A stretch of DNA of 64,000 nucleotides, from contig NC_134031.1 in NCBI RefSeq assembly GCF_964204645.1, positions 868,001-932,000 of the forward strand, written 5' to 3'. The notes below the pieces were generated by a model, which did not search any database, was not told the DNA's origin, and saw only the letters and a list, made by a program, of their open reading frames with translations. Shown piece after piece: positions 1 to 64,000 of this stretch. The stretch is from Tubulanus polymorphus (taxonomy: Eukaryota; Nemertea; Palaeonemertea; Tubulaniformes; Tubulanidae). The translations under genes and the position numbers were made by a program. Position 1 is the stretch's first letter. Every line of letters starts with the position of its first letter.

Positions 1-49
1 GGAACGTACTGTCATCGAGGACCGAATTATGCTAAATGCTGTCGTGAAA
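1..49 (+). CDS. AGRN: agrin, partial exon at left edge
   Basis: Frame 1 reads [16 protein letters not shown], followed by a consensus donor (GTATGT at 50) in phase 1. That phase matches the next exon at 1031. The Cys pairs suggest a small Cys-rich extracellular segment between the last upstream Kazal unit and the YGCC motif. The exon is cut by the window edge and is too short to assign on its own. Confidence 0.5.
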
Positions 50-3000
50 GTATGTCATCATGTATGTGTCTAAATCAACCGCTGGTTTGTTGTTTTTTGT
101 TCAAAATTTTGTTTCATCAATTTCTTTAATCATTTTCGTCGTTTTATTTTTTCGAACGTTTTATTTCTCAAACAGGAAATCTCTTCATTGTATTACATAG
201 AATCCTTACACTAAGAATCATGAGTCTGAAGTGTTCCATCGAGTGAATTAATGCGGGTTGTAATTCGAGGAAAAATAAAAATATTAATATCAACGTTTTG
301 ACCAAATCTTGATACTCATCTTCAGGAATACATGTACTGTTTGTTGAAATAAAATAATAAGATAATTAGATCCAAAAGACATTATGTGCTTCATAATCTT
401 TTTGAAATTTTAATATTCCTGAAGAAGACTGTTAGGATAAAGTCGAAATGTTGAATTAGTCTAGTCTAGGTAATATTTCGGACTCTGTTTTATTCAAAGT
501 GTGCGATTTGATATCATCTTTAGACCACGGACTCAAATCGTTTCATCAATGTTTGCTCTTCATTCTGTGTCTTACGCCTTGTCTCCATCATTCATGTTAT
601 TTCACGTAGACTTTTAAAATCAAAAAATATTCGCATTATTTAATTAAAACACGCGACTATTTCTGTCACTTGTTTCACGGTTCGTGTATCATTTATTTCT
701 TCTGCATTTTTATGATTTTATTTTGATTGATATTGAATGAATTTTAATAATTTATTAATCCGAAATAATGTCACATTTTGCACATTCTCTTGCACTCGAC
801 CTTGAGTTTGTTAATGTTTGTGAAACCCTCGCGCACAAGTCTTAACCATTTATTGATGATGCACAGAAATAAATGTCATTGTGTGGTTTTAAAAATTAGA
901 CAAATCTCTTATGATATAATGATTATGTAAATCTAGTATACGAAAGCCTTTGGGTTTATTTGAATATCGATTCTACACGAAATTAGAATTAGAAATTTCA
1001 AAATGATAATCCGTTATTTCTAATTTTCAGACGAACCGACGAAGACTTGTGAAGACAGTAAATACGGCTGTTGTCCGGATAAACTAACCCCAGCGCCCGG
1101 AATAAACGGCGCCGGTTGCCCGAGTAAGTCTCACTTAATCCTGAAACAGCTCTCTCAGACCCTAAAAAATTAAATCTCGAGAGTTTAAGAACTAACGTTT
1201 CCGAGTAGGTATCTGGAAATGAATGAACTCGTCCGCTTACCTTTGAGGTCAAGGTCAAACTTATCCACATACATTTTCATTTTTCACCTATTTCAGGAAT
1301 GAATCGAATTGTTTTTTTTTCGCTTCGTGCAAATAGTTCTAGTTTTTTTGTTAAGATAAACAGGAGTGCTTTTTATTTTTAATGGATTTTATCCTATAAT
1401 ACATGCTGCATGTCAGTAATAGTTGCTGATTAGTTTATTTCATTTTCGTTTTATCAAATTATTGCTGCATCTTGCTCGATTATAACAAATATATTTCACC
1501 AACAATCACCAGAACTCAGTTCCCCATTTCTGGGTTGAATTTGACTCTGGAGTCGAATCCGAAAAACACAAGGCGAACATTTTAGATCCAGTTTTTGTTA
1601 TACAAAAAAATATTGTTGACATATTTTGGCGGTAATCCATGTTCCTTCATCAGAATAAATGATTGCCGTTTTGTTTACTATTGACACTCGTGACTTTTTC
1701 ATTGAATAAGTTAATTTTCAATAAGTTTGAGTCAAATTTAACCAGAAAATTGGGAACTGGGTCCCGGCTATATATAAGTATATCGATTTTTAATTATTTC
1801 TCTATGAACTATACAGACGTGTGCCATTGTAATAAACTTGGATCGTTAAGAAACGTGTGCGTCCCGAGCACGAGACAATGTCACTGTAAACCAGGTGTCG
1901 GCGGTAAACAGTGTAACCGATGTAAAGTGCAATATTGGGGCATGCATAAAATAGCCGAGGGCAACAGTGGATGTATCCGTAAGTATCAGTGACCTCTTCT
2001 CAATATATTGTATCTTTATCTTAAAACGTGTAAGCGCGTAGTGCTGTGTTATAGGTTAAGTTGATTAATCAGAAATCTCGAAGAATTTGAGAATCAGTTC
2101 AGACAATCAAACATGTTTAACACTCATTTAGCTGATGAAGCTACATGTACGAATAGCTTCCAGTAGCGAAAGCTCGTAATTTCTAGATAGAATCGTCAAC
2201 CTTTAAACTACAGCCAGTTTTTGATGTGATTTGATACCAGGTTATCCGGGCTCCTCTAAAGCTTTTCTCGATATCATTGATCTCTTCGGCTGAATTTTTT
2301 ATCTAGGCCAGTTTGAGTACTAACCTCGGTTCTTAAACAGTTAACTCGATATTTCCTCATTAATTAAGGTATTATGTTTTGCAGCCTGTAATTGTAACAT
2401 GTTCGGATCAGTTAGAGATGACTGTGAACAGATGACTGGTAGATGTATGTGCAAGAAGAACATACACGGAATGAAATGTAACCGTTGTCCGGACGGGACG
2501 ATTCTCGGTCCTGGAGGCTGCAGCTCTGGTATGTCATTTTTCCTTCGTAAAATTTTTCCCGGTTTGAATTTCTCCTGAAACATACAAAAAAAAGGCAAAA
2601 ATGAGAATAACCCGAGGTCTTGAAAATGCCTATAGGATTTGGACAGATATTTTCATACATGTATATAATACTTTTGTCAGATCTTCAGTCTAAACTCGGT
2701 AAGTTTAAATCGATTCACGGGGAATTATCATTAGCTTAATATCATATTACACGACTGTGTTAGAAACAGAAATATCACGAATCATTGACAGGATCTAGTT
2801 TCACAGTCACGAGTGAACACACTCGACGTCAATATTTCTTGTTATTGAATGTTTACGATAGATTCAGATATTTGTCATCCGAATCAGTTCCGCGAATGAA
2901 TAATTGGATCACGTGACTAAAGAGCGACCTCTATCGACGCTTTTTTGCATCAAAATAGGAAAAATGGATTTGAAAGATTTCAAGTTAATTGCTATACTGT

Positions 3001-6000
3001 GTAATTAGATCCTGATTCCTATCATTAGAGATATTACATAGAGTTTAATTTTTGACTAACGTATTCAATTTTTTTTTAAATGATCAACATAGATTCGTGT
3101 ATAGACCTCACATCTCATGCACTGACACAAAAACAGTCGTCTGTCTAAAGAGCACGATATTCCGAAAATGGTGTCGGTTGTTTTTAAGGTGGTGGAATAA
3201 TGAATATATTTGCAACTTGGCGATGCTCATAATTTCATTTTCAACGTTTTATTTTGAATTTTATAAGGATTCAATTTTCATCGATTAAGATATTTTCTGT
3301 AGCATCAGAAATGTGCATTTATATACGTATTGAATCTGATAGGTAAACGGAGTTTTGAAGTTGAGCCGTAACGAGAATGAATTCAACCGTACATAGAACA
3401 CCATGAATAAATTCACAATTCATTCAGAGTAATTTCAACTATCTACATATCTATATATTTGTTAATAGACAGATGTTTATTTGTAAAACCGCGATCACAT
3501 GCCAAGTGCTTGATCAAGTGTTTGACCTGAGCTAGGTATTTTGGACTGGGCCTAATTGTAGCACGGTCAAATTATTTCGACTGGTTCCGGAAGTGACTCG
3601 CCTCGCTTGCAACAGCACCGTTTTGATAGCATTTTAGCAAGGAGTGATTGTTACGTGTGAACACGCTCTTTTATAAAGTACAGGCTAAATTTGACTCAGG
3701 TCTGATCCGGGCAAAAACGTCTCCATGTGATCAATTTGACTTGGGTCCAAGTCCGGACCAGTTTGACCAGTTCACGTGTGATCGCGGTAAATTCATGTAC
3801 CTATGTTTCACGCACATTTCTGTGATCAGTGTTAGAGGAAAGATCACGCATTCTCCTTTCATTCTTTTCTTCCTCTTCATTTTTCTCACATCGTTTGTAG
3901 GTCCCTCACCTGTCACGTGCCATAAAGTACAGTGTTTCCATGGCAGCAAATGCCAAGTAGAAAACGGACGCGCCAAATGTTTATGTTTGTTTGAATGTGA
4001 TGACCGCGAGGGGGCGCTCGTTTGCGGGTCGAATAAGGAGACGTATGGCGGACTGTGTAGTCTCCAGTTCGAGGCTTGCCGTCTGCAAGAGGAGATAACC
4101 GTTGAGCATTATGGCGCTTGTTCAGGTAAATTTGAAAACAGCTCTAAAATGATTGTTTGGAGGTTTCGGTCATTCAGACCATAAAACTGTTAGGGAATTT
4201 ACCAGGGCTGTTCTTATAGACCGTTTATTGGAACCAGTTCTACAGTAGTTGATAAATTTGACTGTAGACTGTTGAGATCAATGTTTCAACCCGACGTCAA
4301 ATCTAAATCGAGAAACGTAGAGCTGGTTCCAGACCACCAGTGCCCATTCTCCCGAAACATCGAGTTGGGTTCGAATCCCCCGTAATGAGAATTTATTTTT
4401 GATGGAGTATTAATTACGAGCTGTCTGTTAAACCATGCTGGCTGTGTAGGTATGTTTACTATTTGGCGCAAACGTAAGTATAGAGAAGAAATGGTAGCAA
4501 TTTTTAAGTGAATTAGGTATATGTGTTCATTGATACTGGACCTAATAAATACATGAACTAACACAAAAATTAAATGAAAAACACGTAATTAAAAGTTGCT
4601 ATCGTAAACAGAAATATTCAAGAAAACTTTTTCATTCAATCGATGTTTTTCAGGATTATCATCACAACGCATCAATATAATAAATTCTCTATATGGTAAT
4701 TTTTGATATTTTTACAAATTAATGTATTTTATCATCATTTTATTCACCCGAAGTTCAATCAATTTCGAATCGCGAAGTGTGACAGTGTTTGAACGTATGG
4801 ATGAGAGTGAAGTGTGAATTCGGAATCTTGTTGCTACAAAATCTTAGCTTTACAACAAGATCATCACTCTGCTATTTTTCAATTTTCAATATTTCATTAT
4901 TTCATCGTTATTGAATTCTAATATAAACATTAGTCAAACAAAGGAAAGTTATAATCTTTTATTTCAGAAAATTTTCTTGAATCCAGGAAGCACTTCCTGC
5001 ATGTACACAAATATTTTGAATGATGTTTTTGTTCCGAAAAAAATCTATTACAAAAAATAAAAGTCTCCTCCATATCCAATTCAAAGGAATAAACTAGGAA
5101 ATAAGATTATACCAAAAACTCGAGGATTTCAACTTTTCATATACACTTAAAAGTAACTAGAATAGCAACTAGCAATTCTAATATCATTCTAGTAAAATCA
5201 ACAAAACCGTAAGCCGCAGCTTCTGTGTATTTCGAGTATTGAATGATGAACTTTTTGCACTTTACAGATAAATACTATGGACCGACTCCATCTCCGTCGA
5301 GATCGCGTAAAACAACCAGACATATTCATATATCAGCTCCTAAAACAACCCGACATGTCCTAACACCAACAGAAAAACCAAAATCGCGTAAGTGTCTTGA
5401 ATCTCTATTTCAAAAATATTCAATATAATTTACTTGTTAATTAGATATTTTGTTTTAAGAAGGTTTTTTTGCCCGCATGTTAATTTTACTTTTTGGGTTA
5501 ATCGAGAAATAGAATTTTAGGCGGATTCATTTTAGAGAATATATTTTTCATGTTGTCGTGAATCGTCATTTAAATGGATACGGATCCTTTTCTATAATTG
5601 AACGGCATGAGAAGCTGCTGTGCGGCGCATCTCTTCCAGCTCTTGTATTCGTAATGTTGTAATTTTCACTGATTTACAGCCGCCTGTCGCCTGCCGCCAC
5701 CAACCGTCGTTTCAGTTTAACCGAAAATATTTTCAAAATTTGAAAATTGCCTGCTGTATATGTATATGTTGTTGTGTTTGTCTTGTCGTAGATAAAAAAC
5801 GAAAATGGAAAGGTAAAAAGAAGAAAGGCGGTAAAGTAATTAGTGATCGGCTCCAGGGGGATGAGGGTATGTAAGGCGTTGAACGATTGATCACTAGCAC
5901 TGTAAACAGTAAACTGCCTTCTACCTCCACGCTTTCCTTAACCATCAACAACATTATGTATTCAGTTGAAAATTTCATAGCGTTTCGACGGCGAAAAAAT

Positions 6001-9000
6001 GCCTCATTTGCATATGCAAATGCGGCGAGAATTTTATCGATTGTGAGGTCTTTGTTTTTGCAACAAGTGCAGGAGGCTTGCAAAACATTACATAAAAGAT
6101 AGAGGGACCCGCGTCAAAATTTCTTGGTTAAATTTGACCATGCAAAAGTTTTAAATGCTGCAATAGCATTATCTTGACTCAGAGTCAACTCTTAACACGA
6201 TTAGGGAACCGGGTCCAGGAGAATTACATCAAATATGCCGTCGGTGACATGAAAAGGCACAGAGCTGCCAGACCTGGATAATATGTTTCAACGCTATCAA
6301 ATTTTCACGTACCTCTCAGTTTGGAGAAAACCTAGAAAACCAAATCGGGTTTCGTGTTTAGAACCGTGTGCATTTTTAACGAGGGAAATGGCTCGATTAT
6401 ATTCCGGTTAGCACCATTAGATACTAACGACATTTATTTCAGAACGAGGTGAGATAACACGCACTTCCAATGAAACATTCATGGACATTTTAATGGCCTA
6501 TGGGTGTAGTTTCGTGAAATGGTTTAATCAGGGGCGGATCCAGGGGCATGTTGTGACCATGTCGACCAATAAAAAGGGCATACATTCTTAATTTAGGGTG
6601 GAAAGGCATATCAGCAAAATTTTTGAAATTTTACTATCATTTTAGAGCTTTCTGAGCATCTATGAGAGGCATTTAGTCAAGAAACATAAGTTACATATTT
6701 AGGAAAAATAACTTATGTGTATCTCACGAGGTTACAACGGCTAATTTTCATACAGAGAAAAAATTAAAGGGCACTTTAAAATTCCGACCGTGTCGGGCGG
6801 CACGGTCGACACGGTCTGATCCGCCCCTGGTTTAATTGCGGCCGTCTCTGACAATATGAAGTACCAAAAAGCAATAAAATTTCGCGAAGCTTCACCCTGA
6901 GCGCCGTTTACTCGACTGTGGTCACAAATTGATAAAATTTGGTACAATAGTTACAACAAGGAGCACGGTATTTTGAGAAACTGGGCTGAACTTTCAAAGT
7001 CTTAAATTGGACCCGAAAACTGTTCCAGATTTTTGAAAATGCAGCCCAGGATTTCGTAGTACAATTCCCAAACCCTGTTGCCGGTAGCAACTCCCGATAA
7101 CCATCATTACTGTAGCAACTAACAACCACATGTTAGTTTTCCGTTTATAGAGGGCACTCTCTTTACAATCAGACTGGAATGAATTATTCAAAATGCGTTC
7201 GGTATTTCTTAAAGAAATTTGTGACGAAAACACGAAAAGCGCTTCTCTAAAAACGGTTTATGTTTTATTCCTTATTTTTATCCGGTGATTGGGAAAATTT
7301 ACATTCCTTACGTTAGAATGTAGTTTATATTAGCAATAAAACTTCATTTGCAACGTCAGAGTTATCGGAATCATTGTCATATCGTTGATGAGAATTAATT
7401 CCCTCTTTTCTGCGATCTCCGATCTTATTAACGGATTATTTCACATAAAGATCCCTGAATCTACCGAACTCTACAGTAAGAAATGCTCAATTTTTGGATA
7501 GCTGATGGGACAGAATCTGACCGTACGCTTTGAGAGCGATATCTCAGTTGACAAACATGTGCGAATGCAAAGTTGCAAATCGACATTTTTTGCGACAGAA
7601 AATAAGAGCGATTCGCGGTTGTCCAGCTGGTGGCGCCGCCGTTGAGCTCATTGGCAACCAACCAGTCAGAACCGTGGAGGCACCTCAGACATAAAGTTAA
7701 CATTCAACATCTAATCAGTTAATCTCCCTGAGTTAAACAGTTATCTCTTGGGACTTGGGCAGAGTCTACTGTATTTCGATAAGACGTAGGGTATTGATTG
7801 TGAATTATGACGATAAGATCAATGTCTACGATCGAAAAGTTTATTTCCGATAACTCACGCATGCAAGGCATCCAACCCTACCTACCCGACCCCGCATAAC
7901 ATCATGTATATAATATTACTCTTAAAAATCATGTTTAATTCTAACAGGAAAAGTTGGTGGCTCGTGTTTAGTCAACGACGATTGTTTAGCTCCAAATACT
8001 CATTGTAAATGGGGTCGTTGCGAATGTAACGGAGATTACTTCAAATCGACTGATTTAAGATTCTGCTATCCCGGTAAACATATCTGATCTCCTATCGTCA
8101 CTCGTGTCGATACCGAGCGGTCTCAACGCAGACTATTCTCTCTCCTGCGATATTGAGGCAGTAATTACAGGGCGTTTGAGGCCGCGATGTATCGAATGAA
8201 AACATCTACAATCAATATCGGTCGTAAAATCTTAATTCTGGCTCCCAGGTTATGATTTGATTCGAGAGCAGTTAGAAAACTGAAAATGAACTTCACACTT
8301 AAACTCGACTGAACTGGGAATTCCATATTTGCGGAACGGGACCCTAATTTTCATATCGGGTACTATTCAATTAGATTCACACAAATTGGCAGAATAGACA
8401 GCACGGTCTTGTGTCGTAATGATGATGTATTTACTATGTCGTGCAATGAAACGATAAATAGTGAATACAGTGGCGCTGACTGACAGACGGACAACAGACT
8501 GATCATTTTATTGCATGTTAAAACATCAAACAGTTTTTATGATCGATGATTTCTATTTGTATGATTTGAATGATATCTGTCTGTTATTTTTTACTGATAT
8601 GATTGACACCGACTTTGATTATTTAATCACGTGACGTTGAGATATCGAATATTTTGTCTGTGATCGATTTGATGAATTTCAACATCGCAAAAACATTGTT
8701 TCATAGTGTGTTACGAATTTATCAATCGTAAACATTGAGCCGGATGCGACTTTCTGATCTAACATTACAAATTACAGATCAAACACGTAGTCAACTTCAA
8801 ATATCACGTGGAAATAAAAGACTTAATTCGAAAGGCCTCAATAAATCACATTTTATGCCCCCCACGGCGCTTCCGTAGCGAAGGACCGATATTGATTGTA
8901 GATACTATTGGCTATTCCACGGAGATTCTTTGCTGCATCGTCAACTCCTAAAACGCTTTATTACTGACACATTATATTTTAGATGTTTAACACATTATTG

Positions 9001-12000
9001 TTATTGTATATTTACGGTTGCACTTTGTGTGAGTTTTCATTTTACATGTAATATATCATCATTTAACGTGTATTGGGTGTAAATTGTAAAAATGGTTGCT
9101 GTTTCAGTCGGCGTGTATCACATCTTAAAGTAAAAAAAAACTTCTTGAACTTGTTTTCTGATTTCCGTGTCACTGAGTATCACTATTTAAACATTGATGT
9201 GCCTTTTTTTGTTCTGCATACTGAATAAATCGACAAACGGTATAATCTGAATGTTGGGCAATCTACTCTGTGCGGGGGAGTTACGTTTGTCATAAATTCA
9301 ATGAAATGTGATTTCTAATTTTGATTTCTCTCTGCGCATGAGTTGTTTCTTTAGTCACGTGTATCTTGTTATCACAGCAACCTGACATGACTGATGTCAC
9401 TTCCGGTGTCCTTGACACTTCTATCCCATGACGTAACGCATGCATGAAGGTTTCCACTTATATTCTGTTTAAGAATTCTAATTAAGAAACATATTTTATA
9501 TTGTAGCTGCAGCGGTGAAAGTTCCTCAGTTCTCTGGCTCTAGTTTCATGGAGTTGACAATGATGCCGATGCCTAATCGTGACATCGAAGTTCAGATGGA
9601 ATTTCGCTCGTTGAATAACGATGGAATACTGTTATATTGCGGTAAAATGGCGAACGGTCGAGGAGATTTTATATCACTGGCAGTACGAAACGGTTATGTA
9701 GAATTCAGGTATAAACCGCCGTCCTTATCCGGACACTAGTGAAATTCCCTGCACTAAGCACATTACTTATATGTATATATCAGACCCTGTAGTTTATGTC
9801 AATTGATTCGTTGTATAATAATTCCTACATTCAAAGAAACACTTTGCTCTTATTTCTATGAGCCATTTACACATTAAAGGGAATGGCTCGTAGCATTTGA
9901 GTTAAAATCTCTAAATCCTCGTACAATTTTATTCTTCTACTAATAAAGACAGCCACGTCTTGTCAATGAAAACCAACAGAAGAGTTGTTTTCGTTGATTC
10001 GTTATGAAACTTGTTACATATATTACCTGGTATGATTATTTCAGATTCAATTTGGGAACAGGGGCAGCCGTGATAATCAGCCAAAATAGAATAATACTGA
10101 ATCACTATCATCGTATACTCGCAAAACGACACGGACAAACCGGAAGTTTACAGTTAGACGATGACCTTGAGAAGACGGGACAAAGTCAAGGCAGTGCCCT
10201 CTCGATGAACATCGAGGAACCATTTTATATGGGTTTCGTTCCTAACGCGACAGACAGGTATGTATGTATAAAAATTGATTTGGTCATTTAATTTTCGAAG
10301 AATCCGTTAAGATGTCAGTTTGTTTTCTGTTATTTTGATAGGATTATGGGCGATATTGGAGTCAGTGTTGGTTTAGTCGGATGTATACAGAGTTTAACGG
10401 TTTCAAGTCGTAAAGGATCGAAATCTTATAATTTCTACTATCCGGGATCCCCTGACGTCATTAAAGCCCATAAAATAGGTAGGTATCAGCGGTGGCGGCA
10501 CTAGTGAAGCTATGATATCCTCCTCACGTGTGCTGATTGGTATCACGTCATCTTAATCAGATAAAACCTGCAACAGAATTCAACATTTCCCTAATCCGTT
10601 AATAACCGAATACTGCTTATAACATCTCTTTTGATTGCTTCACTTTCCGACCTGTAACAACCTGTTATTAACTAATAACTACCTTTACCCGCTGATAATT
10701 CGGATAATATCCCCGCAAGTTAATTCTGGGTTGTAAAAATGCTGACACTTGCTGAAAGTCATTAATTTGTAACCAAGGATCCAGTTCTACAGTTTGAGTT
10801 TTAAGTTTAATTCTTAGGAGGGAAACTGCTTGGTATACTGGCACGACTATGGAACTGACTCAGTCGTACTGTCGAGATTTGACTCTAAAAGTGGTCTTAA
10901 AGTCTGGTCTTAAGTTGTCAGATAAGCTATAGAACTGAGTTGGTCCTAGACCGGTCTTAGACATTACTGTGTTACTGGATCCAGGTTTATTACCTGCACT
11001 GCTTTATTTCTCTCCTGCTGCGTTTCTAACCAATGAGTTATATATTAATGCATCTATGAATTCTATCGCGTTCAATAATTTACTAAATTTACGAATAAAG
11101 ATTGAGATAATCTCCTGATTGAGCCTAAAACGCGTTATTGGTCACGATAGATTATTTACGATTAGTCCGAATCCGGAGAATTACCGATAAGAATCCAGAG
11201 CTCAGATCCACGGTTATCAAACAGTTAGGATTTGACTCGAGGGTTTAAACATCTGTGGAACTGGGCCCTGAACCAACGCCCAAACTCGAACGCGATAGAA
11301 TACGTGAATTTATTTATATACTGATATCATCATTACTATTATCATCATAATAATCATTATGAAACCGAGCACGCATTAACCCTTTGCTCCTCACTCCCTC
11401 TCACGCAGCGGAATGTGGACATACTCCATGCAGTAGTTTACCCTGTCAAAATGGCGGACTATGTCTAGTTATTGATACTGATACATTTGAATGCATCTGC
11501 GATCAAAACTTCGAAGGTACGTGTATGTTATATGTGTGGACTACTATCACGTGACGTGGCGAGTTTTTGTCATGGTAAAGGTCGCCATTAAGTAACTTAA
11601 ATCGAATTTAGTGGAATTTCAGTGGAACTTAACAAAACTGGCTATACTCTAAATTCTAAATGAGTTCATATAGAGTCATGGTTTATCTGTAGATGGTAAA
11701 CACTGAAGACGGTAACTTCATCAGGTAATGACTCACTCATTTACCTGATGAATCTACCATCTTGGAGTAATCATTGTCAAATGATTACTCAAAGCTACTA
11801 TGAAGCTACAACGTACTATAAGCACGTGGTGCTTGTTATGTCTAAAACAAGTCAGTAAACCTGACTTCCAGGTCTTAATCGTGTTTACTGATTTGACACC
11901 TGGGTCTAGTTCCACAGTTCTGAGTTAAGATTTGACTCAAAGTTTACTCATTGAAAATGAACAAACTTTAACTCTAACTCGCAACCCGTGGATCTGGATC

Positions 12001-15000
12001 CTGGTTACTATGGCACATCTTCGACTATTTAGGCGTTTGAACATTTCTCCGGATGATATTAAAGAGTTTCCGTGTATGAATATTCCAGGTCCACTTTGCT
12101 CTAAAGGAGTTAATCCTTGTTCGACGAATCCGTGTCCAGTCGGCACAACGTGTGTCCTACAACCGAATAGTAAATTCGTTTGCAGACCAGGTAATAACAT
12201 AAAACACCGATTATAACGAGAAAATGAAGATAATCCAAGAAAAACTTGCCTCAAATCTTTTGTATGAATTTGTTTCTTCATTAGATAATTTGCAGTACGA
12301 TCGACATTTTATACCCGAATTTCACGGAGATTCCTACATCGAATATAAATATTCAGCCAGTGCCTATACGAATATCACTTTTGAAGTATGGTTCATATCT
12401 ACGCAACCAAATGGTAAGTATTATATAAAAACGAACAGATCTCGTGGAATGGAAACAAAAAATAGTTATTAGTAGAAGTCGATAATAGATCGATAAGATT
12501 AAAATCCACCATATGCAAAGTCAAAAGATTAAAAACGATATTCATTTTATCAGGAATCGAAATAGAAAATTAAACAGCACTATGTTTTGGGCTCTCTCCC
12601 TCTCCCTCTCTCTCTCTCTCTCTCTAGTTACCATCGTCAGGTGCGAAGAAAATAACGGGGTTTATAGTTAGACTGCCTCCAGAAGCAGTAACTAATATCC
12701 ACAAAATAAATAACATGGTTTGCGCCTGTTTTAACGAACCCCTTTTGGTTAGATAACTGACTATAATTTACTTTCAAAAGACTCGAAACGGAATGAAGTT
12801 GAAACGTATGATGTGCTGGTTTTGTTTTAGGTTTATTGTTATATAACGGTCAAGGAACAGAAGGAAGAGGAGATTTCATCTCATTAAACATCATTGATAG
12901 ATACATTCACTTTAGATTCAATTTAGGCAGTGGCGCGGCCGATATTGTGTAAGTACCCCCGCCGAATGGAATCAGTTGATATATCTAAAATGGGTTCAGT
13001 GGTTAGTATTAGTAGCAATTCATTTGCAAGGGAATCAAATTTGTTTTTTACATTAATTGTCATTCATTCCTCATAGTACAAACTCCTAGGTTTCATTAAG
13101 CATATAAAATATTTAAAAGGCAAAAAACCAAAATAACGTTGGAATTATTGGTTAAACTGAACCAAGTTCTGTTTAAAGTCGCCTGATTTCTTGTCCTAAT
13201 TTCGCACTCTATCTTTTAACAGGAGCGAAGAGAAAATCAAGTTAAATCACTGGTATAAAGTAACTGCTGAAAGACGTAGAAAGCACGGTTTCCTAATCAT
13301 CAATGGCGCCAACCCGATCAGGGGTAAAGCACCGGTACGTATATACACCAATAGGGGGCGATACTGTACGGCATTTCTATGACCTTCACCTCTAACGTAA
13401 CGGATATCTCTTCTATCTCTTTTATCGCTGGTCATACGTGTAAACGATATAAACCGTTATTTTCATCTAATAATTTGCATAATTTATGTGCGTTTCATAT
13501 TCAAATCTATATATGAGACTATGGTGTAATTCAATTTTAGGGTCATAAAATAAGACGTCATAGGGGCGCGTCTAAACGCAAGGTATCAATAAAATACTTG
13601 CTGCTTTGTATCTCCACCAATACGCTATACTGATTGATATCTATATAATCACGTGTCTTTCTTAAAAACCACCTCAGCTGCCAGAGTCGACTCTTCAACA
13701 AATCATCGTGCACCGATCAATTTCTATCTCGCCGCCATCTTTAAATTCTTCAGTTTTTGTCGTCATATTGATGTTGTTTTCATATAAACCGCCAGGGGTC
13801 ACTACGTTAGATACGGAAGCATCCCTGGGATTCTTTGATTGTTTAAAGAGATTTCAATATCTCAGAGTTACATTTGACTCTTGAGTTGAAATTGATTTGC
13901 AAATGTTTGAAATTTTCAGAACAAATCTCAGAATTTCTTGCTCTACCAATGAGTCCCTGGGGGAAGCTTCCATTGATATGTAAAAACCATCTTCTACTCC
14001 ACAAAACACATGTTAATTTCAGGTCGATTTTTGTTTTGACGATTCAAAGCTTGTCACACACCATATCTGCAAAATCCAATATGGAATTTTATTTAATTTT
14101 TCTAATTATACTATCGTACTAGGCACCGAGACAAGGCTTCATCTTAGATCGAAGTTTAGAGTATAGTTATTTCTGATATTATATTTTTTCAATGTTAGCA
14201 CACTACTTTATTATGTGTTTCACAATAGCTATTGTTTACATACGGGTGTGTGGACTGTATGCAAATCGGCGTTAAATTATGCAGAATACTATAGCAACAG
14301 TCACGCCCACCGCTAGTTCTAACAACTGAGCTCAGGTATTCGTGTACTATTTTGAAATTCCGGTCAGCCATTGATAAATATTTGGATATGAGAATTTAGT
14401 TATCTCTACCGGAGCCATCCCTCCCTCACTGGCGCTCACTCGCAATTATTCGGATGTTCGCTTGTTCGGATGTCCCCAGCTTGTGTATCTGCTATATTTC
14501 AGTTTTGGTTAAATTGATTGTTATTCTAATTTTTAGGGTGATTTGATCTCATTAAATCTCGATCAGCCGTTGTTGATTGGTGGATTCAGTGACGCTAGGA
14601 TCATTAACCCTTTGTCCGGTGTGACGACAGGCTTGCGAGGTGCTGTACAACGGGTAAGTTACAAAAACTTGGAGGGTCGTTTTATTCACTTCATAAGTGT
14701 TGGAAAACGCGGTGTACTAATATAGCGTAGTCAAGTCGAAAAAGCACTTTGCTCTCGAACCAAAAGGGCCAAATGAATGTTCTGAACGAGAGACTTATAT
14801 TAACATCTTATGCTCTTTATTTAAGTTGTTGATAAATGGTGAATATATCGAAAGATTGATGGAAACCGCTGTTTCCGTGCATAAGATAACGCCATACGAC
14901 GGTCCTCCCTGTGACAATAATCCTTGTCTTAATGGCGGAAAATGTTACGCAGTTTTCAACAGGGCCAAATGTGATTGTCCCCTGCAGTATGGTGGACGCC

Positions 15001-16904
15001 ATTGCGAGCGTTGTAAGTAGTTTCACGATTCATTCATCGTGCCCTGATAGTTGTTCTAACTTTGTCGATAATCCCGAAACTTATTTTGCAGATCTTCATG
15101 AAATGATGAGCTCTTCCAATAGTAAACCGGTCCACTGTGACGGCACAACTTATCTCCAGTATCTCAACAGGATACACATAGGGTACGTATATCTGAAGGT
15201 ATATGGAGCCTGGACCCTCTATTCCCTCTGACATCCAAAGACCGATCGTCCACACTTCACATGTGTTCAGAATTTGACCTGAGACATTCTTAATTAAAGA
15301 TTAAATACAATCACTAAACATGAGATATTTTATCAGCGCACTTTCGTGTTATCGTCCAGACTTTAAGAGTAAATTCTGGAGGGTTTAGGGGCTGCAGATT
15401 GGTACCTTTATTAATACAAAAACACGTTAACGATACCTATTGTAGTATATATACCATTTATGATACCTATTTCAGTGAAAAAGGCCAGAAAGTCAATGAT
15501 TTCCGGGTTCGCCTAAAGACAAACTCTTCCAATGGCTTAGTTTTGATTCAGCATCAAGGGAAAACCGTCAATCAAGATTATTTGAGTTTGGCGATTAGAG
15601 ACGGATTCGTAGAACTAAGTTACAACTTGGGTAAAAATACAGTCGACGCGTTGTTCGTTTTGAAGTCTTCAATGAAGGTTGACGATGGAGTCTGGCATAC
15701 TATAATAGCTAAAAGGTAATTAGATAGGTAGATTATAAGTGACATAGTTCTCTGACTCGGCGGTGATTTAAGCAATTTAAATAAACTCATTTTAATGATA
15801 TCTACTGCAAGCACCACACGGCCCTACAATCCTGTGAACTTATATAATACCGCAGGTGACCTTAACCCCCGATACATTGAACTTAGTCCGCTGAAACGAC
15901 GTATCTTGAGATTGGTGGCAGCACCGTACGGTAATACATGTAGTGATGTCGTTGTTTAATTCGATTGTTACAGAGAGAAAAGGAAAAGCACGTTACAGAT
16001 CGATAATACAGAACCAGTAACTGATAGATCTGCTAAAGGAGCTTCACAGTTAGACACTAACTCATTTCTATGGATCGGTAACTATTTGACACATTCTACC
16101 ATCACACAGGGGCCTGGCACATATTTAGTGACCCCATAGTATCCTAGGTACCAAATCAACTGGTTTGGGTGAAACAATTTTTGTCAGTTCCCTCTGTAGT
16201 GTACTACATAAATGAACCATTTGGATCCGGTTGCATAGTAGCAGTAACATATCCAGTTCCAGAGTTTTGTATAAGTTTGACTCGTCAGTTAAAATCAGTC
16301 GATTGCAAAATGTTCGAATTCTTGATACAAATTGAAATCAGAACTGTGGAACTTCAGAGCTTTGGAAGTCTTCCTCGTAATAATCCGTAAATTTAAATAT
16401 CACTATCCTAGGACAGTTTTTAGGGGGGGGGGGTGTTTACGGGGCACACACTACTGTCTCCATCAATAAGACGTACCAAGATTTTGAAACCGGCACATTT
16501 TTTATACTCATCCCTTCAGAAATTGTATTCCTTCAGAAACATCTAACACGAATAGAGAAACCCCAGTTGTTAGAGTGGCTAACTGTTTGGGCTTAGAGCT
16601 GCCTTTTCTTCCTCCCATCATTCTGATTTTCCTTGCTCCAAACCCCACTTGTGGCCTTAAGGTTATGAGTTGCCTTTTCTTCCTCCGAGCCTTTAGATTT
16701 TACTAGCTCCAGCCCCTGTGTTGGATCTAATTGTTTGTTTGTGTGTGTTTTAAAGGTGGTATGAAACATTTACCCAGTGGATTTCCTCGTCAATATTCTC
16801 ACGGTTTTAATGGATGTATCGTCGAGGTTTTCATCGATGGAGAACGACTGGACTTGGTCAATAATCGCCAGAACCAAGTCACACTGGCTTTCTGTGATAA
16901 ATAA
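1..16904 (+). CDS. AGRN: agrin gene, 3' part (span including introns)
   Basis: Exons 1-49, 1031-1123, 1817-1978, 2385-2528, 3901-4125, 5268-5387, (5792-5830), 7948-8073, 9507-9708, 10045-10257, 10342-10478, 11409-11516, 12089-12190, 12285-12413, 12831-12948, 13223-13334, (13541-13582), 14537-14653, 14826-15012, 15092-15182, 15476-15715, 15974-16077 and 16756-16904 join in one frame, with GT..AG introns and matching phases throughout. The module order follows vertebrate agrin after its eighth follistatin repeat: YGCC motif, two laminin EGFs, follistatin repeat, linker, LG1, EGF, LG2, EGF, LG3. Agrin is a basement-membrane heparan sulphate proteoglycan whose LG domains bind alpha-dystroglycan and, in vertebrates, the LRP4/MuSK pathway. 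Two differences from vertebrate agrin are visible: no SEA domain was found, and an EB-like module stands where the first EGF is expected. The N-terminal follistatin repeats lie left of the window. Perlecan and other LG proteins are excluded by the laminin-EGF/follistatin/LG order. Confidence 0.93.
1031..1123 (+). CDS. AGRN: agrin, YGCC-motif exon
   Basis: Encodes a segment with C-x5-YGCCPD...GINGAGCP. It matches the short Cys-rich stretch (YGCCQDN...GLAGCP in vertebrates) that links the eighth follistatin repeat of agrin to its first laminin-EGF module. Acceptor TTTTCAG|AC and donor GTAAGT are clear, and both ends are phase 1. The motif directly before laminin-EGF modules is what identifies agrin here. 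Confidence 0.85.
1817..1978 (+). CDS. AGRN: agrin, laminin-EGF module 1
   Basis: One complete laminin-type EGF module in a single phase 1-1 exon. The spacing is CHC-x10-C...[15 protein letters not shown]...GNSGC, with the eight cysteines expected. CKPGVGG..C and the following W-G...GNSGC segment closely resemble the first laminin-EGF of vertebrate agrin. The exon begins after ATACAG at 1816 and ends before GTAAGT. Confidence 0.92.
2385..2528 (+). CDS. AGRN: agrin, laminin-EGF module 2
   Basis: Second laminin-EGF module, with [20 protein letters not shown]. This is almost the vertebrate agrin signature ([13 protein letters not shown]) and is the strongest single identification in the gene. 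[12 protein letters not shown] closes the module. Phase 1-1 exon. Confidence 0.94.
3488..3787. mobile_element. MITE-like element in agrin intron
   Basis: Terminal inverted repeats ACCGCGATCACA at the left and its reverse complement TGTGATCGCGGT at the right flank about 300 bp of non-coding DNA. No transposase frame is present. The interior carries the TTTGACTC / GGTCC words that recur elsewhere in the window. Confidence 0.6.
3901..4125 (+). CDS. AGRN: agrin, follistatin/Kazal repeat 9
   Basis: An EGF-like N-terminal hairpin ([14 protein letters not shown]...CLC) is followed by a Kazal fold with [20 protein letters not shown], ending at YGAC. Human agrin has its ninth follistatin repeat at the same place, after the laminin-EGF pair. 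The Kazal reactive-site consensus CGSDG-TY is altered to CGSNKETY. Phase 1-1 exon with donor GTAAAT. Confidence 0.92.
5268..5387 (+). CDS. AGRN: agrin, Thr/Ser/Pro linker exon
   Basis: A 120-nt phase 1-1 exon rich in T, S, P, K and R ([11 protein letters not shown]..., two KTTRH motifs). It is likely an O-glycosylated spacer, as in the Ser/Thr-rich region of agrin after the last follistatin repeat. No domain fold is evident. Acceptor TTTACAG and donor GTAAGT are good. Confidence 0.75.
5792..5830 (+). CDS. AGRN: possible 39-nt Lys-rich cassette exon of agrin
   Basis: Between a pyrimidine/TG-rich acceptor ending GTCGTAG and a donor GTAAAG lies a 39-nt phase 1-1 stretch. In the reading phase of the gene it encodes [13 protein letters not shown] after the junction codon. 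Inclusion or skipping keeps the frame, so it could be an alternatively used basic insert next to the Thr/Ser linker. No homologue at this place comes to mind. It could be a chance A-rich stretch. Confidence 0.42.
6529..6829. mobile_element. hAT-like MITE, CAGGGGCGGATC termini
   Basis: Perfect 12-bp terminal inverted repeats, CAGGGGCGGATC ... GATCCGCCCCTG. The flanks are GTTTAAT on both sides (7 bp; 8 bp if the boundary shifts by one). Size 301 bp, no coding capacity, in the agrin intron between the linker exon and the EB-like exon. The termini and the 7-8 bp duplication fit a non-autonomous hAT element. Confidence 0.75.
7948..8073 (+). CDS. AGRN: agrin, EB/EGF-like Cys module
   Basis: A 126-nt phase 1-1 exon with [22 protein letters not shown] followed by EC and a final C. 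The spacing resembles an EB module more than a canonical EGF. It precedes LG1 directly, where vertebrate agrin has a regular EGF domain. Donor GTAAAC is acceptable. Confidence 0.72.
9507..10478 (+). CDS. AGRN: agrin, laminin G domain 1 (three exons)
   Basis: Exons 9507-9708, 10045-10257 and 10342-10478, in phases 1-2, 2-2 and 2-1. The sequence runs [12 protein letters not shown]...[22 protein letters not shown]...[16 protein letters not shown] | [10 protein letters not shown]...[12 protein letters not shown]...[10 protein letters not shown] | [17 protein letters not shown]. These are the strands and the closing GCI motif of an LG fold, in the agrin LG1 register. The exon splits inside the fold agree with a conserved agrin gene structure. 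Confidence 0.9.
11409..12190 (+). CDS. AGRN: agrin, EGF region between LG1 and LG2 (two exons)
   Basis: Exons 11409-11516 and 12089-12190, all phase 1. The first EGF ([12 protein letters not shown]...CICDQNFEG + PLC) spans the junction. A second unit follows ([14 protein letters not shown]...FVCRPG) that shows only four of the six EGF cysteines before the next exon enters LG2. Vertebrate agrin has two complete EGFs here, so the second is either degenerate or missing a small exon in the 94-nt intron after it. Confidence 0.85.
12285..14653 (+). CDS. AGRN: agrin, laminin G domain 2 (four constitutive exons)
   Basis: Exons 12285-12413, 12831-12948, 13223-13334 and 14537-14653; the domain finishes in 14826-15012. 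Key stretches are [71 protein letters not shown], then [12 protein letters not shown] and GLRGAVQRV. The third exon ends in phase 0 after PIRGKAP and the fourth begins in phase 0 before [11 protein letters not shown]. The basic cassette exon at 13541 lies between them. Confidence 0.9.
12590..12626. repeat. CT microsatellite
   Basis: CTC/CT run in the short intron inside agrin LG2. Confidence 0.8.
13541..13582 (+). CDS. AGRN: agrin LG2 basic cassette exon at the y (A) splice site
   Basis: A 42-nt phase 0-0 stretch between acceptor CAATTTTAG and a weak donor GTATCA encodes [14 protein letters not shown], with seven Arg/Lys and two His in 14 residues. In vertebrate agrin the four-residue KSRK insert, which creates heparin binding and modulates dystroglycan binding, is spliced between the equivalents of PIRGKAP and [11 protein letters not shown]. 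Position, phase and charge all agree. Skipping keeps the frame, so alternative use is plausible. Transcripts would decide. Confidence 0.7.
14826..15012 (+). CDS. AGRN: agrin, end of LG2 and EGF before LG3
   Basis: Phase 0-1 exon. It completes LG2 ([19 protein letters not shown]) and carries a six-Cys [17 protein letters not shown]...[12 protein letters not shown]. Acceptor TTTAAG and donor GTAAGT. Confidence 0.9.
15092..16904 (+). CDS. AGRN: agrin, laminin G domain 3 and stop codon (four exons)
   Basis: Exons 15092-15182, 15476-15715, 15974-16077 and 16756-16904 (TAA at 16902). The sequence runs [13 protein letters not shown] | [19 protein letters not shown]...YVEL-type strand SYNLG | [15 protein letters not shown]...[11 protein letters not shown] | [20 protein letters not shown]...VTLAFCDK. 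These are close equivalents of the vertebrate LG3 landmarks EPVTGRS...QLDTDG.LWLGG and GFVGCLRDV. LG3 is the dystroglycan/LRP4-binding end of agrin. The protein ends right after the fold, as in vertebrates. The intron at 15183-15475 is at the vertebrate z-insert position. Confidence 0.93.
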
Positions 16905-17439
16905 CCTACAGCGACGCTCGGTGGCGATCGACCACACTATAATTTACCTGTATCCTGGAATAACTCTTCATCGTCAAAATGACCATTTCGATTATCGTGT
17001 CTTTTATAGAAGGCTAGAATGTGGTGTAAAATGCTTAATCAGTTTGAACCAGTAGATCAAATCGGTTAACGTTAACCATTTTTTGAGTAACTGGCCACTG
17101 ATTTCATTTCGTCATATTTGAAATACGTTGCTTGTATCTAACAGTTGAGTTTGTATGTAGTGTGTATAAGATATTATAATGAGATGTATATAATTCTGAG
17201 AAGCTGCCATCTAGCGGACAAACGTGGCACTAAAACAAATTGAAATAGATAAACCAATTGAAATGAACATACATAGTGTGACGTCATAATACACGTGTAC
17301 ATACCCATCATCAAATATCTTTATAATTACTGTAATTAACTAAAAACAAATGATGAATAAATATCGATTATTATTAAATCTATGTCTTCGTTTTCGGAGT
17401 CTAAATTCATGGAACCAGAAATGTTGAAGCAGTGCAACT

Positions 17440-17560
17440 ATCGTACTAGTATTCCGGTCAATCCATCCTCGCTTGCCAGGGGTCCGGTATCGCTCCCGAA
17501 CTCGCTTCCACCAGCGAAACGGCTTTAGCAGAGTGGGTTCGAATCCCCTGACGGGTGAAG
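17440..17560. repeat. tRNA-like SINE fragment
   Basis: Carries TAGCAGAGTGG (A-box-like) next to GGGTTCGAATCCC (B-box core), but cannot fold as an intact tRNA. A similar B box with GGGTTCGAATCCC lies at about 4368-4382. Both look like degenerate tRNA-derived SINE pieces. Confidence 0.4.
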
Positions 17561-17769
17561 ATGGGCCAATAGGGTACACCTTGAAACATAGCTAGCTCGG
17601 TGGCAGCATCTTACTGTACGTCCCCTGGCGGGCATTCTGTGAAGTAATTGTGTGATACCGAAGGCTGACGATAGTTGTCCTCAATTTTGCCTAGTTCACT
17701 TAAACAGCACGCGAATTTGACGATGGCAGCACCGTACGGTACCCTACCGGAATTTCTGTGAACTAATGT

Positions 17770-17905
17770 AATTGTAGACTGGTTACCGGTTTCTATCTTC
17801 AATTTAGACTGGTTGCCTGTCCCATTCAATATATATATTCTAATTGAAGATAGAGACCGGTAACCAGTCTATCTTCAATTATGAATGGCTGAGAGGCAAC
17901 CAGTC
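17770..17905. repeat. palindromic repeat cluster
   Basis: The words GACTGGTTACCGGT, ATTGAAGATAGA and their reverse complements alternate, so the stretch can fold into one or two long hairpins. No coding sequence. Probably the remnant of inverted small elements. Confidence 0.55.
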
Positions 17906-18767
17906 TGGTAATTTTGTGTTTTTTTAACAGACGCTATTGCGGGACAGCAATCAGCTGTTTTCGTATATAGTCAACTAGAACAATTTCCGGGATATAATTC
18001 TGACTAACTGACATTCGGTTTCACTAAGTTCGACAATAGATTCGATGTAGGTTAAAACCAGCAGTTCATTGTCGCTGATGCCGAGTGATGGTCCCGATAC
18101 TTATGCGATCGCTGGGACCGTACAGTGCTGCCACCAAGTCTCGTTAGAATCTGAGAAATATGATCGATTATTTCGTAAAAAAAGCTGCTGATGCGCAACA
18201 TGGCGCAACATATTATACTACAATTAGTATCATCTACCTCTGGCAATCGAGGATGATGGAGAATGGAGAATTATTGGCTGATAAAGAATATTTTTTATTA
18301 TAACTTAAAATGAATAATGATTGCAGTATGTACAGTAGTTCACCAAGAATCTTAGTGTCTGATGTACCACAGGTGGTTACCACAGGATCGTAGATACACT
18401 GTGGAGACAGCCACACTGCCAGCACTGGGTGAAGTACAGTAGAAGCCCGATACAAAAAGTCCTGTAATATTACCCGAAATCAGAACTTGAATTTACAACG
18501 CGGACAATCCTAAGATATATAGTCAACTCCTTCATTCAAAATATCTCTCAGGGTAGGAATTCAATTGTATATACGATAAAATGTATAAACACAATATTAG
18601 TACAACTTTAATCGATGCCGCTTGTCAATGTATGGAAGTCTTAGTTAATTGTGTTGTAGCGTTTAAACTGCTTGAAAAAAATGGATTGATTATTCATTGA
18701 ATGACACGAAAATGTTTATTTGTTTTTTTTTTCACAATCACATGAGACACTTAATCAGATTTCATTC

Positions 18768-18989
18768 CAGTGGCGGATTTAGCCTACCGCACTTGCCGCT
18801 AATGCGGTAGTCAACATTTTTCCTCTAACAACATTTTATTCATTTCATGGATGGACTTGACTTAGCTGATTCCTTGGAAAAAAGTACCCATATTAAAACA
18901 GGATTTTTCTCTTCCAAAACCCAGGAAATGTCATCTCAGCCCTTTAAATTTTTCAAAATTATCATATTATGCCTCTGGATCCGCCACTG
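18768..18989. mobile_element. MITE inserted in the C-terminal codons of GPCR copy 1
   Basis: Begins CAGTGGCGGAT and ends ATCCGCCACTG, is about 222 bp long and is flanked by CATTC on both sides. GPCR copy 2 has the unoccupied site at about 21648-21660, which gives the insertion point to within a few bases. The termini resemble the element at 6529. The 5-bp direct repeat is shorter than the usual 8 bp of hAT elements, so the superfamily is uncertain. Confidence 0.75.
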
Positions 18990-20045
18990 CATTCTACATT
19001 TCTTACCACGATGACAACTAAAACACAAGTTTCTAATCGTATCTCTAAACACGGGTAATGTACGTAAGTATATAAAGAAATTAATTCGGTAAACAAATTG
19101 ACGCTGGCCGTATAACAAAACCGTGCATACAAGATTGAATAGTCTCAAGGCACCGCGGACAGATGCACTGCGCGCTACAGTAACGGAGAAACCGTATAAT
19201 TCGTATGGAAAAACAACGACTACAAATATAAGAATCGTATAAAACATGGTTTTATTTGCGCTATTTAAGATTGTAGTTCCAGTAGCTCTATTACGTATTC
19301 GGGCGGTTAAACCGATTAGTACTAGAACCACTAAACACGGCACCAAGCCTCGAAAAAAAGATACAAGGCCAAGTGAAAGGAGCCAAACTCTAAGACTTGT
19401 ATAATGAGAAGAATACACGAGGAGGCTTTCACAACAAATTGTGTCATTTCCACAATTTCTGATAACAACAAGAACACCGCCATTATTAAGACTGCAACTC
19501 ACAAGGAACATTAGAAACACTACTACCCGTCTCCTTGAGTTAGTGACATGTTTTCGGTGAAAGAATGGCCACGCTATTGACAAATACCTCTCTACGGCGA
19601 TAGCAACTACGATCCAATTTGAGAAACCCTCTGATAAATAGCGTGTAATATTTCCTAATATCATTATGCATCCTTTATCCGTGTTAATATTAATTAAACG
19701 TGCGATCGATGCAAATCTTTTCAAGGATATTGAACACTGGTTTCCCGTTAAGATTCCTTGATAATGAATTGTACAATCGATGTTTACTATGTACAAATAT
19801 AATCGAATAAAGAAAAGGGGAAATTGGGTCAAACTATTTAGCACATAGACACCGTCAGAAACAGCCATCGTAAATAGATAGATGAAAGTCGCTCGAACTG
19901 AACGAAAATATCGACATTTGATCAGTGCAATGATCGTCAGCAAATTGAGCGCCAAAAACAGAGGATCAAAACTACAGATTAACGCATCCATGGCATAAAA
20001 AATATCAAACAAAATAGTCGCTGCGTTCCGTTCGAAACCCATCAC
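18936..20045 (-). CDS. intronless rhodopsin-family GPCR, copy 1
   Basis: A single 369-residue frame with seven hydrophobic segments: about residues 20-42, 52-75, 120-150, 172-195, 222-247, 266-289 and 301-325. Class A marks are SDG in TM2, VERY for DRY at 151-154, Cys pairs before TM3 and in loop 2, and INFFIY at 321-326 in place of NPxxY. It is about 85-90% identical by eye to copy 2 at 21643. The ligand is unknown. Intronless tandem receptors of this kind in spiralians are often orphan, peptide-like or chemosensory. The first Met is one of two adjacent ones; either may be used. The last 17 residues (QWRIQRHNM...LKG) and the stop lie inside an inverted-repeat transposon, so the C terminus is transposon-derived and unlike copy 2. 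Confidence 0.85.
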   Translation of the reverse strand: MMGFERNAATILFDIFYAMDALICSFDPLFLALNLLTIIALIKCRYFRSVRATFIYLFTMAVSDGVYVLNSLTQFPLFFIRLYLYIVNIDCTIHYQGILTGNQCSISLKRFASIARLININTDKGCIMILGNITRYLSEGFSNWIVVAIAVERYLSIAWPFFHRKHVTNSRRRVVVFLMFLVSCSLNNGGVLVVIRNCGNDTICCESLLVYSSHYTSLRVWLLSLGLVSFFRGLVPCLVVLVLIGLTARIRNRATGTTILNSANKTMFYTILIFVVVVFPYELYGFSVTVARSASVRGALRLFNLVCTVLLYGQRQFVYRINFFIYLRTLPVFRDTIRNLCFSCHRGKKCRMQWRIQRHNMIILKNLKG

Positions 20046-20139
20046 AGTAATACCCGGTGATACGTAGTAATATTTTCGTGTGGTCAGTGGTAAATACCGT
20101 AGTTTAACTCATTTGGATTTACAATATATCTAGAAATAC

Positions 20140-20285
20140 GATCAGACGAAAGTTGCGCGAACAAAACGGAAACGACGATGTTTGATCAGTGAAACGACGT
20201 AGAGAGGATATAAACTTATAACTAGTGCTTCCGAGGCAAAATAAACACGTATCAATATAATCTGCAGTTTCCGTTCAAAACCCAT
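20140..20285 (-). pseudogene. truncated GPCR N-terminal fragment 1
   Basis: From ATG at 20285 the frame reads MGFERKLQIILIRVYF...YVVSLIKHRRFRFVRATFV, then TGA. It aligns with the first 54 residues of GPCR copies 1 and 2 (MGFERNA..., IKCRYFRSVRATF), i.e. TM1 and the first loop, and then stops. No further receptor sequence follows. It is a truncated copy, or less likely an upstream coding exon. A near-identical fragment lies at 22773-22916. Confidence 0.7.
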
Positions 20286-20518
20286 CCGAGCAGTAACACC
20301 ACCTAATGGTGTATGTACTACGTCAGACTAGCGAACGTTAAACTGTTCAAGACACGTATGTAATTAGTAACCGATACATCACAGATCTATGAAACCAATT
20401 TTATTTTTAATTTAGGGCGCTTGTTAAAATAGTCATGCTTATTTTTGTAACTGGAAAATCGTGATATATTTTCTATATCCATTCATCATGTTTGCATGGC
20501 ACATGTTAAACTGGCTGT

Positions 20519-21046
20519 AGTGGATTCCCTCAAGTTTGCATCGATGGAGAACGACTCGATTTGGTCAACAATCGCCAGAAACCAGTCACACTGGCTTTCT
20601 GTCAGGTCGGAATCACATTTGCGTGACGTCCTAGCGATACATAGAAATGATCCCTAAAAGTATGATCTTGATAAATAGCCTACAGCGACGCGCGGCGGCG
20701 ATCGACCACACTATAATTTACCTGTATCCTGGAATAACTCTTCATCGTCGAAATGACCATTTCGATTATCGTTTCTTTTATAGAACGCTTGAACGTGGTG
20801 TAAAATGCTCAATCAATTTGAACAATAAAACACCAAAATGTCGGTTGTTAAAAAGTCGTCTGTCAACCAGCGAGTCAAATTAAACACACACAACTGTTGA
20901 AGTGCATCCTCGTGGTTTACATCGACCAACGTTAGAGTAACTGGACACTTATTTCATTTCGTCGTATTTGAAATAAGTTGCTTGTATCTAACAGTTGATT
21001 TTGTACGCAGTGTGTATAAGATATTATAATGAGATGCACGAATACG
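20519..21046 (+). pseudogene. decayed copy of the agrin last exon and 3' UTR
   Basis: The stretch contains the words TCGATGGAGAACGACT, TTGGTCAACAATCGCCAGAA and CACACTGGCTTTCTGT of the agrin LG3 exon, then the 3' UTR starting at CTACAGCGACG. The LG3 part has lost the segment with HGFNGC, and about 60 bp are inserted before the old stop. It lies between the two GPCR genes, so it marks the tandem duplication that copied the agrin end together with a GPCR. Confidence 0.85.
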
Positions 21047-21642
21047 AATATCATCTACCCCTGGCAGTCGAGGATGATGGAGAATGGGAAATAATTGGAA
21101 CTGATGAAATATTTGTGAGAATTGATTCTTCATTATACCTTCAATAATTAATGATTCTTATATAAACAGTGAGATGTTTGATGGAGAAAACACTAAAATA
21201 CTTCCGATAATAAGTATTCGATAAGAGAAACAAGAAACGAATAAAGACCAAAAACGATTACCAAATACCGAATTGAATATGGCCGATTTATATCGTCAAA
21301 CTTGAAACAAACTCTCACATTAAACGAATCTCTCGGGATGCATTTTGACATACGATAACACGAATACATGTTTAAAGAAATGTCACCAAGAACATATAGA
21401 ATGGTATTCGGAAATAATATTTTAAAACTCTGCAAAAAAGATCGTGAAGTGAAGTTGCATTTGTCTTGATAATGAATTCAATAATAGTACAACTTTAATC
21501 AATGCAGCTTGTAAATGTATGGACGTCTTTTAGTAAATTGTGTTGTAGCATTTGAACTGCTTGAAATGAAGGATTGATGATTCATTGAACGACACGAAAA
21601 TGTTTATTTGGTTTTTTTTTCACAATCACAGGAGACACTTAA

Positions 21643-22704
21643 TCAGATTTCATTCTCTACGTATTTCTTACCACGATGACAACTAAAACACAAGTTTCTA
21701 ATCGTATCTCTAAACACGGGTAATGTACGTAAGTATATAAAGAAATTTTTTCGGTAAACAAATTTACGCTGGCCGTATAACAAAACCGTGCATACAAAAT
21801 TGAATAGTCTCAAGCTACTATTGACAGATGCACTACGTGCAACAGTAACGAGGAAAGCGTATAATTCGTATGGAAAAACAACGACTACAAATATAAGGAT
21901 CGTATAAAACATGGTTTTATTTGCGCTATTTGAGATTGTAGTTCCAGTAGCTCTATTACGTATTCGGGCGGTTAGAGTCATTAGAACTAGAACCACTAAA
22001 CACGGCACCAAGCCTCGAAAAAAACTAATAATAGCACTAGAAAAAAGTCGAGCATCTCGACCTTTATTAGTATACGTGAGGAGGGTTTCACAACAAATTG
22101 TGTTATTTCCACATTTTCCGATAACAACAAGAACACCGCCATCGTTGAGACTGCAACTCACAAGGAACATTAGAAACACTACTACCCGTCTCCTTGAGTT
22201 AGTGACATGTTGTCGGTGAAAGAATGGCCACGCTATTGACAAATACCTCTCCACGGCGAGACCAACTACGATCCAATTTGAGAAACCCTCTGATAAATAG
22301 CGTGTAATATTTCCTAATATCATTATGCATCCTTTATCCGTGTTAATATTAATTATACGAGCGATCGATGCAATTTTTTTCAAAGGTATTGAACACTGGT
22401 TTCCCGTTAAATCTCCTCGATAATGAATTGTACAATCGATGTTTACTATGTTCAAATATAATCGAATAAAGGAAAGGGGAAATTGGGTCAAACTATTTAG
22501 CACATAGACACCGTCAGAAACAGCCATCGTAAATAGATACACGAAAGTCGCTCGAACTGAACGGAAATAACGACATTTGATCAGTGCAATGATCGTAAGA
22601 AAATTAAGCGCGAAAAACAGAGGATCAAAACTACACATTAACGCATCCATGGCATAATATATGTCCATCAAAATAGCAATTGCGTTCAGATTGGAATCCA
22701 TCAT
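21643..22704 (-). CDS. intronless rhodopsin-family GPCR, copy 2
   Basis: 353 residues in a single exon with the same seven-helix layout as copy 1: VERYLSIAWPFF after TM3, SDGVYVLNS in TM2, KNFFIY in TM7. It ends GKKYVENEI, which is probably close to the ancestral C terminus because no transposon is present. Differences from copy 1 cluster in the second extracellular loop (CGNNTICCETLLTYTNKGRDARL against CGNDTICCESLLVYSS..., shortened). That loop is the usual ligand-contact region. Family class A; ligand unknown. Confidence 0.87.
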   Translation of the reverse strand: MMDSNLNAIAILMDIYYAMDALMCSFDPLFFALNFLTIIALIKCRYFRSVRATFVYLFTMAVSDGVYVLNSLTQFPLSFIRLYLNIVNIDCTIHYRGDLTGNQCSIPLKKIASIARIININTDKGCIMILGNITRYLSEGFSNWIVVGLAVERYLSIAWPFFHRQHVTNSRRRVVVFLMFLVSCSLNDGGVLVVIGKCGNNTICCETLLTYTNKGRDARLFSSAIISFFRGLVPCLVVLVLMTLTARIRNRATGTTISNSANKTMFYTILIFVVVVFPYELYAFLVTVARSASVNSSLRLFNFVCTVLLYGQRKFVYRKNFFIYLRTLPVFRDTIRNLCFSCHRGKKYVENEI

Positions 22705-22772
22705 CAGATATTACGTGTGGTCTGTGGTAAACACCGTAGGTTTACCGATCGAGATTTAGATTACAAAGAAAA

Positions 22773-22916
22773 TTAGACGAAAGTTGCGCGAACAAAACGG
22801 AAACGACGATGTTTGATCAGTGAAACGACGTAGAGAGGATATAAACTTATAACTAGTGCTTCCGAGGCAAAATAAACACGTATCAATATAATCTGCAGTT
22901 TCCGTTCAAAACCCAT
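22773..22916 (-). pseudogene. truncated GPCR N-terminal fragment 2
   Basis: Same 47-codon frame as the fragment at 20140-20285, starting at 22916 and ending in TAA after RATFV. The two fragments are identical over about 180 bp including flanks, so they were copied as part of the larger duplicon. Confidence 0.7.
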
Positions 22917-23044
22917 CCGAGCAGTAACACCACCTAATGGTGTATGTACTACGTGATAGTAGCGAACGTTAAACTGTTCAAGACACGTAATTCATGTAAT
23001 TAGTAATCGATACATCACAGATCTATGAAACCAATCCTCAATTT

Positions 23045-24963
23045 CTACGTTTTAATCGGCGCAAAAAAGTAAAGGTTATTTTTGTATCTAGAAAGTCACG
23101 ATATATTTTCTCTGTTTATCCGAATTCATCGTACATCATTTAATGAAAATAACAACCTATAATTCTTCATACATAACTCGTACATCATAAACATGTGACG
23201 ATATCTATATACAATCTAAACACGGTATTTAAAATGAGAGAATTATGGTATAAATGGTCAAAGGATCTTTACCCCGATTGAAACGGAATTGACTTGATTG
23301 ACCATAACGAACTATATAATATTATACAATCGAAATATTCATTCCCAACAAGACAGCTTACAATCTAAACTGACATTTGTCCACGGTCATTAAAGCTATG
23401 AACGAATTAATGATAAATTATGAATTAACTCAGTTCATTCTTTTTCAATCATCGAAATTCTTAATGAGAGAACTTTACACAGCAAAATACGAAAAAAATC
23501 ATATTTGTCGATCTTATATTGTTTGGACAACTGCGCAGTTCCTGTTTAAGATACCGGTCGAAAATTGATAGTGGGAAAATTGTTCTTCACTAGAATGCTT
23601 TAATCTATTTACTGCTGATCTTCCCTCAGGTGAGATCTTTACACAAGTAAATGCATGTATTGTACCAAATACATTTTCTAAAACCTACGATAAAAACTTT
23701 ACCAATCACAAATTAATATAACAATCGTAAGATCCGTGTCTTTCTTGTCAATCATATGTCAGTCTATTCATATGTCTTCCAAAATAGACACGTCTTCTGA
23801 AAGATTATTAAATTCATAGCAAGTATTAGATTCTAATGGTATTCACCTCTATAATATGTCCCATTTCATATTACGTAGGGTGACAATTTCTTTGATCTTC
23901 ACTTCATGCCATTTTTTCAATGTCTGCGTATTTAAACTATAGCAACAAGTAGAGAACGAACAAATATGCACTCGTATTTTTCAAAAAGTAGTTTTAATGT
24001 TTCTGTGACAAGCACATTCGGCGAAAATATTGAAGTCGCAACGCATTCAAACAGTCAACCACGAGTTTTACGAATTATTAATAGCTTTTGTCTACTAATT
24101 TAATAGTCGAAGTCACCGGAAGTCGGGATTGTTTTATAAGCACGTGCTTCCATTGGATGTCGTTTCTAATATACATGTAATATACATAGCCTAAGCACAG
24201 GGGAAGGATGAGGCGATCCTGGAGGACAAATCAGAAAAACAGCTCTACATTTCTGTAGATACCACAAACTAGCTTTCAGAAAAATCGGAGGAAATTTCTT
24301 GGACAACAAAATACATGTATCTTAACGACCATGTTATTACAAGCATTTTTATCGTATACACAGCGTCCCCATTCTCACCAACTTACAAAACTAAATTGAA
24401 GTCTTTCGCATGTTAAAAATTTATCAGAGAAAGTAACCATAAAATTGTTCATAAATCGGATATTTTAATGGTAAAAACTCATGTGATGATATGTGAATAC
24501 AACTTGAATACGGTGTTTGTGTCTTGGTAAAAAATTAAGAGCAAAAACAAAACAAGGGATAGGAAGCCAGTTTTAGGCAGATTTCGATTGAACGCGTCAT
24601 CACCGTGAAGAAATGTTGTAATGTCTATTGACACTGATGTCTTTCCCAATCGAGAAACGACTTTTATCTTTATAGTCCTTCTTTTACAAACACCGGACTG
24701 TTATCATCTTCATAACCTTTCTACAACTCTAATCATCTTTACAGTCCTTTTACGATACTAGACTCTTATCATCTTTATCGGACAAGCCTTAACTAACCTG
24801 TCTCAACGAGAGTCAAAAACCCACACGACGAGACATGGCTGAACGCGTCAAGATCCAAACAAAGACTGCTACGCTGATTACACGTGACCAGTGTGAAAAA
24901 AGAACAATTGAAACCTGCCTAATTATAAGCGTGCTTGCATGTAGATGTAAAAAGGCGACAATT
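23045..24963. other. intergenic DNA with a receptor-gene relic
   Basis: No intact gene. 23249-24000 is similar to the 5' end of the two receptor genes downstream (separate entry). 24000-24963 shows nothing recognisable apart from the 3' flank of receptor A. Confidence 0.6.
23249..24000 (-). pseudogene. relic 5' end of a third PAN/FTP receptor gene
   Basis: 23365 to about 23440 resembles coding exon 1 of both receptor genes (shared AATTCGTTCATAGC and GTCAGTTTAGATTGTAAG on the minus strand), but its frame is broken. 23441-24000 matches their 5' flanks at 36660-37190 and 49930-50290. 23249-23308 matches part of the receptor B intron at 49257-49315. The PAN1 exon that should lie between is gone, and no later exon is present. 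Confidence 0.75.
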
Positions 24964-25244
24964 CTATCCGGAAACGATGTTAGGATGAACGGCTGTTATT
25001 GAAGTAATCGACCGTGGAGTGGCTGAACCAAAATCCGATTCAGAATCGGACATGTCTTCTGAATTGTCTTCTGTTGTGAATTCGTGTACTTTAGTTTGTT
25101 GGAACGGAGGTTTTTTCAGCAATCTGATTATCAGAAATATCGGTCCGATCAGAAGAACCAGAGCACCCATAGCAGAACCAACTGCAACTGCTATTACAGG
25201 GAATGCATCTACCGGTGCATCAGTAGCGGCGAGTGTGGTGATCA
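24964..25244 (-). CDS. receptor A: transmembrane helix and cytoplasmic tail
   Basis: VITTLAATDAPVDAF, then a helix of about 25 residues (VIAVAVGSAMGALVLLIGPIF...), then RLLKKPP as stop-transfer, then about 50 cytoplasmic residues with EDNSEDMSDSESD and ending at TAG (24964-24966). The tail has no tyrosine, so no ITAM or ITIM. The acidic Ser cluster fits casein kinase 2 sites. Confidence 0.9.
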
Positions 25245-28200
25245 CTGAAATATGATTATAACATAGTTTATACCTAGATGAGGAGGCTTCATTAGCCTTG
25301 CATCATTCAATGTTTCCAGTTTGAGAGAAAGTACAACATGCAGCACAAACGTTTTTATCACAAATAATTTTCACAAATAATGTTCTAGTTTACCTTTGGA
25401 AGTTGTCTGTTTAGAAATTGTTTCTGATGCGGTTGTTGATAATGTCGTAGTTGGCATAAGTTGCTTCAGTGTCCCGTAAACCTGAACCTCACAGACAGTA
25501 AGAGGGCTCCCGATAGAGTTCTGTTTCATCAACACGACATACCGACCTACAGCACCAGGTGGACATTCTATCAGCATAATCTGACCTTCTTTTAATTGAG
25601 AAATTGTGCCACAACTTGTGAAATTTCCAGGTTTTCTAGGTGTTGTTGGTGCTACAGTTGATCCATCTGTTGTAGTGGTATCATCATTAACAGTAGATGT
25701 TGCGCTAGAAGTTCCAGACGTTTGACCGGTGTTAGGATCAGTAGACGTTGTGACAGATGAACTTGAACTTGCTGTCGAGGTTAGATCTGATGCTGATGAT
25801 GATGTTGATGCTTCTGACAATGTTGTATCTTGTATTGAAGTCGGGCTTTCTATAAGCAAAACATCAGTGTTGTTTTCATTTACCTATCATTTACGAAGGC
25901 CCAAACAATTTCGAATTTTACGTTCAGAATAGAAACTGATACAGCTTAAGTAATAAGTGTCAATTGATTTCAAGGAACTACGGAGTTCGTAGAAGATTAC
26001 AAATAACCTCTTATAAACATAGGCAAATAATTTCCAAAGAGGAACTTTTTTTGCATCCAGTGCAGGTCATTACTGATGTAAAGGAAAAATGATAAGGAGG
26101 ATTATATTTTCCTCCTCCATGAGGACCTACCAGGAGATGTTGACGCGGTCTCTTCATCTATTGGGTTTATGTTGTACAGATCACTTGGTAAAAATTCATC
26201 CACGACAAAGATAGTAACGTTCGAAAAATCTGATCCTGAAAATGTACAAACATTCGGAATCTTGAGGACTGAAATATGTCGTGCCATAACGAATTAACGG
26301 AGCCAAATTAGAATTTTTGATATGTGTACCATAATTATCTGCGACATTTGTAACGACGACTTTCTCAACTTGATAAACATTCACCAGAAACACGGCCCAC
26401 CATTCAGTTCTGTGGACACCAGCAGTGCGAGAACATTTGGTATATTTGGATTCGATATTTCCATCAGTGGCCAAATCACTTGTTAAATTCGACGTTGTTG
26501 AACTTTGAGATGTCGATTTATTCAATGCCAAATTTTCTACAGTATTCTCTGGAAATTAAGAAAATTTGATGTTTTACTTAGGTTTCATATTTTCATCTAA
26601 ATAGACATTTTCAAAACGAACTTTTGAGGCCGTCTAATAAAAATGTTTGACAACCAATCGTTACAGTTCTAATCGTTACCACATTGACCTGACAAACTTA
26701 CAAACCCAGTCAATCACTACGACTCCGTGGTCCAGTGGTAAACACGCTCACCTGGTTTGCTAGCGGTCCCTGGTTCGAGTCCAGCTGGAGAGCTATAGCA
26801 ATTCTTTTTTGTGAAAATGATTGGAGGGAAATTTCCATTTGGGAATTTAGAACTGCCCCTGAAGATGCCTTAGATGGAGCTACCTGGAATTTAGCAATAC
26901 CTTTTGTGGCATTGTACACATATCCCGCTACTTCCACTTCACACAATACGATAGGATTAATTCGACTCCGTTTTACTATTGATAAATATCGGCCCCAGAT
27001 ATTCGGTTGGCATCGTGTTTCCTGAACCTCAGTTGTTACGTAGTTAGTCGCGGTATCCTGTGTACAGTAAAAGCGAGAAGTTCGGTTTGTGTCAGAGTCG
27101 TGCCATTTCGGAGACAACCATATCTCATAATCCGTTAGCCATACATCTGTAGAAAATAAAAGGAACTTATGCAGACAAAGTATGAAGCTTTTCTTAAGAA
27201 CAGACATTCAAACTTACTTCCAATGCCATCCGTATTTATTATAACAACTTGTTTGACTTTATATTCAATCTCAAGATCGACGCTCCACCATATCGTCTGT
27301 TCGTCCTCGTTAACGGTTATCATGGTGCAGCGTGACATATCGTAAACGCCATCGGCTGCCAGGTTTGATAGTTCTCCGCCCTCAGCGTGATCAGATTGTT
27401 TACAGTTTTTACCAACTGCAGCGTTCAGTACGACATCTGTAATGCAAGTTTTGTCACGATTTCTTTTTCTAATTCTTCGTGGTCATTTTCATTGATGCTA
27501 CGATTGAACTGCATTTCATCTTTAAAAAAACGTTAAATAAAGACCTCATACCTTTAGAGCATTTATCGATAATACAGAATTCCCAGCGTGATCCCGTAGT
27601 TTGATAACACCAGGGGAAATTTTCATCCAAACGTCGGCAGTAATTCTTTGCCGCTATGTGTGACTGTTCAGGAAAATCTTTCGATTTTGTATCGAATGGA
27701 TGCGATTGCGGTTTCTGTCTATTCCAACGTTGACATTTGTTTCCTTTTTCTGTCTGGCTTTGTGTTCCGTGATATTCGACGCCTTCTGATGTCCATACAC
27801 ATTCTTCCCCTGTTACCAGATAGATATTATAAAATGTTTTAAATTTAACATTAAGTTTTCATTTCAATTTTCTATAAATTGAGATACATCGATACTCTCC
27901 AACACCAAATGTGATTGGCAGAGTCTATTTTGTCACTCGTTTGATGGGATGCAAGGAAGGCTGTAACTAAAAGCACCTCGGATGGCTTTAGAGGTTGGTA
28001 CCGCTGGTTCCAATTAGCTGAAAATTAGGAACCAACGTGGTGGATAATCTCACTGATAAGAACAAGCCTATACCATAAAAGATACGACAAAAGATTTTAC
28101 CGAATGCTTCTGTTCCATAGATGTCTATTTCACAGATAACCAGTGGACTGGGATGAACTGGTTTGTAGACGAAAACATGCGATGCCATCACTGGTTTTAT

Positions 28201-31200
28201 GCATTTCACCTCCGTAACCGAGTCTGTAGAGATTGTTACGTCATCTGCGCATAATTTCAACTTGCCGGATGCTCGACTGGACGACACCTTTGCAGGCGCC
28301 AAGTCAACGAAATCGACCGAAGTGTAAATATGAATATCTTCTTGGGCTTTAAGCGGAAAATATAGAATACAATTTTATTCCCACAATTAAAAAGTAGAGG
28401 GGTCCGAATTGTTACTTGAGCAAATATGTCTATCAGGAAACATTTCTGACTCTTTTTTCCATTTATTGAAGGATTTGATATCATATATCTTTCAACACCG
28501 ACTCATTTAACAACCGTTTTATTGAATAAAGCTTAGAATACAATACATTTACCTCACACATTATGTCAGGATGTAAACGCCGCACATAATGATTGATACT
28601 CACTACAACAGTTTTCAGGTCCGAAGAATCGGATTTTTCGTACAAAATAAACCGCATGGTACAGATCTATAAACCAATATCTATCATGGCTAGTATAACA
28701 AGAGACAGGCGGAGGTGCTTTAGTTAATTCTACGGTTGCAGCGCGTTCTTTACGTGGTACTATTCCATCCAGCGCGAGATGTCCGCCATTTCTAACTGCT
28801 CTGAACGGCTGAACGGCTATATTACCTAAATCAAGATAACACAAGTCAAATTTTCGATGTTCTCTTTTCACAAAATGGGGATGATGATAACATTAGCTAG
28901 AGGCTCATGTAATTCGGGAGTTTGTGTTGCGATACTGTGGAGGTGCTTCCTACAGCTGCTAAAAGTATGATATATGAAATCCCACACTTACGTGTGTAAT
29001 GAAAAATGTAGTCCAAAATGCTCGTAGTATTCTTCAGGAATACTTAAGTTATGATAAATCACTAAGCAATCCTTTTCGGACTCTTTTTTCTTTTTGTTAG
29101 GATTTCAGATTATAGTTATATAACATGGACAGTGATTTTCGTCAATGCTTATCATAATGATATTACATATTTGACGTAAAAAGGCACTGTTACTTTTTAC
29201 TTCAGTTAGCTGTGTGCTTTGATGTCAAATGTGACGCCAGGTGCATACGTACCCCTGTATTTAGACTTCACGGTATAAACGGAACGTTGGAATGACCGCC
29301 CCGCAAGATGAGTCGCATGCATGTGTATCAGAGCTACAGTTTTACTGATGAATTACCTGTGTGTTTTGCGCTGTATATCTTCACTTCTCTAAAGACGAGT
29401 GCACGAGTTCTTGGTTGTGTGATTTTGACAAATTTACCTCGACGTATCGGGTTACAGGGTACCTTCCTAGTTTCCAGCGACCTCACAATATTATTTCCCT
29501 TGTCATCGAAACATAACTCGTAGTTTGAATTATCTTCTGATACATCGATTGTCCATTCCCACGACATACACGGCGCTAGTTCTATACAAATATTAGATAT
29601 TAGAATATTAAACAACTATTTCATATTGAGGCGGCCATCCTGGTCCATGCGCTTGTACGGCGGCCATCTTAGGTTCATGAACAAATGCGGCCATGTTGAC
29701 TCAAGCTTGGCTTCTGGTCATTTTGGCAAAATGTCAGTAGTTAAAGTCAAAATCATTTCGATATCATTGCATACATTCATCAAAATCCAAGAAGATAGTA
29801 AAATATATGTTAACGATATGAATGTTTTTTGCGATGCATTAATTTCACTGTCTGTAGTTTGATTATCGATGACTTACGTATCGGTTTTTCACAGTAATAT
29901 ATATGATCGCTGCCTGTACATGAAATATCGTTCCATCTGCCTCTTGAGTCTCTATTCGTCACACAATCTTCACCAGATTTATCGTTCGGTTCATCGTCAT
30001 CCCAGTTTAAGAAGCGCGGCTGAAATATGAATCTCAGCATCAGCTTCGAAATGATTATATATATTATACCACTGATTATACTGTACCGGTTTCGTGTCGG
30101 AATTCCAAACAAACTTATTTTCATCCTTGATATCATTTAATCCTATGGTAAAGCTATTCGAATTATCAGCTGCAATGAAAAAAAAATTAAACATCTTGGG
30201 TGAAAAATGGAATGAACTCTCAGTGAGTGCATGTTTTTTACCCAGGAAGTCTAGAGTACATTTTGTCTATGACGCCTCAATAGAGTATGAATTCGATTTA
30301 GGATTTTAAACGATTTCATGTTTAATTTACGGAAAGTAGATATGCTATAAAAAGAAGCGGGCGCCGAATATCGAGTCAAGTATAACATACCCTGAAGCCA
30401 TTTCCACGTCTCCCAGTTTCTAATTGTTATAAGTTGGCCTCCTTTCTTCTCACATTCAGTCCTGGCCTCATTAGCATTCAACAACTTCTTCGAAAATGAA
30501 GCCAAACACTTTTTATTACTGGGATCTAGTTTCCAGTCCGGATCGTTACCACATGGATAGTTGTCCAATTCTGTATTGAAACGGTCGACATAAAATAAAT
30601 AAGTTTCTAAAATGAATTATTTAAATTTTCTCTCTGCATGACTCATCGAAATCTACCAAAAAGTACAGTAAAACTGACCGCGGTGACGACCAACTCTTTT
30701 GATTAATTCGGACAAAATATTTCAACTTTGTAAAACGTATAATTCGATCATTATCTCGGCCGGTGTCCGGTGATTGGCTGAGTTAGGCGAGGTTTACTGT
30801 AAAAATCTAGTTTAGCTATACATTATATGATATAAAGTAGATGACAATCTTAGCAGTCGATCCAACGGAATAAAGACTCCAAAGTTTAATCATTAGTGAA
30901 CAAAACGACATCCTAGGTACGTAGATATTATGTCAGTCCTTGCCCATTCTGACGATAACAAATTTCCTCAATGTTTTGTATTATGCAATGTTCAAAATAG
31001 AAATATCTCACCATTGTTTGTACATACAGGCATCTGTATAGAGACCCATGCGACATCTATTGTAAATGCCAATTCAACTTTCCACCAATTAGGACGTATT
31101 GTGACCGTTCGTAACGTCATCGAAAATCGTGATAGAAAGTCTGGATGCACATCACCATCGATAGCATTATCAGCCTGATAATGCGAGTAAGTCGTGAATT

Positions 31201-34200
31201 GAGATGCTTTTCCGGTTACCGCAAAATTACCTTTGGGAAAATGAGCCATGAGATGCTGATGAAAATTTACCGACAAAGACCACAACTCATTGAAATTTGT
31301 CGACTAAACATAGGAATAAGAAAGTTTACACTTTTTGATCAACGCCACATCAGTCTGGTGAATTCCTTTATTGGAAATGTCGCTATGATATTTTCCTACA
31401 TGTGAAAACTAAAGAACGTAGCTAAATGAATACCTACCATCAAATGGGAGGCCATATACCTCAAGCTCAGCAAGATTCAGTGCTGCAGTAGGACCACTGA
31501 TATCCTCTATATAAACATATACATATCTACCAAGATTTCCACGCGTACAGTGCAGGATTAAAGCGTGATTTTTAGCTATTACTGTCGCTTTTTTATTCTG
31601 GTAGCACATTCTACAGTGATTGAAGTCAACAGTATTGAGATCCGGATGTCGATAGCAAACTGCAACTTTTTGATGAACGCTTCCAGCTAAAAATGATGTC
31701 GAGAATATGGTTTGATTAAAAATAAATAGGGAGGTACTATATCATTCTAAACCCAGACATGATAGGATATGTTAACCTAGTATAAATCCTGTTAACACGA
31801 AAAGTAGTCGTATGTGTATGAGAAATTACGAGCTTTCGCTGTTAGTGTAAACAGTAGGCAGGTAATTTGGCAGGTAAACGGGTAGTACTGTGTAGATGAT
31901 GCGAGGACGCCTTTGGATACTTATGCCTCTCGTAGCTTGATAGGGTAAATGAATTTTTATGAAACGCCCAGACAGAAATAACGAAAGATTTCTAATAAAA
32001 TCAGTTAACCTACAAAATACTACCTCTGTTTTTCACGTTAAATGATTCTACATGAAGTTCAGTGATTGTTTGTTGGAAAATCTAATAAATAGTTAACCTG
32101 TTCCACCCGACATTAGTTTTCCAATACCATTCGATCCTGTTATCAGAACAACAGTTTTGATATTGAACCAGCCAGAAAGATCGACTACAATGAAATCCAC
32201 GTTGCTGCTGCTGGACCCTGTATATTCCGTATCCCTCCGGCCGTCCAGCATCGGACTGACAACTGTTCCCGATTCTGGTCCGTACCATTGATCACCACCG
32301 ACCATTATTCTACGACCTAACGCGAGGTTTTCTGGAACAAGCAAAATTAAAGCAATGTAACCAACTTTGCTACAAATGCAGAACATATCATTAGAGGTCA
32401 TTAATACACAATACTATTATATTACAATCCCCATTCTTATTTATTGTTGTTTGAGTCATTTTATTTCGTTTTCTTTCCGTTTGTTTCTGTTTGCGGTGTT
32501 TATGATATTCTATGCAAATAAAGATGACAGTTTTAAACGTACATCCGGCGGGCACCAACTACTCACAACGATACAGCAGACTTAATCAACAGCCGAAATA
32601 GCTCAGTTGGGAGAGCGTTAGACTGAAGATCTAAAGGTCCCTGGTTCGATCCCGGGTTTCGGCAAATTCTTTTCCAAAAAGATGACTTGAATTATTTTAT
32701 AAGCTTTAATCTATATTCTCTTACCACCGATTAACGGGTTCCCATACACCTCTACCTCACATAGAGCTAGTCGAATCGACGGCTGATCCAGACCCTGTTG
32801 GATGACTACGTGTCGACCGATTTCATTGGTTAATATCAGAAAATTTTCGCCGAATCCTATGAGACCAGTTTTTCGGAAAAGGAATTTCACATCGAAGTCT
32901 GTTGGTTTTATTAGCTGTCCGTGAAACTCAGTAGTCAAATAACCCTCTAGGTACGACATTCTGTAGTCTGCAGATAAACAACAACATTACAGATACAAAC
33001 ATTTCATGTGATAAACTTCCCAAAATTCAAGGAATCTGATAGAATACGAATTCATAGAAATATTTGTCTTTTTCGATTTGTAGGATACAGATCCTCTTGG
33101 TCTGGTATCGCAGAGTGGGTAGTCAAGAGTAAATCTTCGACCTCAGTGACAAACACAATAGAAATAATTAAAAAAACTGTCGTAAAACTGACAAATTATT
33201 CTCGGAGATTATTTGCCCCAATTTCAATGAAATTCCACTCATGTATAAAAACGATTTATCTTTATTGGAAATCATCTAAATGTTTTCTCTTCCCTGAATA
33301 ATCTATAAAACAGAAAACAACTAAACCTGCGAGTGGAGTGGCGCTTGCGACGACGATTACTTTACGAATGTGATGTAGTTTCGCTAAGTCAACGTGCCAC
33401 CAATTCTGTTTCGCGTTATCAGAAACTGCACAGATTGAGTAGAAACTGTTATAATACGAATCAGGTTCAGTTTGTCGACTCGAATCGACGGCTAATGCGG
33501 GCACTAAATTTGCTTCATTGCCATTAACTCGGAATTGTGCAGACTTTCGAGCTGCTAAGTTTTCTGAAAATGAAGAAAAATCACTGGTTCGGTTATCAGT
33601 TATCAGTTATCCGATTTTTAAACTTCCACTAACAATAGGTTTGAAGGATAACTATGTTTTCCATCGGTGAAAGTAGTTATGAAGTTATTGCAATGAGCGC
33701 AGTTGAGGTTCGTACAAAAAACGGTATAGAGATAACGAACAATCCCATGTAAAAATAACGTAAGAGACAATGAAAATCCCATCATCGATGATTATAGCAG
33801 AGATTGATTTAGTGAGATTGTTCATAAGCTTCTAAACTGCGAATACATCAGTTTATGAAATAATCAAAATAAACATGGCGCTGATTTACCGAAACTATTT
33901 CGCGAATAAACTTCAACTTCACAGATGGAAAATCCGTATTTTTGTTTCGTTATTCGTCGAATGATGACGTAACGACCGGAAGCTTCAGATGTACAGATAA
34001 ACCTCGTGACTCGTCCCGTCACTAGTTCACCGACGTCACACAACGTGTAATTATCTGGATTCGCTTCTAATGCGTTTTGAAATAGATCCGTAACGATCAC
34101 CTCGACGTATTCGTTACTGAACGCTGAAAAAAACGTGCAGAAATTATAATTATTACATACAGTTGATCTGTCGCACAGCGCGTCATATTGGACGTCACTC

Positions 34201-36642
34201 AACTAATTCCACCGCACGTGACGCGGGGAAACCCTCGGAAACATGTTTCTGTCTCCCGTTTCCATGTTCTACATGTGTCGTATGTGTTGAGCTTGCAGTA
34301 GTAACAAATTGACTGTCATGTCTGTGTTGACGGCAAACAATAAGTGTTTCATGAACCTCAAATAAGATCTTACTTCACTTATATATTTACCACCTCAGTT
34401 AGTGCATATGCGCAACATGAATAAATCTGTCTCAATTACTATCGCCAGTATCTAACCGAAAGGTGGCCTTACAAGTCACTCAGCGTACTTACAAAACTGA
34501 AATTCAGTTCGTTATTGCGATACAGTAATATTGGCCGTCAATATTGTGACTTCCTACTTACAATTAGTCGCTCGCACTTGAGGCCAATATGACGCACTGT
34601 GACATCATGTGCATACATAAAGAGGTCGAACAGATGACGTCACGGTTTGTTGGTGAAAACGTAACAACAAAAAATTTGATTCACAGATTTCGGAGGAACT
34701 GCCATGAAATCACCACCAATATGGCGTCGGTCACGTGATCAAAACACGTGAATGCACGACCTCAATACGGATATAAGAATTTACCATTCTGACGAGCTAA
34801 AACGAGCACTTCTCTGATATCATACGATTCGCCTAGATCCAGATACCACCAGGCCCAATCCCACCAATCAGGTTTAGCCTCAGAACACGAGTACGGTTTC
34901 GAGAACGCTTCCGGTTCGTGGCGACCATCGATTGCTAGTTCCGGTCCCATGTTCGATGTGGATAGAGGCGCCATGTACGCTTTTGTAAACAGATTTATGT
35001 TTTCTGAAATAATTCAATACATTTCAATAAGTATAGATATATTTAAAGGAATCGTGATAACCCGGTGTAACAGTTAACGTGAAAACTAGTAGTACTTTGT
35101 AAGTTTACTGAAATCATATAGTTTTCGTGTGCTAGTGCACAGAGTAGCTTTATCGGGTAAATGATGGGATTTTGATGAAGCTACTGCTATACACTGTATG
35201 ATGCTCGTTTCGTAATAAGGTCAGTTAACCTACACAGTTACCTTTTTTCAATCCTTATTACCTTATTATCTATTATTTATTATTAACGAAAAAAATTAAG
35301 CATATTTTAGAATTAATAGAATTAATAGAATTAAGCATATTTTTATACTGTATATAAAATTGTTTTTTCGTTAATATAGCTACTTATAACCTACACAGTT
35401 CTACCTGTCTGCTCGCTTATTGATTAGATCTAAATTTCTAACTATTCAATTGTCCGTTGATCGTTGAATAAATTACCTCCAATTTGTTTTGAATTGAGCT
35501 GCGGTGCTGAAATAGAGGACGCACAAACGAATTGAGATTCAAATTTCATACGAATAAAAATGAATGCGATTTTTTCTTAAAACTTACATTTCAATGTATA
35601 AAGCCAGTCCCACCAGACTCGTGTGTTAGTTGATGGAACGGGAAGTGATGGGTATAAGATACAACCGCCAGTTTTTGCATCAGTTTTAATTCCGGCCAGA
35701 AATGCTTTACACCTTGGAACCTCACTACATTTCTGTTCACATCGATCGAACGTCCAAGACCTATAACCCCCTAAATGGGCCACTCCAGTGTACGACTGAT
35801 GTGCGGTGTAGTTTGACCGTAACTCTTAAAAGAAGACAACTACATGAGACGAAAAGATACACAATATCCGTGTATGATGAATAACGGAAGAAATCCCGCA
35901 GTAAATTCATTGGCTGAATTTGTAGTGGGATTTCTCTCGTTAAGACAGCTAGATATAACCGACAAATAATCTTCACTCCGAGTGTAAGGAACGGCCTCAA
36001 TGGTTACCTCTTCTATTAAACAAAGTTCGATCATTTCGTATGGTTGATGTGCCGCATCTCGGGGCACTTTTAATATAACATTTACCGGTACTTGGGTGAA
36101 GGATAAATAGATCACACCGACTGTCAATATCGCAGTAATAACGACATTCGTCAGGAGTATGAATTGTTATCATATATAAATCTTTCGCGTAGCATTCACT
36201 TTTAACAAGTCGTGAGTATCCAGCAAAATAGTTAGCTGAAAAATAAACGAAATGTAATAATTTGTTTTTTTAGAAATCTACAAAGCAGGATCCAGTTTTA
36301 TAAAAATGATTAAAAACTCTAAAATCTAGATACGAATTAGACGTTTTTGTGACATTGTGGCCTACATTTTACACAATTACACTTCCATACTTACATCATC
36401 AATTAAATAATCAACTATAAACAAACAAACTTTATTTATGAGAGGTGCAGCTATCCAGTTCATAACTCAAAATGTATCGATTCATTATACTGTATGTACG
36501 GCTTACGAACATAAGATATACATATATACTACTATTATAATCGAAATATTCGACAGTAAGACAACTTACAATCTAAACTGACTCCATTTTCCACGATGAT
36601 TAACGCTATGAACGAATGAATCGCGAATAATAAGTTGTTCAT
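24964..36642 (-). CDS. PAN/FTP/C-type lectin/kringle receptor A (gene span)
   Basis: Twenty-four exons, read from high to low coordinate, sum to 5085 nt (1694 codons plus stop) with no internal stop. All junctions are GT..AG, and all but two are phase 1. Order: signal peptide, PAN, PAN, 30-nt linker exon, FTP1, FTP2, FTP3, first half of FTP4, C-type lectin domain, second half of FTP4, FTP5, kringle, FTP6, FTP7 with Ser/Thr-rich insertion, transmembrane helix, 50-residue tail. FTP denotes the fucolectin/tachylectin-4 type of F5/8C jelly-roll fold, which binds sugars or surfaces. The modules point to a cell-surface or shed recognition receptor; ligand and pathway are unknown. Tandem copy B follows at 37776-49919. 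I know of no named family with this order. Confidence 0.88.
25394..26548 (-). CDS. receptor A: FTP domain 7 with Ser/Thr-rich insertion, three exons
   Basis: Exons 26330-26548, 26131-26235 and 25394-25849, all phase 1. ENLALNKSTSQSS...LATDGNIES...WWAVFLVNVYQVEKVVVTNVADNYG | FSNVTIFVVDEFL...PIDEETASTSP | about 65 Ser/Thr/Asp residues, then GNFTSCGTISQLKEG...GAVGRYVVLMKQ...LTVCEVQVYG and a Thr-rich stalk. The second half of the fold is thus interrupted by a mucin-like loop. The insertion is likely heavily O-glycosylated. Confidence 0.87.
26719..26830 (+). mobile_element. tRNA-derived SINE in receptor A intron
   Basis: CCGTGGTCCAGTGGTAAACACGC (A-box-like) and GGTTCGAGTCC (B box), about 45 bases apart, form a tRNA-like head. 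It lies in the intron between FTP6 and FTP7 exons. The matching intron of copy B (39706-39877) lacks it, so it inserted after the duplication. Confidence 0.6.
26901..27436 (-). CDS. receptor A: FTP domain 6, two exons
   Basis: Exons 27218-27436 (219 nt) and 26901-27146 (246 nt). LNAAVGKNCKQSDHAEGG...NLAADGVYD...WWSVDLEIEYKVKQVVIINTDG | WLTDYEIWLSPKWHD...RFYCTQD...WGRYLSIVKRS...IVLCEVEVAGYV. Copy B has one extra codon before IVLCEVEV. Confidence 0.88.
27552..27809 (-). CDS. receptor A: kringle domain
   Basis: 258 nt, phase 1-1: EECVWTSEGVEYHGT...KCQRWN...AKNYCRRLDENFPWCYQTTGSRWEFCIIDKC. All six kringle cysteines are present, with the YHGT, CQRW, NYCR and PWCY hallmarks. Kringles bind proteins, often through lysine side chains. 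Confidence 0.92.
28101..28825 (-). CDS. receptor A: FTP domain 5, two exons
   Basis: Exons 28604-28825 (222 nt) and 28101-28346 (246 nt). GNIAVQPFRAVRNGGHLALDG...YWFIDLYHAVYFVRKIRFFGPENCC | EDIHIYTSVDF...LKLCADDVTISTD...CIKPVMASHVFVYKPV...LVICEIDIYGTE. In the second half SHVFVYK replaces GRYVxI. Confidence 0.85.
29357..29581 (-). CDS. receptor A: FTP domain 4, second half
   Basis: 225 nt, phase 1-1: LAPCMSWEWTIDVSEDNSNYELCFDDKGNN...CNPIRRGKFVKITQPR...ALVFREVKIYS. It has the second-half pattern (NY-LC-D.G, RGKFVKI for GRYVxI, REVKIYS for CEVEVYG). It follows the C-type lectin exons and has no first half of its own, so it completes the fold begun at 31012-31230. Confidence 0.82.
29878..30570 (-). 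CDS. receptor A: C-type lectin domain nested in FTP4, three exons
   Basis: Exons 30391-30570, 30087-30169 and 29878-30019 (phases 1-1, 1-0, 0-1). DPDWKLDPSNKKCLASFSKK...NEARTECEKKGGQLITIRNWE...WLQG | FTIGLNDIKDENKFVWNSD | FLNWDDDEPNDKSGEDCV...GRWNDISC...YYCEKP. EPN and WND are both present, so the calcium/sugar site is predicted intact with mannose-type specificity. The domain enters and leaves in phase 1. Confidence 0.9.
31012..31230 (-). CDS. receptor A: FTP domain 4, first half
   Basis: 219 nt, phase 1-1: GNFAVTGKASQFTTYSHYQADNAIDGD...PNWWKVELAFTIDVAWVSIQMPVCTNN. This is a standard FTP first-half exon, ending at the same residue as the other FTP first halves. The next exons encode a C-type lectin domain, not the second half. 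The edges may be off by one base. Confidence 0.82.
31438..32331 (-). CDS. receptor A: FTP domain 3, two exons
   Basis: Exons 32098-32331 (234 nt) and 31438-31686 (249 nt). ENLALGRRIMVGGDQ...PMLDGRRDTEYTG...IVVDLSGWFNIKTVVLITG | CRMCYQNKKATVIAKNH...CTRGNLGRYVYVYIED...LNLAELEVYGLP. CEVEVYG is changed to AELEVYG, so the last conserved Cys is missing in both copies. Confidence 0.86.
32592..32664 (+). tRNA. tRNA-Phe (GAA)
   Basis: 73 nt with a complete cloverleaf: acceptor GCCGAAA/TTTCGGC with discriminator A, D arm GCTC..GAGC, anticodon stem TTAGA/TCTAA with loop CTGAAGA (anticodon GAA), T arm CCTGG-TTCGATC-CCGGG. No intron. A TTTT terminator follows within 10 bases. It lies antisense in the receptor A intron between FTP2 and FTP3. 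Confidence 0.96.
32725..33563 (-). CDS. receptor A: FTP domain 2, two exons
   Basis: Exons 33327-33563 (237 nt) and 32725-32967 (243 nt). ENLAARKSAQF...PALAVDSSRQ...WWHVDLAKLHHIRKVIVVASA | LTTEFHGQLI...IGRHVVIQQGL...IRLALCEVEVYGNP. Donor GTTTAG of the first exon is unusual but identical in copy B. Confidence 0.88.
33890..35003 (-). CDS. receptor A: FTP (F5/8C-like) domain 1, two exons
   Basis: Exons 34785-35003 (219 nt) and 33890-34123 (234 nt). First half: MAPLSTSNMGPELAIDGRHE...DWWYLDLGESYDIREVLVLARQNG. Second half: VEVIVTDLF...NYTLCDVGEL...SGRYVIIRRI...GFSICEVEVYS. These are the A-S-S..A-DG..W-WxxDL and GRYVxI...LxxCEVEVYG signatures of fucolectin-like domains. Confidence 0.88.
35007..35476. 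other. receptor A intron, no feature
   Basis: AT-rich intron between FTP1 and the linker microexon. It is partly alignable with copy B (48344-48881). Nothing else is seen. Confidence 0.6.
35477..35506 (-). CDS. receptor A: 30-nt linker microexon
   Basis: Between acceptor CTATTTCAG and donor GTAATT, a 30-nt phase 1-1 exon (PQLNSKQIG). It is conserved in length and nearly in sequence in copy B (48882-48911), which supports it as real coding sequence. Confidence 0.68.
35588..35824 (-). CDS. receptor A: PAN/apple domain 2
   Basis: 237-nt phase 1-1 exon: YTAHQSYTG...LGGYRSWTFDRCEQKCSEVPRCKAFLAGI...GGCILYPS...WDWLYTLKC. A standard PAN core (C-xxx-C-x5-C-x-x-F...GxCxLY). Same length as in copy B. 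Confidence 0.85.
36008..36235 (-). CDS. receptor A: PAN/apple domain 1
   Basis: 228-nt phase 1-1 exon: NYFAGYSRLVKSECYAKDLY...TPDECRYYCDIDSRCDLFIL...GKCYIKSAPRC. The C-x..CxxxC...C...C pattern and the aromatic C-x-x-F-I core fit a PAN/apple domain, a protein- or sugar-binding module. Confidence 0.82.
36570..36642 (-). CDS. receptor A exon 1: signal peptide
   Basis: MNNLLFAIHSFIALIIVENG...: a 24-residue leader with a hydrophobic core, ending in phase 1 at a perfect GTAAGT donor. Joined to the PAN1 exon it keeps the frame. The same exon exists in copy B at 49847-49919, and a broken one lies near 23365-23440. The start is the only Met ahead of the hydrophobic stretch. Confidence 0.82.
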
Positions 36643-37775
36643 TTTTCATAAAGAAATCTTCGTGATCCTTGGTGGCAGAACTTCACATAGCAAAATACAA
36701 AAACCAAATGTGTCGATCTTATATCACTAGGGCGACTGCGCAGTTCCTTATTTGGAATACCGGTCGAAAATTGATAACAGGAAAAATTATTCTTACGTAT
36801 TTTTAAACTTGCCGATGGCCTCCACGAGCATATTCTAATCTCTTTACTGCTGATCCTCCCCGAGGTGAGATCTTTATTCAAATAAATGCATGTATTGCGG
36901 GCTGTATAAAGCAAATTATCATTTTCGACGAGGAACCAAATACATTTTCTAAAACCTACGTTAAAAAGTCTACCAATCACTAATAGTCTCTTCAATAATA
37001 GTCTTTTTTCCTCCCATAAACACTTCTGAAAGATTATCAAATGCATACTACTATTGAATTCTAATGGTAAATAGTTCTATAATCTTCCCGTTTCATATTA
37101 CAAGGGTGAACATTCTATTCTTTCAATCTTCATTTCATGCTAGTTTCTTTATGTCCACGAGTAAAAACGATAGCAACAAGAAGAGTTGCGCAAACTGTTC
37201 GAGACTCGTAATTCATGTAATTAGTAACCAATACATCACAGATCTATGAAACCAATCCTCAACTTTTACCTTTTAATTGGTGTAAAAAAAAGTAACGTAT
37301 ATTTTGTAGTAAGTCGTGATTATATTTCATCTCTTTTAATCCATCGTACATCATTTACAAAATTATAGTTGTTCATACACAACTCGTATATTTCAAAACT
37401 CAAAAACATGTTTTGATGGAAGTATCTTAGTACAAATTGAAGCCAGACCAAGGCAGGTCGCGATAACCGATTCCAGATAACTCTTTAACTACCGCTTATA
37501 TCAGGTTAATAAACTATAACGATAATAATGATGATAATAATAATTATAATAATTGTTATTATAATTATTCATTCTCTAAGGGCAATCAATACAAAAACTC
37601 CGAACGAATTTCAATCAGTGCACTGTTCTAGAAAAGATAGAGCTTATTCTGGTCGAAACGAACGTACGAGAGGAGATCGGTAGAAACCTGCCGTATTGTA
37701 TGTGTGCGAATACAAATGTGAGTCTTATAAACACTTTTACAGTTGCTAGTGCTAGACGTGATTTTGGTTTTTTTT
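36643..37775. other. spacer between receptors A and B
   Basis: 36643-37190 is the 5' flank of receptor A, shared with copy B and with the relic at 23441-24000, and it probably contains the promoter. 37199-37345 matches DNA upstream of the GPCR genes (22978-23115 and, partly, 20345-20430). The rest is AT-rich with an (ATAATT)-type simple stretch near 37520-37565. Confidence 0.6.
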
Positions 37776-38056
37776 CTATCCGGAAACGATGTTAGGATGA
37801 ACGGCTGTTATTGAAGTAATCGATCGTGGAGTGGCTGAACCAAAATCCGATTCAGAATCGGACCAGTCTTCTGAATTGTCTTCTGTTGTGAATTCGTGTA
37901 CTTTAGTTTGTTGGAACGGAGGTTTTTTCAGCAATCTGAGTATCAGAAATATCAGTCCGATCAGAAGAACTAGAGCACCCATAGCAGAACCAACTGCAAC
38001 TGCTATTACAGGGAATGCATCTACTGGTGCATCAGTAGCGGCGAGTGTGGTGATCA
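37776..38056 (-). CDS. receptor B: transmembrane helix and cytoplasmic tail
   Basis: 281 nt including TAG at 37776-37778. The helix and tail nearly equal copy A (GLIFLILRLL, SEDWSDSESD for SEDMSDSESD). No tyrosine in the tail. Confidence 0.9.
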
Positions 38057-41000
38057 CTGAAATATGATTATAACATAGCTTATACCTAGATGAGGAGGCT
38101 TCATTAGCCTTGCATCATTCAATGTTTCCAGTTTGAAAAGCACCATGAAGATTTTATTAATGATCATTTCATTCGTACTCAAGCGTATATCTAAATTATT
38201 ATTTATTATTTTGGTGAATCTAATTTTAAGAAAGCGCGAAGATTCAGCATTCTAATGAGTCCTGGTTCTACACTCAGCGTTCTAATGAGTCCCAGTTCTA
38301 CACTCAGCGTTCTAATGAGTCCCAGTTCTACTCTCAGCGTTCTAATGAGTCCCAGTTCTACACTCAGCGTTCTAATGAGTCCCAGTTCTACACTCAGCGT
38401 TCTAATGAGTCCCAGTTCTACACTCAGCGTTCTAATGAGTCCCAGTTCTACACTCAGCGTTCTAATGAGTCCCAGTTCTACACTCAGCGTTCTAATGAGT
38501 CCTAATCCTACACTGAATTAATGAAGTCTTTTTGATAGTCTTTTCATATAATCTTTTTAGATTTACCTGTGAAGGTTGATTCTGATGCGGTCGCTGATAA
38601 TGTCGTAGTTGGCACAATTTTCTTTAGTCTCGTGGTTGTTGATAATGTCGTAGTTGGCATAAGTTGCTTCAGTGTCCCGTAAACCTGAACCTCACAGACT
38701 GTAAGAGGGCTCCCGATAGCGTTCTGTTTCATCAACACGACATACCGACCTACAGCACCAGGTGGACATTCTATCAGCATAATCTGACCTTCTTTTAATT
38801 GTGAAATAGAGCCGCAAGTTGTAAAATTTCCAGGTTTTCTAGGTGTTGTTGGTGCAACAGTTGATCCATCTGTTGTCGTGGTATCAGCATCGTTAACAGT
38901 AGATGTTGCGCTAGAAGTTCCAGACGCTTGACCGGTGTTTGGATCAGTAGACGTTGTGACAGATGAACTTGAACTTACTGTCGAGGTTAGATCTGATGCT
39001 GATGATGATGTTGATGCTTCTGACAATGTTGCATCTTTTATTGAACTCGAGCTATCTATAAAAAAACATCAGTTTTGTATTTTGCGTCAAAGTTTGTTGC
39101 AGCTTAACCTTATACAAACATAACTGATTTTTAAGTGGATTATTTCCATAAGGAATTTGTTTGCGTAAAGTGCAGGTCAATATTGGTGTGAAGAAAAAAT
39201 AGTCAGAAAAAAAAGAAAAAAAAGCAGGATGACATTGTCCTCCTCGGGAGGACCTACCAGTAGATGTTGAAGTGGTCTCTTCGTCTATTGGGTACAAGTC
39301 GTACAGATCACTTGGTAGAAATACATCCACGACAGAAATAGTAACATTGAAAAAATCCGATCCTAAAAAAATGTACAAATATTCGAAATCTAAATTCTAC
39401 AAATATTCGATATTCAAATAACTGAACTACGAAGAGCCATAACGATCTTACGGAGGCACATTTGATTTAATTTTTGATATGTGTACCATAATTATCTGCG
39501 ACATTTGTAACGACGACTTTCTCAACTTGATAAACATTCACCAGAAACACGGCCCACCATTCAGTTCTGTGGACACCAGCAGTGCGAGAACATTTGGTAT
39601 ATTTGGATTCGATATTTCCATCAGTGGCCAAATCACTTGTTAAATTCGACGTTGTTGAACTTTGAGATGTCGATTTATTCAATGCCAAATTTTCTACAGT
39701 ATTCTCTGGAAATGAAGAAAATTTGATAGATAATCTACTTTTGACTAGTACTGCTATCTTAATAAGCTAGGGTTCTTTTGTGAAAATCTTTTGAGAGAAA
39801 TCCCCTGGCCTCTCCAGTCGTGAACTAAGAACTGCTCTTGAAGATCCCTTGGATGGAACCACCGAAAAAAGCAATACCTTTTGTGGCATTGTACACATAT
39901 CCCGCTACTTCCACTTCACACAATACGATAGGATCAATAATTTGACTCCGTTTTACTATTGATAAATATCGGCCCCAGATATTCGGTTGGCATCTTGTTT
40001 CCTGAACCTCAGTTGTTACATAGTTAGTCGCGGTATCCTGTGTACAGTAAAAGCGAGAAGTTCGGTCTGTGTCGGAGTCGTGCCATTTCGGAGACAACCA
40101 TATCTCATAATCCGTTAGCCATACATCTGTAGAAAATAAAAGGAACTTATGCAGACAAAGTATGAAGCTTTTCTTAAGAACAGACATTCAAACTTACTTC
40201 CAATGCCATCCGTATTTATTATAACAACTTGTTTGACTTTATATTCAATCTCAAGGTCGATGCTCCACCATATCGTCTGTTCGCCCTCGTTAACGGTTAT
40301 CATGGTGCAGCGTGACATATCGTAAACGCCATCGGCTGCCAGGTTTGATAGTTCTCCGTCCTCAGCGTGGTCAGATTGTTTACAGTTTTTACCAACTGCA
40401 GCGTTCAGTACGACATCTGTAATGAAAGTTTTGTCACAATTTCTTTTTCAAATTCTTCGTGGTCATTTTCAGTTATGCTACGATTGAACTGCATTTCATC
40501 TTTAGAAAACATTAAAGACCTCATACCTTTAGAGCATTTATCAATAATACAGAATTCCCAGCTAGATCCCGTAGTTTGATAACACCAGGGGAAATTTTCA
40601 TCCAAACGTCGGCAGTAATTCTTTGCAGCTATGTGTGACTGTTCAGGAAAATCTTTTGATTTTGTATCGAATGGATGCGATTGCGGTTTCTGTTTATTCC
40701 AACGTTGACATTTGTTTCCTTTTTCTGTATGGCTTTGTGTTCCGTGATATTCGACGCCTTCTGATGTCCATACACATTCTTCCCCTGTTACCAGATAGAT
40801 ATTATAAAATGTTTCAAGTTTAATATGATGTTTCCATTTCAATTTTCTGTACATCAAAGCCCTCCAACCCCAAATGTGATTGGCAGAGTCTATTTTGTCA
40901 CTCGTTGATGGGAAGGATGCCTGGAAGGCTGTATCTAAAAGCACCTAAGATGGCTTTAGGTTGTATGTCAAAGCTTCTGGGATGGTATTAGGTGTTAGTA

Positions 41001-44000
41001 CAATGCTCCAATCAGTGAAGAATTAGGAACCAACATGGCGCATATTCCCATTGATAGTAAATGATACGACAAAAGATTTTACCGAATGCTTCTGTTCCGT
41101 AGATGTCTATTTCACAGATAACCAGTGGACTGGGATGAACTGGTTTGTAGACGTAAACATGCGATGCCATCACTGGTTTTATGCATTTCACCTCCGTAAC
41201 CGAGTCTGTAGAGATTGTTACGTCATCTGCGCATAATTTCAGCTTGCCGGATGCTCGACTGGACGACACCTTTGCAGGCGCCAAGTCAACGAAATCGACC
41301 GAAGTGTAAATATGAATATCTTCTTGGGCTTAAAGCGAAAAGAAAACATTCGACCACAAAAACAAGTAGTGAGGTCCGAAATGTTTCTTTGAGCAAATAT
41401 GTCTACCAGGAAACATTTCGGAGTCGTTATATCATCATTAAAACATCGACACAGAACGTTTCATCGAATATAGGTTAAAATACGATGCGTTCAAATCACT
41501 TCAGGATGTAAACGCCGCACATAATGATTGATACTCACTACAACAGTTTTCAGGACCGAAGAATCGGATTTTTCGTACAAAATAAACCGCGTGGTACAGA
41601 TCTATAAACCAAAATCTATCATGGCTAGTATAACAAGAGACAGGCGGAGGAGCTTTAGTTAATTCTACGGTTGTAGCGCGTTCTTTACGTGGTACTATTC
41701 CATCCAGCGCGAGATGTCCGCCATTTCCAACTGCTCTGAACGGCTGAACGGCTATATTACCTAAATCAAGAAAGCACATGTCGAACTTTCATTATTTTTT
41801 TAACTACAGAATTAAAAGGAACTTAAGCAAGAGCATGGACGTAAAAGAGTCCGTGGCTAGAGGGACATGATGTAAGCATTTAAATGAAGAGGCTTCGTTG
41901 CGATAGTGCGGAACCCCAGTAGAGTGAGTTTGTGGCTCGACCAATGGCTTCCTGGAATAGACGTGAAATGGTTCCCAAATTGTGACGTTTTACTTCAGTT
42001 ATCCGCGTGCTTTGACGTCAAATATGACATATGACGTCAGTTGCACCGTCTTCCCGCAAGATGAGTCGCATGCATGTGTATCAGAGCTACAGTTCTACTG
42101 ATGAATTACCTGTATGTTTTGCGCTGTATATCTTTACTTCTCTAAAGACGAGTGCACGAGTTCTTGGTTGTGTGATTTTGACGAATTTACCTCGACGTAT
42201 CGGGTTACAGGGTACCTTCCTAGTTTCAAGTGACTTCACAGCATTATTTCCCTTGTCATCGAAACATAACTCGTAGTTTGAATTATCTTCTGATACATCG
42301 ATTGTCCATTCCCATGACATACACGGCGCTAGTTCTATACAAAATGAATTGGGTCATCTCGACCATCTTGCACTTGGCCATCTTGGGTTCATTCACGTAT
42401 GCGGCGATGTTGGTTTTAATCACATCATGCAAGAATTCGGCAATGTATCAGTGGCTAAGGCTCAAATGATTTTGCCGAGTTATTGCGTCTATTCTCAAAA
42501 ATCCAAGATGCCAGTTTTAATCCAAATCCGAAATCCAAGATGGCCATCCTGGTCCATGCGCATGTTAGGCGGCCATTTTGGGTTCATGAACAAATGCGGC
42601 CATGTTGATTCAAGCTTGGCTTCTGATCATTATGGCAAAATATCAGTAGTTAAAGTCCAAATCATTTCGCTATATCATTGCATACATTCATCAAAATCCA
42701 AGAAGGTGGCCAAATATATGTTAAAGATATGAATGTTTTTGCGAGGCATTAATTTCACTGTCTGCAGTATGTTATTATTAATGACTTACGTATTGGTTTT
42801 TCACAGTAATATACATGATCGCTGCCTGTACATGGAATATCGTTCCAACTGCCTCCTTGAAAATTCGTCACACAATCTTCATTATTTTTATCGTTCGGTT
42901 CACCGTTGTTCCAGTTAATGAATCGTGCCTGTAATGTGAATCTAAGCAAAACTATTCCTATCAGCTTAGTAAAGATTATATATGTATCGTTCATATTGTA
43001 CCGGTTTTGTTTCGGAATTCCAAACAAACTTATTTTCATCCTTGATATCATTTAATCCTATGAGATAGCTTCTCGAATTTTCGGCTGCAATGAAAAAATT
43101 ATACATCGTGGGTCAAACATGGAATACTCAGTGGATGCTGGTCGGTGAAATTGTTTACCTACAGCGGGCGCCACTTTATCTATGACGCCCCAATATTTGT
43201 GTTGAATTCGATACTGGATTTAAGACGACGCCTTGTTGAACCTTCGAAATTTCATGTTTATTTCACGGAAAGCAAATATCATAAATACAGTAAAAATCAA
43301 ATAGCGAGTCATTTAAATCATAAGTACCACATCTACATGTACAACATACCCTGAAGCCATTTCCACGTCTCCCAGTTTCTAATTGTTATAAGTTGGTTTC
43401 CTTTCTTCTCACATTCAGCCCTGGCCTTATTACCATTCAGCGCCCTCTTCAGAATAGAAACCAAACACTTTCTATTACCAGGATCTAGTTTCCAGTCCGG
43501 ACCTTTACCACATGGATAGTTATTCAATTCTGTATGGAAATGGTCGATATAATGTAAAGCTTTTAATTATTGCGATGTTCGTGTGTTTTCTGCCTTATTC
43601 ACTATGATTTGCCGAACAGTAGAATACAGTAAAGCTGAACTTTTAGTGATTCGGACAAAAATTGAATCATATTCTGACTTCCGATTGGATCGTCGGATAG
43701 TCGCTTATCTCAGACCCAATTTAATCGGTTTCCATTCGTTGGATGAGTTAGGTGAGGTTGACTGTAAATCTAGTTTAGAAGTCGGAAGTACTCTTAGCGT
43801 TCAACGTAATAAATATCTTAAAGATTTTAAAGGTAGAAATTCTGTGAACAAGAAAACAACCAGAAGCAGCTACTATGGATTTAATCACCATCAGATATCT
43901 CACCATTGTTTGTACATACAGGCATCTGTATAGAGACCCATGCGACATCTATTGTAAATGCCAATTCAACTTTCCACCAATTAGGACGTATTTTGACCGT

Positions 44001-47000
44001 TCGTAACGTCATCGAAAATCGTGATAGAAAGTCTGGATACGCATCACCATCGATAGCATTATCAGCCTGATAATGCGAGTAAGTCGTGAATTGAGATGCT
44101 TTTCCGGTTACCGCCAAATTACCTTTGGGAAAATGAACCATGGGATGCTGATGAAAATTTACCGACAAAGATTATAATGATTCGAAATGTATCGAGTACA
44201 ATGAGGACTTGGAAATAAAAAGATGACGCATTTTGATTGATGCGACATCATTAACGTTGATCTCTGTATAAGAAAAGTTGTAATGTTTTCTCCTACATAT
44301 AAAACTAAAGAATGTAACTAAATAAATACCAACCATCAAATGGGAGGCCATATACCTCAAGCTCAGCTAGATTCAGTGCTGCAGTAGGACCACTGTTATC
44401 CTCTATATAAACATATACATATCTTCCAAGATTTCCACGCGTACAGTGCAGGATTAAAGCGTGATTTTTAGCAATTACTGTCGCTTTTTTATTCTGGTAG
44501 CACATTCTACAGTGATTGAAGTCAACAAAGTAGAGATCCGGATGTCGATAGCAAACTGCAACTTTTAGATGAATACTTCCAGCTACAATAAAAAAACGAG
44601 GGGGTTTGATGTATATTGAATAAATACGGAAAAAAAGATAGTACATTCATATCAGGTAAACAATCGTACAAAACGCCAAAGCAGGTAATACTATGTAGAC
44701 TACTTAATGTTGTTGGATATAACGAGCTAGGGCAGTGTCCTTCCTGATACCAGGGAAAACTGTCTGGAGCTCCTCGATTCCTACGACCGCCGTGAATCCC
44801 AAAGTTCACGGCATTCCATTGACAAACGTGTTAGATGTTTTCCTACGCATGATTTGTGGAAAAGCGTATTTCTGTTGTGGGCACTCACCCGATGGTCTGT
44901 GATCGTCATACATACTCTTGGCCCAGTTTCCTGAGAAGTTATTGGTGGTCACTACATCATCACTCCACATAGTTGTACCATGCACTCTGCCTTGTCTCTG
45001 TACCTTACTGTATACGTGCGCTGTTTCATTGAACGCTTCACGCTTGGCAATTACTTCCACTTAGCCTTCTTCGAGAGCGTGTTAGCTTTACTGGCCTTAA
45101 GTTCTCTCACCTCAACTGTCATCCTATCAGCGTGCTTTATCCTGTTCCTAACCCTGGCATGTTTTACCGCTCTTCTGACCTTGGAGACTATATGTTTACT
45201 CCTGAATGAGTAGTTGAAACTCCCATACCTTTATTTGGTATTCTTCCCTGTGATTGAGGTAAGGGTCAGGCGTTGATCACTATCCATCACTTTTTCATCC
45301 ACTGTTGGCAACTAACATGCAACATTAGTTGGCCCATAGCTGGGGACAAGATTGGTGAGTGATTGGAATAATCAGACTGATCAAAGGTGAGTGCCAGGGC
45401 ATGCTGTCCAGTGCCAGTGGGCCATGCACATCACGGCTTTAGGTCTCAGCTTGCTCCGAAGGCAAATGAGTCCTTGATGGAGCTGTATTATATTTACTAA
45501 TAGCCAAATCTTGTAATTTCGAATAAAATCAGTTTAACCACAAAGTACTACCTGTTTTCACGTTTAAATGATTTGAAATGGAATCAATGGTTTTATTTTG
45601 GAATATCTGATTATCTAGATAGTTAACCTGTTCCACCCGACATTAGTTTTCCAATACCATTCGATCCTGTAATCAGAACAACAGTTTTGATATTGAACCA
45701 GCCAGAAAGATCGACTACAATGAAATCCACGTTGCTGCTGCTGGACCCTGTATATTCCGTATCCCTCCGGCCGTCCAGCATCGGACTGACAACTGTTCCC
45801 GATTCTGGTCCGTACCATTGATCACCACCGACCATTATTCTACGACCTAACGCAAGGTTTTCTGGAACAAGCAACATAAAGCAATGTTATAACCATTCTA
45901 ATTTCAATAACTTCTCGTCACGATCATTGTATGATTTATTGAATGAATATTATATGTGTGTAGTGGTCAGCGATTACTCACAACGATACGACATAGCAAT
46001 TCAATTCAAATATATTTAATCACCAGCCGAAATAGCTCAGTTGGGAGAGCGTTAGACTGAAGATCTAAAGGTCCCTGGTTCGATCCCGGGTTTCGGCAGG
46101 TGCGCATATTTTTTGTCATGTTGCCTTCTCTTTTGATACATGTAAATCGTGTTTCAAATTTTTTTCTGAATCGAAATACTGTCAAATGTCGGTATTCTCT
46201 TACCGCCGATTAACGGGTTCCCATATACCTCTACTTCACATAGAGCTAGTCGAATCGACGGCTGATCCAGACCCTGTTGGATGACTACGTGTCGACCGAT
46301 TTCATTGGTTAATATCAGAAAATGTTCGCCGAATCCTATGAGACCAGTTTTTCGGAATAGGAATTTCACACCGAAGTCTGTTGGTTTTATTAGCTGTCCG
46401 TGAAACTCAGTAGTCAAATAACCCTCTAGGTACGACATTCTGTAGTCTGCAGATAAAAATCGACATAGATACATTCATTTCATGTGATAATCTGATAGAA
46501 TTCTATTTCATAGAAATGCGTATCGTTCTATATACTCAAAAATGGCAACACACTTGTAAATTTCATCGACTCGGTATCATAGACATTAAAGTTACCCTAA
46601 ATACACCCCTGACCTCAACCTGGGCACGGTTTCATAGACAGGATACCAAAGTTACCCCGAGGGATACATCCTCAACCAGGGTGACAACCAATATAGTAAC
46701 AATGAGAAGCTATTGTAGTAATTGAGACGAATTTCCAAATTTCCCACTCATTAACATAACGCCTTCCACTCCTCCCTCCCATGTGAATGAAACACAGCCA
46801 AGGGACGCACGAAACCCTTTAGATGAAACCTAAAACTAATTGAAAAATAGATATATTCCCGTCGTACGTAATCTAAACGATTTCGTTACGTATTTGGATA
46901 TGTCCAAATTAACTCCAGAAAATCTACTAAACGAAAAACAACTAAACCTGCGAGTGGAGTGGCGCTTGCGACGACGATTACTTTACGAATGTGATGTAGT

Positions 47001-49919
47001 TTCGCTAAGTCAACGTGCCACCAATTCTGTTTCGCGTTATCAGAAACTGCACAGATTGAGTAGAAACTGTTATAATACGAATCAGGTTCAGTTTGTCGAC
47101 TCGAATCGACGGCTAATGCAGGCACTAAATTCGATTCATTGCCACCGACTCGGAATTGTGCAGACTTTCGAGCCGCTAAGTTTTCTGAAAATGAAGAAAA
47201 AATCACTGGTTCAGTTATCTGATTCTTAACCTTCCACTGAAAATAGGTTTAATGTATACTGATGACTATGTTTTCCATCATTGAAAGAATTTGCGAAATG
47301 ATTGCAATGAGCACAGTTGTGAGGGAGGTCGTGCAAAAACGGCATGGAAGATAATGAACGAACACAATCTGAAGTTCATTTTTGTCCGACAGTTTCGAGA
47401 TTTATTAAATCCCATTTTCACAGAAATCTTCAGAGAAAACAGTAATGAATATTGCTTTATAGAAATTCAAAAAGCGAAAATTGAAAAAAAAGCAAAAATT
47501 CGATTATTCCGTGATGAAACGAAGTCGCTTGGCTCAGTAGAAAATAAACATGGCGCTGATTTACCGAAACTATTTCGCGAATAAACTTCAACTTCACAGA
47601 TTGAAAATCCGTATTTTCGTTTCGTTATTCGTCGAATGATGACGTAACGACCGGAAGCTTCAGATGTACAGATAAACCTCGTGACTCGTCCCGTCACTAG
47701 TTCACCGACGTCACACAACGTGTAATTATCCGGATTCGCTTCTGCTGCGTTTTGAAATAGATCCGTAACAATCACCTCGACGTATTCGTTACTGAACGCT
47801 GAAACAAACGTGCGGAAATTATAATTATTACTTACCAGTTGATCTGTCGCACAGCGCGTCATATTGGACGTCACTCAACTAATTCCACCGCACGTGACGC
47901 AGGGAAACCCTCGGAAACATGTTTCTGTTTCCATGTTTCCATGCATCGTGTGCGTTGAGCTTTTAGAAAAATCAACAAGTCAGTGGGCAAAACAATAATT
48001 GTGACATGAATCACCGCAGTCAAACGTAATATTGGCCGTCACTTATTACTTGAATCAGTCACTCGTACTTAAGGCCATTGTGACAACACTATTGCATCAC
48101 GTGCATACAGGGTCAAGAACTTACCATTCTGACGAGCTAAAACGAGCACTTCTCTGATATCATACGATTCACCTAGATCCAGATACCACCAGGCCCAATC
48201 CCACCAATCAGGTTTAGCCTCAGAACACGAGTACGGTTTCGAGAACGCTTCCGGTTCGTGGCGACCATCGATTGCTAGTTCCGGTCCCATGTTCGATGTG
48301 GATACAGGCGCCATGTACGCTTTTGTAAACAAATTTATGTTTTCTGAAATAATTCAATACATTTCAATAAGTATAGATATATTTAAAGGAATCGTGATAA
48401 CCCGGTGTAACAGTAAACGTGAAAACTAGTAGTATTTTGTAAGTTTACTGAAAACATATAGTTTTCGTGTGCTAGTGCACAGAGTAGCTTTATCGGGTAA
48501 ATGATGGGATTTTGATGAACGAAAGAAGCTCGTATTTCTAATAAGGTCAGTTAACCTACACAGTTATCTTTTTTTCAATCCTTATTATCTGTTGTTTATC
48601 ATTAACGCAAATTATTAATATAGATTCATAGTTTAATATTACATTCAACTTTGTACTATTTCTTAAGTAACATTTTGTAAATTATTTTTAGTAGCAAATA
48701 AACTGTTTATGTACTTGCTAATAATGTCAAAAGACTTAAGCATATTTTTATACTGTATATAAAATTGTTTTTTCGTTAATATAGCTACTTATAACCTACA
48801 CAGTTCTACCTGTCTGCTCGCTTATTGATTAGATTTAAATTTCTAACTATTCAATTGTCTGTTGATCGTTGAATAAATTACCTCCAGTTTGTTTTGAATT
48901 GAGCTGCGGTGCTGAAATAGATGGCACACGAAGGAATTGAGAAAAACAAGAATTAATTCCATTTTACGAGTAAAAATGAATGCGATTTTCCTTTCCGCTT
49001 ACATTTCAATGTATAGATCCAGTTCCACCAGTTTCGTGAATCAGGAAATGCGATAGGAATGGATGGGTATAACAAACAAGAACCAGTTCTTGCATCATTT
49101 CTAATTGCAGACAGAAATGCTTTACACCTTGGAACCTCATTACATTTCAGTTCACACTTATCGAACGTCAAAGAGTTATATTTCCCTAGATGTCGCGAGT
49201 TAGTGTGCCTGCGATGTGCGGTGTAGTGTGATCTTAGCTCTAAATAGAAGAGAATGTATAGTAAAAATGGGCAAAGGATCTTTACCCCGAGTGAAACGGA
49301 ACTGACTTGATTGTAATTACCTCTTTTATTAAACAGCTTTAGATGATTTCGTAGATGGGGATTGCTGCATCTCGGCGCGCTTTTAATCAAACATTTCGTG
49401 TCGAAAGTAAGAAATAGATCGCATCGACTTTCAATATCGCAATAATAACGACATTGATCTGGAGTATCAACTATTTTCCTATATAAATCTTTCGCGAAGC
49501 AGTCACCTTTAACAAGTCGCGAGTATCCAGCAAAATAGTTAGCTAAATAGAAATACACGAAATTCATTCAGTTCGATTTTAAAGAAATCAACACAGTTTT
49601 GTCGAGATCTATAAAACTGATTAATAAATGTTCAATCGAGTTACGAATTAGACGTTTTTGTGACATTGTGGCCTACATTTTACACAATTACACTTCCATA
49701 CGTATATCATCAATTAAATAATCAACTATAAACAAACAAACTTTATTTATGTATCGATTCATTATACTGTATGTATGGCTTACGAACATAAGATATACAT
49801 ATACCACTACTATATAATCGAAATATTCGACAGTAAGACAACTTACAATCTAAACTGACTCCATTTTCCACGATGATTAAAGCTATGAACGAATGAATCG
49901 CGAATAATAAGTTGTTCAT
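37776..49919 (-). CDS. PAN/FTP/C-type lectin/kringle receptor B (gene span)
   Basis: Tandem paralogue of receptor A. It has the same 24 exons, phases and module order and sums to 5112 nt (1703 codons plus stop) with no internal stop. Length differences are confined to PAN1 (minus 2 codons), the third C-type lectin exon (minus 1), the FTP6 second half (plus 1) and the Ser/Thr exon (plus 11). Most exons are nearly identical to A, whereas PAN1, PAN2 and the C-type lectin exons differ visibly. Introns have picked up separate insertions (30-bp array, about 0.7-kb insert). As both frames are intact, both copies are probably functional type I membrane proteins. Confidence 0.88.
38250..38517. repeat. 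30-bp tandem repeat array
   Basis: Nine copies of a 30-bp unit containing TCTAATGAGTCCCAGTTCTA, with only a few substitutions at the ends. It lies in the receptor B intron between the Ser/Thr exon and the transmembrane exon. The corresponding intron of A (25245-25393) lacks it. It reads open on the plus strand as a 10-residue repeat only because 30 is divisible by three. Confidence 0.95.
38567..39705 (-). CDS. receptor B: FTP domain 7 with Ser/Thr-rich insertion, three exons
   Basis: Exons 39487-39705, 39258-39362 and 38567-39055. The middle exon is diverged (FFNVTISVVDVFLPSDLYDLYPIDEETTSTSTG). The Ser/Thr exon is 33 nt longer than in A, partly through a repeated PTTTLS unit in the stalk. 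Confidence 0.87.
39878..40416 (-). CDS. receptor B: FTP domain 6, two exons
   Basis: Exons 40198-40416 and 39878-40126. One codon longer than A before IVLCEVEV (RSQIIDPIVL). Confidence 0.88.
40527..40784 (-). CDS. receptor B: kringle domain
   Basis: 258 nt, phase 1-1, six cysteines intact. Differs from A by a few residues (SHTEKG, WNKQKP, GSSWEFC). Confidence 0.92.
41083..41760 (-). CDS. receptor B: FTP domain 5, two exons
   Basis: Exons 41539-41760 and 41083-41328, same lengths as A and nearly identical protein. Confidence 0.85.
42110..42334 (-). CDS. receptor B: FTP domain 4, second half
   Basis: 225 nt, phase 1-1, nearly identical to copy A (NNAVKSLETRK for NNIVRSLETRK). Confidence 0.82.
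42790..43529 (-). CDS. receptor B: nested C-type lectin domain, three exons
   Basis: Exons 43350-43529, 43002-43084 and 42790-42928. DPGNRKCLVSILKRALNGNKARAECEKKGNQLITI...FINWNNGEPNDKNNEDC...GSWNDIPC. EPN and WND are kept. The acidic DDDEPN loop of copy A is NNGEPN here, next to the sugar site, so specificity may differ. Confidence 0.9.
43904..44122 (-). CDS. receptor B: FTP domain 4, first half
   Basis: 219 nt, phase 1-1: GNLAVTGKASQFTTY...NAIDGD...PNWWKVELAFTIDVAWVSIQ. Followed, as in copy A, by C-type lectin exons. Confidence 0.82.
44334..45861 (-). CDS. receptor B: FTP domain 3, two exons
   Basis: Exons 45628-45861 and 44334-44582, same lengths as copy A. The AELEVYG change is shared. 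The intron between the two halves is 1045 bp, against 411 bp in A, because of a B-specific insertion. Confidence 0.86.
44650..45500. mobile_element. B-specific insertion in the FTP3 intron
   Basis: The FTP3 intron of B is about 630 bp longer than in A. The extra DNA has open stretches on both strands (e.g. minus 44806-45060), unlike the AT-rich intron around it, and is more GC-rich. It looks like a piece of a transposable element; the family was not recognised. Confidence 0.45.
46026..46098 (+). tRNA. tRNA-Phe (GAA), second copy
   Basis: Identical over all 73 nt to the gene at 32592-32664, in the same intron and orientation of receptor B. The flanks are largely different between copies. A TTTTTT terminator lies about 10 bases downstream. 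Confidence 0.96.
46204..47184 (-). CDS. receptor B: FTP domain 2, two exons
   Basis: Exons 46948-47184 and 46204-46446, same lengths as copy A. The first half reads FRVGGNESNLVP where A reads FRVNGNEANLVP; the second is nearly identical. Confidence 0.88.
47565..48343 (-). CDS. receptor B: FTP domain 1, two exons
   Basis: Exons 48125-48343 and 47565-47798, same lengths as copy A. Almost identical protein (PVSTSNMG for PLSTSNMG, AAEANP for ALEANP). Confidence 0.88.
48882..48911 (-). CDS. receptor B: 30-nt linker microexon
   Basis: Same length, phase and near-identical sequence as 35477-35506 in copy A. Confidence 0.68.
49003..49239 (-). CDS. receptor B: PAN/apple domain 2
   Basis: 237 nt, phase 1-1: YTAHRRHTNSRHLGKYNSLTFDKCELKCNEVPRCKAFLSAI...GSCLLYPS...WNWIYTLKC. 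Many amino-acid differences from copy A lie outside the Cys framework. Confidence 0.85.
49321..49542 (-). CDS. receptor B: PAN/apple domain 1
   Basis: 222 nt, phase 1-1: NYFAGYSRLVKGDCFAKDLYRKIVDTPDQCRYYCDIESRCDLFLTFDTKCLIKSAPRC. The second half differs strongly from copy A (LTFDTKCLIK against ILHPSTGKCYIK), including a two-codon gap. Confidence 0.82.
49847..49919 (-). CDS. receptor B exon 1: signal peptide
   Basis: Same leader as receptor A (MNNLLFAIHSFIALIIVENG...), 73 nt, ending in phase 1 at GTAAGT. Confidence 0.82.
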
Positions 49920-50684
49920 TTTTCATAAAGAAATCTTCGTGATCCTTGGTGGCAGAACTTCACATAGCAAAATACCAAAAAAAAACAAATGTGTCGATCT
50001 TATATCGCTAGGACAACTGCGCAGTTCCTTTATTGGAATACCGGTCGAACATTGACTGTGGGAAAATTGATAACAGGAAAAATTATTCTTACGTATTTTT
50101 AAACTTGCCGATGGCCTCCACGAGCATGTTCTTATCTCTTTACTGCTGATCCTCCCCGAGGTGAGATCTTTATTCAAATAAATGCATGTATTGTGGGCTG
50201 TATATTATAAAAATTATCATTTTCGACGAGGAACCAAATATATACACTCTCTAAAACCTACGTCCAAAAGTCAGCTAAACACTAATAGATATATCAAATT
50301 ACAGTTGTTTAGATATTGATATCATGGGTGTCTCCTAATGATATTCATCATGACTAGTCATAATCAATAGTCAATATTCATCATTAAATAGTCTCAACTA
50401 ACTATTTACAATCCCTGACATTCCCGTAATGTTTAACGAAGAAAGCTACTGGTAGCTGTAATTATTGAAACTGGTGTCAAGGTCTATATCCTGTGCTGCT
50501 GGTTGTTGGTTGAAAAGTGCAGGATTCAGTTCCACTCGGTAAGAAGAGTTCATTTTCATAAAATCGAGACCAGGAATTTGCACGCTTTCCAGTTGTGAAA
50601 TAGCTCAGGGATCAACACAATAGAAATGAACTAAATCTAGTTAAATGTAGAACCATGTATTACGTTGAAAATACATTGATTTAT
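49920..50684. other. 5' flank of receptor B and 3' flank of the ENPP6-like gene
   Basis: 49930-50290 is shared with the 5' flanks of receptor A and the relic. 50290-50684 shows no coding sequence. Confidence 0.6.
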
Positions 50685-51691
50685 TCAATGCTCAGATTTG
50701 AAACATGTTTCGACTTGTTTGAAATTTGAATCCGTTGCTTTAGATGTTATCCCCAATACGTGTGCCATTGCCTGGTAATCTGCTGTGATAGGAAAACCAT
50801 CGACCACTTTTCCTTTTTCGAAAGCTGAAATTTGAATGATGTCGTTAATAGAAAGCAACGTTTATTCTTCATCGAATTGGTCACGAGTTGATGATATACC
50901 GGGACCCATCGCGAGAAAGATGCCTCCCATATCGGGTAGATTGTTGTCATATCCATGGTTACCGATGTACGAAGCTGCTAACTCCAGAACTGATACAGTA
51001 AGTTTCATGATTGTATTCGAACCTACAAAACCACTATTCAATATCGTATCTACGACCTAGAATGAATGAAAGATGTTGATAATAGTCGGTCGAGATTTTG
51101 TTTGCATTTAAAAAAAAGATTCTTTCGCTGCTATTTAACAGTTCTCTAAATCGGCTGCGATTTGTCGCAAATTGGCGCTAAGGTCGACCGCATAGATGAA
51201 TGAAGAAGTCTCACAATTCAACCACAACGTTTCGGCTGTTGACGAACTACAGCCATCATCAGATAGAATGACCAGAAACAGAAGTGACAATGCGTATAAA
51301 CTCATAAAATTCTTCTATACACTGAATGATTACGTAGATAGGAAGTAACTAAGTAGAGTAGAAGGGGATGGAGATTACAGAGTGACACATAGTGACATTG
51401 ACGAAAATCAGTATGCGACTAGTCTATGTCAGTTGAAAGAGCAGCGTCTAGGTCGGCTGCGACTAGTTGCAAGTGGGGTCACTTGGCAATTACATTCTCA
51501 AGGCTTAACCTTTATTTATACTTACTGGCCAAACGCCTTTAATGAGAATATAACCAGGATCGGCGACTAACAGTATCGGTGGAACGCGAAGATTATTTCT
51601 GAAGTGCCATCGTTTCGGAATGCGGTTTTTGGAGTATATTTTCATGTGGTCCGCCCCCAGAACTGCTTGCTCCTTCCCTGCGACCAAACCC
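50685..51691 (-). CDS. ENPP6-like exons 5 to 7
   Basis: About 51526-51672: LGADHMKIYSKNRIPKRWHF...LLVADPGYILIK. About 50900-50981: YIGNHGYDNNLPDMGGIFLAMGP. 50685-50824: FEKGKVVDGFPITADYQAMAHVLGIT...TCFKSEH and stop. The last two join over a 75-nt intron whose read-through would give an in-frame stop. Exon 5 has several possible acceptors (51672 keeps the frame). Confidence 0.75.
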
Positions 51692-53494
51692 CTGTAAACC
51701 TTTAATAAATGTTTAACGAGTGTTAAAGTGTAAATGAACTACTTATTTCGTGGATTTTCTTTGTGTCTGTATGTTGAGAATAATAATACAAACCCGCTGT
51801 TCGTTTCCATCTTTCGGCCAAACTAAAAGGACCGACCCGACTCCCGGTACTTGATTCTCCAGCGAGCCGAGTATGAAATCGCATTCTTCCACAAGCGGCG
51901 GATAGAGGGCGCTAACATTGATGTACGCGTTGATGATTTTGCTGATATCATTAGCATACAATAGATTCGTCATACCATGATCAGAAACAACCATCACATT
52001 CAAACTGTCCGTCAAATTCGTGTTGCTTTCGATTTTGGTTAAAACGTTGCCGATTATTTTGTCGAATGATTCTAGATGTTCGGCATATTTGCTGGTGTGA
52101 CTTCCATCGTGGTGGCCGTCGTTATCAGTTTGAACCGTATAAACAACTACAAAATATCAATTCTTCATAAATATTTAAACTTATTCAACGCCTCGATCGA
52201 AATGGGACCTAAGAATCATTGTTTAATCGTGACCCTTGGCTAACACCAAGTCCCAAAAAGTCGTGAGTGAAAGTGAACTCTGAATGAAAATCAGTTCATT
52301 TCGGTCAAGTCTTCACTCACAATTGTGGAACTGGGTTCAACTGCATGAAGGTACGGTGTAATGCGAAACCCAGCCATTTTCAGGACTAGGCGAAGATGAT
52401 CCTTGTTACTTGATGTGCCTTGTGGTGGAACTTACTTACCCGCAAAGTCAGCCCGTCCTGTAGCCAAATTATCAACAGCCTCATCGGCGGCTTCGATAAA
52501 CTGTCCTTCAGCTATCGATCGATTTGCGTTGTTTAAACTGCTGTAAGGACGACAAAACGTTGGTCTTACACCGAATATCTTAGCTTCACAACCAGGCCAA
52601 TAATACATATACGATCGTTTACCCTGAATATATAATTCACAATTGCTTCAGCCATCTAGATTCGGTTAGACTGATAGTATTGTTCATATACTTGCTTTTG
52701 ATTCAGAAAAAAAATTTCCTGTATCACACGTAATATTCAGCGGTGTCATATTGGACGTAAAATGGTAGTGACCGCCGACTTTTTACTACTAGCCGCACAG
52801 CACTCTTAGACGTTAGGTGTTATAGTTCTATAGGCAACGGTCAGTTTAACCCAGAAATACCTGTTTTTCAGCAGTAATCCACACTGGTTCTGAATCCTCC
52901 CACCAGAACGATTCAGGCGCTGATTTTTCATTAAACATCGGACATGAGGACTTGTTGCAATGGTTTGGATCGACAAAAAAGTTACCGACAATTCCATGTT
53001 TATCAACATGGTTTCCTAGAATGAAACAGAATGCATTGAAATAAAACATTTTGGTGTAATCAGATATTTCGTAAAGTGTATAATGTAAAGAAGACTTTTT
53101 TAGCAATCATGCAACACAGTGCAGTACAAAATTGATATTTTAGTTCAACTACCCATCTGTACTGGTCATTTTGACACCTTACTGACTGGGTTATGGCAAC
53201 CTATGTCCATTCAATTAAGTTTGAATAGACATTACACTTACCTGTCATCATACTGTAAAAATTCGGCAACGATAAAGTAGGAAAATCAGGAGTTACATAT
53301 TTCGCCCAAACACCGTTCGCTCTTATTCTATCGAAACCCTGAGAGAGTGAAATCGATGGATTGTTGATCGCATAGTGTGGTATTCCATCTAAAACTATAG
53401 TCAGTAATTTACCGCCGCTAGCTCGAATCCCGTCGTATCTAAATCCAAAAAATACCATCCATATTGTTCCCAGTAAACTAAATCTAGGCAGCAT
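50685..53494 (-). CDS. ENPP6-like phosphodiesterase (gene span)
   Basis: Exons 53242-53494, 52861-53015, 52440-52623, 51794-52146, about 51526-51672, about 50900-50981 and 50685-50824 give about 437 residues, close to ENPP6 (440). Residues 1-18 form a signal peptide. Metal ligands of the alkaline-phosphatase fold are visible: LTIVLDG, TDNDGHHDG, VVSDHGMT and GNHGYDN. The nucleophile position reads FPTLSLPN, i.e. Ser at about residue 75, as in ENPP6 (Ser where other ENPPs have Thr). SYMYYWPGCE and FGVRPTFC also match ENPP6. ENPP6 hydrolyses choline-containing glycerophosphodiesters and lysolipids at the cell surface. No hydrophobic GPI-signal tail follows VETCFKSEH, so this one may be secreted. 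Starts of the fifth and sixth exons are uncertain. Confidence 0.88.
51160..51320. repeat. dispersed repeat in ENPP6-like intron
   Basis: Contains CAACGTTTCGGCTGTTGACGA next to CCATCATCAGATAGAATGACC, the type of CAACGTTT..CATCTTCAG repeat also seen at 290-330 and, inverted, 417-455. Probably a SINE or MITE family. Confidence 0.4.
51794..52146 (-). CDS. ENPP6-like exon 4: metal-binding motifs
   Basis: VVYTVQTDNDGHHDG (Asp and His metal ligands), LNVMVVSDHGMTNLLY (Asp-His ligands), then VLLVWPKDGNEQR. Donor GTTTGT is weak. Confidence 0.88.
52440..53015 (-). CDS. ENPP6-like exons 2 and 3
   Basis: 52861-53015: GNHVDKHGIVGN...FWWEDSEPVWITAEKQ. 52440-52623: GKRSYMYYWPGCEAKIFGVRPTFC...GRADFA. The WPGCE...VRPTYC Cys pair of ENPP6 is kept. 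Confidence 0.88.
53242..53494 (-). CDS. ENPP6-like exon 1: signal peptide, DG motif, nucleophile
   Basis: MLPRFSLLGTIWMVFFGF leader, then GGKLLTIVLDGIPHY, then GVWAKYVTPDFPTLSLPNFYSMMTG. Phase 1 donor GTAAGT. Confidence 0.9.
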
Positions 53495-56387
53495 TTTTAA
53501 ATGTCAGGATTTGTTGTTCAGGTCACTGCATGAAATACGGGTCAAGAGGAAAACAAATGTGAATTTTAACGCAACTAGCAGTTTGTCTATTGTTAACGAT
53601 AGAGTTGCAGTGTCCAGTATTTATCGGAGCTATTATTCCGCCGCAGGTGCACTGCATGATGCACTGCAGCTGGTGTCAGTGAACGCAGTGATAGTATGAC
53701 AATAGACATTAGGTATGTGGTACACGTTTTCAATAATCCCTAACTGTTAATACATACAAAAAATAAAGATTTACCCTCAGCGTCAGCTGGTGCCCGATAA
53801 AGCTGACACTTTCTCGAATTCATTTTAGATTGCAGCACAAGTTTCATCTACTCAAAATTGATTGAAATTATGAAATCAAATAATATTCCTGCCCTTCAGG
53901 TACAATCAATGATCTAAAACATGAATTTTTTGTTCCGAGTGTTGATCCAGCAAAAAGAAAATCGGCGAAAATCTAAATACAGCTTTTTTGGTTGTAAAAG
54001 TGAATTCGTATCATTAGATGGTCTATACTGATTTATAAAACCAATATGGTATAGTACGCGTGCGAAAAATGTGCCGAAAAAATTTTGTAATTGGTGAATA
54101 TTGCGCCGGGAGATGTTATGGCTCTTTCTGTCCTAGGAAAAAGATCGTAATTTTATCACCCTAGATAAAAATACCCTACTGAAACGTTCGTCGTTTCGGA
54201 TTTGCTGAGTAAGTTTGAGATTTATGTTAACACAGTCAGCGATAGCGAGAACATGGTCGAGCCGGCGACCGACTCCTGGTAGTCAGCGTTAGTAGAGTGC
54301 GCCGTATGGAGAATGTAGTAAACACTTTCGGTTCAGCGAGAAGCGATGTTTGGATAAACGGCGTTTTTTAATCATGATTCATAACTGGAACACGCGTAGT
54401 AAACTATAGGAATATTAACAGCGAGAAGATAGCTGTTTATTACAGACAGTATTTATTACAAACACGGCTGAATTCGTGTATTTAACGACTGAGGAAAAAA
54501 GAAAGGTAATCACGAGAAACAACAACCGGTTGATTAATTGAATTCAATTAATTGTTTATTTACGCTTATCAAACAACTAAACTATGACTCCTCGGTAATA
54601 TAAGAATATAGGAAGCATATAGTATATGTAGTATTTGTGCTGCTGAAAATTTTTGATTTATTTGGGCTATGCAGTTGACAGTTGAAAGTGGATAAACTAC
54701 AGGCATGACTGGGCCGGGGCCCTTCACACTTCAGCCTTGGCTTTAGGCCCTCCACTCATCAGGCAGGCAGGGGCAGATTCGCTCAGGTCTGCTGGTTGAA
54801 CTAAGTTTGTTTTAGTTATGTGACTCGGCAGGATACGTGTCCCTAAATCTTGGCTAACATGTGTTGGTATTGGTTTGGTAGGGCGGAGTCCCTTCCTGAA
54901 ATGAGTGCGGGGAGGGGGGTGACCCACAACCGAGTCCTGCTGGTGCTGGTAAAATGTCAAACTATTTCAATAATTCAGTAGAAGCCTGTAGGTGGTAGTT
55001 TCACTAGGCTTGACTTCAGAGTCAATTAGGCCTATTTAAACCAATGACTGTGAACTGTGAGTCCTGTCCTAAGTCTTGGTGTATTGAATCTTTATGTATT
55101 GATTATTGAAACTACTTCAACTTATTTCTAATGAACGGTCTATTATTTATTGTCCACCATCTGTTTATTAAGAACTGTTGAAATTGTATAGTTTTAATTT
55201 TTAAGTCATTCGAGTTTGTAGTTTAGTGTATGAATTGTTTTGTAGGCTGTTGTAGGGTAGGGTCTTATTGCGCTGTATTATTTCAAAGTAATGATAAATT
55301 GATAAGTTATTTGTACACCTGTCAACATTCCAGTGTTATCAAACAGAAATGCTTACCACCGACCGCTGCCAGTATAGTCAGTTTTACTGAGTCTTCAGTT
55401 ATAATCGCTACAAGATCATCATTATTTTCAATGAACGCCATAAATTTTATAGCAACCTTAATATTTTGAAAATCATATTTCAAAGTAACTTGAATGATAA
55501 ATATTCATAGAAAAAAATTACATTTGCTGTATTATATAAGTTGAGTGAATAATGAATTTGATACTATACCATCTGACGTATTGTTGTGCAGGGTTTGACA
55601 GACCTATATATGTGTGTTACTAGTTTCTATATGGTTAGATATCAATTTTACATCAGTTCTTCCAGCTGGTTAAATTATAGATCAAAAATAAAAACGCAAA
55701 GCGAGTATTTATTCAATATGTGAATGTAGGTTTTATATTTCAATAATTTCTACATATTTTATTGACTTTAACAGTCAATTTACAGTTTTATTTCATTTAC
55801 ACTGATATTTCATATTTCAATAATAGTTTTTTTTGGAATTTTTATCAAAATCAAATCTGGGTCAAATTAGATTCACTGAGAAATCACTCGCTCGTTACTG
55901 AAATGCTTCACACAGAATGATTGGAGGACCTGTGCTATAATTTGGCATGATGGACCTCCTCTGGCGTTTTTAGTTGGGCCAAATTTGGTTTGTGTCCCAT
56001 TTGGTACCTGCCTGACCAGTTGGCTCGGGTTTCGACTCGGAACTGTTGAACTGGTTACAGATCATTCTCCGAGGCTTATTATGTAAACCACACCTTTGAT
56101 TTCTATATCAATCTGTTTAGAATGTCAGAAATGAAGATCTAAATAAATCTATCGCGGAGTCACAGAAAAAGCCTCTTCGGCGTTGAATGAATGCAGCGTT
56201 AGCAAATATCCGCTAGAATTTATATCAATTATTAATTCCTGTTTCGGAACCTGTTGAAAATATTTGATGAAAATTTCCTGAATTTGTTAAATGGTTTTAG
56301 TTGTTAAATGTTAGTATTTTACATCTGACTATGAGCATCTCTCACAGTCTCTCCCCCTCTCTCTCTCTCTCTCCTCTCTCCTCTCTC

Positions 56388-56423
<36 letters not shown>

Positions 56424-57702
56424 CTCCTCTCTCTCTCTCTCCTCTCCTCTCTCCTTTCAATTTTAAGCACCTCCCTCTGCGTACTCAGAGGTGACTACAT
56501 TTATTGGAGTATTTTCAAACTGTCAGACAAGAGGGTAGCATTGTTCCGTGTTGTCATGGTGATTTCGGTCAATTGGTATGTTTGATACGTGTATTATTGG
56601 AAGTTTAAAATGTTTCTCTAATTGCTGCTGTCGTTGTTCCTTGCTGTAGTTAATGACAGGTGTCTGATGTCAAGATGTCTGACATTTTTTGGTGTATGTA
56701 CAGACTTATGTACAGGTCTATGTATATTCGAAAGGATCCATAACTTTTCCTTAAGTACTTCCTCCAGTCGTCCTTACAGTTATTTTACAGTTTTAAACTT
56801 TCCCCTTCCCTCTTGAATTAATGTTCATTTATGATTAATAGATTGACACCCTAGGTCAACTATATACTGAGTCGTTTGAAGCTATTTCATCAAGCACTTT
56901 TTAAACATCTTCCCTCTATTTCGTTATGTCCCTTGAGACCTCTCCCCCCTCTTCCTGTATTCATATATATGTATTATATATCTCCTCTTTCTCTCTCCTC
57001 TCTCTCTCCCAATATCTATCAATGATAACTTGTTAATATACATGTTAGTAATTGAAGTGTAATGTTAGTATGTTTTATATTGATAACACTGAGAGGAGGA
57101 TGTTCTGAACACTTGTATTCGAGTGATCATCGCTTAAAGCGATCAATTTAAAAAAAATACATCTCTGATGTCAAGTTGTTCTAAATCTAATTTCACTGGT
57201 AGCGATCGTGCAGTGATCAGGGTATATAGTTCTAGACCATTGAGCGAAACTGAGTTCCACACTCATAGCTTATCAACGTAGAGTTTGGGCGTCGCGACGG
57301 ATTCTGATGAAAAGTGCTATTTCTGGAAAGGATTTAGGAAAAGGCCTCGATGCTTGCTTTTATGTCATTACGGGAATGTTTTATCGCGGTCTATCATGAC
57401 TTTGTAGTTTTGCAGTTGTTACTTTCAAAATAGATTTTGAATTAGATGATAAATGCATTATTACTGAATTATTGACAATACAAGCTGAGCTAGTGTTTGT
57501 ATTGAGGATCAGTACTCTGAAATTATGGATACGTAGGATATTGTATGAGTTCCATTGTCTCAATTTAGACTTAAGACCAGTCTAAGAAAGAAAGACAATC
57601 GTAGTTCTACCATCAGCCGATGTAACAACGTAAGAAAAGCGTTAAGATTTAAAAACACTTTTTTCAATGAAGTCTCGATGGATGTTTTTTTTTCTATTTC
57701 AG
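53495..57702. other. intergenic region between divergent genes
   Basis: About 4.2 kb with no convincing coding sequence. It must hold the promoters of the ENPP6-like gene (minus) and the LamG/EGF gene (plus) and any 5' UTR exons of the latter. 54690-54960 is a more GC-rich block with an open minus-strand stretch that resembles nothing known to me. Confidence 0.6.
56349..56454. repeat. CT microsatellite
   Basis: About 105 bases of CTCTCT with CTCC interruptions. A shorter CT-rich stretch occurs at 56985-57010. Confidence 0.95.
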
Positions 57703-60700
57703 ATAAGATGCTGATGTTAGCGGTATTATTCGTACTGATTCAGTCGATGAGCGCCACCTCCGTTCCTGTTTATTTCCCTTCGAACTCATCTAATTTACAA
57801 ATCTCGTCGTCGACTCTGGATTTACAAACTCTGACGTCGTTTAGTTTCCGTACATGCAGCACGTCTGGACTGATTCTCAGTCAGACCGGAACGAGCGGTG
57901 ATTACTTTCACGTTTACCTGACGCCCGTCGGTGGTTTAACGTTTGACTCACGAGGTGGCGCTAGCGTCTCTAGCGTAAACCTCGGGCGCGGGTTTAATGA
58001 TAATAACTGGTACGTGTTTCGGATGGAATCGTCGCTGGGGAATATTACGGCGAGCGTTAGTTCCGGTTCCGTGTCGCTAGGTAGCGCTGTTTTAGCTACG
58101 GGTACGCTGCGTCGGTATCTATGGAATATAAATCTATCCGGTGGACCGATGATTGTAGGTAACGGGTTCGTCGGTTGTCTAATAGAGGGCCCCGGTGTTC
58201 CGATCAGTTCATTTACCGCAAATAATGGCGTACAGATGAATCAATGTCCGCTCGAGAATCAAATCAGTTGTCGTGAGTATCTTTATTTTCCTTGAGGTAC
58301 CGGTACGATCCACCAGGTGTCGCTAGTGGTTACTCAATTTCAACTACATTTTGGTTACTTTCAAGCTGACTCTTCCAATGAGTAAAATCAGTATAACATT
58401 CAGTGGAAAAGTGAAAAGCTTCAATCACGACCTGTTTGTCGGATTTCTAAAAAAAACAGTCCAAATTTCAACGAAAATCGACCAATTTTCTATGCAAATA
58501 TCCCGGGGCTGGTTTTATAGACTGGTATTATCTTTAACCCGGGGGCTTAGTCGATTCATTTTCAATTAAGTTAGTCCCAGCTGTCTGCAAAACCGAAACC
58601 CTGTGTATTGTAACGCCATCTAGCGGGCGTCGCCAGTATCTCAAGAAATTAAATTCATCGATTTTTTATTTCAATACATACGATACACTGAACGTTCAAT
58701 CTTGTATTTTAATTGCAGCGAATTTGGATATAGTAAACGACTGCTGGAGCGCCCCCTGTAAGTTCGGCGGTACTTGTATCGATCGTTTCAGGTCGTTTAC
58801 GTGTAAATGTTTACCGTCGTATAACGGCACGACGTGTGAGACTTATATCGGTAAGAGACAGCGGTCGCGATCTAAACTATTAAACAATCAAACTCGGTTT
58901 AATCGCTGTAGTCTGATCACCTGATTGTCGACTGATCAAAATGATGCTAAATAAATCGAATTGGAATTACAAATTGAGACTTGACATAAAAACGACTTAC
59001 ACTTTGGGACTCAAATTAGAAATATGTGACGACTTATGGCGACTTCACCGAGTTTGACTGTTATCAGCAACTGCCTGTGCAACAGGTCTGAACTGCTATT
59101 TTTAAAATTGCATCTTGCTAGATTATTAAATATTATAATGATTAATATTTTTAAACGTAAGCGCATGGCTGGCGATCTGCATAATGTTTTCATAAAACTG
59201 CTGATATATCATACAACTGCTGATATATCATAAAACTGCTGATATATCATAAAACTGCTGATATATCATACAACTGCTGATATATCATAAAACTGTTGAT
59301 ATATCATACAACTGTTGATATATCATACAACTGTTGATATATCATACAACTGCTGATAGAGTCATTGTTTCAATTTAATAATTGTCTTTATTCATTAAAT
59401 TAACTGAATATGTATTATATATGCATGTAGGCTCGAATCCAATCAGTGGACCTAACGGTAATTATTACTCACTGCAACCATTAGGGGGCAGTGTTATATA
59501 CCTCAATTCCTCCTAGATATTTTCATCTAACAATCAATTTGTTTTTTTGTGTGTGTTCTAATCATCTATTCTGCTCAAATCGGGTCAAATATCTTATATG
59601 AAAAACTCAATTCTTGTGAGTTTTTTTTTGTTGATTATATAATCTCGGGACCCAAATGACTAGGAACTACAGTTGGCTACGCTGTCTCTCGCAACTAAAG
59701 CAATTCCCTGAGGCAGTTAATCAATCCGGGGGGCGAGTGGTGATGGGTCATTTATATTTTGTTCAGAGGGGCACGTGATAATCTGAGACTCCTTTAGCCA
59801 GCGCAGTCTAATGTTTGTAGAGGGTAGATATCAGTATTCATTGTATATCATCCTCCCTCTGCAGGGACTCGAACCTGATGGCATCGCTACACTCAGCCAC
59901 GGCACGAACCCCTGCATCAGTAGACCGGGTGCGCAGGTACATGGGCAGCTTTCCCAACGAAAACTTGCGGCACCAATCAGATTGCTCGTTGTATAATCGT
60001 TGAGGCAAATTTCAAGGAAGAACTATAAATGGGAAAACCCGGGCTAAAATAAATTGGGACTTCTGATTGGCTAAAAATCACATCACCTGAACTGCGCATG
60101 TATCTGCGCACACGGTCGATTATGGCAGGGTTTCGTGCCGTGGCAATCTCGATGCCATCAGGTTCGAATCCCTGCCGGGGGAGGATGATTGTATATAGAC
60201 TTCGATTGATGTATCATTCTACTCACACATGCATTCACCTCTACAGTTCAACTGACTTGAATATCATGCATTTGACACTTGATTTTGAACATGTTATTTT
60301 ATTCCTAGTGTCGAGTAAGAAAATTGCATAGAAATCAGTTTTATGATATAGCCTTTACACTTGACAAGTAATTGAGCAAAAATTGTATTTGAAATGGTTT
60401 TATTTTGATTATAGAAATAGCACTAACTCTATACATTAAAGTGAGCAGTCAGTTGAAATTATTAGTGGTCTTAGTAAACAAACTGACACATTCCTCAGTA
60501 GATAAAATCCATACTTGAGTAAATACAATCACTATTAGAAACACTACTGCCATATTTCAATAACTAACTCAGTGGTTTTCTTTACCTCAGGGAATTGATT
60601 CATTTTATTTTCATTATGCCGTGTATAGATTAGAAACTGACTGACCCTACTACCCGCTGATAATTCCTGTCATCTTAGAAAGCTAATGCTGATTTCCTAT

Positions 60701-63700
60701 TTCATATCTACTTCGTGTTTTATGTTTGGCTGATTTTTATTTAATGTATATATTCACATGTGCTTTAATTCGTTTGACTCTATATCAAGCTGCCATTATG
60801 TACACGTACATGTATTATGTTGTTTGTAGGTATCGTGTTTCACTAATTAACATCTAAATTAATTCAGCTCATTAATTGATTCTGTTTTCTGTGTGATTTT
60901 TCGGTAAAAGTCTTTCAGGTCTTTTCTTACCAATTCTGTGATAATTAATAAGCTATCAGGGGTTTGAGTCCTGTAGAAATGTATAGCTTTGGTGTATGTT
61001 CTTAAACCTCATCCTCCCTAGCTAACCCACTAATCCCCCCTCTTTTGTTTGATTTCTATGAAAGTGCTTTCGTGATTTTATTTCCAATGACCATACACAG
61101 GTTTCAATTTGATAACAAGAATCAATTCTTTCCCAGTCACAGGATATAAATCTGTAAAAATGACCCTCAAATAATCATTGTATATTGTCAAATAATTTGC
61201 TTCTCATGTTTATATTCAGTGCAATGAAATAAATACTGATATATACTACTGATGATTTTTCACTATGAGTTGTTTGTTATGAAAGCATCAGGGGCATGTT
61301 TTATAAGACCAGTTTCAAACTGATTAAAGCTATGATTTCTGGTCAGTTGAAGTAAACAAACAGTCACATGACTGGTCATAGAATGATCTGTTTGGTCTAA
61401 AGCTGTCTTGAATAATCAGGCCAACGCTAGGGTAAGTATGTTTACAAACCCTAGCTGTTATTGGTCTAGAGTTGGTCACCTGATGTAAACAAACAGCCCT
61501 CACTCTAACCCTAGCTGTGATTGGCTAGAACTGGTCACCTGATGTCAACAAACCATTGACCCTAGGGTTTTGATTGGTCTGTTATCGTCTAATTTGAATA
61601 ATGAGGCCAAAGCTAGGGTTAGTACGTTAAATAACCCTAGCTGTTATTGGTCTAGGACTGGTCACCTGATGTTAACAAACTGGCCACACCTGGGGTTAGT
61701 ATGGTTGATTGACCCTAGGGTTTTGATCGGTCTGCGATCATCTAATTTGAATAAACAGGCCAAAGCTAGGGTTAGCATGGTTTACTAACCCTAGTTCTAA
61801 TTGGTCTCGAGCTGGTCACCTGATGTATAGAAATAATGAATCAAACTGCAGAAGTTCAAAATCAAACTTCAGTAGTAACAAATCATGATTAGGCAACTAA
61901 TAAAATCGGACACAGTTATTTTCATAATCGACCATTTCTAACCGCTCTGATTGTTGTGTTATTAAACTGTAAAGTACCCGGTGAATGGTTCATGAAATTC
62001 CAACCTAAAAAGCTGTTTCATAAATACGTACATACTTCTACGAGAGACTATGTATAGAATAGACACGTTTGTGTGAGAATAAAGCTGTTAAGTGGCTGTT
62101 CATTGAAATATGTGTCGTCTCGCTATATTTGTACTTAGTGTCAAGATCATGCATGAACGACATAATATTCTCGAACAAAATAACTGGAAATGACGTCGTT
62201 TGAAACATTTTGATATCTACGATATATTTTGTAATATTCATAATTCCCCAAAATCTTATAGTAGTCCGGTCTATATTAGAGATATCAGGAAGTTCGGTCT
62301 GCAAAATTACATCATATCACAAAATATCTATCAACTTCTTTTTAACAGTTTCGAGTGTTCTGAAATGAGACATTTTTCTCTGATATTTTTTCCTGTTCAA
62401 AATGTCACTGGAATATGATGGTATATATATATATATATATATTGTGTTTGCAGGTCAACTTGGTTGTTCGATAAAACCGTGTCTGAACGGCGGAACCTGT
62501 AAACCTGACACTAATGTAGACTATGTATGTCAATGCACTGCAGGTAATGTTACATTCGCTATGAAATATAATCTGTGCGAATTCTTTCCAATCTTGAGTC
62601 AAATATTGATTAAATATTCCGCCTCTCGAGAGAAATCAATCTTCTCAAACAATATGTAACGTCTTATGAAATTTAAATGACTTCAGGAGCCGTTCATTTC
62701 AAGTACATAGGAATCCATGGGAGGAGAGGGATAAACAATGGGATACCTAAATGAATACTTATAACTAAGTACTTGCAGGAGTCTCCAAAATTTTCCATAC
62801 ATACTTCATGTAAAGCCCGCCTGAATATCTACTAGTGAATGAGATGCTCAAAAAAATTTTGGATTTGATTTTAAACTTTCATGACATTGTTTTATTATAT
62901 CTCGGTTGTCTTGGATACAACCTTAACTATGAAATACCTCGAATTTCGCTGGTTTCAGTTGAAGATAATGTTAATGAATTGTTTTGCAGCTTACAGCGGC
63001 AGAAATTGTCAAACAAAAATCAACTATTGCGGTTCGTCGCCGTGTAAGAACAGAGGAATCTGTTCCGATCAACCGAGTAACTATACGTGTAGCTGTGCTG
63101 GAACAGGTACAGTCAAACATCAATCCCTTCGCACTGTGAATAAAAAGAGTCTGAAATGTCTTCTTGAGTTCAGTGTTTCAATTATATTATTTCAATTATA
63201 GTTGTCGTCTTCGGTTAGATAATTCAGTTGTAACCTCAGTACCTGGTATTCCTGAAGATGACTATTAGGATAGTCAATGTTTAGTAAGCTACCTTTAGCT
63301 CGAGGAAACATTTTTGACTGTTATTTTTTTCATGTATTTCCTGTTTTAGCTTTGTACATGTTTTAATTATTGATGATTGCGTTTGCGTTTCAGGATACGG
63401 AGGATCGCAGTGCACTAATAACATCAATGAATGTTTGAACAATCCCTGCCAGAATCAAGCACCGTGCGTTGATATGCCTGGTACATATATATGTAATTGT
63501 CCTCCCGGATATACAGGACAGAATTGTGAAATGGTACGTCATTCTACCAAAAAATCATCATCAAGACTTATCTTTCATTATATTAACTTCCCGAGGACAT
63601 TGCTATAAAATGAAAACTGATGCAGGCTTTATTTATTCGGTAGAATGTGACTAAATGTATGTCGAGTCCATGTCGTAATGGAGGAGTATGTACAGACAGT

Positions 63701-63854
63701 GGAAACTCTTATAACTGCACATGTCCTAATGGATTTACGGGTAGAAACTGTGAGAATGATGTAAATGATTGTTTGGGCGTCACTTGTGCTGCTAATAGAG
63801 AATGCATCGATATGAATAACACTTATTCCTGTAACTGTAAAACAAACTTCACCG
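57703..63854 (+). CDS. LamG-like/EGF-repeat extracellular protein, 5' part (gene span)
   Basis: Exons 57703-58272, 58719-58850, 62454-62543, 62990-63106, 63394-63533 and 63644-63854 join in one frame; the last donor (GTAAGT at 63855) leads out of the window. The start Met at 57708 follows a splice acceptor, so a 5' UTR exon lies upstream. After the signal peptide ([18 protein letters not shown]) comes one domain of about 165 residues with LamG-like strands, then at least five EGF domains, of which the later ones carry N/D-I-N-E/D-C calcium-binding openings. EGF-rich LamG proteins such as Crumbs, Eyes shut and fibropellins are the nearest families. The part seen cannot separate them, and a single LamG at the very N terminus fits none exactly. 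Confidence 0.8.
57708..58272 (+). CDS. signal peptide and LamG-like domain exon
   Basis: 565 nt from ATG, ending in phase 1. Strand-like stretches are [68 protein letters not shown] and a closing C. FVGC-x-E near the end is the usual LamG landmark. GC content is higher than in surrounding introns. Confidence 0.78.
58719..58850 (+). CDS. EGF domain 1
   Basis: [23 protein letters not shown]-type six-Cys EGF (CKC...GTTC), phase 1-1. Confidence 0.88.
59201..59357. repeat. 19-bp minisatellite
   Basis: About eight copies of a unit around CTGCTGATATATCATAAAA, with variants CATACAA and GTTGATA. In the 3.6-kb intron after EGF 1. Confidence 0.95.
59845..60190. repeat. inverted pair of tRNA-like SINE heads
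   Basis: 60125-60190 carries TGCCGTGGCAATCTCGATGCC and GGTTCGAATCCCTGCC, a tRNA-like B box. 59853-59920 is its diverged reverse complement. The two arms are about 200 bp apart. Probably two insertions of one tRNA-derived SINE in opposite orientation. Confidence 0.6.
61370..61830. repeat. tandem repeat, unit about 165 bp
   Basis: About two and a half copies of a unit containing GCCAAAGCTAGGGTTAGTA, AACCCTAGCTGTTATTGGTCTA, GGTCACCTGATGT and ACCCTAGGGTTTTGAT. Each unit includes short inverted CTAGGGTT/AACCCTAG pairs. Intron of the LamG/EGF gene; not telomeric TTAGGG. Confidence 0.8.
62420..62441. repeat. TA microsatellite
   Basis: About eleven TA dinucleotides, a few bases before the acceptor of the EGF 2 exon. 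Confidence 0.9.
62454..63106 (+). CDS. EGF domains 2 and 3 (two exons)
   Basis: 62454-62543: [12 protein letters not shown]...YVCQC. 62990-63106: SGRNC, then [13 protein letters not shown]...YTCSC. EGF 2 is completed across the junction. Phases 1-1. Confidence 0.85.
63394..63854 (+). CDS. EGF domains 4 to 6 (two exons, runs on)
   Basis: 63394-63533: [16 protein letters not shown]...[12 protein letters not shown] (phase 1-0). 63644-63854: [13 protein letters not shown]...[12 protein letters not shown], then [16 protein letters not shown]...CNCKTNFTG (phase 0-1). Calcium-binding EGF openings are present in two of the three. Confidence 0.88.
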
Positions 63855-64000
63855 GTAAGTCCTTATAACTGACACCTTCTAACTGACAGTCACTGTGTCA
63901 GTGTTAACTCTGAACTCAGGATCCAGTTCCACAGTTGTGAGTTAGAGCTAACTCTGAACTCTGGATGCAGTAGTCCTTTACAGTTGTGAGAATTTGAGTT

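Follow-up and report, generated by a model that had tools for sequence, protein, structure and literature searches.

Tandem Tubulanus polymorphus genes predicted to encode membrane receptors with a C-type lectin domain nested in an FTP domain

A tandem pair of 24-exon genes, g1 and g2, is present in Tubulanus polymorphus, each encoding a protein in which PAN, FTP, C-type lectin (CTLD) and kringle modules are predicted to be anchored by a single transmembrane (TM) helix. Together with a third copy, g3, these genes are best explained (at a probability of roughly 0.55) as paralogous type I membrane receptors for recognition or adhesion, in which the ligands of the PAN and CTLD modules would be specific to each paralogue and the scaffold would have undergone exon-wise conversion. 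The ligands, the placement at the cell surface, the attribution to gene conversion and any immune function are inferred.

Gene structure

The window, i.e. the whole stretch of DNA analysed, comprises 64,000 nt (NC_134031.1, positions 868,001-932,000, assembly GCF_964204645.1), and coordinates of g1 and g2 are positions within it. Splice-aware modelling placed both genes on the minus strand, g1 at 36642-24964 and g2 at 49919-37776, each with 24 exons and no internal stops and with products of 1694 and 1703 aa, respectively (Table 1); bounds and lengths are identical to those of a preliminary description made from the sequence. All introns are of the GT-AG type and in phase 1, the sole exception being a phase 0 intron between exons 13 and 14 in the C-type lectin domain. 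Two exons of 52 and 42 nt in the automatic gene model were absent from the other copies and were removed.

A third complete copy (g3; G000:C7:7971345-7999613, plus strand; 1688 aa) was identified on the chromosome that carries g1 and g2, at a distance of 7 Mb, with all 24 exons present in the order and phases seen in g1 and g2; the 24-exon gene is thus conserved as a unit and is not a product of chance or an artefact of joining. That the exons represent several separate genes joined by eye is extremely improbable, since the frame is open and the phases are consistent in three copies, each copy has a single start and ends in a single TM/stop exon, and FTP4 and FTP7 are complete only after exons from both sides are joined. 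The existence of the tandem pair is confirmed, and the original proposal that each member is one gene is supported.

Table 1. Exons and predicted domains of g1 and g2 (positions in the window)
Gene	Exon(s)	Feature	Position	Strand	Basis
g1	1	Start codon and signal peptide	36570..36642	-	Gene model
g1	2	PAN1	36008..36235	-	
g1	3	PAN2	35588..35824	-	
g1	4	Linker	35477..35506	-	Gene model
g1	5-6	FTP1	33890..35003	-	
g1	7-8	FTP2	32725..33563	-	
g1	9-10	FTP3	31438..32331	-	
g1	11	FTP4 N-terminal half	31012..31230	-	
g1	12-14	CTLD nested in FTP4	29878..30570	-	
g1	15	FTP4 C-terminal half	29357..29581	-	
g1	16-17	FTP5	28101..28825	-	
g1	18	Kringle	27552..27809	-	
g1	19-20	FTP6	26901..27436	-	
g1	21-22	FTP7 N-terminal part	26131..26548	-	
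g1	23	Ser/Thr-rich segment, FTP7 C-terminal half, stalk	25394..25849	-	Gene model; hydropathy
g1	24	TM helix and tail, stop	24964..25244	-	Gene model; hydropathy
g2	1	Start codon and signal peptide	49847..49919	-	Gene model; hydropathy
g2	2	PAN1, highly diverged between copies	49321..49542	-	
g2	3	PAN2, highly diverged between copies	49003..49239	-	
g2	4	10-aa linker	48882..48911	-	Gene model; conserved in g3
g2	5-6	FTP1	47565..48343	-	
g2	7-8	FTP2	46204..47184	-	
g2	9-10	FTP3	44334..45861	-	
g2	11	FTP4 N-terminal half	43904..44122	-	
g2	12-14	CTLD (EPN, WND), 1-1 phase cassette nested in FTP4	42790..43529	-	
g2	15	FTP4 C-terminal half	42110..42334	-	
g2	16-17	FTP5	41083..41760	-	
g2	18	Kringle	40527..40784	-	
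g2	19-20	FTP6	39878..40416	-	
g2	21-22	FTP7 N-terminal part	39258..39705	-	
g2	23	Ser/Thr-rich segment, FTP7 C-terminal half, stalk	38567..39055	-	
g2	24	TM helix, cytoplasmic tail without tyrosine, stop	37776..38056	-	Gene model; hydropathy

Domain architecture and the nested lectin domain

The predicted order is signal peptide, PAN, PAN, FTP1, FTP2, FTP3, FTP4 N-terminal half, CTLD, FTP4 C-terminal half, FTP5, kringle, FTP6, FTP7 N-terminal part, Ser/Thr-rich segment, FTP7 C-terminal half, stalk, TM helix and tail. A Pfam scan of the full-length g1 protein returned F5_F8_type_C_2 (82.8 bits), F5_F8_type_C (73.2), Lectin_C (51.3), Kringle (48.5) and PAN_1 (24.1), all above the curated cut-offs and covering the four module types named in the preliminary description, and hydropathy analysis revealed one signal-like hydrophobic N-terminal stretch and one TM helix. 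These results support the earlier proposal of a type I membrane protein composed of recognition modules. The architecture originally put forward required revision: its count of seven FTP domains holds only when two split domains are included, but the CTLD lies inside FTP4 and not beside an FTP domain. The Pfam scan of the full-length protein matched neither sushi (CCP) repeats at E 0.01 nor a trypsin-like protease domain. No tyrosines were found in the tail C-terminal to the TM helix, which would therefore be without ITAM/ITIM-type signalling of its own.

At the level of both sequence and exons, the CTLD is nested inside the predicted FTP4 jelly-roll. Every FTP domain is split by an intron at the loop equivalent to the fucose-binding loop of eel agglutinin, with all seven exon junctions falling on the RGD-CC-G-ER(IS) loop of that lectin (the exact residue varying slightly), and the CTLD, a 1-1 exon cassette, occupies FTP4's copy of this intron. 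Upon removal of the CTLD from g2 FTP4, residues 10-130 matched the F5_F8_type_C profile at almost full length (5-113 of 127, E 9.8e-5), whereas the two halves matched separately (E 0.0034) when the CTLD was left in. FTP7 is split by the Ser/Thr-rich segment, the removal of which raised the score from 28.6 to 36.5 bits and rendered the match full-length. FTP4 would clearly exemplify how exon shuffling via a mid-domain phase-1 intron can place one lectin domain at the ligand loop of a second; the mid-domain intron of oyster bindin has already been reported as a recombination site (PMC5712786).

Predicted binding sites

Among solved structures, the profile of the FTP repeats matched the F-type lectins FBP32 at E 4e-35 and eel agglutinin (1K12) at E 9e-24, which identifies the repeats as F-type lectin domains by fold. 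None of the seven FTP domains retains the fucose triad, which in eel agglutinin consists of His52, Arg79 and Arg86; FTP1 alone keeps Arg at position 79. This was judged by the aligned triad positions and not by the HX24RXDX4(R,K) motif, since a strict pattern written for the published motif was not satisfied by eel agglutinin itself. The CTLD was aligned with the mannose receptor and MBP, its best solved match being the macrophage mannose receptor (E 6e-20), and both EPN and WND, the motifs of the Ca2+-dependent mannose type, are retained in g1, g2 and g3. The kringle best matched plasminogen (E 1e-44 over five kringles). Lysine-binding kringles possess an Asp55-Asp57 anionic centre together with Trp62, an aromatic residue at 64, Arg71 and Trp72 (plasminogen K4 numbering); in the aligned kringle, LDENFPWCY...(R/S)WEFC, the first Asp is conserved together with the Trp residues, the second Asp is Asn, and the Arg is Ser in g2. 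Because the triad is lost in all FTP domains and the lysine site is partial, the CTLD is predicted to be the one clear sugar site of the protein, and the earlier view that each module binds sugars or proteins was not supported in that form.

Comparison with known systems

Invertebrates commonly possess membrane lectins of mosaic type. The literature search found no protein combining FTP, CTLD, kringle and PAN, and, as far as it reaches, bears out the earlier statement that no named family has this order; g1-g3 are best read as a variant of the Furrowed-type mosaic lectins with an order that is new within the same reach. They resemble Furrowed/CG9095 and TcCTL15 (selectin-like CTL-X), single-pass proteins of cell-surface recognition or adhesion with a CTLD and an F5/8C-FTP type domain (PMC9954269, PMC5712786), in that CTLD, F5/8C and TM occur in one protein, but the CCP array is missing. 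Furrowed consists of a CTLD, one FTP/F5-8C domain, CCPs and a TM helix, and TcCTL15 carries a single F5/8C domain plus eleven CCPs, PAN or kringle not being reported for this type; g1-g3, in contrast, have seven FTPs, two PANs, one kringle and no CCP, and their CTLD is nested in an FTP.

It is conceivable, though rather unlikely, that g1-g3 are developmental or tissue adhesion molecules like Drosophila Furrowed, with no immune role, and that the PAN and CTLD differences reflect subfunctionalised adhesion partners. Among described transmembrane proteins with CTLD and F5/8C domains, Furrowed and Tribolium TcCTL15 come closest (PMC9954269), their roles cover bacterial binding in addition to adhesion and development, and the tyrosine-free tail would suit such a function; however, both the CCP repeats and the Furrowed order are absent, and a divergence focused on two recognition modules exceeds the needs of housekeeping adhesion.

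With the F-type lectins (eel agglutinin, striped bass FBP32, oyster bindin), g1-g3 share tandem repeats of same-family domains, seven in number, and with oyster bindin a mid-domain intron in each FTP (PMC5712786); the missing fucose triad sets them apart. PAN, kringle and CTLD modules are not combined into a membrane mosaic in bindin or the fish F-type lectins; bindin is secreted and its FTP repeats are diversified at the fucose face, whereas g1-g3 possess a TM helix and their FTP exons are the conserved part. The EPN and WND Ca2+/mannose residues are shared with the mannose receptor family and mannose-binding C-type lectins, but, unlike the mannose receptor, g1-g3 have a single CTLD, no CTLD array and no fibronectin II. 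A PAN-type module and a kringle occur together in plasminogen/HGF also, from which g1-g3 differ by having one kringle, no serine protease domain and a membrane anchor.

Divergence between copies and proposed function

Between g1 and g2, the FTP and kringle scaffold is 97% identical (dS 0.057, dN 0.014), and divergence is concentrated in PAN (dS 0.371, dN 0.240; synonymous p 2e-11, nonsynonymous p 8e-44), CTLD (dS 0.167, dN 0.144; synonymous p 0.005, nonsynonymous p 1e-21) and the mucin exons. The concentration in PAN and CTLD fits a recognition role in general, and not specifically one in immunity, allorecognition or gamete contact as put forward in the preliminary description, and the contrast with the constant scaffold points to the surfaces that may carry specificity. 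Overall dN/dS does not exceed 1 in PAN (about 0.65) or CTLD (about 0.86 for g1-g2), so that relaxed constraint could explain the amino-acid divergence. PAN exons as a mutation hot spot were considered and rejected, as the g3 branch deduced from the distances shows no synonymous excess in PAN (about 0.19 versus 0.27 in the scaffold).

The introns of g1 and g2 are 17% different, compared with about 6% at scaffold synonymous sites, as expected under exon homogenisation, while relative to g3 the scaffold synonymous divergence (0.30) is close to the intron divergence (25%). This suggests an exon-wise homogenisation limited to the scaffold. A synonymous divergence of about 6% also lies within the range of heterozygosity in marine invertebrates, as would be the case if g1 and g2 were two alleles in a false tandem duplication of the assembly; this is very unlikely, since homology stops a few bases from the stop codon and, at the 5' end, about 370 bp before the start, and the interiors of introns are unalignable, unlike in two haplotypes, and since the independent copy g3 shows that the family duplicates.

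Alternatively, g1 and g2 might be recent duplicates with no scaffold homogenisation, the PAN (and partly the CTLD) of g1 having been replaced from a diverged donor allele or a lost paralogue, an explanation which we regard as possible but improbable. The PAN of g1 is indeed the outlier (63 sites unique to g1, 24 to g2 and 34 to g3), and exon 1 and the 5' flank directly upstream are near-identical between g1 and g2. However, introns far from PAN and CTLD are also diverged or unalignable (50% of bases alignable, at 83% identity), and such introns beside exons of 96-100% identity require an old duplication; furthermore, a genome search found no donor. Three sequences with no outgroup carry no topology and cannot fix the order of events, and a sister relationship between the g2 and g3 PANs is not claimed.

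If g1-g3 are paralogous receptors with an exon-wise converted scaffold, the seven FTP jelly-rolls and the kringle would form a long scaffold on the Ser/Thr-rich stalk and TM helix, holding two binding stations off the membrane. The distal station would be the PAN pair, contacting protein or glycan, and the second the Ca2+-dependent mannose-type CTLD, which would project from FTP4 at its CDR4 loop, the fucose-binding loop of ordinary F-type lectins; the FTP domains themselves would no longer bind fucose. Gene conversion would keep the scaffold exons alike and leave the PAN and CTLD exons different, and each paralogue may consequently have its own ligand preference. As the tail is without a tyrosine motif, ligand binding would be read out via clustering, adhesion or a partner protein. 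The contrast between scaffold and cassettes yields a prediction that is open to testing by binding assays and by population sequencing.

A highly polymorphic allorecognition (self/non-self) or gamete-recognition receptor, with PAN and CTLD cassettes under diversifying selection, is a decidedly doubtful alternative. In keeping with it, the PAN and CTLD exons have diverged across three paralogues whose scaffold is near-constant, the EPN-WND loop of the CTLD differs in length among copies, and oyster bindin, a gamete F-type lectin, diversifies by recombination in the corresponding mid-FTP intron (PMC5712786); nevertheless, there are just three copies, dN/dS does not exceed 1, and the FTP domains, which vary in bindin, are here the constant part. 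Only slightly less doubtful is a diversified self/non-self receptor family in which the PAN pair and the grafted CTLD would be kept polymorphic and gene conversion would hold the scaffold constant; were this reading true, specificity would evolve modularly, and the exchange of exon cassettes via phase-1 introns could create new specificities.

Gene models and domain content

Splice-aware gene models, trained on the region and hand-corrected using the sister copy, were generated for the two tandem receptor genes (g1 and g2) in this 268-Mb animal genome, and returned the same numbers as the preliminary description, which had claimed two 24-exon genes with unbroken frames of 1694 and 1703 codons. 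Neither gene contains an internal stop; all introns are GT-AG and of phase 1, with the sole exception of a phase 0 intron between the second and third exons of the C-type lectin domain (CTLD). A genome search with the protein as query located a third copy (g3) on the same chromosome, 7 Mb away, whose exon order and phases match those of g1 and g2 over 24 exons. Since the whole exon order is kept in three copies, there is strong evidence for one gene rather than several, as had also been proposed.

Locations of the receptor genes and of other features (G000: genome coordinates; C7: chromosome NC_134031.1; all others: window coordinates)
Feature	Location	Strand	Details
g2	49919-37776	-	24 exons, 1703 aa; splice-aware model
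g1	36642-24964	-	24 exons, 1694 aa; splice-aware model
g3	G000:C7:7971345-7999613	+	24 exons, 1688 aa; modelled
tRNA-Phe (GAA)	32592-32664	+	intron 8 of g1, antisense to host
tRNA-Phe (GAA)	46026-46098	+	intron 8 of g2, antisense to host
Rhodopsin-family GPCR reading frames (2)	18939-20108, 21646-22710	-	intronless; adjoin receptor pair
Reading frames with laminin-G + EGF matches	57549-58292, 58538-58921	+
Kringle + C-type lectin match clusters	G000:C2:3823388-3842438; C2:10617470-10622461; C11:7578619-7635229; C9:13546701-13554183

Full-length g1 scored above the Pfam thresholds for F5_F8_type_C_2, F5_F8_type_C, Lectin_C, Kringle and PAN_1, in agreement with the modules originally named, and the same scan showed no match to CCP, EGF, Ig or protease domains. 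The protein has one hydrophobic stretch at the N-terminus and one transmembrane (TM) helix at the C-terminus, and its cytoplasmic tail contains no tyrosine. FTP (F-type lectin jelly-roll domain) is the right name for the repeats, because a search with their profile has FBP32 and eel agglutinin, both F-type lectins of solved structure, as its top hits. The kringle is nearest to plasminogen and, in alignment, retains some of the residues of the lysine site. The CTLD is nearest to the mannose receptor and mannose-binding proteins; the EPN and WND motifs ascribed to it earlier are retained in all three copies, and the loop between them varies in length and sequence.

Nested domains

A phase-1 intron splits the coding sequence of each FTP domain into halves, and in alignment all seven junctions fall, at slightly different residues, within the RGD-CC-G-ER(IS) region of eel agglutinin, i.e. 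the CDR4 loop bearing two of the three fucose-contacting residues (PMC5712786). The CTLD, a symmetrical 1-1 cassette of three exons, is located in this mid-domain intron of FTP4. When it was removed in silico, exons 11 and 15 matched F5_F8_type_C nearly full-length and better than the halves in place. The Ser/Thr-rich segment similarly lies inside FTP7, albeit in a later loop, and its removal raised the FTP7 match from 28.6 to 36.5 bits, now full-length. Judged from sequence, the simplest history would be that the intron in the middle of an FTP domain received a phase-1 cassette; in oyster bindin, recombination has been reported in the intron midway through each FTP domain (PMC5712786).

Mosaic divergence between copies

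When g1 is compared with g2, identity is 97% for the scaffold exons, which encode the FTP and kringle domains (dS 0.057, dN 0.014), as against 64% for the PAN exons (dS 0.371, dN 0.240), 76% for the CTLD exons (dS 0.167, dN 0.144) and 84% for the mucin exons. Because synonymous sites are also in significant excess (PAN, p 2e-11; CTLD, p 0.005), the PAN and CTLD divergence reflects age and not protein constraint only. A mutational hot spot in PAN was ruled out, as the inferred g3 branch carries no PAN excess (~0.19 versus 0.27 for the scaffold). In the g3 comparison, alignable intron sequence differs by 25% and the synonymous divergence of the scaffold is 0.30, values which agree, as expected under neutrality. 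Between g1 and g2, scaffold synonymous sites are only ~6% different against 17% in alignable introns, half of the intron sequence being unalignable. With three sequences and no outgroup, these values fit an old duplication in which the scaffold exons may have been homogenised one by one and the PAN, CTLD and mucin exons not; on the same three sequences, the main rival would be that g1 acquired its PAN segment from some other donor in place of the original one.

Proposed receptor and related systems

We consider it somewhat probable (roughly 0.55) that these genes encode a long type I membrane receptor with the whole architecture and mode of action outlined here. The PAN pair would form the distal end and the FTP and kringle domains a rigid scaffold, with the CTLD presented laterally from the former sugar loop of FTP4; the Ser/Thr-rich part and TM anchor would complete the receptor. 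Paralogue specificity would differ via PAN and CTLD, and signalling, if any, would proceed via a partner. Its role may be in immunity, allorecognition or gamete contact, between which the evidence does not separate.

Of the kinds already described, the Furrowed/TcCTL15 type (CTLD, F5/8C, CCP and TM; PMC9954269) comes closest, to which the receptor was not assigned because it lacks CCP and has PAN and kringle instead. Compared with F-type lectins, the folds are present but the fucose motif is not: alignment to eel agglutinin indicates that the His-Arg-Arg triad is missing from all seven FTP domains, which makes the usual mode of fucose binding unlikely. Text searches of the literature, as distinct from eukaryote protein databases, found no paper uniting these modules; relatives in other species likely exist unnoticed. 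Kringle matches number 125 genome-wide, and kringle/CTLD genes seem to have been expanded and shuffled in this genome. Since kringle and CTLD matches cluster at several other places, module shuffling would be a general feature of the lineage, which makes this combination less surprising.

Genomic neighbourhood

The two intronic tRNA-Phe genes are 98.8% identical to each other, and g3 yielded no tRNA. Intron 23 of g2 holds a tandem repeat reading GLIRTLSVEL repeatedly (38209-38517, minus strand), not seen among g1 reading frames. The laminin-G/EGF reading frames are probably exons of a large extracellular protein gene. A stretch upstream of g1 (~36677-37391) resembles two stretches downstream of it (~22971-23954; 66-78% identity); the shared sequence may be a repeat dispersed in the genome, or what is left of the region upstream of another copy.
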